From the NCBI RefSeq assembly GCF_002234915.1, contig NZ_NEWD01000026.1, forward strand, positions 1-64,000: DNA of 64,000 bases. The letters run 5' to 3'. Numbering within the stretch: position 1 is the first letter of the stretch; every line of letters begins with the position of its first letter. The translations under genes were made by a program, and so were the position numbers. The notes beneath the pieces are model-generated. The model did no database searches, was not told where the DNA came from, and saw only the letters and a program-made list of their open reading frames with translations. Of this stretch, positions 1 to 64,000 are shown in pieces. This DNA comes from Bifidobacterium vansinderenii. GTDB lineage: Bacteria > Actinomycetota > Actinomycetes > Actinomycetales > Bifidobacteriaceae.

Positions 1-1
1 G

Positions 2-127
2 GACCTGCCGGCCACCTGCCAGGCGTACGTGAAGCGCCTTGAGGAGATCTCCAACTGCCGCATCTCCGCGATCGGCACCGGTCCGCAGCGTGACCACATC
101 ATCTCGGTGCACTCGCTGATCGACTAG
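2..127 (+). CDS. purA: Adenylosuccinate synthetase, C-terminal end (partial)
   Basis: The last 41 residues of a protein whose start lies before the window. The tail reads YVKRLEEISNCRISAIGTGP and then QRDHIISVHSLID, which fits the C-terminus of PurA, where a YVKRLEE-type helix is followed by a strand with a GP(D/Q)R turn. PurA joins IMP and aspartate using GTP in the first step from IMP to AMP. The call rests only on this short tail, so no catalytic residue can be checked. A strong terminator follows 22 bases after the stop, so the gene ends its transcript here and is not co-transcribed with the fluoride genes downstream. Confidence 0.8.
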   Translation, partial: DLPATCQAYVKRLEEISNCRISAIGTGPQRDHIISVHSLID

Positions 128-148
128 TCGAGGCTTCCGCGATTTCGT

Positions 149-197
149 AATCCCGTTCCGGGCCCTGCATAGTGGGGTTTGGAACGGGATTTTTTTA
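149..197 (+). terminator. Rho-independent terminator after purA
   Basis: An 11-bp perfect stem, AATCCCGTTCC at 149-159 and GGAACGGGATT at 181-191, closes a 21-nt loop and runs directly into seven further T residues. It stands 22 bases after the purA stop. Confidence 0.9.
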
Positions 198-243
198 TTG
201 TTGTGAGATATTTTGTGGTTTTCTGGGCGGGCTCGGGGCGGAG

Positions 244-322
244 CGGTTCACAAATCGAAGATACCTGAGCGGGACTGTTGAAAAATGGCGGAAGAATTTC
301 GGTATCTTCGATTTGTGAACCG
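244..322. repeat. Long perfect inverted repeat (22-bp arms)
   Basis: The arm at 244-265 (CGGTTCACAAATCGAAGATA plus CC) is matched perfectly in reverse complement at 301-322, with 35 bases between. There is no T-tract, so it is not a simple terminator. A similar object, with 20-bp arms of different sequence but a shared TTTGTG core, lies at 36982-37085. Possible roles are a protein-binding cruciform, a transcript-stabilising hairpin or a small non-coding repeat. The rest of 198-438 shows nothing else I can support. Confidence 0.75.
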
Positions 323-438
323 GGCTCCCACCCGACCGGCTTTTCCCCTGTGCGGAATTGTTCCCTTTTCTGTATGATTCCGCACATTTCCTCCCACCCG
401 AGCTTGCGCATACCCCACGGGCGACCTATATTGGGCCG

Positions 439-562
439 CGGTGATGGAACTCACCGGGATGTCTGACGGTGATTTCACGACCGCGAGCGAATGCATGCGG
501 CGCATGCGAGGCCGGTCGTGCGAGTCGGGCGTCCGAACCGCATTTCCGCTGATGGTTCCTAC
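439..562 (+). promoter_or_regulatory. Fluoride riboswitch (crcB motif) with a large inserted hairpin
   Basis: The first stem is GGTG (440-443) and CACC (452-455) around the 8-nt loop ATGGAACT. The second conserved block is AACCGC (536-541), then GCTGATGGTTCCTAC (548-562). Loop bases GGAAC (446-450) can pair with GTTCC (555-559), the pseudoknot expected of this class. The crcB motif senses fluoride and usually controls fluoride exporters, which fits the crcB genes that follow. The two blocks are normally joined by a few bases. Here about 79 nt intervene, much of it a hairpin closed by CACGACCG (476-483) and CGGTCGTG (513-520). Recognition is from motif memory; no covariance search was run. Confidence 0.8.
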
Positions 563-840
563 GATTCGACAGGCGATGGCCCGGATTCCCGAGGCCATAT
601 GCAGAGCGTCGGTGCGTCGGGCGCATACGTGTGCAGGCGCGCGCGGCGACGATGTGTGCGGCACGTGGAAGCGCGTGCGATGCGTGGGACGGTCGGATTC
701 AGCGGATTGCGTTCATACTTTTCGCCGTTTCCCCTCCCTACCCCAGACGCCCGAGGGCGCTGCGCGGAGTACGGTATTGTCATGCCGCATGCGTTGCGGA
801 GTCTGCGAGACGCAGCGTGGAGAGAGAAGGTTAGGGGAAG
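563..840 (+). other. Untranslated stretch between riboswitch and crcB
   Basis: No convincing gene. Just after the aptamer, ATGGCC (about 577-582) can pair with GGCCAT (about 594-599). This might belong to the expression platform, but no T-tract follows, so I cannot name a terminator. The 278-nt distance to the first crcB start is long for a riboswitch leader. A ribosome site (AGGGGA) sits just before the ATG at 841. Confidence 0.4.
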
Positions 841-1443
841 ATGAGCAAACCCATACGTCAACGTTCGGCAGGGCAGGATCGCCCGCCGCTGGCCGACCCG
901 ATGATCTATCTGGTGGTGTTTCTGGGAGGCTGTCTCGGCACCGGCATGCGATACGGACTGACGCTGGCCAATTCGCCGGCCACGATCGAGGGCGCCCAGC
1001 CCAGCGTGTGGGACGCGATCCACTTGGGCACGTTCACCGCGAACATCGTGGCGTGCTTCGTGTACGCGGCGCTGAGCACATATGTGTCGCGCGCGGCGTG
1101 GGTGCGCAAGCGCAGCCGTGATCTGGTGTCGCGCGGCTTCGGCATGGGCATGTGCGGCGGCCTGTCCACCATGAGCACGCTCGCGTTCGAGCAGCTGCGC
1201 GATCTGGCGTCGGGCAACGTGTTCGGCGTCTTGGTGTATGTGCTGCTGAGCTTCGGCGTCGGCGTGGTGGCCGCGTACGGCGGCGTGCGCATGTCGCTGG
1301 CGATCACACGCGTACGGGCCGATCATATGGCGTCGAGCGTGTGGGACGGCATGGCCGCGAGTGGGTCGACTACGCCCTCACGCTCATCCGAAGAACCGGC
1401 CAGGAAGCCCTCCGAGGGCTCTTCCAAGGGAGGCGCCCGATGA
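841..1443 (+). CDS. crcB: CrcB/Fluc-family fluoride channel, subunit 1
   Basis: 200 residues, longer than the usual 120-130 because of N- and C-terminal tails. The core from about residue 21 (MIYLVVFLGGCLGTGMRYGL) to 155 has four predicted membrane helices. It carries the family signatures TFTANIVACF and GGLSTMSTLAFE (usual form GGxTTFSTF). Fluc channels are small dual-topology dimers that let toxic fluoride leave the cytoplasm. The Ser/Pro/Lys-rich tail after residue 160 is probably disordered. Where the partner protein has Phe (GGLSTFST) this one has Met, so the two products may form a heterodimer rather than two homodimers; that is inference. The start has AGGGGAAG before it; M21 is an alternative. 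Its stop overlaps the next start. Confidence 0.88.
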   Translation: MSKPIRQRSAGQDRPPLADPMIYLVVFLGGCLGTGMRYGLTLANSPATIEGAQPSVWDAIHLGTFTANIVACFVYAALSTYVSRAAWVRKRSRDLVSRGFGMGMCGGLSTMSTLAFEQLRDLASGNVFGVLVYVLLSFGVGVVAAYGGVRMSLAITRVRADHMASSVWDGMAASGSTTPSRSSEEPARKPSEGSSKGGAR

Positions 1444-1826
1444 TGTTCTTCGCAACGGTATTGACGTTCCTCGGCGTATGCGTGGCCGGCGGTCTGGGCG
1501 CCACCGCACGGTTCGTGCTCGACACGGCCGTGAAACTGGCGTGGAAGAACGCGTTCCCGCTGTCCACGCTGATCATCAACATCATCGCGTCGTTCCTCGC
1601 CGGCATGGCCGGTGCGGCGGCCGCGGCGTCGGCGTTCCCCGAACCGTGGCATCTCATGGCCGTCACCGGATTCCTCGGCGGTCTGTCCACGTTCTCCACC
1701 GCCATCAACGAGGTGGTGACGCTCGGCCGCGGCGAGCACAAGGCCATGGCCGGCTACTATCTGATCGCGTGCATCGTGGTGCCGGTTGTCTGCGCCGCGC
1801 TCGGCTGGCAGCTCATGAGCATGTGA
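1440..1826 (+). CDS. crcB: CrcB/Fluc-family fluoride channel, subunit 2
   Basis: 128 residues, the normal family length, with four predicted membrane helices throughout. It shows TLIINIIASFLAG in helix 2 and GGLSTFSTAINE in helix 3, the polar-track and Phe-box regions of Fluc channels. The ATG at 1440 overlaps the TGA of the first crcB gene (ATGA junction), so the two are translationally coupled and probably made in equal amounts. Paired crcB genes are common in Gram-positive bacteria and may give heterodimers. The stop lies 13 bases from the stop of the convergent CLC gene, with no terminator between them. Confidence 0.92.
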   Translation: MMFFATVLTFLGVCVAGGLGATARFVLDTAVKLAWKNAFPLSTLIINIIASFLAGMAGAAAAASAFPEPWHLMAVTGFLGGLSTFSTAINEVVTLGRGEHKAMAGYYLIACIVVPVVCAALGWQLMSM

Positions 1827-1839
1827 GCTATCCGCCGAG

Positions 1840-3540
1840 TCAGCCGCGGCACAGGCCGGACAGTGTGGTGCGCGCAATGGATTCGGAACATCCGCTGAAC
1901 AATACGACCACGTAGTCGCCGGCGAGGATCACGGAACTCGGATTGGGGACGAAGTCTCGGCTCCCGCGGCGGACCGTGATGATCATCATGCCGTCGGGCA
2001 GAGGCACGTTGCCGAGCGCCGATCCGGCCATGCGGCTGCCGATCTCCACCGGGTATTCGACCACGCCGCTGCGTACGGCGGTCGGCTGTGCGCCCGCGTT
2101 GTCCGGGTGACCGGCCTGATATCGGTCGAGCAATACCTCGTAGATCGGTTTCGTGTTGCATACGTCGGCCACGAACAGTGCGATCAGCACGCAGGCGGCC
2201 ACTGGCAGCATGTGCGTGATGTTGCCGGACATCTCGACGATCAACAGGATCGACGTGATCGGTGCCTTGGTGGCGGCGGCGAGCGTGCCGGCCATGCCGA
2301 TCACAGCGAAGACGGACACGTACTGCGCATCCAGAGCGATCGGAAGGTCGGGCATGCCGCCCAGTGTGGCCACGAGTGCGCCGGTGATCGATCCGACCGC
2401 GAGGATCGGCATGAAGATGCCGCCGGGGGCGCCGCTGGCGAAGCTGGTTGCGGTGAACAGCATCTTGACGATCAGGAGTGCGGCGAGCATCCCGAGTCCG
2501 GCGCCGCCGCGTTCCATGAAGGCGATGAGGTTTTCGCCGCCGCCGAGCGTGAGCGGCAGCAGCATGCCGCATGGCAACGCCACGGCGAGGGAGATGATGG
2601 GGCGTGCCATGGCGGGTACGTGGCTCATCAGCGTCTGGAGCCCGAGCAGCAGACGGTTCATGACCACGCCGATCACGCCGGTGGCCAGTCCGAGCGGCAG
2701 CAGCCACCAGTAGTGGGTCAGCGGCAGCTGTTGGATGGCAGCGAAGTCGAGCACCGGGCGCAGTCCGAAGCAGTATTTGGCCACGAAGTCGCTGGTGAGG
2801 GATGCGCTCATGGCGGTGAGCAGAATCGTGGGGGAGAAGCTGCGGTGGATCTCCTCGAGCGCGAACATGGCGCCGGATAGCGGCGCGCAGAACGCCGCGG
2901 ACAGTCCGGCCGCCGCGCCCGATGTGATCAGCGCGTTGCGGTCCACCTGACCGTGTGCGAGCCGGCCGCCGGTGGCCTGACTGGTGGCGGCGCCGATCTG
3001 CACGGATGGTCCCTCGCGGCCCATCGACAGGCCGAACAGGCCGCAGAGGAGTCCGCCGGCGTAGCGCACCACGAGAATCGACCACGCCCGCATGCGCATG
3101 CCGCGCGTCACCACGCCCTCGGTCTGGGGGATGCCGCTGCCGGAGGCCATGGGCTCCCAGCGGATCAGGCAAGCGACGAACAGGCCGGCAAGCACGGCGG
3201 CCGCGGCCCATGCGGCGATCCAGAGCGGATTGTCGCGCAGCCACGCGTACATGGCCGTGGCGAAGCGCGTGCCGTAGCCGATGCCGAGACGATAGAGCAC
3301 CACGAGCAGGCCGACGGCGAATCCGCTGATAATACCTTTGGCGGCGATGCGCCATTTCACGCGGCTGAAGTCGGAGAGAAAACGGTGGATCTGCGCCTGG
3401 CGTCGGCGTGGGTGCCGCGGTGCGATGTGCGGCGCATGCGACGTATCGTGTTTGCGTGAAGCATGGAGTGAGGTCGATGTTTCACGTGAAACATCGTCTG
3501 AATCGTTCCGTGGAACGTTACGCCGATCCGAACCGCTCAT
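1840..3540 (-). CDS. CLC-family chloride/proton antiporter with C-terminal TrkA-C domain
   Basis: 567 residues from the ATG at 3540, which has GGAG about 8 bases upstream; a start 17 codons earlier lacks this. Residues 1-60 are polar and probably cytoplasmic. The CLC core follows with its anion-site motifs: GSGIP (134-138), GREGP (174-178, gating Glu176) and GAPGGIFMP. LEEIHRSF at about 228 carries the glutamate that relays protons in exchangers. The last 70 residues (VEYPVEIGSRMAG to the end) resemble a TrkA-C/RCK-C ligand-binding domain. Lying convergent to two fluoride channels, it might handle fluoride, but the intact GREGP and GSGIP motifs are those of ordinary chloride CLCs. Codons 16-21 (DVSRET) contain an exact parS. 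Confidence 0.88.
   Translation of the reverse strand: MSGSDRRNVPRNDSDDVSRETSTSLHASRKHDTSHAPHIAPRHPRRRQAQIHRFLSDFSRVKWRIAAKGIISGFAVGLLVVLYRLGIGYGTRFATAMYAWLRDNPLWIAAWAAAAVLAGLFVACLIRWEPMASGSGIPQTEGVVTRGMRMRAWSILVVRYAGGLLCGLFGLSMGREGPSVQIGAATSQATGGRLAHGQVDRNALITSGAAAGLSAAFCAPLSGAMFALEEIHRSFSPTILLTAMSASLTSDFVAKYCFGLRPVLDFAAIQQLPLTHYWWLLPLGLATGVIGVVMNRLLLGLQTLMSHVPAMARPIISLAVALPCGMLLPLTLGGGENLIAFMERGGAGLGMLAALLIVKMLFTATSFASGAPGGIFMPILAVGSITGALVATLGGMPDLPIALDAQYVSVFAVIGMAGTLAAATKAPITSILLIVEMSGNITHMLPVAACVLIALFVADVCNTKPIYEVLLDRYQAGHPDNAGAQPTAVRSGVVEYPVEIGSRMAGSALGNVPLPDGMMIITVRRGSRDFVPNPSSVILAGDYVVVLFSGCSESIARTTLSGLCRG
3478..3493. other. parS centromere site (ParB-binding), exact consensus
   Basis: TGTTTCACGTGAAACA is the perfect 16-bp palindrome recognised by chromosomal ParB (Spo0J) across most bacteria. 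It lies inside the 5' coding region of the CLC gene, where it is read as Val-Ser-Arg-Glu-Thr. parS sites usually cluster near the replication origin and load ParB and SMC. Confidence 0.9.
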
Positions 3541-3726
3541 TGCCCATCTCCTTCGTAGCCGCGTCCAGCATACGCCGCGCGGGGTGCGCATTGCTTGCTT
3601 TTGAACGCGTTATCGGTTTTGGTTATTGCCAATCGGCGCCGAAATATGGGCGGCTTTGCGTGTCCGTAACGTGGCGTTCATAGCATTGGGCGTTACGTGT
3701 CCTATCATCTGCGCTTCATGGGGCAG

Positions 3727-3742
3727 CGTTTCACGTGGAACG
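3727..3742. other. Degenerate parS-like site
   Basis: CGTTTCACGTGGAACG matches 13 of 16 parS positions and keeps the TTCACGTG core. It is 249 bases from the exact site, in the intergenic region before pdxS. It may be a weak second ParB site or chance. Confidence 0.4.
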
Positions 3743-3808
3743 TGGTGGGGATGAATGACGATCGGCTGGATTGGCCGACGACCGACAAAGGATAAAAAGG
3801 GGAATAGC

Positions 3809-4684
<876 letters not shown>

Positions 4685-4712
4685 TCGGATCGTTCCCGAA
4701 CTGACATTGTCT

Positions 4713-4735
4713 GGCTCCCCTCTTTGAGGGGAGCC
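4713..4735 (+). terminator. Hairpin between pdxS and pdxT
   Basis: GGCTCCCCTC (4713-4722) and GAGGGGAGCC (4726-4735) form a perfect 10-bp stem with a TTT loop. It is followed by AATTA rather than a T-run, so it may only weaken or stabilise the transcript and set the pdxS:pdxT ratio. The stem resembles the GGGGAAGC hairpin of the repeat family seen elsewhere in the window. Confidence 0.55.
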
Positions 4736-4771
4736 AATTACTATTCATCGTTTTGCATAAAGGACACAACA

Positions 4772-5392
4772 TTGGTAGTAGCCGTTGAATACATCTCCAA
4801 GGAGGAGTCCGACGAGGCCAAATCCGCCAAGCATGGCGTGACGGGCATCCTCGCCGTGCAGGGCGCGTTCGCCGAGCACGCGGCCATGCTCGACCGTCTG
4901 GGCGCGCAGTGGAAGCTGCTGCGCGCGGCAGAGGACTTCGACGAGTCGATCGACCGCGTGATCCTGCCCGGCGGCGAGTCCACCACGCAGGGCAAGCTGC
5001 TGCACTCCACCGGACTGTTCGACAAGGTCGCCGCGCACATCGCCGCCGGCAAGCCCGTGTTCGGCACCTGCGCCGGCATGATCCTGCTGGCCAAGAAGCT
5101 CGACAACGACGACAACGTGTACTTCGGCGCGCTCGACGCCGTGGTGCGTCGCAACGCGTACGGCCGTCAGCTCGGCTCGTTCGCCGCGAACGCCGACTTC
5201 GGCGATATCAAGGACTTCCCGCTGGTGTTCATCCGCGGGCCGTTCGTGGTGTCCGTCGGCCCGGACGCCACCGTGGAGACCGAGGTGAACGGCAATGTGG
5301 TGGGCCTGCGTCAGGGCAACATCATCGCCACCGCCTTCCACCCCGAGCTTACCGACGACACCAGGATTCATGAGCTTTTCCTGAGTTTGTGA
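4772..5392 (+). CDS. pdxT: Pyridoxal 5'-phosphate synthase, glutaminase subunit PdxT
   Basis: 206 residues from a TTG start at 4772, with AAAGGA seven bases before it; no ATG in this frame has a ribosome site. PdxT is a class I glutamine amidotransferase that releases ammonia for PdxS. The nucleophile is Cys100 in GTCAGM, the His/Glu pair is His190-Glu192 in FHPEL, and LPGGESTT and FIRGPF are also present. Most PdxT proteins begin near GILAVQGAFAEH; here about 22 charged residues precede it, so either the N-terminus is extended or translation starts at the GTG for Val23, which lacks a ribosome site. Confidence 0.93.
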   Translation: MVVAVEYISKEESDEAKSAKHGVTGILAVQGAFAEHAAMLDRLGAQWKLLRAAEDFDESIDRVILPGGESTTQGKLLHSTGLFDKVAAHIAAGKPVFGTCAGMILLAKKLDNDDNVYFGALDAVVRRNAYGRQLGSFAANADFGDIKDFPLVFIRGPFVVSVGPDATVETEVNGNVVGLRQGNIIATAFHPELTDDTRIHELFLSL

Positions 5393-5402
5393 CACATCTT
5401 CA

Positions 5403-5567
5403 GCGCACTCTTCAGTCGCGCTGAACAAGAGTGCGCCATGGCGTTTTTGGGAAAAAGCGCGATTGCAAGCGAAAGAGCTGTGAGAATCAGGGAATTCCCG
5501 CAGCTCTTTCGTGTTCATGTGACTTGGCTTTTCGGCGCACTCTTCCTACGGCTCTGAAAAGAGTGCG
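5403..5567. repeat. Two copies of a GCGCACTCTT hairpin flanking a terminator
   Basis: GCGCACTCTT (5403-5412) pairs with AAGAGTGCGC (5427-5436). A second copy has CGCACTCTT (5536-5544) and AAGAGTGCG (5559-5567). The loops differ (CAGTCGCGCTGAAC against CCTACGGCTCTGA). They lie between the convergent ends of pdxT and an aldehyde dehydrogenase gene, one near each stop. Confidence 0.7.
5470..5511. terminator. Bidirectional hairpin between convergent genes
   Basis: CGAAAGAGCTG (5470-5480) and CAGCTCTTTCG (5501-5511) form a perfect 11-bp stem around a 20-nt spacer that itself contains GGGAATTCCC. The AAAG/CTTT ends give short U-stretches in either direction, consistent with terminating both pdxT and the opposing gene. 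Confidence 0.6.
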
Positions 5568-5573
5568 TAAGGA

Positions 5574-6962
5574 TCAGAATGTGCCGTCGATGTCGGCCAC
5601 GGCGACGACCTTCTGGTTCACGAACTCCTTGAGGCCCAGGTCGAGCAGTTCGTGGCCGTATCCGGAGTTCTTCACGCCGCCGAACGGGATGTCGGCCGCG
5701 ACGACGGTCGGATGGTTGATGGCGACCATGCCCGTGTCGAGGCGGCGGGCCACCTGCTGCGCGTGATGGATGTCGTTGCTGAACACCGAACCGCCCAGTC
5801 CGAACGGGGAGTCGTTGGCGATGCGTACGGCGTCGTCCTCGTCCTTGGCGCGGTAGACCTGCGCGACCGGTCCGAAGAATTCGGTGTGGAAGGCGTCGTT
5901 GTCCTCGGTGATGCCGGTGACGATCGCCGGCGGGAAGAACGCACCCTGCTCGGGCACCTCCGCCAGATACTCGACCTTGGCGCCCTGCTCCACGGCGGCG
6001 GCCACCTGCTTCTTCAGCTTCTCGACGGCGCCCGTGCTGGACAGTGGCGCGAGCGTGGTCTTCGGGTCGGTGGGATCGCCGGCCACTAGCTTGGCGGCAC
6101 CCTCGCGGTAGCGGGCGAGGAAGCGGTCGTAGATGGCGTCGGCTACGATCAGACGCTTCGACGAGACGCACACCTGACCGGCATTCCAGTTGCGGCCGAA
6201 CACCGCCCAGTCGGCGGCCTTGTCCACGTCGGCGTCGTCCAGCACGATGAACGCGTCGGCACCACCGAGTTCCAGCGTGCTCTTCTTGAGATGCTTCGCG
6301 GCGAGCGATGCCACGATGCTGCCGGCCTTCTCCGAACCGGTGAGCGCCACGCCGCGCACGTACGGGCTGGCGATGACGTGCTCGGTGAGATCGTGCGGCA
6401 GATACAGGTTGGTGAGCAGTCCCTTGGGCGCGCCGGCCTCGAGGAACAGCTGCTCCATGCGGGCTGCGCTCTGCGGCACGTTCGACGCGTGCTTGAGCAC
6501 GACCACGTTGCCGGCGGTCGCCTGCGGCGCGGTGATGCGCACGACCTGATAGTACGGGAAGTTCCACGGTTCGACGGCGAAGATCACGCCCATCGGGTCG
6601 TTGACCAGCTGCACGTCGGTGTCGCCGTAGCCCTTGGCCGGGATCAGGCGCGGGGCCAGCAGCGCCTCGCCGTGCTTCACGTAGTAGCGCAGCATGCCCA
6701 CGCACAGGTCGACCTCGGCCTCCGCCTCGGCCGTGATCTTGCCCATCTCCAGGGTGAGCGTCGCGGCGTAGTCGCTGCGGTTCTGCTCGAGGATGTCCGC
6801 GGCCTTGGCCAGCACGGCCACGCGATCGGCGATCGGCTTGTTCCTCCATTCGAGGAACGTGTCGTGCGCGGTCTGCAGCGCGGCATCCACTTCGGCTTCG
6901 GTGGCGTCCGGGAACGTCTTGATGGTCTGTTCGGTGTACGGATCGATTGTGGCGTATGCCAT
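5574..6962 (-). CDS. NAD(P)-dependent aldehyde dehydrogenase, succinate-semialdehyde dehydrogenase-like
   Basis: 462 residues, starting at the ATG at 6962 with AAGGGGA before it. It oxidises an aldehyde to the acid with NAD(P). Conserved features are VEPWNFPYYQ, the cofactor-fold LTGSEKAG (208-214), general base Glu231 in LELGG and catalytic Cys265 in NAGQVCVSSKR. The short length and the EPWNFPYYQ block point to the GabD/Sad branch (succinate semialdehyde and related short aldehydes), but substrate cannot be read from sequence. A close paralog lies 640 bases upstream in the same direction. Two LacI-operator-like sites precede this gene. Confidence 0.85.
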   Translation of the reverse strand: MAYATIDPYTEQTIKTFPDATEAEVDAALQTAHDTFLEWRNKPIADRVAVLAKAADILEQNRSDYAATLTLEMGKITAEAEAEVDLCVGMLRYYVKHGEALLAPRLIPAKGYGDTDVQLVNDPMGVIFAVEPWNFPYYQVVRITAPQATAGNVVVLKHASNVPQSAARMEQLFLEAGAPKGLLTNLYLPHDLTEHVIASPYVRGVALTGSEKAGSIVASLAAKHLKKSTLELGGADAFIVLDDADVDKAADWAVFGRNWNAGQVCVSSKRLIVADAIYDRFLARYREGAAKLVAGDPTDPKTTLAPLSSTGAVEKLKKQVAAAVEQGAKVEYLAEVPEQGAFFPPAIVTGITEDNDAFHTEFFGPVAQVYRAKDEDDAVRIANDSPFGLGGSVFSNDIHHAQQVARRLDTGMVAINHPTVVAADIPFGGVKNSGYGHELLDLGLKEFVNQKVVAVADIDGTF

Positions 6963-7045
6963 GATTTTCCCCTTCCGGCTGTCGTCGTCGGCAGCCAATG
7001 CCAATGGTATTGAAGGATGGACTTCGTCGGTAGTGGTTTCCGCTC

Positions 7046-7229
7046 AATGAGAAAACGCTTACCGAAGATATGGTGTTGTATTGTCGATGCGATTACGTCT
7101 GTGTATACTTTGTTTTTTGTATGATTATTGAAATATGAGTGATCGGCAAGCATGATTCCAGCGTCGCCGTCATCGTTCAACTCATTGTCAGACAGCGCCG
7201 TGGCCTTTATTTGGAAAACGCTTTCCCAA
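7046..7229. promoter_or_regulatory. Two LacI-type operator-like sites upstream of the aldehyde dehydrogenase
   Basis: TTGGAAAACGCTTTCCCAA (7211-7229) is a near-palindrome centred on CG, close to the usual LacI/CcpA-like form TGnGAAAnCGnTTTCnCA. A second, poorer copy is TGAGAAAACGCTTACCG (about 7048-7064). They lie about 85 and 250 bases upstream of the gene starting at 6962. The rest of the 640-base gap (6963-7605) shows AT-rich DNA at 7070-7135 and no supportable gene. Confidence 0.45.
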
Positions 7230-7605
7230 ACATTGCCGATACGATACCGCTATTGACGATTACATGGAATGAACGGCACAAGACGGCTACCGCGGCCGCC
7301 GGCCTGGCATCGGCGTGGATTCGTCGGCTGTGGATCGTCCGACGGAATGTTCTCGTTGCGGATCTGCCATCACTATGGATATGCCATTGTTGTCTCCCTT
7401 GATCGTCTGCATTGACGGTGAATGTAACGCCATCATTATGCGGACACGGGGAGGCGATGCGCCACTATGTTGCCAGCATTGTCATGCGAATCCGCGGTTC
7501 GCGGAGACCGGAGACACCCGTGCAGGGGACGATCGTTGTGCTCCACAAACCGCGGATCCTGTGCGGGACTCATGCCCGCGCTCGCAGCATGACGTCTGCC
7601 GGACG

Positions 7606-9000
7606 CTATCCGTTGATCACGACCTTCTGGTTCACGAACTCCTTGAGACCCAGATCGACCAGTTCGCGACCGTATCCGGAGTTCTTCACGCCGCCGAACG
7701 GAATATCCGGTCCGGACGCGCTCGCACGGTTGATCGTCACCATGCCGGTGTCGAGTCGGCGCGCGATCTCCTGTGCATGATGCACGTTCTCGCTGAACAC
7801 CGAACCGCCCAGACCGTACGGCGAATCGTTCGCGATGCGGATCGCATCCTCCTCGTCGGCTGCGCGATACAGCTGCGCCACCGGTCCGAAGATCTCCGTA
7901 CGCGCGGCTGGCGTGCCCTCGGGAATATCCGTGATCAGCGCCGGCGGATAGAACGCGCCCTCACCGGGCGTGCCGTCGGCGTGCCACCCGGGCACGTCCG
8001 CCAGATACTCGACCGACGCGCCCTGCGCCACGATGTCCGCCACCTGACGCTCCACCTGAATGCGCGCTCCCACGCTCGACAGCGGCGCCAGCGTGGTCGC
8101 CGGATCCGCCGGGTCGCCGGCCACGAGCTTCGCCGCCTCGGCGCGGTAGCGTTCCACGAACTCGTCATACACGTCGTCGACCACGATGAACCGCTTCGAC
8201 GAGACGCACACCTGACCCGCGTTGCGGCAACGACCACGCACGGCCCACTCCGCCGCGGCTGCCACATCCGCATCCTTCAGCACGATGAACGCGTCCATGC
8301 CGCCCAGCTCGAGCGTGCTCTTCTTCAGATGCTTGCCGGCCAGCGACGCGATCACCGCGCCCGCATGCTCGGATCCGGTGAGCGCCACGCCGCGCACGTA
8401 CGGGCTGGCGATCACGTGCTCGGTGAGCTCGTGCGGCAGATACAGGTTCGTGAACACGCCGTCCGGCGCGCCCGCCCTGCGGAACAGGTCGGCCATGAGC
8501 GCGGCGCACTGCGGCACGTTCGACGCATGCTTGAGCATCACCACGTTGCCGGCCGCCAGCTGCGGCGCAGCCACGCGGATCACCTGATAGTACGGGAAGT
8601 TCCACGGCTCGACGGCGAAGATGATGCCCATCGGATCGTTCACCAGCTGCACGTTCGTGTCGCCGAACCCGACGGTGGGCAGCAGCCTCGGCGCGAGCAG
8701 GGTCTCCGTATGCTTCACGTAGTAGCGCAGAATCGCCACGCACACGTTGACCTCAGCCACGGCCTCGCTCGTGATCTTGCCCATCTCCAGTGTGAGCATC
8801 GAGGCGAACGCGTTGCATTCGTGCTCGAGGATGTCCGCCGCGGCCGACAGCACCTTCGTGCGTTCTGCGATCGGCTCGTCACGCCACCACTCGAACGCGT
8901 GATGCGCCACGTCGAGCGCGGTATCCACCTCCTCGAACGTGGCCATGGGGAAGGTCTTCAACGTTTCCCCGGTGTATGGATTGGTTGTTGCGTATGCCAT
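7606..9000 (-). CDS. NAD(P)-dependent aldehyde dehydrogenase, second paralog
   Basis: 464 residues, starting at the ATG at 9000 behind GAGAGGAG. It aligns end to end with the neighbouring enzyme: identical VEPWNFPYYQV, RGVALTGSE and NAGQVCVSSKR, with catalytic Cys265 and Glu231 at the same positions. The two clearly arose by duplication. The main difference in length is a short insertion (PGWHADGTPGEG) in the C-terminal half. Neighbours give no pathway. The divergent gene is a TauE-type permease, so a link to sulfonate or acid export is conceivable but unproven. Confidence 0.84.
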   Translation of the reverse strand: MAYATTNPYTGETLKTFPMATFEEVDTALDVAHHAFEWWRDEPIAERTKVLSAAADILEHECNAFASMLTLEMGKITSEAVAEVNVCVAILRYYVKHTETLLAPRLLPTVGFGDTNVQLVNDPMGIIFAVEPWNFPYYQVIRVAAPQLAAGNVVMLKHASNVPQCAALMADLFRRAGAPDGVFTNLYLPHELTEHVIASPYVRGVALTGSEHAGAVIASLAGKHLKKSTLELGGMDAFIVLKDADVAAAAEWAVRGRCRNAGQVCVSSKRFIVVDDVYDEFVERYRAEAAKLVAGDPADPATTLAPLSSVGARIQVERQVADIVAQGASVEYLADVPGWHADGTPGEGAFYPPALITDIPEGTPAARTEIFGPVAQLYRAADEEDAIRIANDSPYGLGGSVFSENVHHAQEIARRLDTGMVTINRASASGPDIPFGGVKNSGYGRELVDLGLKEFVNQKVVING

Positions 9001-9134
9001 TGCGGTCTCCTCTCTGAGAACCTGCCGTGCGACTGCCGATCGTTGCCGACAATATTGCCGTTGTTGTCGTCAGTGCCGATACGATGCCATTATCCCTCGG
9101 AGTGAGGTCTTTGCCGGGAACGGCGGAGAGTAAT

Positions 9135-10067
9135 GTGTCCGACGTGAGTGAGGCAAAGAACGAAAAGCACGATACGAAGAACGGCGGGAACGACACGGTG
9201 GACGGCGTGGAGTTCGTGAAGTCCGACAAGCCCGCCGACAACGGCGAGGGATCGTCCACGCTCGGCGATGGCTGTCCCGCGAGCCACGTGTGGATGATGC
9301 TCATCGGCGTGGGCGTTCTGTCCGGATTCCTGTCCGGCTTGTTCGGCATCGGCGGCGGCACGGTGATCGTGCCCGCGCTGGTGTTCCTCGGACTGTCGCA
9401 GCGCCATGCGGCCGCCACGTCGCTGGCCGCGATCATCCCGACGTCCATCACCGGCGTGATCTCGTATGCGACCGGCAACGACGTGGATTGGATCGCCGCG
9501 CTGCTGCTCGCATGCGGACTCGTGGTCGGATCTCAGATCGGCAGCTGGCTGCTCGCGCGACTGCCCGAAGTGGTGCTGCGCTGGGTGTTCGTCGTGTTCC
9601 TGGTGTTCGTGATCACGTCGCAGATTGTGTTCACGCCGTCGCGCGACCATACGATCCATATGACCGTGATCACCGGCGTGCTGCTCGCCCTGCTCGGCGT
9701 GGGCATCGGCACGCTTGCCGGCCTGCTCGGCATCGGCGGCGGCGCGGTGATGGTTCCGGCGCTGTCCGTGCTGTTCGGCGCGAGCGATCTGATTGCGCGC
9801 GGCACGTCGCTGCTCGCCATGTTCCCCAGTTCGATCGCCGGCACCATCGCCAACACCAAGCGCAAGCTCGTGCATCTGCGCAACGGACTGACCATCGGCA
9901 TCACCGCGGCCATCATCGCGCCGCTCGGCACGCTTGCCGCGGGCGCGGTCTCGCCGCGCATGGGCGCCAACCTGTTCGCGCTGTACCTGTGCGTGCTGCT
10001 GGTGCGCAGCCTCTGGACCGCCGTGAAGATCACCCCGGGTCTGCGCGAGCGCTTCGTGCGCAAGTAG
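9135..10067 (+). CDS. TauE/SafE-family membrane permease (sulfite/anion exporter type)
   Basis: About 310 residues. I place the start at GTG 9135, four bases after GGAGAG; an in-frame ATG at 9027 would reach into the upstream control region and lacks a ribosome site. Residues 1-55 are polar and disordered-looking. About eight membrane helices follow as two repeats, each carrying the family motif: LSGLFGIGGGTVIVPAL in the first half and LAGLLGIGGGAVMVPAL in the second. TauE/SafE proteins move sulfite, sulfoacetate or other organic anions across the membrane; the substrate here is unknown. It is divergent from an aldehyde dehydrogenase gene and convergent with the next gene across a large palindrome. 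Confidence 0.8.
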   Translation: MSDVSEAKNEKHDTKNGGNDTVDGVEFVKSDKPADNGEGSSTLGDGCPASHVWMMLIGVGVLSGFLSGLFGIGGGTVIVPALVFLGLSQRHAAATSLAAIIPTSITGVISYATGNDVDWIAALLLACGLVVGSQIGSWLLARLPEVVLRWVFVVFLVFVITSQIVFTPSRDHTIHMTVITGVLLALLGVGIGTLAGLLGIGGGAVMVPALSVLFGASDLIARGTSLLAMFPSSIAGTIANTKRKLVHLRNGLTIGITAAIIAPLGTLAAGAVSPRMGANLFALYLCVLLVRSLWTAVKITPGLRERFVRK

Positions 10068-10091
10068 GGAATGTGCCCGGTGATATCCCCG

Positions 10092-10285
10092 CTTCGCTAG
10101 GTGGCTCAGCCTTGTTGCACGAGCCTAACCCCCTGTTCGCTAGGTCCTTGGCAAAGAAGACTTTCCCGATAGGACTTCAGTCTGCAGATATTCCGGGATG
10201 GTTTTTGCAGAATAACAACCTAGCGAACGATGGTTAGACCCCGCATGAGGCGAAAAAGAACCTAGCGAAGGGCGGATATCCGCCC
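10092..10285. repeat. Nested palindromic element between convergent genes
   Basis: Four copies of a 10-bp word are arranged symmetrically. Outer arms: CTTCGCTAGGT (10092-10102) with ACCTAGCGAAG (10260-10270). Inner arms: GTTCGCTAGGT (10135-10145) with ACCTAGCGAAC (10218-10228). CTAACC (10125-10130) and GGTTAG (10232-10237) pair between them. The first base of each arm differs between outer and inner pairs but matches its own partner, as expected of a folded structure. The palindrome GGGCGGATATCCGCCC (10270-10285) adjoins it and touches the stop codon of the next gene. It could be a bidirectional terminator or a small mobile palindrome. Confidence 0.75.
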
Positions 10286-12363
10286 TACTGCTGGTTGGAC
10301 TGCGTCGAGGTGCCAGTGTTGCCCTGCGTGGTATTGCTGGAGCCTTGGTTGCCGCCGGTCTGGGTTGAACCGCCGTTGCCGCTGTTCGACTGGTTGCCTG
10401 AATTGCCGGAGCCGCCGTTGCCGCCCTGGCCCGACTGGCCACTCTGGGTCGAGTTCTGATCGCCCTGCTGACCTTGCTGCGTGGTGGTGTTGCCCTGCGT
10501 GGAATTGGTGTTGCCCTGCGTCTGGCTGTTCGAACCGCCGTCGCTCTGGTTGCTGTACTGGCGGCGGTTGTAGTAGCCGTTGCCCGAATACCGGTTGTTC
10601 GACGAGCTGCCGGAACCGTTGCCGTTTGAACTGTTCGAACCGTTCGACGACAAGCCGTTGGAACTTGATCCGCTGCTCGAACGCCGGCGCGTGGAGCTGC
10701 TGCCCGAACTCGACGAACCCGAACCACTGCCTGCGGTCGACTCCTCGCTCGGCATGGAATCCTCCACGTTCGTCTTGGCCGTCTCCAGCGCGCTCTTCGC
10801 CTTCTCCAGTTCGGCCACCGTGGCGCCGGACTTCTTCTCCACCTTTTGCGCCTCGTCGATCGCCGATTTCAGCGTGGCGCGCGTCACGTCGTCAACCACG
10901 CCGTCGCTGTCCTCGTACGCCGTCTGCGCGCCGGGCAGCAGTGCCGTGATCTGCTGCTTGAGCGCGTTGGTCTTCTGTGCGTCCTTGCTGGTGGATACCT
11001 TCTTGGCCGCCGCGTTCACGTTCTTGGCCGCCTTGCTCGCCGCGGCGGCGAGCTTGCTGTTCGCGTCCGTGGCCGCCTGCAGCTCCGACGTGGGCATGGA
11101 GTTGCGGCAGTCGCGCACCTGACCGGAGATGTTCGAATCGCTGATCGTCTGCTTGAGCGTGCTGACCGTCGTCGCGTCGGACACGTCCCCGGCGGCGGTC
11201 GCAGCCTCGTCCTGCGCGTTCTTGATGGCGATGTCCAACTGCTTCTTGGCCTTGTCGTAGGCGCTCGCGGACGCGGAGCAGTCCATCATCGCCGTGGAAT
11301 GCGCCTGATTGTCGCTCACGTATTTCCAGACCAATGTGCCGGCGATGACCAGCACGATGGCCGCGACGGCCGCGATGATCATGCGTAGGCGACGCTTGCG
11401 CTGCTTGACGCCGCCCTTGCCCGGATGTGAGGTGCGGGGTTTGCCGCCGCGCTTGCCGCCGTTGTTGTTTGCGGTCGCTTCCGTCGCCGGAGAGATCTTC
11501 GGCATGACCACGGTTTCCGATGACGCTCCGGATCCAGCCGCCGCGGGCTGTTCCGTTCCGGCCTCCGCGGCCACATGCTCTCCGGGCGCGACCACGGTGG
11601 TGGGTTCGGCCGTCTCACGGACGTTCCCCGTCGGTGCGAACGCCGGGGCCACGGGCGTGGTGGCGCCTTCCTCCACATCGCCCGCCGCCGCGATCGGCGT
11701 GCTGAAATCGTCCAGCGTTGCGGACAGATGGTCCAGCTCCTGCGGCAGATTACCGATCACCTCCGTGTCGGCGGACAGATCGGACTTGAGTGTATCGGGA
11801 ATGTCCCCGGTGCCGTTTGCGTCATTCGATGCGAATACCGGCTCTGCGGGGGCTGCGGTCTCGGCTGCCGGAGCCGACTCTGCCGAGTGCTCCGATTCGG
11901 GCGTCATGGTGGGCGCAGCCGTCGGGGTGGTTTCGTCTGCCGACGCTGTCATGACTGACTCATCGGCAGATTCTGCATCCGCCTTGGGTTCCGTGGCCGC
12001 CTTGGGTTCCGTGGACTTGGCGACTGCCGTGGTCGGCATCGATTCATTCGATGTGCCGGATGCCAGCGATCCCAGGTCCGGTATCGCGTTATGGTCGGTG
12101 CCCTCATGGCCGGAGTCGGCCGCTGCCGAACTACCGGACGGTTCGGGGAATGTCAGATCGGGAATATCCCATGAATCGTCAAGGAGATCATAGGAACCCG
12201 TTGACGACGTGGCGCCCTTACGCGCATTAGATGCGTCGTGCTCGGAAGAGCCGACACTGCCATCCGTCATATCGTTGTCACGCTTGCCGTTGTTCGATGC
12301 GTTGCCATTGCCTGATGCGCTGCCGATGTTGTCGCGATCTTCGCTGTTTCCGCTGCCGGTCAT
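10285..12363 (-). CDS. Large single-pass membrane protein with Ser/Asn/Gln-rich extracellular tail
   Basis: 692 residues from the ATG at 12363, which has GGGGAAG about 8 bases upstream; an ATG six codons earlier does not. Residues 1-310 are acidic and Ala/Thr/Glu-rich, probably disordered and cytoplasmic. A basic patch (KQRKRRLR) precedes one membrane helix at about 327-347. The outer part has a helical region resembling FIVAR-like or coiled-coil repeats (about 360-560). It ends in about 150 residues of almost pure Ser, Asn, Gln, Gly and Thr. No catalytic motif or LPxTG is present. I do not recognise the family; a cell-surface or envelope-sensing role is only a guess. Confidence 0.75.
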   Translation of the reverse strand: MTGSGNSEDRDNIGSASGNGNASNNGKRDNDMTDGSVGSSEHDASNARKGATSSTGSYDLLDDSWDIPDLTFPEPSGSSAAADSGHEGTDHNAIPDLGSLASGTSNESMPTTAVAKSTEPKAATEPKADAESADESVMTASADETTPTAAPTMTPESEHSAESAPAAETAAPAEPVFASNDANGTGDIPDTLKSDLSADTEVIGNLPQELDHLSATLDDFSTPIAAAGDVEEGATTPVAPAFAPTGNVRETAEPTTVVAPGEHVAAEAGTEQPAAAGSGASSETVVMPKISPATEATANNNGGKRGGKPRTSHPGKGGVKQRKRRLRMIIAAVAAIVLVIAGTLVWKYVSDNQAHSTAMMDCSASASAYDKAKKQLDIAIKNAQDEAATAAGDVSDATTVSTLKQTISDSNISGQVRDCRNSMPTSELQAATDANSKLAAAASKAAKNVNAAAKKVSTSKDAQKTNALKQQITALLPGAQTAYEDSDGVVDDVTRATLKSAIDEAQKVEKKSGATVAELEKAKSALETAKTNVEDSMPSEESTAGSGSGSSSSGSSSTRRRSSSGSSSNGLSSNGSNSSNGNGSGSSSNNRYSGNGYYNRRQYSNQSDGGSNSQTQGNTNSTQGNTTTQQGQQGDQNSTQSGQSGQGGNGGSGNSGNQSNSGNGGSTQTGGNQGSSNTTQGNTGTSTQSNQQ

Positions 12364-12559
12364 GTCTTCACTTCCCCACATAACCGGGTCGGCCGTTCCT
12401 CGTGCGGTCGCCCGTCCCTCGTTCGGATTCCAAGTGCCTCATCTTAGGCCCGATTTGTGCCGGAGACACAAGTGTTTCGCAGAAAGATCGCCTCATTGAC
12501 TCCCTTGCTGAGGATTCGTCCTTTCTGGACGGGAGTCGAGCTCGTCTCTTCCTCTGGAT

Positions 12560-12614
12560 CCCTCCCCTCAGCCCGCCATACGGCGGCCAGCTCCCCTCCC
12601 AGAGAGAGGTGCCA
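12560..12614. repeat. Palindromic repeat, CTCCCCTC subtype (copy a)
   Basis: CCCTCCCCTCAG, then a small stem CCGCCATACGGCGG, then CAGCTCCCCTCCCAGAGAG, the order seen in the other copies at 14.7 and 24.9 kb. It lies in the 449-base gap between the membrane protein gene and the alpha-glucosidase, which otherwise shows no gene. Confidence 0.7.
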
Positions 12615-12812
12615 ATGGAACGAGGGGTTTCTCGCAATCGGCGTTTTGAACGTTAAAATAATCACGGTGGTACGTTCGTCCATATCGCGACGAATGCGTG
12701 GCGAACGATACCGTCGCCGCCCGTCCCGTCCGTGATCGTCAGCAGTCGACGATCGGCACAAGACGGGCGGGCGGACGACAGGCAGCACGAAACAGGACAG
12801 ACAGGAGCGACA

Positions 12813-14690
12813 ATGACGACCGAACAGCGCAAACCGCTACCCGACACGATCCGCACCAACGGCGCCGAACAGAACCCGTGGTGGTCCAACGCGGTGGTCT
12901 ACCAGATCTACCCGCGCAGCTTCCAGGACACCAACGGCGACGGCTACGGCGATCTGCCCGGCATCACCAGCCGTCTCGACTATCTCGCCGATCTGGGCGT
13001 GGACGTGATCTGGCTGTCGCCCGTCTACAAGTCCCCGCAGGACGACAACGGCTACGACATCAGCGACTATCAGGACATCGACCCCATGTTCGGCACGCTC
13101 GACGACATGGACGAACTGCTCGCCGAAGCGCACGACCGCGGCATCAAGGTGGTCATGGATCTGGTGGTCAACCACACGTCCGACGAGCATGCATGGTTCC
13201 AGGCGTCGCGCGACAAGAACGATCCGCACGCCGACTGGTACTGGTGGCGTCCCGCCAAGGAGGGCCACGAGCCGGGCACGCCGGGCGCCGAACCGAACCA
13301 CTGGGGCTCGTACTTCGGCGGATCGGCGTGGCAGTACGATCCCAAGCGCGGCGAATACTACCTGCACCAGTTCTCCAAGAAGCAGCCCGACCTCAACTGG
13401 GAGAACCCCGAGGTGCGCGCCGCCGTGTACAAGATGATGAACTGGTGGCTCGACCGCGGCGTCGACGGCTTCCGCATGGACGTGATCACGCTGATCTCCA
13501 AGCATGTGGACGCCAACGGCGAACTGCCGGGCGTGGGTGCGAACACCGATTCCGAAGGCCCGATCGGCCCCGACGGCTACTCCAGCCCCAACCCGTTCTG
13601 CGCCGATGGTCCGCGTCAGGACGAGTTCCTCGCCGAAATGCACCGCGAGGTGTTCGACGGCCGCGAAGGCACGCTCACCGTGGGCGAGGCGCCGGGCATC
13701 ACCGCCGAACGCAACCAGCACATCACCGATCCCGCTAACCGCGAGCTCGACATGCTGTTCCTGTTCGACCACGTGGAGCCGGGCGGCGGCCAGTCCAAGT
13801 GGACCGCCGAACCGTGGAAGCTCGCGCATCTCAAGCACTGCCTCGCCGGACATCAGCACGCGGTGAAGAAGACCGGCTGGACCAGCCTGTTCTTCAACAA
13901 CCACGATCAGCCGCGCGTCGTCTCGCGCTGGGGCGACGACTCCACCGACGAGCTGCGCGTGCGTTCCGCCAAGGCCATCGCCCTGCTGCTGCACATGCAC
14001 CGCGGCACCCCGTACGTGTACGAGGGCGAGGAACTGGGCATGACCAACGCCTACTTCGATTCGCTCGACCAGTACCAGGACCTCGAGTCGATCAACATGT
14101 ACCATCAGCTCACCGAGGCCGGCGTGATGACCCCGGAGCAGATGATGGACGCGCTCAAGGCCATCAGCCGCGACAACGCACGCACGCCCATGCAGTGGGA
14201 CGCCACCAAGTACGCCGGCTTCACCGCGCCGTACGCGCCCGCCGCCCCGTGGCTGCCGGTCAATGAGAACCGCGACGTGGTGAACGCGAAGAAGGAGCAG
14301 CGCGATCCCGACTCCGTGTACAACTTCTACAAGAAGCTGATCGCGCTGCGCCACGAGAACCCGGTGGTGGCCGCCGGCGAATGGGAGATGCTCGATGCCG
14401 ACGACCCGCAGGTGTACGCGTTCGTGCGCACGCTGCGCGAGGACGGCGTCGGCGGCGGCATCGACGGGTCCGGCGAGCGCAGGATCGTGGTGGTGGTGAA
14501 CATGTCGAGCGAGTCGGCGAAGATCCCGGCCGAGGCCGCGGACATGCTCGGACTCGGCCTGGCTGGCACCACGCTGGGCGGCGTGAGCGCCGACCGCATC
14601 CTGATCAGCACCTACCCGACCGAGGACACGGCCGCTGACCTGCTCTTCGGCAAGCTCGCCCCCTGGGAGGCCTTCGCCTACGAGCTGTAG
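12813..14690 (+). CDS. GH13 alpha-glucosidase (oligo-1,6-glucosidase type)
   Basis: 625 residues from the ATG at 12813, seven bases after AGGAG. Cytoplasmic, with no signal peptide. The GH13 barrel shows YQIYPRSFQDTNGDG at the start, MDLVVNHTSDEHAWF (region I), QPDLNWENPEV, GFRMDVI with nucleophile Asp223, VGEAPG with acid/base Glu292 and NNHDQPR with Asp365. The GFRMDVI and QPDLN forms suggest the GH13_31 group, which cuts alpha-1,6 links in isomaltose and panose and often other small alpha-glucosides. A LacI regulator gene follows in the same direction after two palindromic repeats and probably controls it. Confidence 0.92.
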   Translation: MTTEQRKPLPDTIRTNGAEQNPWWSNAVVYQIYPRSFQDTNGDGYGDLPGITSRLDYLADLGVDVIWLSPVYKSPQDDNGYDISDYQDIDPMFGTLDDMDELLAEAHDRGIKVVMDLVVNHTSDEHAWFQASRDKNDPHADWYWWRPAKEGHEPGTPGAEPNHWGSYFGGSAWQYDPKRGEYYLHQFSKKQPDLNWENPEVRAAVYKMMNWWLDRGVDGFRMDVITLISKHVDANGELPGVGANTDSEGPIGPDGYSSPNPFCADGPRQDEFLAEMHREVFDGREGTLTVGEAPGITAERNQHITDPANRELDMLFLFDHVEPGGGQSKWTAEPWKLAHLKHCLAGHQHAVKKTGWTSLFFNNHDQPRVVSRWGDDSTDELRVRSAKAIALLLHMHRGTPYVYEGEELGMTNAYFDSLDQYQDLESINMYHQLTEAGVMTPEQMMDALKAISRDNARTPMQWDATKYAGFTAPYAPAAPWLPVNENRDVVNAKKEQRDPDSVYNFYKKLIALRHENPVVAAGEWEMLDADDPQVYAFVRTLREDGVGGGIDGSGERRIVVVVNMSSESAKIPAEAADMLGLGLAGTTLGGVSADRILISTYPTEDTAADLLFGKLAPWEAFAYEL

Positions 14691-14703
14691 ACCCACCCGT
14701 TTC

Positions 14704-14756
14704 GGCTCCCCTCCAAGGGAGGGGAGCTGTCGGCGTTAGCCGACTGAGGGGAGGGA
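14704..14756. repeat. Palindromic repeat, CTCCCCTC subtype, inverted (copy b)
   Basis: GGCTCCCCTCCAAGGGAGGG, GAGCTGTCGGC and GCCGACTGAGGGGAGGG: two hairpins in tandem. In reverse complement it reads CCCTCCCCTCAG, TCGGC..GCCGA, CAGCTCCCCTCC, matching copies a and d. It begins 14 bases after the alpha-glucosidase stop, so its first hairpin may also end that transcript. Confidence 0.75.
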
Positions 14757-14766
14757 TCGCTCGGGA

Positions 14767-14816
14767 CACCTCATCAGTCAGCCTTACGGCTGACAGCTTC
14801 CCCTCGAGGGGAAGCG
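14767..14816. repeat. Palindromic repeat, CACCTCATCAGTC subtype (copy c)
   Basis: ACACCTCATCAGTC, the stem CAGCCTTACGGCTG, then GACAGCTTCCCCTC, GAGGGGAAGC. The same modules occur at 26949-26996 (inverted) and 40258-40305. It lies back to back with copy b. Confidence 0.75.
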
Positions 14817-14992
14817 GGGGCGTGGTGCCGCTGGCGGCCGCTTCGTCGCCGTCGCCCATCCGTTACAATGAAACGTTGGCGGATGCGTTTTCCCGCCGAC
14901 AATGTTGACGTGCGGTGAAACGACGCGATCTCATCCGACACTGACCGGACCCCGATCGCGACCGGACGAATCATGCTTTCAGGAGGTTGCGA

Positions 14993-16180
14993 ATGGTCGG
15001 AATGCGTGACGTGGCGCGCAGGGCCGGGGTCTCGCTGAGCACCGTCTCGCTGGCGGTGAACGGCACCGGATACGTGGCCGAGTCCACACGCGCACGCATC
15101 GAGGAGGCCATGGCCGAACTCAACTACGTGCCGAACGAACTGGCCCGCAATCTGTTCCGCGGCCGCACCAATCTGATCGGCGTGACCATTCCCACCGTCG
15201 CCCACCCGTTCTTCGCGCAGCTCACCGCCAGCCTGCAGCGTCATCTGCACGACGCCGGCCTGCGCATGATGCTGTGCTCCACCGCCGACCAGGAGCGCGG
15301 CGAAAGCGAATACATCGACATGCTCAAGCGGCAGATGATGGACGGCATCATCATCGGCTCGCACACGAACCAGCGCCCCGAATACTGGCAGGGCATCGGC
15401 CGTCCGGTCGTGGCGTTCGACCGATTCCTCGGCGAGGAGATCCCCTCCGTCTGCTCCGATCACGTGCAGGGCGCGCATCTGGCCGCGCGACTGCTCATCG
15501 AATCCGGCGTGCGGCACGTGGTTGAGATCGGTGGACCGCGCTCGCAGTTCCATGATCTTGCCGAGGCGCAGACCGCGGACGGCAGTTTCGAATCGGTGCT
15601 GTCGGCCGCCGCCGACGCCGTGACGGATGTGAACGATACGACATTTCCCACGGTGCGCTACCACCTGACGTTCGAGCGGGAGATGGCGGCGGCCGGTGTG
15701 CGCTGCGACTACGTGTCCGTGGAGCATGTGAGCGATACGTCGCTGTTCGAGCGCGCCGCCGAGGAGGTGTTCCGCCGGTTCCCCGATACAGACGCGATCA
15801 TCGCGCCCGATCTGGCTGCCGCGCACTGCGTGCGTCTGGCGCTGCGGGAGCTGCGTGATGCGGACACGCGGGGGAGTCGTGATGTCGGCCGCCGCATTCC
15901 CGACGATCTGCAGATCATCGCCTACGACGGCACCCCGGTCGCGGATCTCGCGGGCATGCGCGTCACGTCGGTGCATCAGGATCTCGACGCCATCGCCGTG
16001 AAACTGGTGGAACGCATGAAGGAGGCCATCGCCGACGAGCATGCGTCCGAGTCCGCCGCGTCCGAGTCCGTGTCCGCATCGGCCGTCGACGTTTACGGCA
16101 CCGCCGATGCCCCGGCCCAGGTCGCCGCATCCTGTGATCTGGTGCCCGTCACCCTGATGCGTGGCGAGACCACGCGCTAG
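14993..16180 (+). CDS. LacI-family transcriptional regulator
   Basis: 395 residues from the ATG at 14993, six bases after a perfect AGGAGG. The N-terminal helix-turn-helix is RDVARRAGVSLSTVSLAVNG, with the hinge helix LARNLFRGRTN at about 48. A periplasmic-binding-protein-like sensor domain follows. It is longer than the usual 330-345 residues: there is an Ala-rich insert near 200 (VLSAAADAVTDVN) and a Ser/Ala-rich tail insertion near 350 (ASESAASESVSASA). Position after the GH13 gene suggests control of alpha-glucoside use; the MFS gene 400 bases downstream could also be a target. Confidence 0.9.
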   Translation: MVGMRDVARRAGVSLSTVSLAVNGTGYVAESTRARIEEAMAELNYVPNELARNLFRGRTNLIGVTIPTVAHPFFAQLTASLQRHLHDAGLRMMLCSTADQERGESEYIDMLKRQMMDGIIIGSHTNQRPEYWQGIGRPVVAFDRFLGEEIPSVCSDHVQGAHLAARLLIESGVRHVVEIGGPRSQFHDLAEAQTADGSFESVLSAAADAVTDVNDTTFPTVRYHLTFEREMAAAGVRCDYVSVEHVSDTSLFERAAEEVFRRFPDTDAIIAPDLAAAHCVRLALRELRDADTRGSRDVGRRIPDDLQIIAYDGTPVADLAGMRVTSVHQDLDAIAVKLVERMKEAIADEHASESAASESVSASAVDVYGTADAPAQVAASCDLVPVTLMRGETTR

Positions 16181-16204
16181 GCACTGAACGTGCCGTTGAA
16201 CATG

Positions 16205-16384
16205 TCAGTCGTGTTTTCTTCCGGGAATGCCGAAAAGCCCGGCGGCAGCGGCGATCGTCAATAGCGAGAACGTCAGCCAAAGAAAGTCGGTGGTGAGAAA
16301 CACGATGACGCCGGCGATCAGTGCCACCCAGATCAGCGCCGTGCGAATCCAACCCCTTCGAGCGCGGTCGTCCGGTTTTTTCAT
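16205..16384 (-). CDS. Small two-helix membrane protein
   Basis: 59 residues, starting at the ATG at 16384 with AAGGAGG eight bases upstream, which is why I accept so short a gene. It opens MKKPDDRARRGW, has two hydrophobic segments (TALIWVALIAGVIVFL and LWLTFSLLTIAAAAGLFG) and ends GRKHD. It is convergent with the LacI gene and divergent from the MFS transporter. Function unknown. Confidence 0.65.
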   Translation of the reverse strand: MKKPDDRARRGWIRTALIWVALIAGVIVFLTTDFLWLTFSLLTIAAAAGLFGIPGRKHD

Positions 16385-16589
16385 GATCGAGCCTCCTTGC
16401 TGCGTCGTCACTCTCCATTTAATCAGAGATGCGGACGCTCTGGCTAGTGAACTCTGTCTAGTGAAATGGACAAGTGCACGGTCTAATATGCGAAGCGGAA
16501 GTAGGGAGTACGCATGTGCGAGAGTGGTATGCGCGTGTGCGTGACGTGCGCGGGAGCGCGCGGAAACGAGAAGGAAAGACCAAAGACCC

Positions 16590-18218
16590 ATGAACGAGGA
16601 TTTCAAACGTCCGGGCATCGACGACAGGCCCGACCCCGACGAAGTGCTGACCGATCAGGACAAGGCGTCGATCGCGCGTCTGGCCGTATTGCCTGAATCC
16701 ACGACTCCCGAGTCGAGCCGCGCCGACGCCGCCGTGCAGTCCACCAAGCTCGCCGCCGAGGCCGCCGCGCCCATGGCCGCCGCCGCATCGTTCGCCACCG
16801 TCGACGCCGCTGTGCCCGATCCGAACTCCGCGTTCCTCGACATGCGCGATCCGATGGTGGCCGCCGACGGCACCCGTCCCGACAAGCTCTCCATCACACG
16901 CCTGACCATCGCATTCACGCTCAGCGCCGTGCTGTGCGCCATCCCGTGGATGGCCCTGGGGTCGGTCGTGCTCCCGGAGATGCTCGACCGCATCGACCCG
17001 GCCGGCCGCGAAGCCATGTTCGCCGCGATCAACGCCGTGGGTGCGATCGTGGCCCTGATCTCCAACGTACTGTTCGGCGCGCTGTCCGACACCACGCGCA
17101 CTCCGTTCGGCCGTCGCACCCCGTGGATCGTGGGCGGCGGCGTACTCACCGCATTGTTCGTGCTGCTGTTCGGCGTCACGAGCGCGTTCCCGGCGATGCT
17201 GTTCGCCTGGTGCGGCATGCAGTTCGGCTACAACATGATGCTCGCCCCGTTCGTGGCGGCCATGGCCGATCGTGTGCCGGACAAGGTGCGCGGCCGGGTC
17301 GCCCGCTGCTACGGCACGGGCATCGCCGTCGGCCAGATGCTGGGATTGCTGGTCGGCGCCGTGATCCTCGCCGGTTCCGGGCGTGGCATGGACCCGTCGC
17401 TCATCACCAATCCGGCCGGTCCCGCCGGCCCGGTCAATCTCGCCGCCGATCTTTCGCCGCTGCGCATCGGATTTGTTCCGGCCGCGATCCTGTTCGCGCT
17501 CATCGGTCTGGCCGTCGTGCTGATCTGGCCGCGCGAACCCTCCAGCGTGGAGCAGGCCAACACGCGCTTCGACGTGCACGCGCTGCTCGCCGACTTCCGT
17601 CCGCCGCGCCACGCGCCCGACTACTACCGCATGCTGGTGGCCCGCACGCTGATGATGGCCGGCTACGGCATGATCCCCATGTACGAGCTGTACATCCTCA
17701 AGTACTATTCGCTGGCCAGCGTGATCGCCGGACCGGGCGCGTTCGTCACCTCGGCGCCCGCACTGCTGCCGGTCGCCGTCGTCATCGCGGTCATGGCCGT
17801 GATCGCGCTCGCCGCCTCGCTGATCGCCGCGTTCGTCGCCGGGCCGTTGGTCGACCGGTTCGGCGTGAGCCGCAATCTGGTGATGGTGTGCTGCCTGCTG
17901 TGCCTGATCGGCGTGGTCTTCCCGTGGATCCTGCCCAGTGGCTTGGGCATGTGGCTGTTCGCCGCGGTCGCCGGATTCGGCTACGGCCTGTATAACGCCG
18001 TCGACCATGCGCTGAGCATGACGGTGCTGCCCGACCCGTCCGACGCCGGCCGTGAGCTGGCCGTGCTGAATCTGACGAACACGCTGAGCGTGGTGGTCTC
18101 CGCCGTGGTCGGCGCCGGTGCGGTGGTGCTGGGCAGCTATTCGTGGCTGTTCATCGTGGCGCTGGCCATGATCGCCGTGGCCGTGGTGCTGCTGTCCACC
18201 ATGCGCGCCGTCCGCTGA
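16590..18218 (+). CDS. MFS transporter, sugar-porter-like
   Basis: 542 residues. The first 90 are polar, Ala-rich and probably cytoplasmic, which is unusual for an MFS protein. Twelve membrane helices follow from about residue 97. Between helices 2 and 3 lies the MFS signature GALSDTTRTPFGRRTPW, the form seen in glycoside-pentoside-hexuronide and sucrose-type carriers. The central loop is short. The gene ends four bases from the stop of a convergent GH88 hydrolase gene, which suggests the pair could import and cleave a uronic-acid-containing disaccharide. That link rests on adjacency only, as the two are on opposite strands. Confidence 0.82.
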   Translation: MNEDFKRPGIDDRPDPDEVLTDQDKASIARLAVLPESTTPESSRADAAVQSTKLAAEAAAPMAAAASFATVDAAVPDPNSAFLDMRDPMVAADGTRPDKLSITRLTIAFTLSAVLCAIPWMALGSVVLPEMLDRIDPAGREAMFAAINAVGAIVALISNVLFGALSDTTRTPFGRRTPWIVGGGVLTALFVLLFGVTSAFPAMLFAWCGMQFGYNMMLAPFVAAMADRVPDKVRGRVARCYGTGIAVGQMLGLLVGAVILAGSGRGMDPSLITNPAGPAGPVNLAADLSPLRIGFVPAAILFALIGLAVVLIWPREPSSVEQANTRFDVHALLADFRPPRHAPDYYRMLVARTLMMAGYGMIPMYELYILKYYSLASVIAGPGAFVTSAPALLPVAVVIAVMAVIALAASLIAAFVAGPLVDRFGVSRNLVMVCCLLCLIGVVFPWILPSGLGMWLFAAVAGFGYGLYNAVDHALSMTVLPDPSDAGRELAVLNLTNTLSVVVSAVVGAGAVVLGSYSWLFIVALAMIAVAVVLLSTMRAVR

Positions 18219-18222
18219 CCGT

Positions 18223-19647
18223 TCACCACCACAGGTCCGCGGCGAGGCCCTTGAGCCGCAGCACCGTCTCGAGGAAGAAGTAGTCGGCGTACACGATCGG
18301 AATGTGAATGCGTTCCGGGTCGTGGTACTCCACCGAGCACAGCTGCACCAGACCGTCGCGATCGGGATCCCAGTCGCAGGCGCGATCGTCCACGGCGTGC
18401 AGCATGAACAGCGCGTTGGAGACGCACCAGTCGGGGGTGAGCGAGTCGGCGTCCCCGGCGGCGTCAACAACGTCGGCGCAGTTTTCGGATTCGCCGGCCT
18501 CCTTGAGCGCGCGGGCCAGTTCCAGCAGTCCGTCGGCCGCCACGCACGATGCGATGGCGTCGTAGTCGAGCGGTTCATCGGGCTGACGGAAGTCCAGTCG
18601 CGCCAGACCGTCCGTGACCTTCACCTGCTCCACGAAGTACCGTGCCACACGGCATGCGGCGTCAAGATACCGACGGTCGCCGGTGTGACGGTAGGCGAGC
18701 GCGAACCCGTAGATCGCCCAGCTCTGGCCGCGGCTCCACGACGATCCCGCCGCGTACCCCTGACCGGCGGGCGCGCCCACGAACTCCCCGGTCTCCGGGT
18801 CGAACTGCACGATGTGGTTGCACGAGCCGTCGTCGCGCACGATGGTGCGCAGCATGGTGTCGGCGTGCATGCGCGCGATGGCTGCGAACCGTGGGTCGTT
18901 GGTCTCACGGCTCGCCCAGAACAGCAGCGGCAGGTTCATCATCGAATCGACGATCGCCCATCCTTCGCGGCCCGGCTCGTTCCATGCGCGGATGAACCGG
19001 CCCATGGGGTTGAACCGGCCGGCGAGCATGGTGGCGGCGTGCAGCGCGTGGATGCGCGCGGTCGGGTTGCCGGTGACGCGCCAGTCGGCCACGCCCGAAA
19101 GCAGCCAGATGAATCCGAGATCGTGGTCCACGCGTTCGTAGTCGGCGAGCACCGGGTAGAGCACGGTCTCCTCGATCTCTCGTGCCGGCGCGGCGAACGC
19201 GAACGCGCACGACGGCAGTCGGGACAGGCTTCCCGGTTCGTGCGGATCGCGCAGATCGGCCAGACGGTCCTTCGGGTCAGCCGGATCGTCGCCGGAGACG
19301 CGGACGCGTTCGGAGCGTCCGAACAGCACGGCGTTCGCGGCGCGGTCGGCGGTCGGGTTTCCGGTCCCGTTCGCCGCGTCTGCGGCCGCCTTCTTGTCCA
19401 GGCAGGCGGTGGCGACGGTCATCTGCCATAGGATGCCGGGCCAGAATCCGTTGACCCACCAGCCAGGGAACACCTCGGCCATGTTCTCGTCGTAACGGCC
19501 GTCGTGCGCGATGTACGGGATCTGCGCTCCCACGCGTTCGCGTTCGGCGGCGAATTTCTCGACCAGTCGATCGGTGGTCTTGTTGATCCATGCGGATTCT
19601 CCATCAGGCAGCTGCGTGCCGAACACGCCACGCGCATCGAACGTCAT
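18223..19647 (-). CDS. GH88-family unsaturated glucuronyl/galacturonyl hydrolase
   Basis: 474 residues, ATG at 19647 just after AAAGGAGGG. No signal peptide, so cytoplasmic. GH88 enzymes hydrate the double bond of 4,5-unsaturated uronic acids left by polysaccharide lyases, releasing the sugar next to them. Signatures are DHDLGFIWLLS with Asp176, AGRFN, IVDSMMNLPLLFWAS with general-acid Asp234 (58 residues apart, close to the 61 in the Bacillus enzyme), DDGSCNHIV and SWSRGQSWAIYGFAL. An Ala/Asp-rich insert at about 84-160 is atypical. No polysaccharide lyase is visible here, so the disaccharide must come from other bacteria or another locus. An operator-like palindrome lies upstream. Confidence 0.85.
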   Translation of the reverse strand: MTFDARGVFGTQLPDGESAWINKTTDRLVEKFAAERERVGAQIPYIAHDGRYDENMAEVFPGWWVNGFWPGILWQMTVATACLDKKAAADAANGTGNPTADRAANAVLFGRSERVRVSGDDPADPKDRLADLRDPHEPGSLSRLPSCAFAFAAPAREIEETVLYPVLADYERVDHDLGFIWLLSGVADWRVTGNPTARIHALHAATMLAGRFNPMGRFIRAWNEPGREGWAIVDSMMNLPLLFWASRETNDPRFAAIARMHADTMLRTIVRDDGSCNHIVQFDPETGEFVGAPAGQGYAAGSSWSRGQSWAIYGFALAYRHTGDRRYLDAACRVARYFVEQVKVTDGLARLDFRQPDEPLDYDAIASCVAADGLLELARALKEAGESENCADVVDAAGDADSLTPDWCVSNALFMLHAVDDRACDWDPDRDGLVQLCSVEYHDPERIHIPIVYADYFFLETVLRLKGLAADLWW

Positions 19648-19785
19648 CGTCCCTCCTTTGGGCCGTCATCCATCGTCGTATCGTCTGCGTGCACGCCCGT
19701 TGCGGGCGGTCCGTTGTGCACGCGAACATTCTGCCAGCCATTGTACCGTCAATTGAGATCAAAGTTGATCATTTTTGATAATTCC

Positions 19786-19799
19786 GTAAACGTGTTTAC
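19786..19799. promoter_or_regulatory. Operator-like palindrome GTAAAC-GT-GTTTAC
   Basis: Two 6-bp inverted half-sites around two bases, upstream of the GH88 gene (139 bases before its start) and in the 680-base divergent region shared with the GH59 gene. A related half-site, GTTTGCGTAAAC, lies at 20039-20050. The form fits LacI-family repressors. The remainder of 19800-20150 holds no gene I can support. Confidence 0.5.
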
Positions 19800-20154
19800 C
19801 TGAGTCGGCAGATCGGCGTCGGCGGCGGTTGATCGCTTGGCGGGGGTGACGGCAATTGGGTGTGCGATGGGTGCGGCCGGTTTGCGTTGAGCGTCGTCGT
19901 ATGCGTCGGTGGCGACGTTTGCAATGCCGAGGTTTTGCGGAGTTCGGCGGGACGGAGAAAAATGCGGAGCGTCGCGTGGGATTTCGAAAATTCGGGATCG
20001 TCGTCAACCACCCCTTGCGTCCCCAACTCAAGTATTGTGTTTGCGTAAACATGCATGTAATTGATCGTTTTATTTCCTCGTGACGTCGCGACCCCCATCG
20101 CCCCCGAGCCCTTGAAAACCCTTGAAATTTGAATGCACAGCGACATTGTTCGGT

Positions 20155-20202
20155 TTGCGGAAGTGAATGTTTTACGACTATCCTGAACGGTAACGATTAC
20201 TG
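20155..20202 (+). promoter_or_regulatory. Possible promoter and operator of the GH59 gene
   Basis: TTGCGG (20155-20160) and TATCCT (20179-20184) are separated by 18 bases. Immediately downstream, GGTAACGATTACTG (20189-20202) is a CG-centred near-palindrome of LacI type, placed where a repressor would block initiation. The -35 box is weak. Confidence 0.4.
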
Positions 20203-20325
20203 ACGATTGAGGTTGATCGGCTCTGATCGTAATGAAAGACGGAGGCACATTGAGGAGCGTGTCTTCGCCCTACACGAGGAGGTGAAGCATATGCGTATGC
20301 ATATCAATCGGGGGAGGGGGATCGT

Positions 20326-23300
20326 ATGAGCAAGCACAAGCCCAGGCGTTTCTCCTCTCCCAAGAAACTTGCGGTGGCCGTCGCGTCCGTGGCGATGTTC
20401 GCCCCGTTCGTGGCCGTCGGAACGGCATCCGCCGCGCCGACCGACCCGGTCGAGGTGACGGTCAACGGCAGCGACGTCGCGGCCGCCGCCAAGAACCGCA
20501 ACGGCCTGACATTCAAGGGCTTCGGCGTGCTAAGCGCCAACTCCACCAGCGCCCTGCTGATGGACTACAAGTCCCAGAACCCCGAGGCCTACTGGGATCT
20601 CATCAACACGCTGTTCGGCGGGGACAACCCGATCATGAACACCGTGAAGATCGAGATGGGCAACGACCAGAACAACTCCACCGGTCCGAACGCCGCCACC
20701 ATGCGTTCCTCCGACGAGTATCCGGACGTGGCGCGCGAGCCCGGCTTCCAGCTGGCCGCCGACGCCATGAAGGTGAACCCGAACGTCAGGGTGAGCATCC
20801 TGCGCTGGCGCAGCCCCGCCTGGGTCAAGAGCAACGACGACGTCTACAAGTGGTACAAGAACACGATCCTCGCCGTGTACCGCCAGTACGGCTACATGGT
20901 CGACTCCGTGAACCCGCACATCAACGAGACCGGTCCGAACTTCAGCTGGACCAAGGACTTCGCCAACCGTGTGAAGACCGACGAGGTCGGCTTCATCGGC
21001 GCCGACACCACCAAGGACCTCAACGGCAACGACGTGCCCGCGTGGAGCAGCGACGCCGAAAAGGAAGCCTTCCACAAGATCCGCACCGTCATCTCCGACG
21101 AGGTGAGCACCGGCTCGTTCGGCGACGACATGATCAGCGACAAGGCGCTGCGCGACGCGGTCGACATCGCCGGCTACCACTACAACACCGCCGACCAGGG
21201 CAACAACTTCAAGACCCTCGCCGACCAGTACGACAAGGAGATCTGGAACTCCGAGGCCCAGTCCACGTTCTCCGTGGGCGCCGACCGACCCAACAACACC
21301 ATGAACCTTGGTTCGGGCGAAGGCAACGGCACCAACAACGGCAAGTACGACGGCACGTCCGGCACCGGCATCGGCGGCATCAACTCGCCGCTCGAAATGG
21401 CGAACACCTTCGTCAAGGGCTTCACCAGCTCCCGTCGCACCAATTTCGTGTACCAGCCCGCCATCGGCTCGTTCTACGACGGCTTCCAGTACTCCTCCAA
21501 GGAGCTGGTCTCCGCCCGTGACCCGTGGAGCGGATGGCTGTACTACGACACCGGCATGAGCGTGCTCGAACACGTCTCCGGCTTTGCCAAGACCGGCTAC
21601 GAGACCAACGCCGACGACGTGGACGCCGACGGCATCTGGCGCGGCATTCCCGCCGCTTCCAGGAGCGATATCACCGACGGCAACCCGCCGGGACGCGGTA
21701 CCGGCAGCAATCGTTCCCGCGGCGGCGCCACCAGCTACATGACGCTGGCCGCCCCCGACAAGTCCGCCTTCTCCACGGTGATCGTCAACGACAGCCAGTA
21801 CACCAAGACCTACAAGATCAAGGCCACCGACATGAACGTCGGCGACACCATGGAACTGTGGGAGACCCAGGCCGCAGGCACGTCCGGCAGCTACGCCTCC
21901 AACTACATGAAGCCCGTGGCCGAGACCAAGGCCGACGCCGACGGCTACTACACGTTCACCATCGCCCCGTGGTCCATCGCCACCGCCACCACGCTCGACA
22001 AGGCCACCAAGAGCGCCGACGGCACCCTTGCCGCCAAGGACGGCCAGGGCAGCCGCGTCGCCGCGTCCAAGGAGTACACCAACGGCGCCGACCAGGCAGT
22101 GCTCGACACCGACGAGTCCGGCGACGAGAACGGCGTGACCTGGGACAACACCCTGTACGCCGATGACTTCGACTACAGCGGCAAGACCGTGCAGTCGTAC
22201 GATCCCAAGTCCGGCAAGATGATCACCGAGGACTTCCTCAAGTCCCGCGGCGGCGACACCGGCGCGACCCCGCTCTACACGAACGACACCAACGGCGCGT
22301 TCGAGGTCGTCAAGCGTTCCGACGGCAACTACGTGCTGCGCCAGCAGCTCTCCGCCGGCATGCAGAACGGTGGCTGGAACGGCGGCGCATGGAACGGCGG
22401 CGATCCGATCACCACGATCGGCGACAACCGCTGGGCCAATTACAAGGTGTCCACCGACGTGCTGTTCGAGGACGGCTCCGGCCGGTACGCCACGCTTGGC
22501 GCCCGCGAACAGGGCAACAGCAACAACGGCGTCGGCATCTCCGCGGCCGAGATCCGCATCGACCCCGACGGCAACTGGACGCTGCGACGCTTCGGCGCCG
22601 TCGTCGCCTCAGGCAAGGCGGCCGACGTCGAGGGCGTGAACTGGAAGGCCGGATCCAACCAGTGGAACAACATCGCCGTGCAGGTGGCCGGCAACGTGTA
22701 CACCGCGTACGTCAACGGCGTGCAGGTGGCCGAATACAAGGACGCCAGTCCGCAGGCCACCGGACGCATCCAGATCGGCAGCGGCTACACCAACGTGCAG
22801 TACGACAACCTCAAGGTCGAAACCGTGGACGGCTACACGCCGTACTACACCGACCTGATCGACAACATGCACATGCGCAGCTGGGACGACGTGGCCACCC
22901 CCGTGCTCCAGTACAACGACAAGTGGCAGCACCTCAACGGCCAGGGCATGTACGTCTACAAGCGCTCGATCTCCAACTCCACCGGCAAGGGAGCCCAGCT
23001 CACCTACACCTTCACCGGCACCGGACTGGACATCAACGGCGCCAACAACGGCAAGACCAAGCTCAACGTGACCGTGGACGGCAAGAAGATCGTCGCCGCC
23101 GGCAAGACGCAGAGCGCCAGCAGCATGCTCACCACGTACGAGCTGCGCGGCCTGTCCGACGGCGAACACACGGTGACCTTCGAAACCGCCACCGACGACG
23201 CGATCTCCGTCGACACCGTGGGCGTGGTCCAGAACACCGCCGTCGGCGACGTGGACACCACCGCCCTCAAGACCGCCGTGGACTCCTACGCCGGCCTCAA

Positions 23301-24900
23301 GGCCACCGACTGGAACATCAAGACCTGGCAGGTGTTCGAGAACAACCTCAACGACGCCAAGGCCGCGCTCGCCGATCCGGCCGGCTACGGACTCGACGCC
23401 GAGGGCGCACAGGCGATCATCGATCGTCTCGCCGCCGCCCGCGACGGACTGGTCGACGGCTCCATCTCCGAGGACGTGCAGGAGCTCGGCTTCACCGGAC
23501 TCGCCGTGGACAAGACCGACGTCTCCAAGCTGCCGGCCAAGCTGGCAGTGAAGGACGGCAAGGAGACCGCGGTGACGTGGGACTCCGACGCCAAGACCGC
23601 GCTGGCCGCCGCCGCGGACTACAGCAAGGTCAAGCTCTCCGGCATCACCACCGACAAGCAGGCCGACGGCAACAAGTACAAGTTCACGATCGAGGTGGAG
23701 GCCATCCCCGCGAACGTGCAGTACTTCATCGATTCCGGTACGAACGGCAAGGACTCCCCGGAGTACACAGCCGTGAAGAACGCGGTGAAGGGCCTGCTCA
23801 ACGACAAGGTGGACCAGACGTCCGACGGCTCCACGTGGGGCTACGACGCCAACGCCATGAGGGTCAAGGGCAGCACCGACATCAACGACAAGCAGTCCAC
23901 CGGACTCTACTCCGATGACGACGACGTGGTCTACTACCTGCCGCTCAAGGCCGGCAAGTACAAGCTCACCGCCGGATTCCAGGAATGGTGGGGCATGGAC
24001 AACCGCGAGTCCGCGCAGTCCGTGGTCGCCGCCGACGGCACCGTGCTCGCCACCGGCGACAACGTGAAGCTGGGCAAGGCCAACCCGAGCCTGACCGGCA
24101 CCGTCGAGTTCAGCGTGCCTACCGACCAGACCGTCAAGTACGTGGTCTCCAAGGTGGGCGACGCGCAGAAGCCCGTCATCAGCTGGCTCGGCGTGGCCGA
24201 GACCGCCGACTACGGACTGGCCACCGCCGTGGTCAAGGGCGCCGATCTGCCCAAGCAGGTCAGCGTGGACGGCCTCACCTTCGATGTGAAGTCGTGGGAC
24301 AAGTCCGCCACCGAGGCCATCGCCAACGCCGCGAACTACAGCAAGGTCAAGGTCTCCGGCATCAAGGCCAACGGTAGCGCCTTCACCGCCGAGGTCGAGG
24401 TGATCCCCGACGGCGTGCAGTACTTCATCGATTCCGGTACGAACGGCAAGGACTCCCCGGAGTACACGGCCGTGAAGAACGCGGTGAAGGGCCTGCTCAA
24501 CGACAAGGTGGACCAGACGTCCGACGGCTCCACGTGGGGCTACAACGCGGACGGCCAGAACACCTACGGTTCCGGTGACATCAACGACAAGTCCTCCACC
24601 GGCCTGTGGGCCGGCAAGGGTAAGTCCACGACCTACTACCTGCCGCTGAAGGCCGGTACGTACGATCTGTCCGCCGGATTCCACGAGTGGTGGGGCGTCA
24701 GCCGCAACATGAAGGTGATCGTGACCGCCGCCGACGGCACCGAACTGTCGAACGGCAACGCCGATCTGTCCTCCGACGCGGTGGACGTGACCTCCACGAG
24801 CACCATCACCCTCGACAAGGACCAGACCGTCACCCTCACGGTGAGCGGCGTGAGCGCCGACCCGGTGATCAGCTGGGTCGCCGTCGCCACCCACAAATAA
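20326..24900 (+). CDS. Secreted multidomain GH59-like beta-galactosidase (galactocerebrosidase family)
   Basis: 1524 residues. Signal peptide 1-37 ending TASA|APTD. The catalytic barrel (about 55-400) opens FKGFGVLSANSTSALLMDY and has WRSPAWV. Glu201 in PHINETGPN is the likely acid/base and Glu310 in EIWNSEAQST the likely nucleophile, comparable to WSSED in galactocerebrosidase. A beta-sandwich follows. A jelly-roll with LYADDFDYSG at about 610 and RYATLGARE near 720 parallels the lectin domain of GH59. Next come a galactose-binding-like domain (about 855-965), a FIVAR-like helical segment (about 975-1050) and two copies of an Ig-like plus ligand-binding-like module (about 1050-1290 and 1290-1524). 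There is no LPxTG or C-terminal membrane helix, so it is probably released or held non-covalently. GH30 was considered but fits less well. The substrate is probably a beta-galactoside. Confidence 0.75.
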   Translation: MSKHKPRRFSSPKKLAVAVASVAMFAPFVAVGTASAAPTDPVEVTVNGSDVAAAAKNRNGLTFKGFGVLSANSTSALLMDYKSQNPEAYWDLINTLFGGDNPIMNTVKIEMGNDQNNSTGPNAATMRSSDEYPDVAREPGFQLAADAMKVNPNVRVSILRWRSPAWVKSNDDVYKWYKNTILAVYRQYGYMVDSVNPHINETGPNFSWTKDFANRVKTDEVGFIGADTTKDLNGNDVPAWSSDAEKEAFHKIRTVISDEVSTGSFGDDMISDKALRDAVDIAGYHYNTADQGNNFKTLADQYDKEIWNSEAQSTFSVGADRPNNTMNLGSGEGNGTNNGKYDGTSGTGIGGINSPLEMANTFVKGFTSSRRTNFVYQPAIGSFYDGFQYSSKELVSARDPWSGWLYYDTGMSVLEHVSGFAKTGYETNADDVDADGIWRGIPAASRSDITDGNPPGRGTGSNRSRGGATSYMTLAAPDKSAFSTVIVNDSQYTKTYKIKATDMNVGDTMELWETQAAGTSGSYASNYMKPVAETKADADGYYTFTIAPWSIATATTLDKATKSADGTLAAKDGQGSRVAASKEYTNGADQAVLDTDESGDENGVTWDNTLYADDFDYSGKTVQSYDPKSGKMITEDFLKSRGGDTGATPLYTNDTNGAFEVVKRSDGNYVLRQQLSAGMQNGGWNGGAWNGGDPITTIGDNRWANYKVSTDVLFEDGSGRYATLGAREQGNSNNGVGISAAEIRIDPDGNWTLRRFGAVVASGKAADVEGVNWKAGSNQWNNIAVQVAGNVYTAYVNGVQVAEYKDASPQATGRIQIGSGYTNVQYDNLKVETVDGYTPYYTDLIDNMHMRSWDDVATPVLQYNDKWQHLNGQGMYVYKRSISNSTGKGAQLTYTFTGTGLDINGANNGKTKLNVTVDGKKIVAAGKTQSASSMLTTYELRGLSDGEHTVTFETATDDAISVDTVGVVQNTAVGDVDTTALKTAVDSYAGLKATDWNIKTWQVFENNLNDAKAALADPAGYGLDAEGAQAIIDRLAAARDGLVDGSISEDVQELGFTGLAVDKTDVSKLPAKLAVKDGKETAVTWDSDAKTALAAAADYSKVKLSGITTDKQADGNKYKFTIEVEAIPANVQYFIDSGTNGKDSPEYTAVKNAVKGLLNDKVDQTSDGSTWGYDANAMRVKGSTDINDKQSTGLYSDDDDVVYYLPLKAGKYKLTAGFQEWWGMDNRESAQSVVAADGTVLATGDNVKLGKANPSLTGTVEFSVPTDQTVKYVVSKVGDAQKPVISWLGVAETADYGLATAVVKGADLPKQVSVDGLTFDVKSWDKSATEAIANAANYSKVKVSGIKANGSAFTAEVEVIPDGVQYFIDSGTNGKDSPEYTAVKNAVKGLLNDKVDQTSDGSTWGYNADGQNTYGSGDINDKSSTGLWAGKGKSTTYYLPLKAGTYDLSAGFHEWWGVSRNMKVIVTAADGTELSNGNADLSSDAVDVTSTSTITLDKDQTVTLTVSGVSADPVISWVAVATHK
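23716..23844 (+). repeat. Near-identical 129-bp internal repeat, copy 1
   Basis: This coding segment (VQYFIDSGTNGKDSPEYTA onward, 43 residues) recurs at 24415-24543. I find a single base difference (ACA against ACG, silent), while flanking parts of the same modules are clearly diverged. That pattern suggests recent duplication or gene conversion. Confidence 0.85.
24415..24543 (+). repeat. Near-identical 129-bp internal repeat, copy 2
   Basis: Second copy of the 23716-23844 segment within the last module of the GH59-like protein, identical except for one silent base. Confidence 0.85.
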
Positions 24901-24925
24901 CTGAACAAGCCGGGCGCCTTCTCGT

Positions 24926-25015
24926 GCTCCCTCCTAGGGAGGGAGCTGTCCGGCGAAGCCGGGCTGAGGGAGGGGCATTACTCAACACCCCTCCCTCAGC
25001 CCACCCAAACCAATA
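24926..25015. repeat. Palindromic repeat, CTCCCTC subtype, inverted, plus a partial copy (copy d)
   Basis: GCTCCCTCCTAGGGAGGGAG, CTGTCCGGCGAAGCCGG and GCTGAGGGAGGGG (24926-24976) match copies a and b. A truncated forward copy (ACCCCTCCCTCAGCCCA) follows at about 24986-25002. It lies between the GH59 and pilin genes and may also terminate the former. Confidence 0.7.
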
Positions 25016-25105
25016 CTTTCACGGGCCGCCACGCTCCACGGAACGCGCGGCCCGTCGGGGAACAGACCACACAGACATCTGACAGCAACAGAGGAAAGGA
25101 ATCAG

Positions 25106-26797
25106 ATGAAGCGCAACATAGTCTCCCGCACCCTTGCGGGCATGGCCGCCGCGGCGATCTCGCTCGGCTGCTTCGCGCTCGGTGCCGGAACCGCGCAGGC
25201 CGCGGACACCGACCCCAACGACGCCACGATCACGCTGAGCGGCGAGGTCGCCGGCCACACGTTCAAGGCCTACCAGCTGGCCACGTACGAGAAGGTCAAG
25301 TCCGATGGCACGGACATCACCTCCATGGAGCTCGCCACCGTGGGTGCCAAGGCCGACCTGATCAAGACCACCGCCGAAGCGGCCGCCGCCGAAGCCGGCG
25401 GAGTGGGCGCCGACAAGACCACCGCCCTGCCCGCCGCCTACACCGGCAACCCGGCCGGCTGGCTGTCCAGCTGGACCGGCGCCGACGGCACCAACGATGC
25501 CACCGCCGTTCGTCTGTTCACCGAAAAGTACGTCGCCTCCGACGATCTCGGCGACCCGTCCGCCACCGTGACCGGCGCCGAGGGCGCCGACTCCGCCGTC
25601 TTCGACTTCGGCAACGTGGCCGCCAACGCCGGCTGGTTCGTGATCACCGACACCGACGCCAACGGCGCCCAGCTCGGCTCCCCGATCCTCGTGGGCTCCA
25701 CCTGGACCGGCAAGGTCTCGCTGAACGGCGTCGACCTCGGCGAGGCCACGGTCAAGCCGTCCGAGACCGACACCGTTGCCGCCCCGACCAAGACCGCCGA
25801 CAAGACGTCCGTGTCCGTAGTGTCGAGCGCCCCGGCCAAGGGCGACGCCAACTGGATCACCTACACGCTGACCGGCGTGTTGCCCAAGAACGCCACCGCG
25901 GGCTACACCTACAAGTTCGTCGACGTGCCGCAGAAGGGCCTGACCGTCACCCCGAGCGGCTTCACCGCGCAGATCCAGTCCGTGGACGAAAACGGCAAGC
26001 TCAAGGTGGATGCCGACGGCAACTCGGTGTACGAGAACCTCTCCGCCACCTACGTCACCGCCCCGCGCCGCCAGGTCGTCGGCGACGGCGCCAAGACCTT
26101 CGAAATCGCGCTGAAGAACGTCGAGAAGCTCACCCCCGGCGCCACCGTCAAGGTGACCTACCAGGGCTACGTGACCGCCGAACCCGAGTACAACGAGGCC
26201 GGCGTGGGCGAGGTGTCCAACGCCGCGCACATCGAGTACGGCCCCGCTGCCGCCTCCGCCTCCACGCAGTCCGCTGAGGCCGCTGCCGCCACCACGGTCA
26301 AGTCCACCGAGTCCGCTGCCGCCACCGTCAAGGTATTCAAGGGCGGCCAGTTCACCAAGATCGGCGCCGACACCAAGAAGGCGCTGGCCGGGGCAACCTT
26401 CTCCCTGAAGCTCAAGGGCTCCACCTCCACCACCGCCCTGCGCACCGTCACCTCCGGCGAGAACGGCGTGGTCGCCTTCACCGGCCTGGGCGCCGGCACC
26501 TACGTGGTGACCGAGACCAACGTGCCGGACGGCTACTACAGCGAGATCAAGCCCAGCTTCGAGATGACCGTCAACGACAACGGCACGATCGTCTTCGGCA
26601 AGGACGCCACGTGGGATCTGGTGAACAACGCCGATCAGGCCAACGTCACCGTGACCAACGTGAACAAGGTCACCCAGCTGCCGAGCACCGGCGGCATGGG
26701 CCTCGGCGTGATCACCGCCGCGATCGTGCTGGCCGCCGGCGGCAGCGTCTTCTTCGCCGCCAAGACCATCCGCAACCGCCGCACCGCCCGCATGTAA
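25106..26797 (+). CDS. LPxTG-anchored fimbrial (pilus backbone) subunit
   Basis: 563 residues, ATG at 25106 after GAGGAAAGG. The signal peptide ends near GTAQA|ADTD (about residue 32). Adhesin-type Ig-like pilin domains follow. The first domain begins ITLSGEVAGHTFKAYQLA, and a SpaA/Cna-B-type domain near 410-510 has FTKIGADTKKALAGATF and the E-box YVVTETNVPDGYY that supports isopeptide bonds. The sorting signal LPSTG is at 525-529, followed by a membrane helix and the basic tail RNRRTARM. The downstream class C sortase would polymerise it. The same AGHTFKAYQL opening appears in the second-locus pilin at 43646, so they are paralogs. Confidence 0.9.
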   Translation: MKRNIVSRTLAGMAAAAISLGCFALGAGTAQAADTDPNDATITLSGEVAGHTFKAYQLATYEKVKSDGTDITSMELATVGAKADLIKTTAEAAAAEAGGVGADKTTALPAAYTGNPAGWLSSWTGADGTNDATAVRLFTEKYVASDDLGDPSATVTGAEGADSAVFDFGNVAANAGWFVITDTDANGAQLGSPILVGSTWTGKVSLNGVDLGEATVKPSETDTVAAPTKTADKTSVSVVSSAPAKGDANWITYTLTGVLPKNATAGYTYKFVDVPQKGLTVTPSGFTAQIQSVDENGKLKVDADGNSVYENLSATYVTAPRRQVVGDGAKTFEIALKNVEKLTPGATVKVTYQGYVTAEPEYNEAGVGEVSNAAHIEYGPAAASASTQSAEAAAATTVKSTESAAATVKVFKGGQFTKIGADTKKALAGATFSLKLKGSTSTTALRTVTSGENGVVAFTGLGAGTYVVTETNVPDGYYSEIKPSFEMTVNDNGTIVFGKDATWDLVNNADQANVTVTNVNKVTQLPSTGGMGLGVITAAIVLAAGGSVFFAAKTIRNRRTARM

Positions 26798-26827
26798 CAG
26801 CGGTCGGGGCGCGGGTTGCGGTGAGGC

Positions 26828-26996
26828 ATCGCCCTGCGGGCGATACTGAACCCCGTTTTCGCTGACACGGAAACGCCCCACCTCATCCGTCCGGCTTCGC
26901 CGGCCACCTTCCCCTCAAGGGGAAGGCAGGTATGGCGGCGACGCCGGCTTCCCCTTGAGGGGAAGCTGGCACGCGCAGCGTGACTGATGAGGTGTC
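26828..26996. repeat. Composite palindromic element (copy e) between pilin and sortase genes
   Basis: Order: hairpin ATCGCCCTGCGGGCGAT (26828-26844); GTTTTCGCTGACACGGAAAC; module A, CACCTCATCCGTC..CACCTTCCCCTCAAGGGGAAGG (26881-26928); spacer; inverted module B, GCTTCCCCTTGAGGGGAAGC to TGACTGATGAGGTG (26949-26996). Element f at 40.3 kb has the same hairpin and modules with A and B swapped. The ends CACCTCATC and GATGAGGTG are inverted terminal repeats, as in a small non-autonomous mobile element. Confidence 0.75.
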
Positions 26997-27045
26997 CAAC
27001 CAACTAGCCCCACCCCCAATCTCACAACGAATCCAAGCACCGACC

Positions 27046-28143
27046 ATGATCTCAGCTGATCCACACTCCAACCCTCACGGATCCGACTGCCCGGACGCCC
27101 GGCGCGGCGAATCCGGTGCGCCCGCCACACGGCAACCATCGCGGGCGCGCCGCGGGGGAGCGGGAACGTGGATCAGCGGGATCATGGCGGTGCTTTTTCT
27201 TGTTCTCGTCGTCGCGCTCGCCGGCTGGCTCATCAGTTCGCGCATGCAGTCCGACGTCACGCAGCAGCGCACCGTCGAACAGGCCAATCAGGCCGCATCC
27301 CAGCTCACCGGGGAGCAGTCGTCGCGCGCGCTCAAGGAAGCCCGCGCCTACAATCACCAGCTTTTCGAAGACGGTCAGGATGATCTCGGTTCCATCCAGG
27401 ATCCGTACGCCGCCATCCAACTGCAGAAGGCCGCCGTCAGCAAAGCTACCGCGGGCTCGGGCGGCAGCGGAGCCGGCGCATCCTCCGCCCGCCGCACCGA
27501 TGCCGAGGTCGTCGCCGCCGATCAGGGCGAAAAATCAGCCTCCGACGCCGACTACAACCGACTCGTCAACATCGGCGACGGCATCATGGGATCCCTCACC
27601 ATCCCATCCATCGACGCCACCATGCCCATCTATCACGGCACGTCCAACGAGGCGCTGTCGTCCGGCGCAGGCCACCTGTACGGCACGTCGCTGCCCGTGG
27701 GCGGCACCGACTCGCACGCCGTGCTCACCGCCCACCGCGGACTCGTCACCGCCGACCTGTTCACGCGTCTCGACGAGGTGCGCAAGGGCGACACGTTCTC
27801 CATTCACGTGCTTGGCAACACCCTCAACTATCGCGTGGACCGCATCAGCGTGGTCGACCCCGACGACGTAAGCCAGCTCAAGATCACGCCCGGCGAGGAC
27901 CGCGTCACGCTCGTCACGTGCACGCCGTACGGCGTCAATACGCACCGGCTGCTCGTCTCCGCCATCCGCACGTCCGATTCCACGCCCGCATCGACCGGCG
28001 TATCCCCGGCACGCATACGCCACTCATGGCAGTATGCGGCCGGCGTGACCGCCGTGATCGTGATGCTGGGCGTCATGTACCTGCTCGTCTCCCGCCCGCC
28101 CGAACCGCCCCTCGGCTCCCACCTCGCCTCCGCCGCGCAGTGA
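27046..28143 (+). CDS. Class C (pilus-assembling) sortase
   Basis: About 365 residues if the ATG at 27046 is used. The start is uncertain: no good ribosome site is seen, and a GTG at 26980 falls inside the palindromic element. A membrane helix at about 45-65 is followed by a helical region with a DPY sequence at 119-121 that could be the lid blocking the active site of pilin sortases. The catalytic domain begins MGSLTIPSIDATMPIYHGTS. It has His230 in LTAHRG, Cys292 in TLVTCTPYG and Arg301 in HRLLV, the full triad. A second membrane helix lies at about 332-352. It links pilin subunits through their LPxTG motifs. It is the only sortase in the window. Confidence 0.88.
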   Translation: MISADPHSNPHGSDCPDARRGESGAPATRQPSRARRGGAGTWISGIMAVLFLVLVVALAGWLISSRMQSDVTQQRTVEQANQAASQLTGEQSSRALKEARAYNHQLFEDGQDDLGSIQDPYAAIQLQKAAVSKATAGSGGSGAGASSARRTDAEVVAADQGEKSASDADYNRLVNIGDGIMGSLTIPSIDATMPIYHGTSNEALSSGAGHLYGTSLPVGGTDSHAVLTAHRGLVTADLFTRLDEVRKGDTFSIHVLGNTLNYRVDRISVVDPDDVSQLKITPGEDRVTLVTCTPYGVNTHRLLVSAIRTSDSTPASTGVSPARIRHSWQYAAGVTAVIVMLGVMYLLVSRPPEPPLGSHLASAAQ

Positions 28144-28315
28144 CGCGGAGCCCTACTCCCACAACGCCTCCGGCTTACTGCGGTCGCATAGTGACACCGA
28201 CCGCGTCCACATAGTGACCCCCGGGTGGCATACGCTTCGGCACGGGCCTATCTTCTCAAGTGGTTCGGGTCGCAAGGCCCGTGGAAATGACTTTGATACC
28301 GAAGGGAGGTTCGCC

Positions 28316-28387
28316 ATGATGTACGGAATGACCGCGTTTGCCGCTGTGTCCGGCCGAATTATTATTCCGTCTTCGTTGGCGGACTGA
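28316..28387 (+). CDS. Putative attenuator leader peptide (23 residues)
   Basis: Opens MMYGMTAFAAV and ends SGRIIIPSSLAD, with three consecutive isoleucine codons (ATT ATT ATT) at 28358-28366. GAAGGGAGG lies six bases before the ATG. It precedes competing hairpins and a terminator, and the downstream region contains two ilvC genes of isoleucine/valine synthesis. Known leader peptides of branched-chain operons are likewise short and rich in Ile, Val and Leu. Stalling at the Ile run when charged tRNA-Ile is scarce would favour read-through. Evidence is sequence arrangement only. Confidence 0.6.
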   Translation: MMYGMTAFAAVSGRIIIPSSLAD

Positions 28388-28402
28388 TTCGGCATTCACA
28401 CT

Positions 28403-28478
28403 GTTCGAGCACGCCAGCGAAAGGCGGGGCCCGAACGGACACAATCTGTTTTAGCCCTGCCAAAAGCGGGGCTTTTTT
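28403..28478 (+). promoter_or_regulatory. Transcription attenuator with mutually exclusive hairpins
   Basis: Hairpin 1:2 is GTTCG..CGCC with GGCG..CGAAC (28403-28436). The terminator is AGCCCTGC (28453-28460) with GCGGGGCT (28466-28473), then TTTTTT. The antiterminator is GGCGGGGC (28423-28430), which can pair along its full 8 bases with GCCCTGCC (28454-28461), disrupting the terminator. This is the classical strand 1-2-3-4 layout just after a leader peptide. The downstream gene is the transporter at 28633. Confidence 0.65.
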
Positions 28479-28632
28479 AATGCTCGGCAGATGTTTTACC
28501 GGGCGAAATCGTTCAGCAAAGTCAATTTAGAACAGAAGAGAAATTACTGATTACCACACATGCGAACGCAAACATACGTTGCGGTAGCTCGGCGATGTTT
28601 CACGCGCATGTGATTAACAGGAGATTAGAGAA

Positions 28633-29994
28633 ATGACAGCAGTCGACAAGACTGTCGCGGAGAACTCCGCGAATCCCGCCACCCTGGTGCGCGACTCGGT
28701 CAAGACCGTGATCGCCGCCTCCATGGTCGGCACGGCCATCGAGTTCTACGACTTCTACGCCTACGGCACCGCCGCGGCGAACTACTTCCCGCACATCTTC
28801 TTCTCGGACAAGGCGAACCCCACGGTCGCCCTGCTGATGAGCCTGCTGACCTTCGCCATCGCGTTCATCGCTCGTCCGCTCGGCTCCCTCGTGTTCGGCC
28901 ACTTCGGTGACCGCATGGGCCGCAAGACCACGCTGGTCGTCTCCCTGATGACCATGGGTATCGGCACGTTCCTCATCGGCTGCCTGCCCACCTACAACAC
29001 CTGGGGCATCGCCGCGGTTGCGCTGCTCTGCCTGCTGCGTTTCGTCCAGGGCATCGGCCTGGGCGGCGAGTGGTCCGGCGCGGCTCTGGTCGCCACCGAG
29101 AACGCTCCTGAAGACAAGCGCGCCCTCTACGGCTCCTTCCCGGAGCTCGGCGCCCCGATCGGCTTCTTCCTGTCCAACGGCACCTACTTCGTGCTCGAGT
29201 CCTTCAACGACTCCGACGCCATGCTCGCCTGGGGCTGGCGCGTGCCGTTCCTGCTGAGCGCCATCCTCGTGATCATCGGCCTCGTCGTTCGAGTCCACAT
29301 GGAGGAGACCCCGATCTTCCGTCTCGCCCAGGAGCAGAAGAAGGTCGTCAAGTCCCCGCTCACCGAGGTGTTCCGCAAGTCCTGGAAGCAGGTCCTGCAG
29401 GCCACGTTCCTCGTCGCCGTCACCTACACGCTGTTCTACACGCTCGCCACCTGGTCCCTCGCCTGGGGCACCAAGGAGAAGGGCGAAGGCGGTGGCAGCC
29501 TCGGCTTCACCAACCAGGAATACCTGCTCATGCTCATGATCGCCATCTGCGTGTTCGCGGCCTTCATCGTGATCTCCTGCGTGAACGCCGACAAGTTCGG
29601 CCGCAAGCGCGTGATCATCACCTCCTCCGTGCTGCTCGTCGTGTTCGCCGCCCTGTTCCCGTTCCTGCTGAACGGTGAGATCGTCGGCCAGCGCAACTTC
29701 GTGGCCAACATGGCCTTCCTGTGCATCGGCTTCGCCCTGATGGGCACCGCGTTCGGCCCGATCGGCGCGTTCCTGCCCGAGCTGTTCGACGCCAACGTGC
29801 GCTACTCCGGCTCCGGCATCGGCTACAACCTGGCCGCCATCGTCGGCGCGGCGTTCGTGCCGACCATCGCCACCTGGCTGAGCTCCCACTGGGGCGTGCA
29901 CTCCGTGGGCATCTACCTCGGCGTGATGGCCCTGTGCTGCCTCGTCGCCGTGCTCTCCTGCCATGAGACTAAGAACGTCGACTTCACCAAGTGA
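28633..29994 (+). CDS. MFS transporter, metabolite:proton symporter (MHS) family
   Basis: 453 residues with twelve predicted membrane helices, no extension, ATG after AGGAGATTAGAG. The MHS signature is strong: GTAIEFYDFYAYGTAAA in helix 1, FGHFGDRMGRKTTL in loop 2-3, RFVQGIGLGGEWSGAAL in helix 4 and VHMEETPIF before the central loop. The family moves organic acids and zwitterions (shikimate, alpha-ketoglutarate, citrate, proline/betaine). Position behind an isoleucine-type attenuator and just upstream of ilvC suggests a branched-chain amino acid or keto-acid substrate; that is inference from context. Confidence 0.88.
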   Translation: MTAVDKTVAENSANPATLVRDSVKTVIAASMVGTAIEFYDFYAYGTAAANYFPHIFFSDKANPTVALLMSLLTFAIAFIARPLGSLVFGHFGDRMGRKTTLVVSLMTMGIGTFLIGCLPTYNTWGIAAVALLCLLRFVQGIGLGGEWSGAALVATENAPEDKRALYGSFPELGAPIGFFLSNGTYFVLESFNDSDAMLAWGWRVPFLLSAILVIIGLVVRVHMEETPIFRLAQEQKKVVKSPLTEVFRKSWKQVLQATFLVAVTYTLFYTLATWSLAWGTKEKGEGGGSLGFTNQEYLLMLMIAICVFAAFIVISCVNADKFGRKRVIITSSVLLVVFAALFPFLLNGEIVGQRNFVANMAFLCIGFALMGTAFGPIGAFLPELFDANVRYSGSGIGYNLAAIVGAAFVPTIATWLSSHWGVHSVGIYLGVMALCCLVAVLSCHETKNVDFTK

Positions 29995-30317
29995 AGTCAG
30001 CCAATAAATTCACCAAGAAGTCATCTTCGACTACTTGACCGGTGCCTTCTCCATCGGGGAAACTCGATGGGGGAGACACATGATGGGAACGGTCGCATGT
30101 GACCGCTCCCACCCCCAGTCCGCAACCCGGGCAAAAACAATTCAATATTTGGACGCCGGCTTTTCTGCCGGCCGCTGGAGGACTAGAAATAGTTCCCAGT
30201 GATCGATGACTTTCAACGTCTAGGACACAATCCTTCTCGCCGAAGGCCGTCAGCAATCTCAACCGATTGCCGGACGCCATCGCTCGGCAATCACCAACTA
30301 ATAAAGGAGTGCCAATC
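29995..30317 (+). other. Gap between transporter and ilvC with hairpins
   Basis: CGGTCGCATGTGACCG at about 30089-30104 and GCCGGC-TTTTCT-GCCGGC at 30155-30172 can form hairpins, neither with a proper T-tract. A 41-codon frame starts at about 30080 behind GGGGGAG, but it has no branched-chain codon run and I do not call it. An ilvC leader or promoter probably lies here. AAGGAG at 30304-30309 serves ilvC. Confidence 0.4.
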
Positions 30318-31370
30318 ATGGCAGCAACTATCTGGTACGAGAAGGACGCCGATCTGTCCGTGCTCGAAGGCAAGAAGGTGGCCATCCTCGGCTACGGTTC
30401 CCAGGGTCACGCTCACGCGCTGAACCTGCGTGATTCCGGCGTTGACGTGGTGGTCGGTCTTCGTCCGTCCTCCAAGTCCGTGGAGTTCGCCAAGGAGCAG
30501 GGCCTCGAGGTCAAGTCCGTGCCGGAGGCCGTGGCCGAGGCCGACATCGTCATGATCCTTCTGCCTGATCAGTACCAGGCCGCCGTGTACAAGAAGGACG
30601 TTGAGCCGAACCTGAAGCCGGGCGCCGCTCTGGCCTTCGCTCATGGCTTCAACATCCACTACGGTTACATCAAGCCCACCGAGGATCACCCGGTGTTCAT
30701 GGTTGCCCCGAAGGGCCCGGGCCACATCGTGCGTCGTGAGTACGCCGCTGGCCGTGGCGTCCCGGTGGTCGTGGCCGTTGAGCAGGATCCTCGCGGTGAC
30801 GGCTGGGCCATCACCCTGGCCTACGCCAAGGCTCTGGGCGCTCTGCGCGCCGGCGCCATCAAGACCACCTTCACCGAGGAGACCGAGACCGATCTGTTCG
30901 GCGAGCAGGACGTCCTCATGGGCGGCATCAACCACCTGTGCGACATGGGCTTCGATGTGCTGACCGAGGCTGGCTACCAGCCGGAGATCGCCTACTTCGA
31001 GGTGTTCCACGAGCTGAAGATGCTGGTGGACCTCGCCAACGAGGGTGGTCTGAACAAGGCTCGCTGGAGCTGCTCCGACACCGCTCAGTACGGCGACTAC
31101 ACCTCCACGGTCATCACCGAGGAGACCAAGAAGCGCATGCAGTACCAGCTGAAGCGCATCCAGGACGGCTCCTTCGCCAAGGAGTTCATGGATGACCAGG
31201 CTGCCGGCGCTCCGAAGTTCAAGAAGCTGCAGGAAGAGTACTCTCACCCGCACCTGGAGACCGTTGGCCCGAAGCTGCGCGCCATGTTCTCTTGGAACAA
31301 CGGCCCGGCCAAGGACGCCGATGAGGCTGAGTCCTTCAACGGCAAGATCGCTCGTACCCAGGTTCAGTGA
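30318..31370 (+). CDS. ilvC: Ketol-acid reductoisomerase, first copy
   Basis: 350 residues, a short class I enzyme, ATG at 30318 nine bases after AAGGAG. It converts 2-acetolactate to dihydroxyisovalerate (valine/leucine path) and the homologous substrate for isoleucine, using NAD(P)H and two Mg ions. [17 protein letters not shown] is the nucleotide-binding glycine loop, and [16 protein letters not shown] is the cofactor-specificity loop. [15 protein letters not shown] and [21 protein letters not shown] form the catalytic all-helical part. The two loop serines after Arg are usual in NADPH users. A near-duplicate gene follows after a strong terminator, so the copies have separate transcripts. 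Confidence 0.97.
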
Positions 31371-31432
31371 TTGCCGCCGACCAACCGGTCGTGATTGCCG
31401 CTCTCCGTTGAGTGCGGCAAAATAAAACGCAT

Positions 31433-31471
31433 AAAAGCCGCCGCTCCCGTTCATTCGGGGCGGCGGCTTTT
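31433..31471. terminator. Terminator after first ilvC
   Basis: AAAAGCCGCCGC with GCGGCGGCTTTT: an 8-bp GC stem (31437-31444 with 31460-31467) with an inner CCCG/CGGG extension around TTCATT, flanked by A and T runs, so it works in both directions. The second ilvC ends with a similar structure carrying the same CCGTTCATTCGGG loop. Confidence 0.9.
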
Positions 31472-31780
31472 GCGTATCGTGACGGTTTGCGGCGGACGAC
31501 GGTTCGTCGTTCACCGCGTATCGGCGTGCGTCAAACGATGCAGGTTGAGTTGCGCCGACTCAGGAGTGCGCCCACGTTGTGGACGGGAATGTGACGAAAG
31601 CGACATTATCGGTAGGATAGTGGGCAGTTTGCAGGACAAAATCCTCAGATGAGCTCGTCTGGGTAAGTGATTCGGCCGGTCCAACGGGATCGCGGCAATC
31701 ACGCATCGGACAAACGCGCGTCACGCGCGGCGCACTATGCGCAACCACAACAACATTCGCAGTAGTTAAGGAGTGCTTAC
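31472..31780 (+). other. Upstream region of second ilvC
   Basis: No gene seen. TAGGAT at about 31613-31618 could be a -10 box, with no convincing -35. A ribosome site AAGGAG lies at about 31767-31773. No leader peptide or attenuator like that at 28.3 kb is apparent, so the two ilvC copies may respond differently. Confidence 0.35.
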
Positions 31781-32833
31781 ATGGCTGCACAGATCTGGTA
31801 CGAGAACGACGGTGATCTGTCCGTTCTCCAGGGCAAGAAGGTTGCCATCATCGGTTACGGTTCCCAGGGTCACGCTCACGCGCTGAACCTGCGTGATTCC
31901 GGCGTTGACGTGGTGGTCGGCCTGCGCCCCACCTCCAAGTCCGTCGAGTTCGCCAAGGAGCAGGGCCTCGAGGTCAAGTCCGTGCCGGAGGCTGCCGCCG
32001 AGGCCGACGTGATCATGATCCTGGCCCCCGACCAGTACCAGCGCACCATCTGGGCCAACGACATCGAGCCCAACATCAAGCCGGGTGCCGCCGTCGCCTT
32101 CGCCCACGGTTTCAACATTCACTACGGTTACATCAAGCCCACCGAGGATCACCCGGTGTTCATGGTTGCCCCGAAGGGCCCGGGCCACATCGTGCGTCGT
32201 GAGTACGCCGCTGGCCGTGGCGTCCCGGTCGTGGTGGCCGTGGAGCAGGATCCGCGTGGCGACGGCTGGGCTCTGACCCTCGCCTACGCCAAGGCTCTGG
32301 GCGCCCTGCGCGCCGGCGCCATCAAGACCACCTTCAAGGAAGAGACCGAGACCGATCTCTTCGGCGAGCAGAACGTGCTCATGGGTGGCGTGAACAAGCT
32401 CGTCGAGATGGGCTTCGAGGTCCTCACCGACGCCGGCTACCAGCCGGAGATCGCCTACTTCGAGGTCTGCCACGAGCTGAAGATGCTCGTCGACCTGATG
32501 AACGAGGGTGGTCTGAACAAGGCCCGTTGGTCCTGCTCCGACACCGCTCAGTACGGCGACTACACCAACACCGTGATCAACGAGGACTGCCGCAAGCGCA
32601 TGGAGTACCACCTGGGCCGCATCCAGGACGGTTCCTTCGCCAAGGAGTTCATCGACGATCAGGACGCCGGCGCCCCGCACTTCAAGGAGCTGCAGGAGAA
32701 GTACTCCAACGAGCGCATCGAGACCGTCGGCCCGAAGCTGCGCGCCATGTTCTCCTGGAACAAGGATGGCGTGAAGGACGCCGACGAGGCCAACTCCTTC
32801 ACCGGCAAGATCGCCCGCGCCCAGGTTCAGTGA
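31781..32833 (+). CDS. ilvC: Ketol-acid reductoisomerase, second copy
   Basis: 350 residues, same length and reaction as the first copy. Motifs are the same: [33 protein letters not shown] (Thr in place of one Ser in the cofactor loop), [15 protein letters not shown] and [21 protein letters not shown]. Differences concentrate in surface segments and the last 60 residues (for example [16 protein letters not shown] for [16 protein letters not shown]). Long stretches are identical at the DNA level, including silent positions (32120-32229 equals 30657-30766). Tandem ilvC copies may differ in cofactor use or regulation; sequence alone does not show which. Confidence 0.97.
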
Positions 32834-32928
32834 GCACTGTGCAGTGAGCACCGCTCGGTGATTCACTGACCCGCTCGCCGATCCGTCGGTCCGATACCGA
32901 CTGACGAATCGGGCGTATCAAGCGCATC

Positions 32929-32968
32929 AAACCGCCGCCCCGTTCATTCGGGTGCGGCGGTTTTGCTT
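32929..32968. terminator. Terminator after second ilvC
   Basis: AAACCGCCGC (32929-32938) pairs with GCGGCGGTTT (32954-32963) around CCCGTTCATTCGGGT, followed by TGCTTTTT. It also faces the stop of the convergent regulator gene at 32970, so it probably ends both. Confidence 0.88.
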
Positions 32969-32969
32969 T

Positions 32970-34130
32970 TTATGCCCTGTGGAACGCCAGATACCGGCGC
33001 AGCAGGAACGCGAGCGCCAGCACCGTATGGTCGTCGAGCGTGCGCGGATTGTATCCGGTGCGGCGCGCCATGGCGTTGAGATGGTTCTGCAGGGTGTTCT
33101 TGTGCAGGAACAGTTCGTCGGCCGCGCGCGAAATGCTGCCGTTGTGCTTCGTGTAGACGTCGAACGTGCGCTGCAGATCGTCGATGTCGGCGTCGGGAAT
33201 GCCGGCGAACACATGCTCGACGAATCGTGCCGCGTCCGTCTGGGGGATGGCGGACAACAGCAGCCCGTAGTCGAGCTCGTCATATTCGATCGTGCTGGCG
33301 CTGCCGATGAATCGCAGCCAGTCGACTGCCGTGCCGGCCTGGCGATGGCTGACCCAGTACTGGTCGGCCGTATCCGCCACGCACCCCAGTCCCAGACTGA
33401 TCGGCCGGTTCAGCGTACGTTCCATATCGACTCTCATGGCATCCATCAGCGTGCGCGTTTCCGTGGAAGCGCCGGTCGCGGCAGCTTCGTTGATTGCGGT
33501 GTCGCCGTCGGGCATGAGTACGCAGAACCCTTGCGCGGAGACGGTGAACAGGGTTCCGCTCCGCTGCCCCAGATGCCGGTGCAGCACGTCGTATATCGTG
33601 TCCCGACCGGAATGATCGGCGTCCTGCGCTGTGCATCGTCCCACGGCGACCAGCCTCGGCATGTTGAGATCGACGTTCAGCGCATCGGCGAGATAGGTCA
33701 CCAATCCGTGGTCATGCTGCTCGGCGGTGAGCAGGCTGATGAGATTCGTGGTCATCATGCGTTCGTCGAACCGGCTGATCTGTTCCGTGTTTTCACGCAC
33801 CAGAATCTCGGTCATCTTGCGGATCACGTCGCTGAACGGCTCGACCTGCGCGCGTTCACCGGTCACACCGATCACGGCCACCACGTCGTCGTTGAGCAGT
33901 ACGGGCGCGTTGATGCCATGCCGTGCGCCCGCGAACTGTTCGTCATTGTCGACGGCGATGGTGCGTCGTTGCTGCGCGGCGAGCAGTGCCGCGTCGTGCA
34001 GCGTGCCGATGCGCGTCGGATCGGTGCTGGCGATCATGGTGCCGTCGGGGGAGAAGAAATTGATGTCGTGCCGGATGATGCCCTTGAGATTCTCCACTAT
34101 GGTCTGTGCGATGCGCGGATCGATGTTCAT
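32970..34130 (-). CDS. CdaR/PucR-type sugar-diacid regulator
   Basis: 386 residues from the ATG at 34130, chosen because family members begin just there (MNIDPRIAQTIVENLKGIIR, cf. the N-terminus of CdaR). An upstream in-frame ATG at 34178 is possible. The N-terminal sugar-diacid recognition domain (about 1-135) contains INFFSPDGTMIASTDPTRIG and RHGINAPVLLNDDVVAVIGVTG. The C-terminal HTH_30 is ISRAADELFLHKNTLQNHL at about 333-351. CdaR-type proteins activate glucarate, galactarate and glycerate genes. It is divergent from glycerate permease and kinase genes, its obvious targets. Confidence 0.88.
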   Translation of the reverse strand: MNIDPRIAQTIVENLKGIIRHDINFFSPDGTMIASTDPTRIGTLHDAALLAAQQRRTIAVDNDEQFAGARHGINAPVLLNDDVVAVIGVTGERAQVEPFSDVIRKMTEILVRENTEQISRFDERMMTTNLISLLTAEQHDHGLVTYLADALNVDLNMPRLVAVGRCTAQDADHSGRDTIYDVLHRHLGQRSGTLFTVSAQGFCVLMPDGDTAINEAAATGASTETRTLMDAMRVDMERTLNRPISLGLGCVADTADQYWVSHRQAGTAVDWLRFIGSASTIEYDELDYGLLLSAIPQTDAARFVEHVFAGIPDADIDDLQRTFDVYTKHNGSISRAADELFLHKNTLQNHLNAMARRTGYNPRTLDDHTVLALAFLLRRYLAFHRA

Positions 34131-34207
34131 GCCGTCAGTGTAGAGGATTTTCCGGCATGAAAATAGTACGCGTACCATTCCACCATGGTTTTTCTACTGG
34201 TTTTCCG

Positions 34208-34247
34208 TTCCTTGGAATATGGAAAACAGTCGTTTTTCCTTGGAAAA
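34208..34247. promoter_or_regulatory. Twin TTCC-TT-GGAA operator-like sites
   Basis: TTCCTTGGAA occurs at 34208-34217 and again at 34236-34245, 28 bases apart. Each is nested in a larger symmetry: TTTTCC (34201-34206) with GGAAAA (34221-34226), and TTTTCC-TT-GGAAAA (34234-34247). They sit between the divergent regulator and permease genes and are good candidates for binding by the regulator. Confidence 0.55.
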
Positions 34248-34347
34248 TAGAGCTATCAAGATCAATCGTGACGGATGGGTGCTCCAATGCGGGAGCGGCC
34301 TTCCGGAATCGATGTTGGTTCGTGTACTACAGTCAAAGGAGATTCCC

Positions 34348-35649
34348 ATGGTGGAGGGTGTGTCGATCGCATGGTGGGCGGCGCTGGTCGGCCTTGCCGT
34401 CGCGATCGTGCTGATTCTGAAGAAGCTCAATGCCACGTACGCGCTGCTGCTGGGCGCGGTGGTCGGTTGCCTGATCGGCGGCGCGTCGCTCGCGCAGACG
34501 GTGAACGTGGTGGTCGCCGGCGGCCAGAGCGTGGTCGGCACCATCGTGCGCGTGCTCGCCGCCGGCGTGCTGGCCGGTGTGATGATGGAGTCCGGTGCGG
34601 CCGACCGCATCGCCAAGACCATCGTCGCGAAGTTCGGCGAAAGTCTGGCGATCTTCTCGCTGGCGTTCGCCACGATGATCATCTGCGCGGTCGGCGTGTT
34701 CATTCCCGTGGCGGTGCTGATCGTTGCGCCGATCGCCCTCGAGGTGGGTAATCGTCTGGGCATCTCCAAGCTGGCGCTGCTCGTGGCGCTGTCCGGCGGC
34801 GGCAAGGCCGGCAACATCATCTCCCCGAACCCGAACACCATCGCCGCGGCCTCCGGTTTCGGCATCCAGCCGTCCGCGGTCATGGTGGGCAGCTTCATTC
34901 CGGCCGTCTGCGGCCTTGCCATGGCGGTTCTGCTGGCCACACTGCTGCGCAATCATGGCGCCGCGCCGACTCTTGCCGAAGCCGGCAACAGTGATTCCGC
35001 TGAATCCACTCGCGAACTGCCGACGATCGGCCGCGCCCTGGTCGCGCCGGTCATCGCCATCGTGCTGCTGCTCGTCAACCCGATCGGCAGCGTGCTGGGC
35101 ATCGGTCTGCTGACGCGCTTCCAGGTGGACGCCATGTACATTCTGCCGTTCGCTGCCGTGGTCGGTCTGTTCGTCATGGGGCAGGGCCGTCACCTGCTCG
35201 ACTACACCAAGGCCGGACTCGCACGCATGACCGACGTGGTCCTCATCCTGATCGGCGCCGGCGCGATCGGCGGCCTGATCACGAACTCGGACCTGTCCAC
35301 GCAGATCGTGAACCTCATCAAGGCGTGGGGCGTGTCCGGCTCCCTGCTCGCTCCGCTCGCGGGCATCCTCATGGCGGCGGCCACGGCATCCACCTCCACT
35401 GGTGTGATCCTTGGCAGCAGCTCGTTCGGCTCGTCGATCCTCGATTTCGGCGTCACCCCGGTCGCCGCGGCCGTGACCATGCAGGCCGGCGCCACGGTGA
35501 TCGACCACCTGCCGCACGGCAATTACTTCCACGTCAGCGGACAGGCGATGAAGATGACGGTCGGCGAGCGCATGAAGAGCGTGCCGTTCGAATCGATCGT
35601 CGGTCTGACGATGACGATCGTGGCCACCCTCATCTACACCCTGTTCTGA
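34348..35649 (+). CDS. GntP-family permease, probable glycerate/gluconate:proton symporter
   Basis: 433 residues, ATG at 34348 eight bases after AAAGGAG. About twelve membrane helices. GntP-family motifs include NATYALLLGAVVGCLIGG, AAGVLAGVMMESGAADRIA, LSGGGKAGNIISPNPNTIA and the C-terminal AGATVIDHLPHGNYFHVS. The next gene, in the same direction with an 85-base gap, is a glycerate kinase, so D-glycerate is the most likely substrate rather than gluconate. Confidence 0.88.
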   Translation: MVEGVSIAWWAALVGLAVAIVLILKKLNATYALLLGAVVGCLIGGASLAQTVNVVVAGGQSVVGTIVRVLAAGVLAGVMMESGAADRIAKTIVAKFGESLAIFSLAFATMIICAVGVFIPVAVLIVAPIALEVGNRLGISKLALLVALSGGGKAGNIISPNPNTIAAASGFGIQPSAVMVGSFIPAVCGLAMAVLLATLLRNHGAAPTLAEAGNSDSAESTRELPTIGRALVAPVIAIVLLLVNPIGSVLGIGLLTRFQVDAMYILPFAAVVGLFVMGQGRHLLDYTKAGLARMTDVVLILIGAGAIGGLITNSDLSTQIVNLIKAWGVSGSLLAPLAGILMAAATASTSTGVILGSSSFGSSILDFGVTPVAAAVTMQAGATVIDHLPHGNYFHVSGQAMKMTVGERMKSVPFESIVGLTMTIVATLIYTLF

Positions 35650-35734
35650 CCGTTCCTATTTCCGTTCTCTACCCGAATTCCCATATCCAAGCTTTGCCAC
35701 TGAACATCAATCGTTGAAATCAAAGGAGATCGTC

Positions 35735-36925
35735 ATGAAGTTCGTTATCGCACCGGATTCGTTCAAGGGATGCATGACCGCCAAGCAGGCCGCCGAGGCG
35801 ATGCGCGCGGGACTGCGCCGCGTGTTCCCCGACGCCGAATACGTGATGGTGCCGATGGCCGACGGCGGCGAGGGCACCGTGCAGTCGCTGGTCGACGCCA
35901 CCGGCGGCGCGCTGCGTCAGGCCCGTGTACTCGACCCGCTGCAGCGGGAGACCGTTGCGGAATACGGACTGCTGGGAGCTGCCGCTGGTACGGGTGCCGC
36001 GGATGCCGGCGCGGACGAGACCGAGTCCGCCGGACCCACCGCCGTCATCGAAATGGCCGCGGCCAGCGGCATCCAGTTCGTGAACAACGACACCAAGAAT
36101 CCGCTCGTCACCACCACATACGGCACCGGTCAGCTGATCCGTTCCGCACTCGACGACGGCGCCCGCACGATCATCCTCGGCGTGGGCGGATCCGCCACGA
36201 ACGACGGCGGCGCCGGCATGGCCGAAGCGCTGGGCGTGCGCTTCCTCGACGCAGACGGCAACCCGATCCCGCGCGGCGGCGGATTCCTCGACCGGCTCGA
36301 CCGCATCGACGCGTCCGGCATCGACCCGCGCATCGCACAGACCCGCATCCTCATCGCCTCCGACGTGACCAACCCGCTCGTCGGTCCTAAGGGTGCGTCG
36401 GCGGTGTTCGGCCCGCAGAAGGGCGCCACCTCGGATATGGTCGCGCAGCTCGATGCAAATCTGACGCACTACGCCGCCATCATCAAGCGCGACCTCGGCA
36501 TCGACGTGGCGCATACGCCGGGCGCCGGCGGTGCGGGCGGACTGGGCGCCGGACTCCTCGCCTTCACGAAGTCGACCATGCGCTCCGGCGTCGAGATCGT
36601 CTCACAGACCGTGCGACTGTCCGATCGCGCCAAGGGCGCCGACTACTGCCTCACAGGCGAAGGTGGCATCGACTTCCAGACCCAGTACGGCAAGACCCCG
36701 ATGGGTGTGGCGCAGTCCGCGCACCGTGACAATCCGAACATCGGCGTGATCGCGCTCGCCGGATACGTGGGCGAGGGCATCGACCAGCTGTACGATCTCG
36801 GCATCAACGCGGTGTTCGGCATCGTCCCCGCCGCCGTCTCCCTAGACCGCGCGCTCGCCGACGGACCGGCGAACCTCGAACGCACCGCGGAGAACGTCGG
36901 CCGCCTGATCGCCCTGGCCCGCTGA
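35735..36925 (+). CDS. Glycerate kinase
   Basis: 396 residues, ATG at 35735 with AAAGGAG upstream. Type I glycerate kinase (GlxK/GarK family), phosphorylating D-glycerate with ATP to 2-phosphoglycerate, which enters lower glycolysis. Family blocks are MKFVIAPDSFKGCMTAKQAA, MADGGEGTVQSLVDATGG, IEMAAASGIQFV, ILGVGGSATNDGGAGMAEAL, HTPGAGGAGGLGAGL and DYCLTGEGGIDFQT. A 10-20 residue Ala/Gly/Asp insert near 85-95 is slightly unusual. It forms an operon with the upstream permease. Confidence 0.95.
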   Translation: MKFVIAPDSFKGCMTAKQAAEAMRAGLRRVFPDAEYVMVPMADGGEGTVQSLVDATGGALRQARVLDPLQRETVAEYGLLGAAAGTGAADAGADETESAGPTAVIEMAAASGIQFVNNDTKNPLVTTTYGTGQLIRSALDDGARTIILGVGGSATNDGGAGMAEALGVRFLDADGNPIPRGGGFLDRLDRIDASGIDPRIAQTRILIASDVTNPLVGPKGASAVFGPQKGATSDMVAQLDANLTHYAAIIKRDLGIDVAHTPGAGGAGGLGAGLLAFTKSTMRSGVEIVSQTVRLSDRAKGADYCLTGEGGIDFQTQYGKTPMGVAQSAHRDNPNIGVIALAGYVGEGIDQLYDLGINAVFGIVPAAVSLDRALADGPANLERTAENVGRLIALAR

Positions 36926-36981
36926 CCTGCCGGCGTCAAAAGTCCCGAAATCCGAGGCGATTTCTTCCCCGACCGATCGCA

Positions 36982-37085
36982 ATGCCGAGTTTTGTGGTTT
37001 TTCTCCGCGCCTATTCGTGGGCGGAGCCCCGTGTGAGCCCTCACCATATGACTACGTATTCCGGGAAAACCACAAAACTCGGCAT
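36982..37085. repeat. Long perfect inverted repeat (20-bp arms) with nested hairpin
   Basis: ATGCCGAGTTTTGTGGTTTT (36982-37001) is repeated in reverse complement at 37066-37085. Inside, CTCCGC (37003-37008) pairs with GCGGAG (37021-37026). It lies in the 340-base gap between the glycerate kinase and peptidase genes. The design (about 20-bp arms, tens of bases between, TTTGTG core) matches the repeat at 244-322. A single half-copy (AATGCCGAGGTTTTGCGG) appears near 19924. Confidence 0.7.
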
Positions 37086-37265
37086 CTCACCGCGAATCAC
37101 CGGTTTCCTGACGAGAAATCCAGCGAAAAACGACGCGTCCGCAGCCTGAAGGCGAGTGCCCGGCGGCATGTTGGCGAAGCCGACACGGTATGTTCGGCAG
37201 ATGCGTCGTTCATCCGTCCGTCACGCATAATGGTTTGGGGTTCACTTATTTCGAGGTGCGTGACT

Positions 37266-40079
37266 ATGACGGAACAGACGACTGATGATATGACGACCGA
37301 CGATGCGATGGCAGCGCCCGAGAGCGCCGCATCATCGTCCGAAGCGATCCGTGCCGCGATCGCCGCATACCCGCGGGCCAAGGCACGTACCCAACGGTTC
37401 TCGCTCGGTGCGCCGCGCTCCGCAACGGTGCTCGACGACGGCTCCCACGCACTGTTCCTGCGTTCGCGCGGCCCGGAGGACGACGTCACCTGCCTGTGGC
37501 TGAGCTGGTTCGACGGCGCCGGCAATCATCACGAGACACTGCTGGCCGACCCGCGCACGCTGCTGTCCGCCGGCAACGGAACCTACGCCGGCGCGTCAGC
37601 CTCCGATCCCGCCGACTCCGACGTCCCCGACGAGGAGAAGGCCCGTCGCGAACGCGCGCGCGAATCCGCCGGCGGCATCGTGTCATACAGCGTCAACGAA
37701 TCCGGCAACCGTGTGGTGTTCACAGTCGGCGGCCGACTGTGGCTCACCACGTTCGTGTTCGACGGCGACATCGAATTCCTTTCCGACATCGAGCCGGAGA
37801 GCACCGACGCAGACATCGTGCTGGAAAACATTGACATTCCCGGCCTTGCAAATCCCAATTCCCCGAACGCGAACCGCAACGATCCCTCCCGCCACGCCCC
37901 GGTGCGCGTGACCGTGGAGGATGGCGAACTCCACGCCGTGACCCGTGAGCTCGGCGACACCTGGTACGTGTCCGCGATGGCGGTCAGCGGTCACCGCGGA
38001 CGACTGTTCCGCCCGGTGCTCAATCCGCGCATCTCCCCGGACGGACGTCTGGTCGCCTACACCACCGGCCGTATGATCAACCTCGTCGTGATCGGCGAGC
38101 ACGGCCAGCCCGACGACGAGCGTTCGATCTGCGGCGTGGCCGACGACCCGAACGTCACCGTCGGTCTGGCGGAATTCGCCGCCGGCGAGGAAATGGACCG
38201 GTATGAGGGCTTCTGGTGGTCGCCCGACTCGCGCAGCCTGCTCATCGAACGCGCCGACGAGTCGCCCGAACCGTTGTGGCACATTTCCGACCCCGCCAAC
38301 CCGACCAAGCCCGCACAGTCGCGCCACTATCCGCAGGCGCTCACACGCAACGCCGACGTGCGCCTGTTCCGTTTCGACATCGGTTCCGCCGAACACCGCG
38401 CCGGCAACATGGCGTTTGCCAGCGTGGAGGACCTGCCCGAAGTGTGGTGGGATCGTCGCGGTTACGAATATCTGGCAGACGTGCATTGGAGCCGTGGCGG
38501 AGACCCGCTGCTGCTCGTGCAGAACCGCCGCCAGACCGCCGATCAGGTGCTTGCCGTGAAGCCCGAAGGCAGCGACCCGCACGTGGGGTACGCATCGCAG
38601 CACAGCATCCTCGACGGGTTCGCGCTCGCCGACGACGGTGGTTCGCTAGCGGGCGAGGAGGCGCGCAAACGCTGGCTGCCGACGAGCACGCTGACGGTGA
38701 GCGGCAGCCGGTATTGGCTGGATCTGATCCACGGCTGCCCCGCGTGGACGCCCGGCGGTCGCCTGATCACCGCCATGCCCGACGAGGAGACCGACACCAT
38801 GCGTCTGGCGGTGGACGGTCATGCGTTCACCCCCGTCGGGTGGCAGGTTCTCGACGTGCTCGATGTGACTGATCATGACGTGCTCGCCCGCGCGACCCGT
38901 GATGCGCGCGCCGTGGATGTGGTGAGCTTCCGCCTGCCCGAGGAGGGCCAGGAATTCATCGGTTCGTATTGGCAGGAGCTGACCGTCGACAGGCACTTCG
39001 ACGCGCAGAACGCGTGCGGCGCCGCGGCGCAGGGGAGTGGCGCTGGGAATGGGGCCGGTGGCTTCGGCAATCGTTTCGCGGCCGATTCCGCGTCCGGCGA
39101 CTGTCCCGAGCCGATCGTGATGAATCCGGAGATGGGCGTGTGGACGGCGTCGCGCTCCGGCACCGGCATGGTGCTGACCGGCCGGACCATGCACGACGAT
39201 CACAGTGTGATGCTGCACATGTACGGCGAGAACGCGGACATCGGATACTCCGCTACCGTAGCGAATCACGCCGCCGTTCCCGGATTCACGCCCCGCACCG
39301 AGTTCGTGCGGCTGGGCACGCAGGGCATGTACGCGGCGATCACGCTGCCGTCCGAGTCCAGCCCGTACGCGCATGCGGAGAAGCTGCCCGTGCTGATGAA
39401 GCCGTACGGCGGTCCGATGCACCGCGAGGTCATGTTCAGTCAGGCGTACTACTGGGATTCGCAGTGGTGGGCCGATCAGGGCTTCATCGTGGTGGCTGCC
39501 GACGGTCACGGCACCGGTGCGCGCGGCCTGCACTGGGATCACGCCATGTTCGAACGTTTCGACATCGCGTTGGACGATCAGATCGACGCCGTTCATGCCC
39601 TGCCTGAGGCGATGGCCTCGCTCGGCGGGACGGAGGGCCTGACAGTGCCCGCGCCCGATCTCGATCATGTGGCCATGATCGGCTGGTCGTACGGCGGATA
39701 CCTGTCCGCGCTGGCCGTGCTGCGTGCGCCCGACGTGTTCCATGCCGCCTGCGCCGGCGCTCCGCCGACCGATTGGACGCTGTACGACACGCATTACACC
39801 GAACGCTATCTCGGCATGAACCCGACCGTGTACGAGCGCAACAGCCTGATCAAGGACGCGCCGAACCTGCGTCGACCGCTGCTGCTGATCCACGGTTTCG
39901 CCGACGACAACGTGACCGTGGCGAACTCGCTGCGCCTGAGTTCCGCGCTGCTGGCCGCCGGCCGTGAGCACACCGTGCTGCCGCTGACCGGCATCACGCA
40001 CATGACCAACGACGAGACCGTGGCCGAAAACCTGCTGCTGTTCCAGCGCGACTTCCTCCGCAAGGCGCTCGCCGAGTAG
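37266..40079 (+). CDS. Dipeptidyl-peptidase IV-type serine peptidase (S9 family)
   Basis: 937 residues from ATG 37266. No signal peptide, so probably cytoplasmic. The long N-terminal part (about 50-640) is the beta-propeller that gates access. The alpha/beta-hydrolase part follows, with the nucleophile in GWSYGGY, LYDTHYTERYLGMNPTVYE as in DPP IV, an acid in HGFADDNV and the histidine in GITHMTN. DPP IV releases X-Pro dipeptides from peptide N-termini. It is longer than typical (about 700-800) because of Ala/Asp-rich inserts, such as the Gly/Ala stretch near 595. The start is supported by GAGGTG upstream. Isolated gene; palindromic repeats follow it. Confidence 0.88.
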   Translation: MTEQTTDDMTTDDAMAAPESAASSSEAIRAAIAAYPRAKARTQRFSLGAPRSATVLDDGSHALFLRSRGPEDDVTCLWLSWFDGAGNHHETLLADPRTLLSAGNGTYAGASASDPADSDVPDEEKARRERARESAGGIVSYSVNESGNRVVFTVGGRLWLTTFVFDGDIEFLSDIEPESTDADIVLENIDIPGLANPNSPNANRNDPSRHAPVRVTVEDGELHAVTRELGDTWYVSAMAVSGHRGRLFRPVLNPRISPDGRLVAYTTGRMINLVVIGEHGQPDDERSICGVADDPNVTVGLAEFAAGEEMDRYEGFWWSPDSRSLLIERADESPEPLWHISDPANPTKPAQSRHYPQALTRNADVRLFRFDIGSAEHRAGNMAFASVEDLPEVWWDRRGYEYLADVHWSRGGDPLLLVQNRRQTADQVLAVKPEGSDPHVGYASQHSILDGFALADDGGSLAGEEARKRWLPTSTLTVSGSRYWLDLIHGCPAWTPGGRLITAMPDEETDTMRLAVDGHAFTPVGWQVLDVLDVTDHDVLARATRDARAVDVVSFRLPEEGQEFIGSYWQELTVDRHFDAQNACGAAAQGSGAGNGAGGFGNRFAADSASGDCPEPIVMNPEMGVWTASRSGTGMVLTGRTMHDDHSVMLHMYGENADIGYSATVANHAAVPGFTPRTEFVRLGTQGMYAAITLPSESSPYAHAEKLPVLMKPYGGPMHREVMFSQAYYWDSQWWADQGFIVVAADGHGTGARGLHWDHAMFERFDIALDDQIDAVHALPEAMASLGGTEGLTVPAPDLDHVAMIGWSYGGYLSALAVLRAPDVFHAACAGAPPTDWTLYDTHYTERYLGMNPTVYERNSLIKDAPNLRRPLLLIHGFADDNVTVANSLRLSSALLAAGREHTVLPLTGITHMTNDETVAENLLLFQRDFLRKALAE

Positions 40080-40208
40080 TCGGGGCGCGCGGCGGGTATC
40101 CGGGGCGCGTGATGCGCATGGTGCAGCCGGCTTCCCCTGACAGGGAAGCCGTTGCCGCATGGCATAGCCGGATGGACGAGTACGGGCCTGTACCGCCACG
40201 GGGTTGGT

Positions 40209-40434
40209 ATCGCCTTGCGGGCGATGCGTGATTATGGTTTCGTTGACGCGAAACGTTCACCTCATCAGTCACGCTACGCGTGACAGCTTCCCCTCAAGGG
40301 GAAGCCGACTTTGCCTAAAAACGGCTTTGGTGTTTTCTTGGCAGCGCAGTTTCTCAAGGGGAAGTTGGCATTGCGCTACATACTGGCCTTCCCCTTGAGG
40401 GGAAGGTGGCCGACGGAGTCGGACGGATGAGATG
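40209..40434. repeat. Composite palindromic element (copy f) upstream of the second pilus locus
   Basis: Hairpin ATCGCCTTGCGGGCGAT (40209-40225), GGTTTCGTTGACGCGAAACG, module B CACCTCATCAGTCACGC..GCTTCCCCTCAAGGGGAAGC (40258-40305), an 80-base spacer, then inverted module A, CCTTCCCCTTGAGGGGAAGG to GGACGGATGAGATG (40387-40434). A further GGCTTCCCCTGACAGGGAAGCC hairpin lies at about 40129-40150. The rest of the gap 40435-40689 shows no gene I trust; a 68-codon minus-strand frame at 40471-40677 may be a remnant. Confidence 0.75.
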
Positions 40435-40689
40435 ACGTCGCTTCGTTGCGACAAGGGTTCTTTTCCATATTCACCTGCTCTCTCTATACCCCCTTCCTCG
40501 GGTGCCATGGCCCTGCTCCCCAATGTGGTCAAACGTAACCCCCTCCAGCTCAGCCATTGCAATCATTGAGCTTGAATTTCCGTCTTCCTTGCTGATCCTT
40601 GTCATGTAGCCCGTAGGGGGCATATCTCCCGAAATGGGGGCCATACGATGGGCCGTACCTGAACGAGAGATCGGCAATGGAGGCTGAAT

Positions 40690-43620
40690 ATGAAGGGTTT
40701 TCGCATTTTGGTCAAGTGCGTCACGCTGCTCACCGCATCGCTTGGCAGCATGATCGGCAAACTGGTCGCCGCACTGCTGCTGTTTCTGGCCGCATTGGTC
40801 GTTCCTCCCGGTGCCTACGATGACTCACGCTCGATCTCCATACGAAACGGTGATTCCGACGGCGGTTCCGTCCAGGCTCAGGTCGACCCCGCAAAGACGC
40901 GGGCCACCGACACCGGTGGCAAGCGCGTACACATTTCCAGTAGCCGATTCATCGTCGCCAAGATCGAACCGGACGCGGTGGACTTCAATGACGTGGTCGC
41001 CGCTTCAAAAACTCACGCCATCAATCCCGACGGCACTGTCGGCGTCCGAGATGGCGGCGTGCAGTTCGTGCTCTGGCCCGAATACCGTGCCGCCGACGGC
41101 ACCTGGTACGTCTATGAACAGCGTTTCACCGAGCGGAACAGCGACGGTACGTGGAAGGACGAGGGGCGTTGGTATCAGAGCACGCTAAGCGCCGACGGTT
41201 TCGAGGGTGATGCGTGGATCGAAACGGATCCGCCGAACCTCGATGATGGTGGGTCCTGGTCCCCAATGCCACAAGGATGCGACGGCAAACTGAGCAATGG
41301 AGCTCGATACTGCACGGCCTCGCAGATGGACAAGATTGGATATGCATATTGGGGGAATAACGGTAGTAAGTCGAAAGTACATTTCCCAGTCGAAGTTGAT
41401 GATTACACGCAGCCATATGAGGCGCATCCGTTTAAGTATCGTGTGGCGTTGTCTCGGCCTGCCCCGTCCGATGAGATTGATGTGAATGTGTTCTTTGGCC
41501 GTGACGTTACCGAAATTACGGCGGAAGTTAGCCATCGAAAAGATTCATATTGGAGAGTCAATAGCTCGTATGTCGTGCAGTTGACCGATATTACCGGAAA
41601 AGACCAAATCGGAGCTCAGTCTGATACTCCGGATACTCCGAACTTGAATTCCTCTCAGGGGGAGGATTCAAGCTCTCTTGCTGAACCAAAATTGCTCGAT
41701 GCGGTTCCCCAACAAGATAACGGCCAAAGTGCTGTTGCCACCGGCGGCATCGTCTCCCCGCAGGTCTCCAACATCGACTCGATCACCCTCAACCCCAGTA
41801 AGCTCATGGTCGGTCGGGCGCAGAAGCCAGGCGAGTTCAAACTGCTGCTGACCGCGCTGCCCAACGATCGCGATGGCGTGCAGACCACGGCAGAAATGAC
41901 ACCCATGCCGAATCGCGGTTTCCGTATCAATGACGATCGCATGACGATGGGCGAGGACTGGTACGGTTCCAACGATCAGTCTCTCTCATTCACCATCAAG
42001 CCCAATGATGGCAATGATGGCACTCGCAGTGACGCTGCTGACAACGCCCCTTCGTCCGATTCCCGATCGTCCCACGGCGCAAGCCGTCTGGACGCACGCC
42101 TCACCATCGCCACCACCACGTACGACGTCTCGCCGGGATATGGTTCGTCATCCTCACGTTGGTTCTCCTACCAGCTGTGCGAGCAGGGCCCCAACGGCGG
42201 TTGCGCCACTCAGCAGGACAATGCGCCCGGCAGTACCAAGTCCGGCAGCGCCAACACCGTGACCTACGACCTGTCCCGATACGTCATCTGGGTGCGCGGC
42301 GAGATCGACGAACGCAACGCCATGCGCCTGTCCACAGACAGCTTCATCGTCAGAACACACGACCGGCACGGCAACGATCTGACCAATGGCGGCACCACGG
42401 AAGGCGAGCGCGGCCGATTCGATGCCGAAACGCTCACGTTCACACCGCGATTCGTCAACTCCATACGCGGGCATCTGTCGTTCACCAAGCAGAACGAGCA
42501 GGGAACGTCGCTGCCCGGCGCGGAATTCACCGCCGACGATCTGCCCGTCACCCAGTCCGGCGACAAGCCGGGCGCATACCGATACGCAGGCAAGAACACG
42601 CCCGATGCGTCACACATCATGACGTCGGGTGCCGACGGTCGGGTGCATGTCACCGACATCGATCTGACCGAGATATTCGGTTACGACGATGATCCGAATT
42701 CGGACCGGTACGGCAAACTGCGTGGTGACTCCGTCAGCTATACGATCACTGAAACTAAGGCTCCGCCCGGTTATGTACTGCCGGCCGGCGAGCCGCCAAG
42801 ATTCAAGGTGACTCTTCACTCCGACGGCACGATCGTCTACCGTGCGATCTCCGAGCGCACCGGCGCACTATGCGAAAACGGTAACGATGACGACTGCCGA
42901 TTCATAGTGGTAAATTCCGGATTCCGTTTCCTCAAGGTCGACGACAACGGCAATCCGCTGCGCGACGCCATATTCCGAATATTCGAAGGCCGGCAACTGC
43001 CGGATAACGATAACGACGACGGCACAATTCCCGCCAAACCATTGGCCTTCGTGCCGGTTGACGGCAATGTCGGATCATACAACTTCACGCCAGCCGCCGA
43101 CGTCGACAACGCTGACGGCACCGTGACCGATCTCGCCACCGACGGCAACGGGTCGATTCGTGTGCATAACCTGCCCGACGGCACATACACGATTCGGGAG
43201 ATCCGCGCGCCGATCGACGCCGACGGTCGGGAGATCTACGCCAACAAGCAGGACGTCTGGTTCCTCGTCACCGTTCACGAAGGCGCCATTCGTCTCGCCG
43301 ACGAGGACGACGACATCGGTACGTCAGAAGGAGCCGGCGCTGGCGAATCCGACACTCACGGCACCGCAATGATCGGCCCCGACGTCGCCGTCGGCTGCAC
43401 GAACGCCGAAACCGGCATGATCGCCGCCGACGATACGCCGACGACACCGATCTGCGTGGCCACCGCCACCAACCATCGCGTCAACCAGGTGGCGGAACTG
43501 CCGCTGACCGGCGGCAGCGGAGGGCTGATACCGTGCATGATCGCCGGAATCACGCTACTCGCCATGGCCGTTGGCGCCCATCTTCTCGCCGCAGCGTTGC
43601 GGAAGGAACAGTCACGCTGA
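40690..43620 (+). CDS. Large LPxTG surface protein, probable pilus tip adhesin
   Basis: 976 residues, ATG at 40690 after GGAGGC. An N-terminal hydrophobic segment (about 12-40) acts as signal. The first 550 residues are the likely adhesive part with no motif I recognise. Two SpaA/Cna-B domains follow, starting GHLSFTKQNEQGTSLPGAEF (about 597) and GFRFLKVDDNGNPLRDAIF (about 745), with ITETKAPPGY and TIREIRAPID as E-boxes. The sorting signal LPLTG is at 937-941, then a membrane helix and RKEQSR. The pilin gene follows 25 bases later, making a tip-plus-backbone operon. DNA from about 41250 to 41720 is visibly richer in A and T and in T-ending codons than the rest, suggesting exchange of this segment. 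Confidence 0.82.
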   Translation: MKGFRILVKCVTLLTASLGSMIGKLVAALLLFLAALVVPPGAYDDSRSISIRNGDSDGGSVQAQVDPAKTRATDTGGKRVHISSSRFIVAKIEPDAVDFNDVVAASKTHAINPDGTVGVRDGGVQFVLWPEYRAADGTWYVYEQRFTERNSDGTWKDEGRWYQSTLSADGFEGDAWIETDPPNLDDGGSWSPMPQGCDGKLSNGARYCTASQMDKIGYAYWGNNGSKSKVHFPVEVDDYTQPYEAHPFKYRVALSRPAPSDEIDVNVFFGRDVTEITAEVSHRKDSYWRVNSSYVVQLTDITGKDQIGAQSDTPDTPNLNSSQGEDSSSLAEPKLLDAVPQQDNGQSAVATGGIVSPQVSNIDSITLNPSKLMVGRAQKPGEFKLLLTALPNDRDGVQTTAEMTPMPNRGFRINDDRMTMGEDWYGSNDQSLSFTIKPNDGNDGTRSDAADNAPSSDSRSSHGASRLDARLTIATTTYDVSPGYGSSSSRWFSYQLCEQGPNGGCATQQDNAPGSTKSGSANTVTYDLSRYVIWVRGEIDERNAMRLSTDSFIVRTHDRHGNDLTNGGTTEGERGRFDAETLTFTPRFVNSIRGHLSFTKQNEQGTSLPGAEFTADDLPVTQSGDKPGAYRYAGKNTPDASHIMTSGADGRVHVTDIDLTEIFGYDDDPNSDRYGKLRGDSVSYTITETKAPPGYVLPAGEPPRFKVTLHSDGTIVYRAISERTGALCENGNDDDCRFIVVNSGFRFLKVDDNGNPLRDAIFRIFEGRQLPDNDNDDGTIPAKPLAFVPVDGNVGSYNFTPAADVDNADGTVTDLATDGNGSIRVHNLPDGTYTIREIRAPIDADGREIYANKQDVWFLVTVHEGAIRLADEDDDIGTSEGAGAGESDTHGTAMIGPDVAVGCTNAETGMIAADDTPTTPICVATATNHRVNQVAELPLTGGSGGLIPCMIAGITLLAMAVGAHLLAAALRKEQSR

Positions 43621-43645
43621 CAACCATTCACGAAGGGACAACATC

Positions 43646-45697
43646 ATGAATCACATCGCACGCCACACCCGTCTCGAGGCGGCTGCGCGCATCGCTCTAT
43701 CGGCATTCGCCATCGTGCTGCTGACGATCGGCATGACGGGATCCGCCATTCCTACGGCCAATGCGGCAGTCGGCGAAGACGCCGACGTCACCGCAGACCA
43801 TCCGATCATCGGCACGTCGATCACCATTACCGCCGACACAAGCGCACAGATCCGTGGCCACACGTTCGCCGTCTACCAGCTCGCCGACTACACCACACAG
43901 ACAGCCGGAGCCGTGGGGCTGACAACCATCGCCGAACCGGCCTCCGCCTACCGGCACATTCAGAACGCCATGGCCCAAGCCAATCCGGCATACAACGCGG
44001 AACGCGACGGAGACCCATTCGCCTGGGCCGTGCAGGTGGAAGGCCGACTCGATCACAGCACGGCCTCGCCATGGACCGGACTCACCCGCGCGCTCGCCAC
44101 CGCACTCAATCCGGCCGAACTCGGCACTCCCACCACCGTCACCGCGAACGACGACAGCATCGTCACCACCGGAGAACAGGTCACGGTCACGTTCAACGGT
44201 CTCAAACCCGGACTCTATATGATCGTCGACGTCACCGGACGGCAATCGCAGGGGAACGCAGAAGACGTCGGCAACACGGGGAGTGAGAAGAGCGCGGAGA
44301 ACGACGGAACGGCGTCATGGACCAACTCCACCCGCATGGTGGTCGGTACGCGACTCGCGGTCTGGGACGCCGTCGCAAACTCCTCGACCACACTCGCCGA
44401 CGGCGTCGTCAATCTCAAGAACCAGTCCGTTCCCATCTACAAGCAGATCGTGGACCCCGACGGCCGGCCGCAGACCGAACCCGACTACACGATCGGCGAC
44501 ACCATCCACTACGAAATCACCTCCACCGTGCCCATCTACACCGGGTATTCGCCCACCGGCCGCGTGTACCGCATACTCGACACCATGAGTCAGGGGCTCA
44601 CCTACGTCGATGTCGCCTCGGTGAGCATCGGCGAAACGACGCTCGCGGAATCGACCAATGGCGGTGCCGGCGACTATACGGTCAGCGTGCGGACCGTCAC
44701 ATACGAATCCCGGCAGGGGACGACCGGCCAGGTGCCCGACGCGCTGATCGGCAAACCTGCCACCGAGATCACCGTCGATCTGAGTAACTACGTGAACCAG
44801 ACCAACAACGCCAACCCATTGCAGGAGGGTGCGACCGTGACCGTGCTGATCGACGCCACGCTCAACGACAACGCCGTCGTCTCCGATCCAGGACTGCCGC
44901 AGGGCAATCCGAACAAGGTGGATCTCATCTACTCGCACAATCCTGAGGACCTGACCGATCAGACCACGGTCCCCGGCGGCGAGGTGAACGCATACACGTT
45001 CCGATTCCGCATTCGCAAGACCGACCTCGGCACGGGCCGACCGCTCGAGGGCGCCGAGTTCATCGTGAAATCCGCAGACCGCGGATACCTCAGGGCGTAC
45101 GAGCCGGCGAGCGCCGAGCGTGCTGGTGAGGGTGTGAATGTCGATCGGGCGGGTAGCGACGTCAGGTCCGGCGGATGGCGATATACGCCGAACGAATCCG
45201 ACGCCATGATCTTCACGTCGGACGCCGCCGGCATGATCGACGGACTGGACGGGCTGGACGCCGGCACGTATACCGTGACGGAGACCAGGGCGCCCGACGG
45301 CTATCAGAACGCCGTGCTACCCACGTTCAGCTTCACCATCGTTGCCGCGTACCGGCAGGATGCGAGTACCAGGCCGGACGACGTGGCCGCGTGGGGCGAC
45401 CATCATCTTGGGAACGTGATCTTCGGCGCGCCCGAAGGGGATACGTGGAAGCTCGTGCAACAGGGCGGCGTGAGCGGTGGTGCCAGCGCTGATGGTGATG
45501 CGAATGGTGAATCGGACGCTATACCGACCTTCCAGTACACCGTAGGCAACGTGCGCAACGTGTCCGCGCTGCCGAAGACTGGCGCGGCCGGCGTGGTGAT
45601 GCTTGTTCCGATCGCGGCGCTGCTCGTGGCCGGAGCGGTCATCTCCTATCTGCACGGACGCGCATTGCAACGCAACGGACTGCATGCGTCGGAGTGA
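43646..45697 (+). CDS. LPxTG-anchored fimbrial backbone subunit, second locus
   Basis: 683 residues, ATG at 43646 behind GAAGGGA. Signal peptide to about residue 40 (IPTANA|AVGE). The N-terminal domain contains ITADTSAQIRGHTFAVYQLADY, parallel to the first-locus pilin. Middle domains are Ig-like with YTIGDTIHYEITSTVPIYTG. A Cna-B-type domain near 450-540 has FRFRIRKTDLGTGRPLEGAEF and the E-box YTVTETRAPDGYQ. The sorting signal LPKTG is at 642-646, then a membrane helix and a short tail. No sortase gene follows, so the enzyme encoded at 27-28 kb, or one outside the window, must assemble it. Confidence 0.88.
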   Translation: MNHIARHTRLEAAARIALSAFAIVLLTIGMTGSAIPTANAAVGEDADVTADHPIIGTSITITADTSAQIRGHTFAVYQLADYTTQTAGAVGLTTIAEPASAYRHIQNAMAQANPAYNAERDGDPFAWAVQVEGRLDHSTASPWTGLTRALATALNPAELGTPTTVTANDDSIVTTGEQVTVTFNGLKPGLYMIVDVTGRQSQGNAEDVGNTGSEKSAENDGTASWTNSTRMVVGTRLAVWDAVANSSTTLADGVVNLKNQSVPIYKQIVDPDGRPQTEPDYTIGDTIHYEITSTVPIYTGYSPTGRVYRILDTMSQGLTYVDVASVSIGETTLAESTNGGAGDYTVSVRTVTYESRQGTTGQVPDALIGKPATEITVDLSNYVNQTNNANPLQEGATVTVLIDATLNDNAVVSDPGLPQGNPNKVDLIYSHNPEDLTDQTTVPGGEVNAYTFRFRIRKTDLGTGRPLEGAEFIVKSADRGYLRAYEPASAERAGEGVNVDRAGSDVRSGGWRYTPNESDAMIFTSDAAGMIDGLDGLDAGTYTVTETRAPDGYQNAVLPTFSFTIVAAYRQDASTRPDDVAAWGDHHLGNVIFGAPEGDTWKLVQQGGVSGGASADGDANGESDAIPTFQYTVGNVRNVSALPKTGAAGVVMLVPIAALLVAGAVISYLHGRALQRNGLHASE

Positions 45698-45799
45698 CGC
45701 CGATCGACGTTGTCGATAGCGCCGCGGCCGGCCGCCGCCGGTCAATTTTTCTAACGCAACCAGCCAACATCAACCCAACATCGATCAAAGGAGATCGTC

Positions 45800-46732
45800 A
45801 TGTTCACCGCAGAGGAACGCCAATATCTCAGCTCGCTGCCGGCCGTGTACCACGTCGGCACCGAACGAATCCTGTACACCGACGAATTCAAGTACGCGTG
45901 CATCGCCCGGTACATGGACGGTGAGTCGCCCGTCTCGATCTTTCGCGATGCCGGACTCGACCCGGAACTGGTCGGGCGCAAGCGCATCGAGCGCTGCTTC
46001 GCCCGTTGGCGTGATTCGGAGGGGATTCGCCGACGGCTGTCGGTGGACCGCATCCGCATGCAGCAGGAGCGCGCCGGCAGTGCGATGCCGATTGGCACGA
46101 TGCCGGATGCCGGACCGGTCTCGACGTCGGCCGGCGGGGCGACGCCGCCCGACGCCCCCAACGGCGTGATCGCAGCCGGCATGGTGGTAGGCGGCTCGGT
46201 GTCGGTTGGTACTGATGCCATGGCGTCCTCCGACGCCGGTCTCCCAGACGCCATCGCCGATGGTGTTTTCAGCCGTTCCTCCGGCCGTGTCGGCGACGCT
46301 GACACCAGTACTAACGTTGACGCGACCGATCGTACCGACGACAACGGCTCTGACGTCGATCTCGCCGCGTTCCGCACCGTCTGCATGACGCACGACGACG
46401 GGTGCCTGCACACCAGGCTGCCGGGGGAGCCGACGGTGATGTCCAAGGGCGACGTGCTTCATATTCGCGGGGAGGCCGTGGCCAGCGCGGCCCATGGCGA
46501 GGACACGTCGAACATGTGGAACGGCGTCAGGCCGGACTTTCACGAACTGCTGATCGACCAGCAGGCTCGCCGCATCGACGAGCTGGAACGTGAGATCGCA
46601 CAGCTACGCGACGCCGTGACCCGTTCCACCGCCGTCATGGAACACTCCTTCGCCCGTCACGCCGCACGTCCGGCGTCGGTACCGACCGCAGCGTCGCCAG
46701 CATCCGCACGAACTGAAAACCACGCCGCCTGA
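45800..46732 (+). CDS. HTH-domain protein with C-terminal coiled coil
   Basis: 310 residues, ATG at 45800 eight bases after AAAGGAG. Residues 15-70 (ERILYTDEFKYACIARYMDG, then ESPVSIFRDAGLDPELVG and RKRIERCFARWR) form a helix-turn-helix like those of IS3-type transposase orfA and small HTH proteins that share the YTDEFK..A...Y..G.SP..I.R..G pattern. The middle (about 95-230) is low-complexity. VRPDFHELLIDQQARRIDELEREIAQLRDAV near 255 is a coiled coil. No transposase catalytic domain or inverted repeats are seen, so I read it as a DNA-binding protein of unknown role, perhaps a regulator of the pilus operon ending 100 bases upstream. Confidence 0.6.
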   Translation: MFTAEERQYLSSLPAVYHVGTERILYTDEFKYACIARYMDGESPVSIFRDAGLDPELVGRKRIERCFARWRDSEGIRRRLSVDRIRMQQERAGSAMPIGTMPDAGPVSTSAGGATPPDAPNGVIAAGMVVGGSVSVGTDAMASSDAGLPDAIADGVFSRSSGRVGDADTSTNVDATDRTDDNGSDVDLAAFRTVCMTHDDGCLHTRLPGEPTVMSKGDVLHIRGEAVASAAHGEDTSNMWNGVRPDFHELLIDQQARRIDELEREIAQLRDAVTRSTAVMEHSFARHAARPASVPTAASPASARTENHAA

Positions 46733-46820
46733 GCCGAGTCCCGTGCCGCCCACCCCGCCGGCGGCACCAGGCCGTAGCTGAAACGCGACCGATGAGAATT
46801 CGGGGGAAAGGAGTCTTGTT

Positions 46821-47078
46821 ATGCCAATCGTCAGTATGTTTTATGGCATTGTCGTGCGCATGTTTGCCGACGATCATAATCCGCCGCACATCCACGTTGC
46901 ATACCAAAGCGAAAAGGCCGTGTACGCGTTCGATGGAGAATGCCTGACCGGCAAGCTGCCAAGGAAGCAGCATACACTGGTAGTTGCGTGGATCATGCTG
47001 CATCAGGAAGAGTTGCAGGCGGCACGGACGGTATGTCACGGTGGAGAACAGCCCATGCGCATCGAGCCATTGCGGTAG
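46821..47078 (+). CDS. DUF4160 protein
   Basis: 85 residues, ATG at 46821 after AAAGGAG. It contains the family core MFADDHNPPHIHVAY with its clustered Asp, Asn and His, then a region with HQEEL. DUF4160 genes are usually followed by a DUF2442 gene, as here, and the pair behaves like a two-gene accessory module; a toxin-antitoxin role has been suggested for such pairs but I cannot show it. The stop codon overlaps the ribosome site of the next gene. Confidence 0.85.
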   Translation: MPIVSMFYGIVVRMFADDHNPPHIHVAYQSEKAVYAFDGECLTGKLPRKQHTLVVAWIMLHQEELQAARTVCHGGEQPMRIEPLR

Positions 47079-47086
47079 GAGGATGT

Positions 47087-47347
47087 ATGTCGTTCATGGA
47101 ATATCTCTGTGACGTCACGGAAGCCGTGCCTTTGGAGGGATACCGACTTCAAGTCACCTGTTCGGATGGGGCCTGCGGGGTCTTTGACATGTCGGGGTAC
47201 CTTGATCGAGGAGACTTCCGGGCATTGCGCGATCCCGCGGTCTTTCGTGGCGTTCGGCTGGTGGCCGGTGCGCCCACATGGCCGAACGGGATCGACATCG
47301 CTCCCGAACGCGTTCGCTCCGATATGATGCCGATCCAGTTGGACTGA
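47087..47347 (+). CDS. DUF2442 protein
   Basis: 86 residues from the ATG at 47087, four bases after AGGAGG and eight bases after the previous stop, so translation is probably coupled. DUF2442 features are LEGYRLQVTCSDGACGVFDM and FRGVRLVAGAPTWPNGIDIAPE near the end. It partners the DUF4160 gene. Both are small and soluble, with no catalytic motif that I recognise. Confidence 0.85.
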   Translation: MSFMEYLCDVTEAVPLEGYRLQVTCSDGACGVFDMSGYLDRGDFRALRDPAVFRGVRLVAGAPTWPNGIDIAPERVRSDMMPIQLD

Positions 47348-47401
47348 CTGCGGCGCCATATCGGAACGAATATGCCATGAAGTGTGCTGCCCGCAACGGC
47401 T

Positions 47402-48565
47402 CTACAGGCGTGCGGCGATGAAGTCGGCGAGTTCGTGGCCCATGCGTTCGGCTTCGGGAATGCGGATATGACCGGGAGTGCCCGACCCATTGTCCGAATA
47501 CAGGAAGTGCACGATTCGCGGGTCGTCGATCCGTTCGCATACCTCATCGATTGACCGGTCCCATGACACGTCGTGGCACAGGATGGTGGTGGACAGCACG
47601 ATCAGCGCACGGGGATACCGTTCGCGCAGCTGCCCCACGAATCGTTGGTAGTGCGTGCGCCACTGTTCGGCCTGTTCGCAGTGATAGTCCCGTGCCATGT
47701 AATCGTCAGGGTGATTGTCGTTCTGGCCGATCGCCACCACGACCACATGCGGCGTGAACCGGCTGAAATCCCAAGGCTTGGCATCGCCCAATGTCGGGTT
47801 GTACTCCAGCTTGTCGTACGTGTCCTCCAGGCCCACGTAGTCCGGGCCGTTGAACCAGCCGGTCCCGGGCAGCAGGGCGATGCCACCCTGCGCGATGTCA
47901 TGCAGTTCGGCATTGAGCTTGCGGGCCGCGAACGCCGCATACGAATACCACGAATTCGAGTACTGTCCGTTGTTGTCGGCCGGGTCGGTGGCGCCGCAGC
48001 AGTGCAGCGCCTCCGCCACCTCGCCAGCCGACACCGAATCGCCATACACCTCCATGCGCAGCGCCGGGCGGGGATCGGCCGGCGACAGCGCTCGTACTCC
48101 GGCGTCGGTGCCCGTGACGGTGAAGCCTAGCAGTTCCACATGGTGACAGGCGTCCTGGCGCTTGAACACCGTCACGTCATGCATCACCGGGGTCAGTCCG
48201 TCGATCAGCGTGATCTCGACCTCGCGGTCGTCGGTGGGAATGTCAACCTTTCGTTGACATCCGTCGACGACCACGCCGATCGAGTTCTCCCAGTAGTTGT
48301 GCCGGTTGACAAGCCGCATGCGCAGCGCGGTGCCCTGGAAACGGAATGCGATCTGCGTATACGGGTAGATGAGTACCGGGCGGAGAGGGTCGTCGAAATC
48401 CACACGGCCGGTGTACCGCAGCACCGGGTCGTTCGGCAGGATATCGAGATGATGGGGAAGCGCGCGGCCGGTATCGGTGCCGGCACTCGTCGCGTTCATG
48501 AGATCGGGGTTCATGCTTATGGGTTGAGGCGTGGCCCGGATCGTGGACTGGGTGTTGTCAGGCAT
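47402..48565 (-). CDS. SGNH-type acetyl esterase, CE2-like
   Basis: 387 residues from the ATG at 48565 (AAGGTGAT upstream; a GTG three codons earlier is less well placed). No signal peptide. An N-terminal beta-sandwich domain (about 35-155, VLIYPYTQIAFRFQGTALRM) precedes the SGNH hydrolase domain with MEVYGDSVSAGE (Ser nucleophile), VVVAIGQNDNHPDD and the C-terminal SGTPGHIRIPEAERMG holding the His. CE2 enzymes remove acetyl groups from xylan or mannan oligosaccharides. Being cytoplasmic and next to mannan genes, it probably deacetylates imported manno-oligosaccharides. Confidence 0.85.
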   Translation of the reverse strand: MPDNTQSTIRATPQPISMNPDLMNATSAGTDTGRALPHHLDILPNDPVLRYTGRVDFDDPLRPVLIYPYTQIAFRFQGTALRMRLVNRHNYWENSIGVVVDGCQRKVDIPTDDREVEITLIDGLTPVMHDVTVFKRQDACHHVELLGFTVTGTDAGVRALSPADPRPALRMEVYGDSVSAGEVAEALHCCGATDPADNNGQYSNSWYSYAAFAARKLNAELHDIAQGGIALLPGTGWFNGPDYVGLEDTYDKLEYNPTLGDAKPWDFSRFTPHVVVVAIGQNDNHPDDYMARDYHCEQAEQWRTHYQRFVGQLRERYPRALIVLSTTILCHDVSWDRSIDEVCERIDDPRIVHFLYSDNGSGTPGHIRIPEAERMGHELADFIAARL

Positions 48566-48628
48566 GATGATCACCTTCGAATGGATATGGTTACGTTGGA
48601 GGCGTGGTGTCTGCGGACAGACGCCGGA

Positions 48629-50458
48629 TCAGAGGCTGAACGTGAACGGTTCGGCGGGCAGGCCCGCCTCATTGAACAGGGGAGCGGGGCCCCAGCTGAA
48701 CCAGCCGTAGCGGACGCCCTGGGGATGGGGCACGTCGTTGCTCCACACCATCACGGAAGGAACGGAATCGGTGTCCCCATGACCGTCAAGAATGCGTGCC
48801 TCCGCCGTATGCCAGTCGCCGTGCTCGTCGACTACCGCGAAGCCGGACTCGCCAGCCGGTAGCATGTCCGCATCGATCGGTTCGCCCAACGGCACATCCA
48901 CATCGGTGCCGAGTGCATCACCGTTGTAGTGGCCGAAGTGCAGGGAATCGGCATGCGCGAATGTCACGATCAGGTGATCGGCGCCATCGGCGGTGATCGT
49001 TGCAGCCGCCGGGCCATTGACCGGACGCAGCGCATCGGCGACCACGCTCTCCTCGTCGTAGACCCGAGCCAGTGCCATCGCGGTCAGACGCTCGCCCACG
49101 GTCTGCTTGTCCAATGGATGAATGTTGTCGAATTCGCCGCAGTCCAGCGTCACCACGGTATGCACGTCGTCGATCGTGCGGGCGGCATCCATTTGCGCCT
49201 CGCGGATGACTGGCCAATGGAACGAGTCCCGTCCGACATCGGTCCTGGCGATCCATCGCGGCAGCTGCACGATCAGGAACGGCAGCTGCGCGTGGACGGG
49301 GCCGGAGATATCGCGGCCGTTGCCGCGGCTGGCGTCGTTCCACAGTCCGCGCCATTCGTCGATCATCTCGCCGAGCAGGAATCGGTATCGATCGCAGTAC
49401 GCCTCGTCCTCCTCGCCCTGATACCACAGCACGCCATGGATGGTGTACGGTGCCACGCGCGAGACCATGGCCTCGAACGCGCCGCACGGACGGTACTGGC
49501 TGAACGGGGTCATGGGCGGCGGCCACGGACATTCGCCGTACTGCGCGTTCAACGTCTCCCACGTCGCATTCGGATCGACCTCGCGCGCGGCCGCGATGTT
49601 GGCGTTCCACGCGTTGAAGTCCACCTGCCACCGGTTCCACTCGTGACGCATCTCATCAAGATCCCGGCCGGTGACCTTCTGATCGTAGCGATCCAGATAC
49701 TCGCGTCCCGCTTCGGATTCCTCCAGGCGTGCCCGTCCCATCCAGCAGGTGATCGATGTGCCGCCGATGTAGCAGTCCACGATGCCGATGGGTACGCCGT
49801 CCATGTCGTCGGAACGCTCGGCCGCCAGACCGTTACGCAGCGTGCTGGCGAAGTAGTAGCCGACGGCCGACATCACGCCCACGGCATCCGGCGTGCAGAG
49901 CTCCCATCCGGAAGCGTTCTCGGCGTCAAGGTCGATCGATCCGGTCTTCGGGGTGTTATAGAAGCGCAGCAGCGGATCGAATGCCTCAGCCATCGTGGAT
50001 TCCGGGTGCAGACTGTTGCGCAGTTCGAGCTCCATGTTGCTTTGCCCGCCGGCCAGCCAGACTTCGCCGATGAGCACGTCGTCGAAGACGATCGCATCCG
50101 TGCCGTCGGTCACGGCGAGACGGTGCGGTGCGGCGCTCGCCGCCATGGCGGGCAGTGTGATCGTCCACTGCCCGGTCTGGTCGGTGAGAGCGCTGCCCGA
50201 GCTCATCGGAGACTCCTCGGAGGACAGTGCGATGCTGACGGTGATGAATGCACCGGGCGTGGCCGTTCCGAATACGGTGACGGGCTGGTGACGCTGCAGC
50301 ACCATATGGTCGGAGAACACCGCCGCCACGGAGAAGTTCGCGCGTTCGTTGCGGCGTGCCGTGGCACTATCCGACTGTGCGGAGTGTGCGTCACCTGCGG
50401 TGGCGTCGCTGAGGGTGCTGCCCGGTGCGGGGCCGGTGACGATGGATGTCTGTGCCAC
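48629..50458 (-). CDS. Sialate O-acetylesterase-family carbohydrate esterase
   Basis: About 609 residues. I place the start at GTG 50458, seven bases after AAAGGAG; the ATG at 50464 lies only two bases from that site. No signal peptide. SASA-domain signatures are FSVAAVFSDHMVLQRHQPV at the start, LAGGQSNMELELRNS with the Ser nucleophile, VLWYQGEEDEAYC and an Asp/His pair near NIHPLDKQTVGERL. The family removes O-acetyl groups from sialic acids and from plant glycans such as xylan and glucomannan. Context (CE2 esterase, mannan transporter, mannanase) favours glucomannan. The operator at 50535-50550 precedes it. Confidence 0.85.
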   Translation of the reverse strand: MAQTSIVTGPAPGSTLSDATAGDAHSAQSDSATARRNERANFSVAAVFSDHMVLQRHQPVTVFGTATPGAFITVSIALSSEESPMSSGSALTDQTGQWTITLPAMAASAAPHRLAVTDGTDAIVFDDVLIGEVWLAGGQSNMELELRNSLHPESTMAEAFDPLLRFYNTPKTGSIDLDAENASGWELCTPDAVGVMSAVGYYFASTLRNGLAAERSDDMDGVPIGIVDCYIGGTSITCWMGRARLEESEAGREYLDRYDQKVTGRDLDEMRHEWNRWQVDFNAWNANIAAAREVDPNATWETLNAQYGECPWPPPMTPFSQYRPCGAFEAMVSRVAPYTIHGVLWYQGEEDEAYCDRYRFLLGEMIDEWRGLWNDASRGNGRDISGPVHAQLPFLIVQLPRWIARTDVGRDSFHWPVIREAQMDAARTIDDVHTVVTLDCGEFDNIHPLDKQTVGERLTAMALARVYDEESVVADALRPVNGPAAATITADGADHLIVTFAHADSLHFGHYNGDALGTDVDVPLGEPIDADMLPAGESGFAVVDEHGDWHTAEARILDGHGDTDSVPSVMVWSNDVPHPQGVRYGWFSWGPAPLFNEAGLPAEPFTFSL

Positions 50459-50534
50459 GTTCATTCTCCTTTGACATGGTCGTGGGCGGGTGAATCCGTA
50501 TCTTCCCGTCATTGATGTCGACTGCTGATATATA

Positions 50535-50550
50535 CCTTAACCGATTAAGG
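50535..50550. promoter_or_regulatory. Mannan-locus operator O1
   Basis: CCTTAA-CCGA-TTAAGG, 6-bp arms; in the other strand CCTTAATCGGTTAAGG. It is 77 bases upstream of the esterase start at 50458 and just upstream of a TATATA (minus-strand -10 candidate). Three more copies lie at the other promoters of this locus. Confidence 0.65.
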
Positions 50551-50893
50551 CATATTGTGCATCGATAATTTCGTGATCTGAAAACTGATACGTGTCTCAA
50601 TCCTTTATTTTTCAACGTTTATATATGTTTCAATCATATGGTCAGCGGTGTGTCGTTGTCTGGAGCGACGTTAGTTGTAACTTGATCGATTCATTGCTGA
50701 AGCAAGTGCGATATGCCGATGGTGATGGCGATGGTGATGGCGAAAAACATACGGAACATACGATCTCCGATCTCGACCAATAATCAATCATCGTTGAAAT
50801 ACCAGTGTTTGTTGACTTGGTTATGGAAATCGAGACACGCCGGCGCTGGCGTTGAATATCAACGAAGACAGCGACGTCGCCGTCTGAAACAAC

Positions 50894-50930
50894 TTAAGCG
50901 GTTGACATACTGAAAACATTGGATTATGGT
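50894..50930 (+). promoter_or_regulatory. Promoter of the mannan ABC operon with operator O2
   Basis: TTGACA (50902-50907), 17 bases, TATGGT (50925-50930): a good sigma-70-type promoter. CTTAAGCGGTTGAC overlaps the -35 box and matches 11 of 14 positions of operator O1 (CTTAATCGGTTAAG). A repressor bound here would block polymerase. The leader to the binding-protein gene is about 180 nt. The region 50551-50890 shows AT-rich DNA and no gene. Confidence 0.7.
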
Positions 50931-51114
50931 GAAAGTCATCAAGTCGCGGAGCACGCGATACGTCATGACATGAACCGATCAATGCCTTCGGGCATCTCAT
51001 TCACGACGCATCGTTCCGAGACTGGACATCCACATGGTTCGTAGTCGATGCCATGCGGATCGGAGGGACAGCGAAGACCTCCGGGAAGATCTCAGTGATT
51101 GAGAGGACGAACAC

Positions 51115-52509
51115 ATGAACGTACTGAAGAAGATCGCCGCAGCCGCCGTCGCCGGCGCCTGCCTGATCAGCCTGGCTGCCTGCGGGAACAGCAGCGCCAG
51201 CGGAGAGACCACCGATCTCACCTACCCCGAGATCAAGCTGGGGGAGACCGGCAAGGACATCTCCACCACCATCAAGATGTTCAACCACCGCACCGATATG
51301 GCACAGTCCACCTATCCGGGCACGAACTGGGACGCCTACATCAAGGAGTTCAACAAGGTCTACCCGAACATCAAGGTGGAGGTGCAGACCAGCTCCAACT
51401 ACTCCAGTGACGCGCTCACCCGTCTGCAGGGTGGAGACTGGGGTGACATCATGATGATCCCCGCCGTCGACGCCTCCGAACTCGGCACCTACTTCCTCCC
51501 CTATGGTTCGGTCGATGACATGGGCAAGGTGATCAAGTACGCCACCAACCAGCGCTACGACGGCAAGACCTACGGCGTGCCCAGCGCCGGCAACGGCATG
51601 GGCATCGTGTACAACACCAAGGTGTTCGCCGACGCCGGCATCACCGATCTGCCCAAGACCCCGGACGAGTTCATCAACGATCTGAAGACCATCAAGGAGA
51701 AGGATCCCGGCGTCACGCCGCTGTACACCAACTACGCGGCCGGCTGGACCATGACCGCATGGGACGCCTACATCGGCGGCACCTCCACCGGCGACGCCAA
51801 GTACCTGAACCAGAAGCTCCTGCACACCAAGAACCCGTTCTCCGACCCCGGCGACGGCACCCACCCCTACAACGTGTACAAGGTGCTCTACGACGCCGTC
51901 TCCGACAAGCTCACCGAGGACGACTACTCCACCACCGACTGGGAGTCCAGCAAGGCCAAGCTGAACAACGGCGAATACGCCACCATGGTGCTCGGCGCAT
52001 GGGCGGTCTCCCAGATCAAGGCCGCCGGCGACCACGGCGACGATGTGGCCTACATGCCGTTCCCGATCAGCGTTGACGGCAAGCAGTACAGCTCCTCCTC
52101 CGCCGACTACGCCTACGGCATCAACAAGGACTCCTCCAAGGAGAACCAGGAGGCCTCCATGATCTTCGTCAAGTGGATGACCGAGAAGTCCGGCTACGCC
52201 ATGAACGAGGGCGGCATCCCCGTCAAGCAGGGAGACGACGAGCTGCCGGCCGTGTACGAGCACTTCAAGGACGTCACCTTCCTCGAGGACGAGCCCTCAG
52301 TGGACGGTGAGGAGGACCTGTTCAACGACCTCAACTCCGACTCCGAGCTGGCCATCAACGCCGACGGAAGCTCCCGCCTGCAGGCCCTGATCGAGGCCGC
52401 CGCCAACGGAACCAAGTCCTACGGCGATCTGGTCAAGGAATGGAACCAGAAGTGGAACTCCGCGCTGGACACCGAAGGCGTGGACGTGAAGTACGACACC
52501 GCCAAGTAG
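51115..52509 (+). CDS. ABC transporter sugar-binding lipoprotein
   Basis: 464 residues, ATG after AGAGGACGAA. A lipoprotein signal with lipobox LAAC (Cys23) anchors it outside the membrane. It is a cluster-1 extracellular solute-binding protein for carbohydrates: IKMFNHRTDM, WDAYIKEFNKVYPNIKVEVQ and GDIMMIPAVDASELGTYF lie in the N-lobe. Two permease genes follow. With the mannanase, mannosidases and acetyl esterases around it, manno-oligosaccharides are the likely ligand. No ATPase gene is present, as is normal in bifidobacterial sugar ABC operons that share one MsiK-type ATPase. Confidence 0.9.
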   Translation: MNVLKKIAAAAVAGACLISLAACGNSSASGETTDLTYPEIKLGETGKDISTTIKMFNHRTDMAQSTYPGTNWDAYIKEFNKVYPNIKVEVQTSSNYSSDALTRLQGGDWGDIMMIPAVDASELGTYFLPYGSVDDMGKVIKYATNQRYDGKTYGVPSAGNGMGIVYNTKVFADAGITDLPKTPDEFINDLKTIKEKDPGVTPLYTNYAAGWTMTAWDAYIGGTSTGDAKYLNQKLLHTKNPFSDPGDGTHPYNVYKVLYDAVSDKLTEDDYSTTDWESSKAKLNNGEYATMVLGAWAVSQIKAAGDHGDDVAYMPFPISVDGKQYSSSSADYAYGINKDSSKENQEASMIFVKWMTEKSGYAMNEGGIPVKQGDDELPAVYEHFKDVTFLEDEPSVDGEEDLFNDLNSDSELAINADGSSRLQALIEAAANGTKSYGDLVKEWNQKWNSALDTEGVDVKYDTAK

Positions 52510-52551
52510 TCCGCCCCGGCATCTCCAATCCAACTCCCGCTTATGCGGACG

Positions 52552-52582
52552 ATGCGCCCCGGAACCGTTCCGGGGCGCATCC
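52552..52582 (+). terminator. Strong hairpin between binding-protein and permease genes
   Basis: GATGCGCCCCGGAA (52552-52565) and TTCCGGGGCGCATC (52569-52582), a perfect 14-bp stem with a 3-nt loop and no T-tract. It probably protects the upstream mRNA and lets more binding protein than permease be made, as at the maltose genes of other bacteria. Confidence 0.75.
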
Positions 52583-52648
52583 CACATCATTCCCATCCCC
52601 AATCACAACGGCGGCTGAGTCGGCCGCATCGGCAACATGGAGCACGTC

Positions 52649-53716
52649 ATGACGACGACAACAATGGATGCGACGGCATATGCCGCTGTTCCCGAAAACA
52701 AGACCCCCAGGGATTGGCGCAAGGCACTGATCATCGTGGCCTTCGCTGCGATCCCGCTCACCCTGCTCATCGTGTTCACCTACCTGCCCTTCGGCAGCAT
52801 GGTGAGCTACAGCTTCTACAAGATGAAGTACATCGGCACGCCCCGCTGGGTGGGCCTCGACAACTACGTGCAGGTGTTCACCCGCCCCGACACTCTCTCC
52901 TCGCTCAAGCTGAGCCTCTACTACGCGGTGGGTGCGCTCATCCAGGTGGCGCTCGCCCTGTATCTGGCCACCATTCTGAGCTTCAAGGTGAAGGCCGGCA
53001 ACTTCTTCAAGGGAGCGTTCTTCTTCCCCTATCTGATCAACGGCATCGCAGTCGGCTTCATCTTCAAGTTCTTCTACACCCGCGGCTACGTACTCGACAC
53101 CGTGCTGCAATGGTGCGGGTTCGACCTCAACAACCTGCCCTACTGGCTCATGGACCAGTCGATCAACAACTGGTCGCTGGTGGGCGCGTCCATCTGGCGC
53201 TACCTCGGCCAGACCGTGATCCTGTTCATCGGCGCGATGATGTCGATCGACGGTTCGCTGTACGAGGCGGCCGAACTCGACGGTGCGAACAAGTTCCAGC
53301 AGTTCCTCCACATCATCCTGCCCAGCATCAAGACGATCCTCGTGCTCAACGTGATCCTGGCGATCACCGGTTCGCTTTCCGCCTTCGAGGGGCCGTACGT
53401 GATTACCTCCGGCGCGAACGGCACCGCCACGTACTTCGTGCTCATGGACCGACTGGCGCACGTGAACCAGAAGGTGGGTCTCGCCTCGGCCATGGCCGTG
53501 GTGCTGCTCATCATCATCCTGATCTGCGCCATGCTGCAGCAGCTGTTCTTCAACTATCTGTTCCGCGACGCGGACGACGGCGTGCAGAAGGCCCGCAAGA
53601 AGGCCCGCAAGGCCAGCCGCGCCCGTCAGCGCGTGGCCGCCGGCAAGGCCCCGCTGTTCCGCAACTCTTCCCCGGCCGTCGCGACCGCGTCGGCAGCAAC
53701 CAAGGAGGTGGCGTGA
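52649..53716 (+). CDS. ABC transporter permease, MalF-type
   Basis: 355 residues from ATG 52649, which has GGAG six bases upstream; an ATG four codons earlier overlaps that site. Six to seven membrane helices. Contains YLPFGSMVSYSFYKMKYIG after helix 1 and the ATPase-contact EAA loop YEAAELDGANKFQQFLHIILP. The C-terminal tail is long and basic (KARKKARKASRARQ). It ends in an ATGA overlap with the second permease gene. Confidence 0.92.
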   Translation: MTTTTMDATAYAAVPENKTPRDWRKALIIVAFAAIPLTLLIVFTYLPFGSMVSYSFYKMKYIGTPRWVGLDNYVQVFTRPDTLSSLKLSLYYAVGALIQVALALYLATILSFKVKAGNFFKGAFFFPYLINGIAVGFIFKFFYTRGYVLDTVLQWCGFDLNNLPYWLMDQSINNWSLVGASIWRYLGQTVILFIGAMMSIDGSLYEAAELDGANKFQQFLHIILPSIKTILVLNVILAITGSLSAFEGPYVITSGANGTATYFVLMDRLAHVNQKVGLASAMAVVLLIIILICAMLQQLFFNYLFRDADDGVQKARKKARKASRARQRVAAGKAPLFRNSSPAVATASAATKEVA

Positions 53717-54663
53717 TGACCGCCATGACCGAAACGCCTCGCACCATGAACAAGACCAACGCCCCCCGGCCGTCGCACGTCGCCCGCGGCGAGGTCTCGA
53801 ACGCCGAATACTGGAAGACGTTCCTGTACAACGCCAAGGTCTGGTTCTTCCTCTTCCTCAAGTACTTCAGTCTGGTGTTCTGCGCCTTCTGGTTCCTGCT
53901 GCCCGTGGTCAGCTGCTTCGTGACCGCGGCCAAGACCGAACGCGAATACCAGACCACGTCGGTCATGCAGATGCCGGCCAACTGGCTGAACTTCCAGAAC
54001 TACATCGACGCCTTCCGCCTGTCGAACATGGCCGTCGCGTTCCGCAACTCGCTGATCGTGCTCGTGGTGGTGCTCGTCATCACCACGCTGATTGGCACGC
54101 AGCTCGCTTACGTGCTCAGCCGATTCCAGTTCCCCGGCAACGCCGTGATCCGCATGCTGTTCACTGTGGCGGCCCTGCTGCCCGGCATCGCCATGCAGGT
54201 CTCGATGTACAAGATCATGACCAACCTGCACATGGTCAACACGCTGTGGGGATACATCATCATGATGTGCGGCACCGACGTGATCTCGATCTACGTGTTC
54301 ATCCAGTACTTCGAGAACATCCCGGTCTCGCTCGACGAATCCGCCATCATGGACGGCTGCTCCTACTTCACCGTATATTCGCGCATCCTGCTGCCGCTGC
54401 TCAAGCCGGCCATCGTCACCTGCCTGATCCTCAAGGGCGTGGGCGTGTACAACGAGTACTACGCGGCGAACCTCTACCTCCAGGACAAATCGACGCTCGG
54501 CACGGTGGCCATATCGCTGTACTCGTTCACCGGCCCGCAGGGCAGCAAGTACAACCTGATCTGCGCCGGAGTGATCATCACGCTGCTGCCCATGCTCATC
54601 CTGTTCCTCGCCTTCCAGAAGCAGATCTACAACGGCATCGCCGCCGGCGCCGTCAAGGAGTGA
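53716..54663 (+). CDS. ABC transporter permease, MalG-type
   Basis: 315 residues, ATG at 53716 overlapping the previous TGA, AAGGAGGT six bases before it. Six membrane helices. The EAA loop is DESAIMDGCSYFTVYSRILLP. It pairs with the MalF-type protein to form the membrane channel. The GH1 gene starts four bases after its stop, in the same operon. Confidence 0.93.
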   Translation: MTAMTETPRTMNKTNAPRPSHVARGEVSNAEYWKTFLYNAKVWFFLFLKYFSLVFCAFWFLLPVVSCFVTAAKTEREYQTTSVMQMPANWLNFQNYIDAFRLSNMAVAFRNSLIVLVVVLVITTLIGTQLAYVLSRFQFPGNAVIRMLFTVAALLPGIAMQVSMYKIMTNLHMVNTLWGYIIMMCGTDVISIYVFIQYFENIPVSLDESAIMDGCSYFTVYSRILLPLLKPAIVTCLILKGVGVYNEYYAANLYLQDKSTLGTVAISLYSFTGPQGSKYNLICAGVIITLLPMLILFLAFQKQIYNGIAAGAVKE

Positions 54664-54667
54664 TCGC

Positions 54668-56047
54668 ATGAACGACTTCCCCAAGGACTTCCTGTTCGGT
54701 ACGGCCACGGCCTCGTACCAGATCGAGGGCGCCGTGCACGAGGACGGCCGCTGCGACTCGATCTGGGACACGTTCAGCCACACGCCCGGCCGCGTGGTGG
54801 ACGGCGACACCGGCGACATCGCCTGCGACTCCTACCACCGCTGGCGCGACGACATCAAGCTGCTCGCCGACTTGGGCGTGAACTCCTACCGGTTCTCGAT
54901 CGCCATGCCCCGCGTGATGCCGGTCGAAAACGGCCCGGTCAACGAGCGGGGACTCGACTTCTACGAGCGCGTCACCGACGCCCTGCTCGCCGAGGGCATC
55001 CAGCCCGTCGTCACCCTCTACCACTGGGATCTACCCCAGTACTTGGGCGACAAGGGCGGCTGGCTGAACCGCGAGACCGCCTACCGTCTGGGCGAATACG
55101 CGGGCGTGGTGGCCGCCAGGCTCGGCGACCGCATCCACACCTACACCACGCTCAACGAGCCCTGGTGCTCCTCCTACCTAAGCTACGGCGCCACCGAGCA
55201 CGCGCCCGGACTGGGGCTCGGTCCCGGCGCATTCCCCGCGGTCCATCACCTCAATCTCGCCCACGGTCTGATGACGCAGGCGGTGCGCGCCGAGGTAGGC
55301 GAACGGTCCGAATGCTCGGTGACCTGCAACCTCCAGCTCAACCGAGGCGACGCCGACGCCGTGCACCGCCTCGACCTGATCGCCAACCGCGTGTGGCTCG
55401 ACCCGATGCTGCGCGGCTACTACCCGGACGAGCTGTTCGCCATCACGCGCGGCATCTGCGACTGGTCATTCATCCAGGACGGCGATCTCGAACAGATCCA
55501 CCAGCCGATCGACGTGTTCGGCATCAACTACTACAACACCGGCCTGCTCGCCATGAGCGACCGCCCGCAGTTCCCACAGTCCACCGAGGCGAGCACCGCG
55601 CCCGGCGCCAGCGACGTCGACTGGCTGCCCACCCCCGGCCCGCACACGGAGATGGGATGGAACATCGATCCCGACGGACTGCACGACCTGCTGGTCCGCG
55701 TGCACAACGACTACCCGGAGATCCCGCTCATCGTCACCGAGAACGGCATGGCCGTGGCAGACACGCTGGAGACGAACCCGGACGGCACCAAGGCCGTGCA
55801 CGACGACCTGCGCATCGACTATCTGCGCCGGCACTTCGAGGCGGCCAAGCGGGCGATGGATGAGGGCGTCGACCTGCGCGGCTACTTCGTCTGGTCGCTC
55901 ATGGACAACTTCGAATGGGCGTTCGGCTACACCAAGCGCTTCGGCATCGTCTACGTGGACTACGAGACGCTCGAACGCACGCCGAAGGACAGCTACCACT
56001 GGTACCGGCGACTCATCTCCGACCGTCGGATACCCGACGCGGCCTGA
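54668..56047 (+). CDS. GH1 beta-glucosidase/beta-mannosidase
   Basis: 459 residues, ATG four bases after the permease stop. Cytoplasmic. GH1 signatures are FPKDFLFGTATASYQIEGA at the start, acid/base Glu164 in TLNEP, nucleophile Glu358 in TENG and YFVWSLMDNFEWAFGYTKRFG near the end. GH1 enzymes release non-reducing beta-linked glucose, mannose or galactose. In this locus it probably removes glucose from glucomannan oligosaccharides, complementing the GH2 mannosidase next door. Confidence 0.93.
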   Translation: MNDFPKDFLFGTATASYQIEGAVHEDGRCDSIWDTFSHTPGRVVDGDTGDIACDSYHRWRDDIKLLADLGVNSYRFSIAMPRVMPVENGPVNERGLDFYERVTDALLAEGIQPVVTLYHWDLPQYLGDKGGWLNRETAYRLGEYAGVVAARLGDRIHTYTTLNEPWCSSYLSYGATEHAPGLGLGPGAFPAVHHLNLAHGLMTQAVRAEVGERSECSVTCNLQLNRGDADAVHRLDLIANRVWLDPMLRGYYPDELFAITRGICDWSFIQDGDLEQIHQPIDVFGINYYNTGLLAMSDRPQFPQSTEASTAPGASDVDWLPTPGPHTEMGWNIDPDGLHDLLVRVHNDYPEIPLIVTENGMAVADTLETNPDGTKAVHDDLRIDYLRRHFEAAKRAMDEGVDLRGYFVWSLMDNFEWAFGYTKRFGIVYVDYETLERTPKDSYHWYRRLISDRRIPDAA

Positions 56048-56124
56048 CGGTTCCGCAATCACGCCAACTGTCCCGCATTCATCAACGCATTCCAATACCC
56101 CACGTACTTTCAACGGAGAACATC

Positions 56125-58812
56125 ATGAACACACCCGGCACCTTCCATGAACTGCAGTCCGGCTGGACCGTCGCGGCCCTGAACCCCGAGGTCGCGCCGG
56201 AGCCCGTGCGCGACGCGATCGCCGCCGGCATCGACGCCGTGGTCCCCGGCGAGGTGACGCTCGACCTGGTCCGTGCCGGACTGATCGACGAGCCGTTCGA
56301 CGGCGACAACGAGACCCGCCAGCAGTGGATCGGCGACGTCGACTGGCGATACACCTGCGCGTTCGCATGGCACGACGACGGCTCCGACCGCCACGATCTG
56401 GTCGCCTACGGACTCGACACCGTGGCCACGGTCATGGTCAACGGCCGCTACGTCGGCTCCACACAGAACTACCACCGCACCTACCGCTGGGATGTGCGCG
56501 AACTGCTGCGCGACGGCATGAACGAACTGACCGTCACGTTCGCGTCGTCCGTACGCGAATCAGACATGCGCGAACAGCGCCTCGGCTACTACCCGCACAC
56601 CGAGCATCACGCGTTCAACCAGCTGCGCAAGCCCAGCTACCAGTTCGGCTGGGACTGGGGAATCGACGTGGCCAACGCCGGCATCTGGCAGGCCATCGGC
56701 ATCGACTCCTGGTCCGACGTACGTCTCGCCGCCGTGCGTCCGCTCGTGGACGTGACCGGCGACGGCACCGGACTACTTACCACCACCGTGGAGATCGAAC
56801 GCGCCGGCAACGGGCGACTGATGAGCCCGTACGACAGGGCCGCATCCATGCCCGCCGTGCCGGTAAGCGTGCGCGTGCGCGGCCGCAACGCGAACGGCGA
56901 CGACGTGGACGTGACCGTGCGCGGCGAGATCGCACAGGGCCGTACCACCGCAACGCTCACCGCCACCGTGCCGAACGCCGACCTGTGGTGGCCGATCGGC
57001 TACGGCGACCAGCCGCTATACGACGTGGACGTGACCGCGGAGGAGGGCGCCGCCGCATGGCACGGTCGCGTCGGCTTCCGCACCACGCACGTGGACACCC
57101 GCGCCGACGAGGTCGGCCGACCGTTCCAGATCTACGTGAACGACGTGCCAGTGCATGCGCGCGGCTACAACTGGGTGCCGATCGACGCGTTCATCACCCG
57201 CGGCGACCGCGCATTCTACGAACGCCGGTTCCGCGATCTCGTCGAATCGAACTCCAACATGGTGCGCGCCTGGGGCGGCAGCATCTACGAGACCGACGAC
57301 TTCTACGATCTGGCCGACGAACTCGGCATCATGGTCTGGCAGGACTTCATGCTCGCCTGCGCCGCCTACCCGGAGGACGCCGAGACCCGCGCCGAGATCG
57401 AGGCCGAGGCCCGTCAGCAGATCACCCGACTGTGCCCGCACCCGAGCCTGATCGTATGGAACGGATCCAACGAGAACTACGTGGCCTACTCCGAATGGGG
57501 CGGCTACAAGCAGGCACTGCGAGACGACGACAGGCCGGCCAACGCCTACGGCTACGGCGAAAAAGGCTGGGGCGACCACTACTACGCCGAACTGTTCCCG
57601 CGCCTACTCGCCGAACTCGACCCCACGCACGTGTACCTGCCCAGCTCCCCGATGAGCTTCACCCCGTTCGTCGACGCCAACAAGGACGTGGACGGCACCA
57701 TGCACATCTGGGACGTGTGGAACCGCGTGGACTACCGCCACTACGCCGACTACACGCCACGCTTCGCCGACGAGTTCGGCTACCAGGCGCCGCCCGCGTT
57801 CAGCACGCTCACCCGCGTGGTGCACGACGACGTACTCGAGCCGTTCGGCACGCAGATGCTCGTGCACCAGAAGGCCATGGGCGGCAACTACAAGCTCGCC
57901 CGCGGCATGCGCGGCCACCTCACTCCCGGCCACATCGACGACGTGAGCTACCGCGAGGACGGCACGCGTGACTGGCTCATCCCCACCGACGAATGGGCGA
58001 ACATCGAGGACTGGCACTGGGCCTGCCAGCTCCAGCAGGCGCAGGCCATCCGCTTCGGCGTGGAGCACATGCGCTCGCTCGAACCCGTGAACGCCGGCAC
58101 GCTCATCTGGCAGCTCAACGACGACTGGCCGGTCGTCTCCTGGGCCGCCGTGGACTACTACGGCCACCGCAAGCCCATGTGGCACGCGTCCCGCGACTTC
58201 TTCGCGCCCCGACTCGCCACGATCCAGCCTCGCGTATCCGAACGCGCTCGCGAGGACCGCAGCTGGGAAGGCAAGAAGGTGGCCGCCGACCATCTGGCGC
58301 TTGTGCTGCTCAACGACACCCGTTCGGCATGGTCCGGCAGTTGGACCGTGGAACGCCGCACGCTGGCCGGCGACGTGCTCGCCACGCAGCGGTTCGACGT
58401 CACGCTCGACCCGATCTTGCACGTCACGCTTGCGCTGAACGCCGAGGTCGGCGGATTCGACGACCCGACGAACGAGATCATCGTGGCCACGCCGAGCGAC
58501 AACGCCTTCGCCCGTGTGATCCACAACCCGGCCGAGATCATCGACCAGAAGCTCGAGTGCTCGCCGCTGGAGGCCTCGGCCCGCGTCGTTGCCGGCGGAT
58601 ACGAGATCGCCGTCACCGCTCGCGCCTACGCGCGCGACGTGTTCTGCATGGTCGACAAGGTGGACGAGAACGCCTCGATCAGCGGCGGCATGGCGACGCT
58701 GCTGCCCGGCGAATCCGTGACTTGGACCGTCTTCGGCGCTGCCGCCGGCATCGACCCGACGCTGTTCGTCGCACCCAACGTGCTGCGCTGCGGCAACGAT
58801 CTCAAGCGCTGA
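56125..58812 (+). CDS. GH2 beta-mannosidase
   Basis: 895 residues, ATG at 56125 preceded by CGGAGAAC. No signal peptide. The N-terminal sugar-binding domain contains YQFGWDWGIDVANAGIWQ, typical of beta-mannosidases in GH2. The barrel has RAWGGSIYETDDFYDLADEL and MVWQDFMLACAAYP, acid/base Glu450 in WNGSNEN and nucleophile Glu550 in FADEFGY. It removes terminal beta-1,4-mannose from manno-oligosaccharides. It lies 77 bases after the GH1 gene and upstream of the LacI gene, in one direction with the transporter. Confidence 0.93.
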   Translation: MNTPGTFHELQSGWTVAALNPEVAPEPVRDAIAAGIDAVVPGEVTLDLVRAGLIDEPFDGDNETRQQWIGDVDWRYTCAFAWHDDGSDRHDLVAYGLDTVATVMVNGRYVGSTQNYHRTYRWDVRELLRDGMNELTVTFASSVRESDMREQRLGYYPHTEHHAFNQLRKPSYQFGWDWGIDVANAGIWQAIGIDSWSDVRLAAVRPLVDVTGDGTGLLTTTVEIERAGNGRLMSPYDRAASMPAVPVSVRVRGRNANGDDVDVTVRGEIAQGRTTATLTATVPNADLWWPIGYGDQPLYDVDVTAEEGAAAWHGRVGFRTTHVDTRADEVGRPFQIYVNDVPVHARGYNWVPIDAFITRGDRAFYERRFRDLVESNSNMVRAWGGSIYETDDFYDLADELGIMVWQDFMLACAAYPEDAETRAEIEAEARQQITRLCPHPSLIVWNGSNENYVAYSEWGGYKQALRDDDRPANAYGYGEKGWGDHYYAELFPRLLAELDPTHVYLPSSPMSFTPFVDANKDVDGTMHIWDVWNRVDYRHYADYTPRFADEFGYQAPPAFSTLTRVVHDDVLEPFGTQMLVHQKAMGGNYKLARGMRGHLTPGHIDDVSYREDGTRDWLIPTDEWANIEDWHWACQLQQAQAIRFGVEHMRSLEPVNAGTLIWQLNDDWPVVSWAAVDYYGHRKPMWHASRDFFAPRLATIQPRVSERAREDRSWEGKKVAADHLALVLLNDTRSAWSGSWTVERRTLAGDVLATQRFDVTLDPILHVTLALNAEVGGFDDPTNEIIVATPSDNAFARVIHNPAEIIDQKLECSPLEASARVVAGGYEIAVTARAYARDVFCMVDKVDENASISGGMATLLPGESVTWTVFGAAAGIDPTLFVAPNVLRCGNDLKR

Positions 58813-58893
58813 GCGTGCGGTGAGCGCACGGTGAACGTGCGGCACGCGCACGATTGATGCGTGCCGCATACATGAATGCAAAGGAAGCCCCCG

Positions 58894-59922
58894 ATGAAAT
58901 CCAAGGTGACCATCGCCGACGTGGCCAAGGCCGCGGGCGTGTCCAACAGCGCGGTGTCGTACGCGTTGAACGGCAAGGACGGCGTCTCCGAAAAGACGCG
59001 CAGCAAGGTGCTCGCCGTGGCCGACCATCTGGGATGGAAGCCCAACAGCGCGGCCAAGGCGCTGTCCGACGCCAGCACGCGCACGGTCGGCCTGGTGCTC
59101 ACATACGCCACCAGTGTGCTGTCGGTGGAGTCGTACACCACGGAGCTCATCGCAGGACTCACCTCGGAATTCGAGAAGGAGGGCTACTCACTGCTCGTGC
59201 GGGCGTCGTCGAACCGGGAGTATGAGCTGTCGGTGCTGCGCGAATGGATCGCCACCGGCGCCGTGGACGCCGTGTTGCTGATGAATATCGAGCTGGGGGA
59301 TCCCCGCATCGAGCTGTTCAAGTCGCATCCCGACATGCCGGTGCTGCTGCTGTGCGACGAGAAGCTCTCCGAGGGACTGCCGTCGCTGTCCGACAACGAG
59401 CGCAGCGCGGCCCATCTCATCGTCGACTACTGCCACGAGACCGGTCATCGGCGCATCGCCCGTGTGGCCGGACCCGAGGAGATGGGCCATACGTTCATCC
59501 GCGATAATGCCTTCCGCGAAGAGGTCATGGAACTCGACATGCGCTACACATGCTTGCATTCCGACTATTCGCCGCAGGCCGGCGCCCGTTGCACCGAGCG
59601 GCTGCTGGCGCTGCCGGACCGGCCCACCGCCATCGTGTACGACAACGATGTGATGGCCGTGTCCGCCATCCGTACGGCCGCCGCTCTAGGGATCCGCGTG
59701 CCCGACGATCTGGCCATCATCTCGTGGGATGACTCGTTCATGTGCGAGATGAGCACGCCCAGTGTCACCGCCCTGAACCGTGACGTGGTGGCACGTGGTC
59801 GCCGGGCCGCGCGCATGCTCATCGAACTCGCCGAACAGCATGCGGTGCGGCCCGTGATCGAGGACGACAACGATCTGATCTTCCGCGAATCCAGCGCCGC
59901 GAACGTGGCCATGGCCGCGTGA
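58894..59922 (+). CDS. LacI-family regulator of the mannan locus
   Basis: 342 residues from ATG 58894, six bases after AAAGGAAG; an ATG six codons earlier lacks a site. HTH TIADVAKAAGVSNSAVSYAL at 7-26 and hinge NSAAKALSDAST. The sensor domain has SWDDSFMCEMSTPSVTALNRD near the end. The palindromic CTTAAnCGGTTnAG sites at four promoters around it are its likely operators. The effector would be a manno-oligosaccharide or mannose derivative. Confidence 0.92.
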   Translation: MKSKVTIADVAKAAGVSNSAVSYALNGKDGVSEKTRSKVLAVADHLGWKPNSAAKALSDASTRTVGLVLTYATSVLSVESYTTELIAGLTSEFEKEGYSLLVRASSNREYELSVLREWIATGAVDAVLLMNIELGDPRIELFKSHPDMPVLLLCDEKLSEGLPSLSDNERSAAHLIVDYCHETGHRRIARVAGPEEMGHTFIRDNAFREEVMELDMRYTCLHSDYSPQAGARCTERLLALPDRPTAIVYDNDVMAVSAIRTAAALGIRVPDDLAIISWDDSFMCEMSTPSVTALNRDVVARGRRAARMLIELAEQHAVRPVIEDDNDLIFRESSAANVAMAA

Positions 59923-59977
59923 CCGGCAATCTCATTCAGCTTTATTCATTCGTTCATCAATGGAAAGGACGACAATT

Positions 59978-61249
59978 ATGACCGCACCATCCTCCTCCGC
60001 ATTCGACGTCGCGACGCGCGATCCGAAGTACGTGCTCGGCACGCCGGAGAACCGTGTGTTCCTCGAAGCCGCGCGCAACGGCCTGCTCGATTTCGGCCAC
60101 GCGTTCCCCTCGCCCGGCGGCGGCTCCTACTGGCTGGGCGACGACGGCACGCCGTGGAAGGACCGCAACCGCGAGACGTGGATCACCTGCCGCATGACGC
60201 ACGTGTATTCGCTCGGCGCGATGCTTGGTCATCCCGGTTCCGAAGAGCTGATCGACGCCGGCCTGCGCGGTCTCGCCGGCGAACTGCATGACAACGCCAA
60301 CGGCGGCTGGTACGCGGCCGTAACGCCCGAGGGTGGGCACGTCGGCACCAAGCAGTGCTACGCGCACGCCTTCGTGCTGCTCGCCGCGTCCTCCGCCCTG
60401 CTGGCTGGCCGGCCGGGTGCCGCCGAGCTGCTTGCCGACGCGCAGGACGTGTTCCTCAAGCGGTTCTGGGACGACGAGACCGGTCTGGCCGTGGACACGT
60501 GGAACGAGGACTTCACCGAACTCGACCCCTACCGTGGACTCAACGCCAACATGCACTCCGTGGAGGCGTTCCTGGCCGTGGCAGACGCCACCGGCGACGA
60601 ATCCTGGCGCGAGCGCGCCGGGTGCATCGTCGATCACGTGATCGGCTGGGCATCCTCCAACGAATGGCGCATTCCCGAGCACTTCCACACCGACTGGAGC
60701 TTGGACCTCGAATGCAACCGCGAACGCCCCGACGACCAGTTCAAGCCGTACGGCGCCACGCCGGGTCATGGCATCGAGTGGGCTCGTCTGATCACGCAGT
60801 ACGCGTTGAGTGTTCCCGGTCTGCCGGAATCGAAGAGAACCGCGCTGGTGGAGGCTGCCGAATCCCTGTTCCGCCGTGCCGTGGCCGACGCGTGGGATGC
60901 GGACGGTGCGCCCGGACTCGTGTACACCACCGACTGGAACGGTGTTCCCGTGGTGCACGACCGCATGCACTGGACGCTCGCCGAGGCGATCAACACGTCG
61001 TCCGTGCTCGCGCACGTGACCGGCAGGAGCGAATACGCCGACTGGTACGCCACGTTCTTGGCGTACGGGGACGAGTATGTGATGGATCACAAGCACGGCT
61101 CTTGGTTCCACCAGCTCGATCGCGAGAACCGCGTGATCGGCACGGTGTGGCCGGGCAAGTCCGACCTGTACCACGCCACGCAGTCCATGATCATTCCGTT
61201 GCTGCCCGATCCGGCGGTGTCGATCGCCACCGCGGTGAAACGCGGCTGA
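59978..61249 (+). CDS. AGE-superfamily aldose-ketose isomerase, YihS/mannose isomerase type
   Basis: 423 residues, ATG nine bases after AAAGGA. An (alpha/alpha)6 barrel enzyme. It follows YihS closely: WITCRMTHVYSLGAMLGHPG (Arg72, His75), LNANMHSVEAFL (His193), TPGHGIEWARL (His264), IVYTTDWNG-like VYTTDWNGVPVV and DLYHATQ (His399). YihS and mannose isomerases interconvert free mannose and fructose without a phosphate. The product fructose can be phosphorylated and enter the bifid shunt, so this closes the mannan pathway. Mannobiose or cellobiose 2-epimerase is the alternative in the same superfamily, but the TPGHGIEW and LNANMH motifs favour the isomerase. Confidence 0.85.
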   Translation: MTAPSSSAFDVATRDPKYVLGTPENRVFLEAARNGLLDFGHAFPSPGGGSYWLGDDGTPWKDRNRETWITCRMTHVYSLGAMLGHPGSEELIDAGLRGLAGELHDNANGGWYAAVTPEGGHVGTKQCYAHAFVLLAASSALLAGRPGAAELLADAQDVFLKRFWDDETGLAVDTWNEDFTELDPYRGLNANMHSVEAFLAVADATGDESWRERAGCIVDHVIGWASSNEWRIPEHFHTDWSLDLECNRERPDDQFKPYGATPGHGIEWARLITQYALSVPGLPESKRTALVEAAESLFRRAVADAWDADGAPGLVYTTDWNGVPVVHDRMHWTLAEAINTSSVLAHVTGRSEYADWYATFLAYGDEYVMDHKHGSWFHQLDRENRVIGTVWPGKSDLYHATQSMIIPLLPDPAVSIATAVKRG

Positions 61250-61264
61250 TTCCCGGATATACGA

Positions 61265-61296
61265 AGGCTCCCGGCGGTTTGCCGGGAGCCTTGTGT
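61265..61296 (+). terminator. Terminator of the mannan operon
   Basis: AGGCTCCCGGC (61265-61275) and GCCGGGAGCCT (61281-61291), an 11-bp stem with a 5-nt loop, followed by TGTGTTTGT. It lies between the isomerase stop and the stop of the convergent DUF624 gene. Confidence 0.85.
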
Positions 61297-61307
61297 TTGT
61301 GCGGGTC

Positions 61308-61928
61308 TTACCGGATGATGGCGGCACGGCGCATCAGCGCGATCACGAGCCATGCGGTGCAACCGGTGAGCACGATGCCCCACAACGCGCCGGCGAGAAC
61401 CGGGCCGCCGGGCGCGAACAGCAGTACGGCGAACGGAACGGTGTTCAGGGCCGTGACGGCGAATGCGATCAGCGGATGCGCCAACGCCACGGCGAACGAC
61501 TGGCGGATCTGAGCGCCCACAGTGAGTTCGCTGCGGGCCATGACCGGGAACACGAAGCTCAAACCGGCGGCGATTACGGCGATCACGGCCGCGCAGATGC
61601 CGTAGGCAAGCGAGGCGAACGTCACGCTGGGCAGTCGGTGCGTGATGTACCACAGGTCGAACATGGACAAGGCCCAGAAGACCTCGATGATGAGCGTGAC
61701 GGCGATGGACGTGCCAAGCCGGCGACGGAACGCGGTGAGGAACTTGCGCAGTACATGCGCATCGTCGCCCTCGTGGATGTCGCGTGCCACCTCGTACAGC
61801 GCTGCGGTGGACGCTCCGGCGGTGACGACCGGCAGGCAACAGACGGCCCATGCGACGTTGACCATGGCGAGGTCACCGATGGTGGACATGACATCGTTGT
61901 AGGCGTTGCTTTGGGCGAGGGTTTTCAT
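61308..61928 (-). CDS. DUF624 (YesL-family) membrane protein
   Basis: 206 residues from the ATG at 61928, seven bases after AAGGAG. Five to six predicted membrane helices. It has the family pattern GDLAMVNVAWAVCCLPVVTAGASTAALYEV near the start, where the CLPVVTAGAS turn is diagnostic, and a central FLTAFRRR cytoplasmic loop. DUF624 genes often lie with carbohydrate ABC transporters, but their job is unknown. Here it forms a short minus-strand unit with the anchored protein upstream, both behind operator O3. Confidence 0.85.
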   Translation of the reverse strand: MKTLAQSNAYNDVMSTIGDLAMVNVAWAVCCLPVVTAGASTAALYEVARDIHEGDDAHVLRKFLTAFRRRLGTSIAVTLIIEVFWALSMFDLWYITHRLPSVTFASLAYGICAAVIAVIAAGLSFVFPVMARSELTVGAQIRQSFAVALAHPLIAFAVTALNTVPFAVLLFAPGGPVLAGALWGIVLTGCTAWLVIALMRRAAIIR

Positions 61929-62021
61929 GATGAACTCCTTGTTCGGTATTGCATGCGGTACGTGCACGGTGCGACGGTGTGCATAAGAGGATGAGTCTGG
62001 GGATAACAGGAACGTTTCTGT

Positions 62022-62777
62022 TCAGCCGCGCAGATAGTCGATGAATCGCTGTGCGTTGGCGCGGTTGGCGGATTCCTGCGCCAGTCCGATGTAGGTGGGG
62101 TTGATGCCCGCCGTGTCGGCCTCGGTGTCCGCGCCGGTCGTGTTCCGCCACCGGTCGAATCCGGCCAGATTCACGCCGAATGGTTCGGCTGCGCCCTTGC
62201 CGGATCCGTTGTATTCCGGATCGTCGGTATCACGGTCGTCGAATCCGGCGAATTCGGTGATGCTGCCGGCGAGCGCGGTGTGCTGATTGGCGGTGAGCGT
62301 GCCGTCGAGGTCGGTCATGTAGCCATATCCGGCGAGCGTGGCGAAATCGTCCCGGTCGGCGATGATCACGTCGATCTCGCCGTTGCCGAGCATGGTCTGC
62401 AGTTTGGCCAGACCGTCCTTGTCAAGATCGAAGTAGTCGTCGACGAGCACGCCCGACTCACGCCCCTCGGGCAGATTCAGCGCCGTTGCGGCGCCGGCCT
62501 GCAACGCCGATGCCGTCGCGGTGTCGATGGTGTTGTTGATCACGGCCACGTAGAGCGCGGGCCTGGGGGAAGGGAGAACGAACTGCACGGCGAGAAACGT
62601 CACGACGGCAAGGCCGGTGAGTGTGGCAAGTGTGCGGACCATGAGCTGATCCCGGAAGTACGACCAGCGCTGCCCGGCAGGAAGGGCGCGCAGGATCGCC
62701 AGCCGGGAGCGGCCTGCGTCGGCCAGCTCCGCAGCGGTCCTCGCACGCGTGGAATCGGCGGGATCCTGTGACGTCAT
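62022..62777 (-). CDS. Membrane-anchored protein with solute-binding-like domain
   Basis: 251 residues from the ATG at 62777, six bases after GGAGG. A cytoplasmic N-terminus (about 1-55) is followed by one membrane helix (TLATLTGLAVVTFLAVQFVL). The outer domain of about 165 residues opens PALYVAVINNTIDTATASAL and has GEIDVIIADRDDFATLAGYG, a pattern like one lobe of a periplasmic binding protein. I do not recognise a named family. With DUF624 it may form an accessory to the transporter or a surface sensor for mannan fragments; this is speculation from position and operator sharing. Confidence 0.7.
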   Translation of the reverse strand: MTSQDPADSTRARTAAELADAGRSRLAILRALPAGQRWSYFRDQLMVRTLATLTGLAVVTFLAVQFVLPSPRPALYVAVINNTIDTATASALQAGAATALNLPEGRESGVLVDDYFDLDKDGLAKLQTMLGNGEIDVIIADRDDFATLAGYGYMTDLDGTLTANQHTALAGSITEFAGFDDRDTDDPEYNGSGKGAAEPFGVNLAGFDRWRNTTGADTEADTAGINPTYIGLAQESANRANAQRFIDYLRG

Positions 62778-62804
62778 CGTGCACCTCCAGTATCGATATA
62801 CAGC

Positions 62805-62842
62805 ACTATACGTGGAAAATCGCATTTTGTGAAGCGGTTAAG
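62805..62842 (-). promoter_or_regulatory. Minus-strand promoter with operator O3
   Basis: On the minus strand TTCACA (62828-62833) and TATAGT (62805-62810) are 17 bases apart. CTTAACCGCTTCAC (62829-62842) overlaps the -35 box and matches the mannan-locus operator. It drives the anchored protein and DUF624 genes. Confidence 0.7.
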
Positions 62843-62957
62843 TTTTGTTTTGAGAAATTCGATGAATTGAAAGCAATTATTCATAGGAATTTGCTAAAAA
62901 ATATGAATTGTCTGCTGAACATATCAGATTATCTCGAGCTTCTTCACGTCTGGCCTA

Positions 62958-62981
62958 TAGTGTCAATTAATCGGTTCAGTA
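62958..62981 (+). promoter_or_regulatory. Operator O4 at the mannanase promoter
   Basis: TATAGT (62958-62963) is a -10 candidate, with no clear -35. ATTAATCGGTTCAG (about 62968-62981) follows it, matching the consensus TTAAkCGGTTnAG. A repressor here would stop early elongation of the GH26 gene that starts at 63018. Confidence 0.6.
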
Positions 62982-63017
62982 ATGCAATGCGGCAGCCGAT
63001 GAGGAAGGACACCACCG

Positions 63018-64000
63018 ATGATCCCAGTAATGACCCAACCGTATCCGAATGGAAAAACCGGCGTACGATCACGACTACGGCGTATCACCGGCGTATTGGC
63101 ATGCGCCGGAATGATCCTGACGGGAGGAGTGCTCACCATGGCCACGACGGCAACCATCCCTACCGCATCCGCCGCGGAATCTTCATCCACGGTAGCCATT
63201 GCCGACCATGATGCCACGGCCGAGACTAGGGCGTTGTTCGCCAAACTGCGGGATGCGGACGGCTCGATCATGACCGGTCAGCAGCACGCCAACGACTACG
63301 CGGTCTCCACCGACGAGGAGAACCAGGGCACCGGCTCCGACATCTACGCGCTCACCGGCGAATACCCGTCCGTCTGGGGCATGGACACGCTGTCGATCTA
63401 CGGACATGAAAGCCCCGGTGTGCGTCCGAACAACGCATGCGACGAGTCCTGTCAGGCGGGCAACATCGCCACTCTTGACGGTAAGATCAGGCAGGCCGAC
63501 AGCCTCGGCGCCATGGTCACGCTTTCCTCGCACTGGTTCAATCCCGTTTCCGGCGGTGGTTTCAACGACACCACCAGGGCCGTCGACCGGATCCTGCCCG
63601 GCGGTACCGACCAGTCGGCGTTCAATGCGTACCTTGACCGCATCGCCGACCTCGCTAACGGTGCCAGGCGCGATGACGGCACGCTCATCCCGATCGTCTA
63701 CCGTCCGCTGCACGAGAACAACGGATCATGGTTCTGGTGGGGCGCCACCCACGCCACCAGCGACGAATACAAGGAGCTCTACCGATACATCGTCGATTAC
63801 CTCACCGAGGTGAAGGACGTGCGCAACGTGCTCTTCTCTTACTCTCCCAACGGCACGTTCGGCGGGGACCTGAGCACGTATCTGGAAACCTACCCCGGCG
63901 ACGACTACGTGGACGTGCTCGGCTACGACGCCTACGACAACGGTGATGTGAATGACTCCAGCGCGTGGGTCGCCGATGTGGTGAAGGACCTTGCGGCCAT
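63018..64000 (+). CDS. Secreted GH26 endo-beta-mannanase (3' end beyond window)
   Basis: The first 327 residues; the frame runs off the window. ATG at 63018 after AGGAAGGAC. Signal peptide with RSRLRR and a hydrophobic core, cleavage near ASA|AESS (about residue 52). GH26 signatures are MTGQQHANDY, YPSVWGMDTLSIYG, MVTLSSHWFNPVSGG and IPIVYRPLHENNGSWFWWG, where Glu233 is the acid/base. The nucleophile Glu should follow beyond the visible part. GH26 mannanases cut beta-1,4-mannan backbones outside the cell, feeding the ABC importer. Any binding modules or cell-wall anchor would be in the missing part. Confidence 0.92.
   Translation, partial: MIPVMTQPYPNGKTGVRSRLRRITGVLACAGMILTGGVLTMATTATIPTASAAESSSTVAIADHDATAETRALFAKLRDADGSIMTGQQHANDYAVSTDEENQGTGSDIYALTGEYPSVWGMDTLSIYGHESPGVRPNNACDESCQAGNIATLDGKIRQADSLGAMVTLSSHWFNPVSGGGFNDTTRAVDRILPGGTDQSAFNAYLDRIADLANGARRDDGTLIPIVYRPLHENNGSWFWWGATHATSDEYKELYRYIVDYLTEVKDVRNVLFSYSPNGTFGGDLSTYLETYPGDDYVDVLGYDAYDNGDVNDSSAWVADVVKDLAA

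Follow-up and report, generated by a model that had tools for sequence, protein, structure and literature searches.

Several bacterial systems for beta-mannan use have been described, and those outlined here are given as presented in the accessible parts of the publications cited. Bifidobacterium animalis subsp. lactis ATCC 27673 possesses a beta-mannan system with the binding proteins BlMnBP1 and BlMnBP2 (review PMC8106489), and Bifidobacterium adolescentis produces BaMan26A, a cell-attached GH26 mannanase with tandem CBM23 modules (PMC4642672). The mannan locus of Roseburia intestinalis encodes two cytoplasmic esterases of different families (PMC6385246), the second of which belongs to CE17 (PMC13276840), and Bacteroides cellulosilyticus has a complementary pair of mannan deacetylases, CE7 and CE25 (PMC13276840). 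A D-mannose isomerase of the YihS subfamily has been characterised as an enzyme from Pseudomonas geniculata (PMC7762179).

The locus considered here lies at 47402-64000 of the window, that is, the whole stretch of 64,000 nucleotides of Bifidobacterium vansinderenii DNA that was analysed. A preliminary description had assigned twelve genes to one pathway. All twelve were present, and the family calls were borne out for eleven, each with at least one Pfam family over its curated cut-off; the remaining gene, described as coding for an anchored binding-like protein, gave a predicted binding-protein fold and one N-terminal transmembrane segment, as expected from that description. Drawing on family identity, motifs, export signals, a shared promoter motif, and conserved linkage, we read the locus as a LacI-controlled beta-mannan utilisation system, most likely for acetylated glucomannan (probability about 0.88). 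The word "complete" used earlier was slightly too strong: the twelve pathway genes are there, but a Pfam profile search found no ATPase and no alpha-galactosidase family among the twelve proteins. Two Melibiase (GH36) matches were located elsewhere in the genome, outside the locus.

In the proposed pathway, a cell-wall-anchored GH26 endo-mannanase would cut the polymer outside the cell, and an ABC importer whose lipoprotein is of the BlMnBP kind would take up the manno-oligosaccharides. Within the cytoplasm, their acetyl groups would be stripped by the CE2 and SASA esterases, GH1 and GH2 enzymes would take off glucose and mannose, respectively, from the non-reducing end, and a YihS-subfamily isomerase would convert free mannose to fructose. 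We infer that a fructokinase would then provide fructose 6-phosphate for the bifid shunt. This is a testable account of how bifidobacteria beyond the few studied strains may exploit the common dietary fibre acetylated glucomannan. Related loci are present in sequenced strains of B. reuteri, B. vespertilionis, and B. apri.

The gene for the predicted secreted GH26 endo-mannanase (63018..64000, plus strand) runs on to contig position 65522. When the sequence was followed past 64000, as had been suggested, the complete protein of 834 aa was found to have both a signal peptide and an anchor of the LSRTG type, as well as a CBM11-like domain. It scored 164 bits against PF02156 (cut-off 20.2), contained the motifs LHENNG (231) and AMTEFG (340), and had Man26A of C. 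fimi as its top PDB match (E 1e-99, residues 56-527); it is classed as a Man26A-type endo-enzyme with predicted mannanase activity. Bifidobacteria also have longer GH26 frames, of 1019-1191 aa (L085-L093 and L095); presumably of the BaMan26A type, these were 40-43% identical to the 834-aa protein over the matched part. The expected catalytic motifs were found in GH26, both esterases, GH1, and GH2, and contain the residues that we take to be catalytic.

The putative manno-oligosaccharide-binding lipoprotein of the ABC importer (51115..52509, plus strand) is an SBP_bac_1 protein with an N-terminal LAAC lipobox, followed on the same strand by permeases 1 and 2 (52637..53716 and 53710..54663; both BPD_transp_1, PF00528). 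Among PDB sequences, it was close only to four BlMnBP1-titled manno-oligosaccharide receptor entries (573 to 563 bits, 573 with 6fuv), and the next, unrelated match reached 59 bits; by this comparison it is a close relative of the crystallised receptors. In one loop, two positions that are both Asn in BlMnBP1 and both Gly in 6fuv are His and Ala here, and affinity for short oligosaccharides is therefore not readable from the sequence.

Both predicted acetyl esterases are encoded on the minus strand. The first (47402..48574) is placed in CE2 by its domains, CE2_N (PF17996, 83.6 bits) and GDSL (PF13472, 33.3 bits), both over the Pfam cut-off; it shows the motifs GDS, GQND, and GH, and scored 86.5 bits with NF042969 (CE2 AxeC2), below the cut-off of 500. 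The second (48629..50512) is of the SASA type (sialate O-acetylesterase-like; PF03629, 44 bits vs 24.8), with the motifs GQSNM, YQGE, and NIHP and PDB matches to 9ega, 7kmm, and 9h4u (E 2e-45 to 2e-43). The plus strand encodes a predicted GH1 beta-glucosidase of the non-phospho type (54668..56047; PF00232, 509 bits; TIGR03356, 559 bits, cut-off 478.5) and a predicted GH2 beta-mannosidase (56101..58812; PF22666), whose best PDB matches are beta-mannosidases (5n6u, E 1e-105; 2je8, 3e-95). The esterases had been called signal-less, which holds because a hydrophobic 19-residue segment is absent from CE2 and SASA, as it is from GH1, GH2, and the isomerase. Their pairing with an unphosphorylated mannose isomerase had also been considered notable. 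Since two cytoplasmic deacetylases of different families are already known from Roseburia, and a complementary CE7 and CE25 pair from Bacteroides, this argument for novelty is weaker than first presented; what stands is that the second family, the SASA type, differs. We propose CE2 with SASA as a further family combination for complementary deacetylation, with the work predicted to be divided between 3/4/6-O and 2-O acetyls.

The AGE-superfamily isomerase (59960..61249, plus strand; GlcNAc_2-epim, PF07221, 396 bits) is predicted to convert D-mannose to D-fructose. The earlier YihS-type call proved correct, the protein falling in the YihS subfamily (E 3e-99) and not in the cellobiose/mannobiose epimerase branch; the three catalytic histidines of YihS (His176, His248, and His383) and an Arg are conserved. 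With NF051846 (D-mannose isomerase) it scored 412.6 bits, under the curated cut-off of 600. All 22 near-full-length copies that share at least 69% identity with the window's isomerase adjoin mannan or beta-mannosidase genes (18 by the SBP, GH26, or a listed DUF624 gene and 4 by GH2), compared with 1 of 35 lower-identity copies in the same tblastn test; two further lower-identity copies near an SBP gene were seen by other means. Five partial rows also reached at least 69% identity, three of them by mannan-locus genes and two (G005 and G027) not. An isomerase was present in 30 of the 34 genomes with GH26 (Fisher p 7e-6, uncorrected for kinship), and the 37 genomes with the binding protein comprised 35 with an isomerase of the at least 69% type and 2 without an isomerase match. 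These data point to a specific isomerase clade tied to mannan loci. A second copy in the same genome (C66:101885, 66%) was set aside, as it lies by GH28 and alginate-lyase-like genes with no mannan-locus gene beside it. A literature search, with most subscription papers outside its reach, found no title on a bifidobacterial mannose isomerase.

Since the top PDB matches of this protein are YihS/sulfoquinovose isomerases, it might have the true YihS function, or serve another sugar, and stand in the locus by chance. We consider this improbable. Gln362 and Gln379 of YihS, which we presume to be sulfonate contacts, are replaced by His and Ser in the window's isomerase, and by His and Ser, Pro, or Ala in 34/34 rows compared; a sulfoglycolysis partner is absent among the locus families, and the clade is linked to beta-mannosidase and mannan genes. 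It seems very unlikely that the AGE protein is instead a mannobiose/cellobiose 2-epimerase whose product goes to a GH130 phosphorylase, an arrangement found in Roseburia and Bacteroides, even though the PF07221 superfamily is common to both enzymes and epimerases belong to those mannan loci, according to the accessible part of PMC6385246. The EpiA model gave 26 bits against 413 for the mannose isomerase model, the centre is the three-histidine one of YihS, and a GH2 beta-mannosidase-like enzyme is present. Furthermore, a phosphorolytic route is unlikely because GH130 (PF04041) had no match in this genome, and it exceeded its cut-off in only 6 of 189 family genomes. N-glycan cores are a further substrate of GH2 beta-mannosidases, and the system could in principle serve host N-glycan mannose or another beta-mannoside in place of plant mannan; we give this little credence, given the secreted endo-enzyme of the Man26A type, the receptor of the BlMnBP type, and the acetyl esterases, which would not be expected to be needed for N-glycans. 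The beta-mannan pathway is the best-supported reading of the locus, and the substrate named in the preliminary description gains support from the receptor, GH26, the beta-mannosidase-like GH2, and the shared promoter motif.

The phosphomannose isomerase catalytic-domain probe PF20511 matched 95 of the 189 genomes, a count that covers enzymes of this domain type. The window's own genome is included; therefore, the unphosphorylated route need not be the sole one there. A first probe, PF01238 (48 positions), had matched 0/189 genomes, and the statement that bifidobacteria lack phosphomannose isomerase was dropped in view of the PF20511 matches. Among the 35 genomes with both binding protein and isomerase, 16 had no detected phosphomannose isomerase of the PF20511 type, and we predict that many of the bifidobacteria beyond the studied strains process mannose without prior phosphorylation.

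A LacI-family regulator (LacI1, 58876..59922, plus strand; PF00356 and PF13377) is encoded within the locus, and a second LacI gene follows GH26 just beyond the window (contig 65629-66669). An operator-like motif was derived from a palindrome seen in intergenic regions; its occurrence was then examined in the window, across the genome, and in relatives. Allowing up to one mismatch, the 64-kb window contained eight strand matches at six places, all in two intergenic regions (842 bp), against a mean of 0.71 and a maximum of 3 in shuffled controls; this count is partly circular because the motif was written down after two of its sites had been seen. The two regions are divergent promoter region 1 (50513..51114), with sites at 50537-50548, 50682-50693, 50894-50905 (overlapping a TTGACA box), and 50971-50982, and divergent promoter region 2 (62778..63017), with sites at 62830-62841 and 62967-62978. 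The exact motif occurred at three places in the 3.1 Mb genome, two of them in the locus (reversed control, 0). As the independent test, relatives were searched: the motif was present in 15 of 17 related loci, with 0 to 0.15 expected per locus, and absent from L011 and L187. Some matches in relatives fall inside genes (e.g., three in L007), and a stricter form had no match in contig stretch L003. The gene set is apparently under common control, with the motif as the candidate site for a LacI regulator. The plain LacI consensus TGNNANCGNTNNCA, tried with up to one mismatch, gave a single site in the intergenic regions examined.

The least explained part of the locus is a membrane-tethered mini solute-binding-like protein (62022..62777) with its DUF624 partner (61308..61967), both encoded on the minus strand. 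No Pfam family reached its cut-off with the tethered protein (SBP_bac_1 gave E 0.031), and PDB sequences gave no match to it at E <= 1; the predicted structure of this protein matches extracellular solute-binding proteins. The DUF624 membrane protein (PF04854, 54 bits) bears a resemblance only to MusI (NF052431, 89.1 bits, curated cut-off 160), and its model (md3a6daefd707) possibly has a CysZ-like fold. This pair recurs in bifidobacterial mannan loci, where the same operator-like motif often precedes it. A tethered partner for every DUF624 was considered and rejected: among 30 loci (L149-L178, flanks ~1.2 kb), only L172, a mannan locus, had one, and the DUF624 gene near a GH2 gene in L008 (B. 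scaligerum) had none. Literature searches on DUF624/YesL and MusI, with most subscription papers outside reach, yielded nothing useful.

The two proteins are probably importer accessories. Only tentatively do we suggest the fuller proposal, in which they form a dedicated, co-regulated accessory module of the importer in bifidobacterial mannan loci, for example a second docking or capture site handing ligand to the canonical lipoprotein and permeases, and mannose is used only via unphosphorylated isomerisation to fructose in about two fifths of the species with such loci. An equally speculative view, in which the pair senses mannan fragments and is not part of the importer, would fit the membrane anchor and long helix of the modelled tethered protein and its own transcription unit with operator-like sites in front. 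However, elsewhere in bifidobacteria, 8 of 30 DUF624 loci examined had ABC permease genes next to the DUF624 gene, the DUF624 protein has a MusI-like score, and no signalling domain was found in the Pfam search.

Compared with the accessible descriptions of known systems, the locus shares with ATCC 27673 the type of binding protein, the ABC importer, a beta-mannosidase, and a beta-glucosidase. That strain has a GH5 mannanase together with two binding proteins (PMC8106489), whereas no GH5 mannanase occurs among the twelve proteins here, and the two homologous binding proteins are replaced by a single BlMnBP-like one in the genome (matches at E <= 1e-60), accompanied by an anchored GH26, two esterases, and the isomerase. 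BaMan26A is likewise cell-attached with a carbohydrate-binding part, but this consists of tandem CBM23 in place of one CBM11-like match (PMC4642672). R. intestinalis has in common GH26, an ABC importer, LacI, and two cytoplasmic esterases of different families, the second unlike the SASA type found here; it relies on an epimerase, GH130 phosphorylases, and phosphomannose isomerase, in contrast to the predicted GH2 hydrolysis and YihS-type isomerase (PMC6385246). The Bacteroides CE7 and CE25 are also two mannan deacetylases, as predicted here, from other families and another phylum (PMC13276840). The P. geniculata enzyme shares the three-histidine centre and the aldose-ketose isomerase subfamily, while the accessible part of its report describes no tie to a mannan locus (PMC7762179). 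The type of system is already known; the mannose step and the extra tethered binding protein are what is unusual.

All twelve genes assigned to one pathway in the preliminary description proved to be open reading frames, and for eleven Pfam agreed with the family given in that description. The window covers positions 1-64000 of contig C19, which comprises 96,695 bases of a 3.1-Mb genome; extension past position 64000, proposed in the preliminary description as a search for anchors and binding modules, showed that the GH26 gene runs to 65522 and yielded a candidate for each. The encoded protein starts with a signal peptide, its GH26 module including the downstream domain is closest to Cellulomonas fimi Man26A (E 1e-99, residues 56-527), residues 538-670 form a CBM11-like domain, and the C-terminus carries an LSRTG motif followed by a hydrophobic stretch and an RRR tail. 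The two nearest bifidobacterial GH26 relatives (retrieved stretches L004 and L094) end alike, with LVRTG and LASTG, which suggests sortase anchoring. In several related loci, unlike the secreted, anchored enzyme of the window, GH26 has about 400 residues and lacks a hydrophobic segment (L005:17743-18891, L007:19817-21022, L102, L103, and others).

Beyond the window and 3' of the GH26 gene lies a second LacI gene, LacI2 (C19 65629-66669), closer relatives of which sit between the GH2 and isomerase genes in L196-L199. On the 5' side, the locus is preceded by a gene (43646-45697, +) whose pilin-like product has an LPKTG anchor as well as SpaA and GramPos_pilinBB domains, then by a frame with a weak, below-cut-off HTH_Tnp_2 match (45800-46732, +). 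The DUF624 protein family (61308-61967 in the window) occurs in 142 of 189 genomes of the bacterial family, and in several other bifidobacterial operons its genes adjoin ABC permease genes (L151-L154, L165, L173, L177, and L178).

The proposed mannan substrate was supported by the two proteins that might have pointed to unrelated sugars: the solute-binding protein (SBP) matched manno-oligosaccharide receptors, and the GH2 protein was closest to beta-mannosidases (nearest named relatives in B. reuteri, 76%, B. apri, 76%, and B. aerophilum, 75%). Four PDB entries were close to the SBP (573 to 563 bits; next 59); all are titled BlMnBP1, and three name manno-oligosaccharides in the title. One of them, 6FUV, is called BlMnBP2 in the review PMC8106489, which describes both BlMnBP1 and BlMnBP2 as ATCC 27673 receptors for manno-oligosaccharides. 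The alignment with these receptors covered 421 residues almost without gaps, but in one loop the two positions that are Asn in BlMnBP1 and Gly in 6fuv are His and Ala in the window protein, so its fine specificity may follow either or neither. The GH1 protein scored over the cut-off of a beta-glucosidase model and far under those of phospho-glycosidase models. Because two esterases lack signal peptides, the substrate is probably acetylated, as glucomannan can be. Galactomannan seems less likely as the main target, since none of the twelve genes encodes an alpha-galactosidase and the genome has its Melibiase matches outside the locus; the B. canis locus L010 contains one GH36 gene.

The CE2 gene adjoins the SASA gene in the window and in seven named bifidobacterial loci (L005, L007, L009, L016, L026, L028, and L068); in L006 and L010 the retrieved stretch has CE2 at its edge, and L012 has SASA without CE2. 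By analogy with the complementary esterase pairs of a Roseburia mannan locus (PMC6385246) and of Bacteroides (PMC13276840), we predict that the SASA enzyme removes acetyls left by CE2.

The isomerase belongs to the YihS subfamily, scoring 336 bits to YihS and 139 bits to 5x32, the mannose isomerase of Marinomonas (PMC7762179). It reached 413 bits with a D-mannose isomerase model, under the cut-off of 600, and 26 bits with a cellobiose epimerase model. Three histidines and an arginine of the YihS centre were kept in all compared rows covering them. Sulfoquinovose as the substrate is disfavored by the replacement of YihS Gln362 and Gln379, which we take to be sulfonate contacts, by His and by Ser, Pro, or Ala, respectively, in 34/34 rows (including the window isomerase and a truncated copy of the same protein).

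Gene neighborhoods bear on the role of this clade. Every near-full-length copy with 69% or more identity to the window protein (22 copies, that protein included) has mannan genes as neighbors: for 18, an SBP, GH26, or listed DUF624 gene is no more than 22 kb away, and the remaining 4 adjoin GH2 and LacI genes. Among five partial rows at this identity, three were by a GH2, DUF624, or tethered-protein gene (L200, L201, and L203), and L202 and L204 had no such gene nearby. The same test (about 7 kb on each side) was positive for only 1 of 35 lower-identity copies, and on this linkage the clade of at least 69% identity belongs with the beta-mannosidase. Conversion of mannose to fructose would then be its simplest role. 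The one copy among these 35 controls that had such genes, L205 (68%; G028:C1:175000-191000), lies by an apparently decayed mannan locus with short GH2 and DUF624 matches; decay is also apparent in L201 (G015:C10), where the isomerase is in two pieces. Two further lower-identity copies, in genomes G016 and G158, are near an SBP gene.

Across the 189 genomes, the isomerase was matched in 103 (fragments counted), the phosphomannose isomerase catalytic domain in 95, GH26 in 34, and the SBP in 37 (E <= 1e-60). With kinship ignored, 30 of the 34 GH26 genomes had the isomerase (Fisher p 7e-6) and 20 of them phosphomannose isomerase (p 0.34). The isomerase was found in 35/37 SBP genomes, in 16 of which phosphomannose isomerase was undetected. 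The window genome could use the phosphorylated mannose route as well. It also encodes a second YihS-type isomerase (66%; L180:8886-10145, C66:101885) by GH28, alginate-lyase-like, and 2-hydroxyacid dehydrogenase genes, which points to other roles of the family in this genome. In Glycomyces, a YihS-type isomerase lies near a GH2 beta-mannosidase-like gene (L021:14650-16011, L027:13126-16086), and such linkage may thus not be confined to bifidobacteria.

The 12-base motif TTAAYCGRTTNA occurred with at most one mismatch at six places (eight strand matches) in the 64 kb, against a mean of 0.71 and a largest value of 3 in shuffles, a count that is partly circular because the motif was derived from two of its own six sites. 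All six fall in the divergent promoter regions SASA|SBP (50513..51114) or tethered-protein|GH26 (62778..63017), 1.3% of the window. Two wider counts support the motif. Exact matches genome-wide numbered three, two in the mannan locus and one on C21, 5' of a transporter gene (reversed control, 0). A strict form with at most one mismatch was present in 15/17 related loci (expected 0 to 0.15 per locus), a few of the matches lying within genes. In relatives the site often reads CTTAACCGGTTGACAAA, about 180 bases 5' of the SBP gene and overlapping a TTGACA box; the window counterpart is at 50894. By positions read by eye, a site lies up to about 350 bases 5' of the SBP gene in 12 of the 14 loci covering that region and shortly 5' of the tethered-protein gene in 10/15. 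With this motif in both promoter regions, four units (the two esterase genes, the run from importer to isomerase, the DUF624 pair, and the mannanase gene) likely make up one LacI regulon, which would act via LacI1 or LacI2.

Mannan loci in some bifidobacteria were, as the preliminary description held, already known: a mannan importer with beta-mannosidase and beta-glucosidase has been reported for ATCC 27673 (PMC8106489), and a GH26 mannanase for B. adolescentis (PMC4642672). A 2019 paper described mannan degradation by bifidobacteria as largely underexplored (PMC6344601). The kind of system is therefore known; the present locus differs in uniting an anchored GH26 with CE2 plus SASA and a YihS-type isomerase, and in its tethered/DUF624 pair. 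In the closest relative, G008, the importer, DUF624 pair, GH26, and LacI2 lie together and GH1-GH2-isomerase about 20 kb off, so that the window shows side by side what are two separate blocks there.
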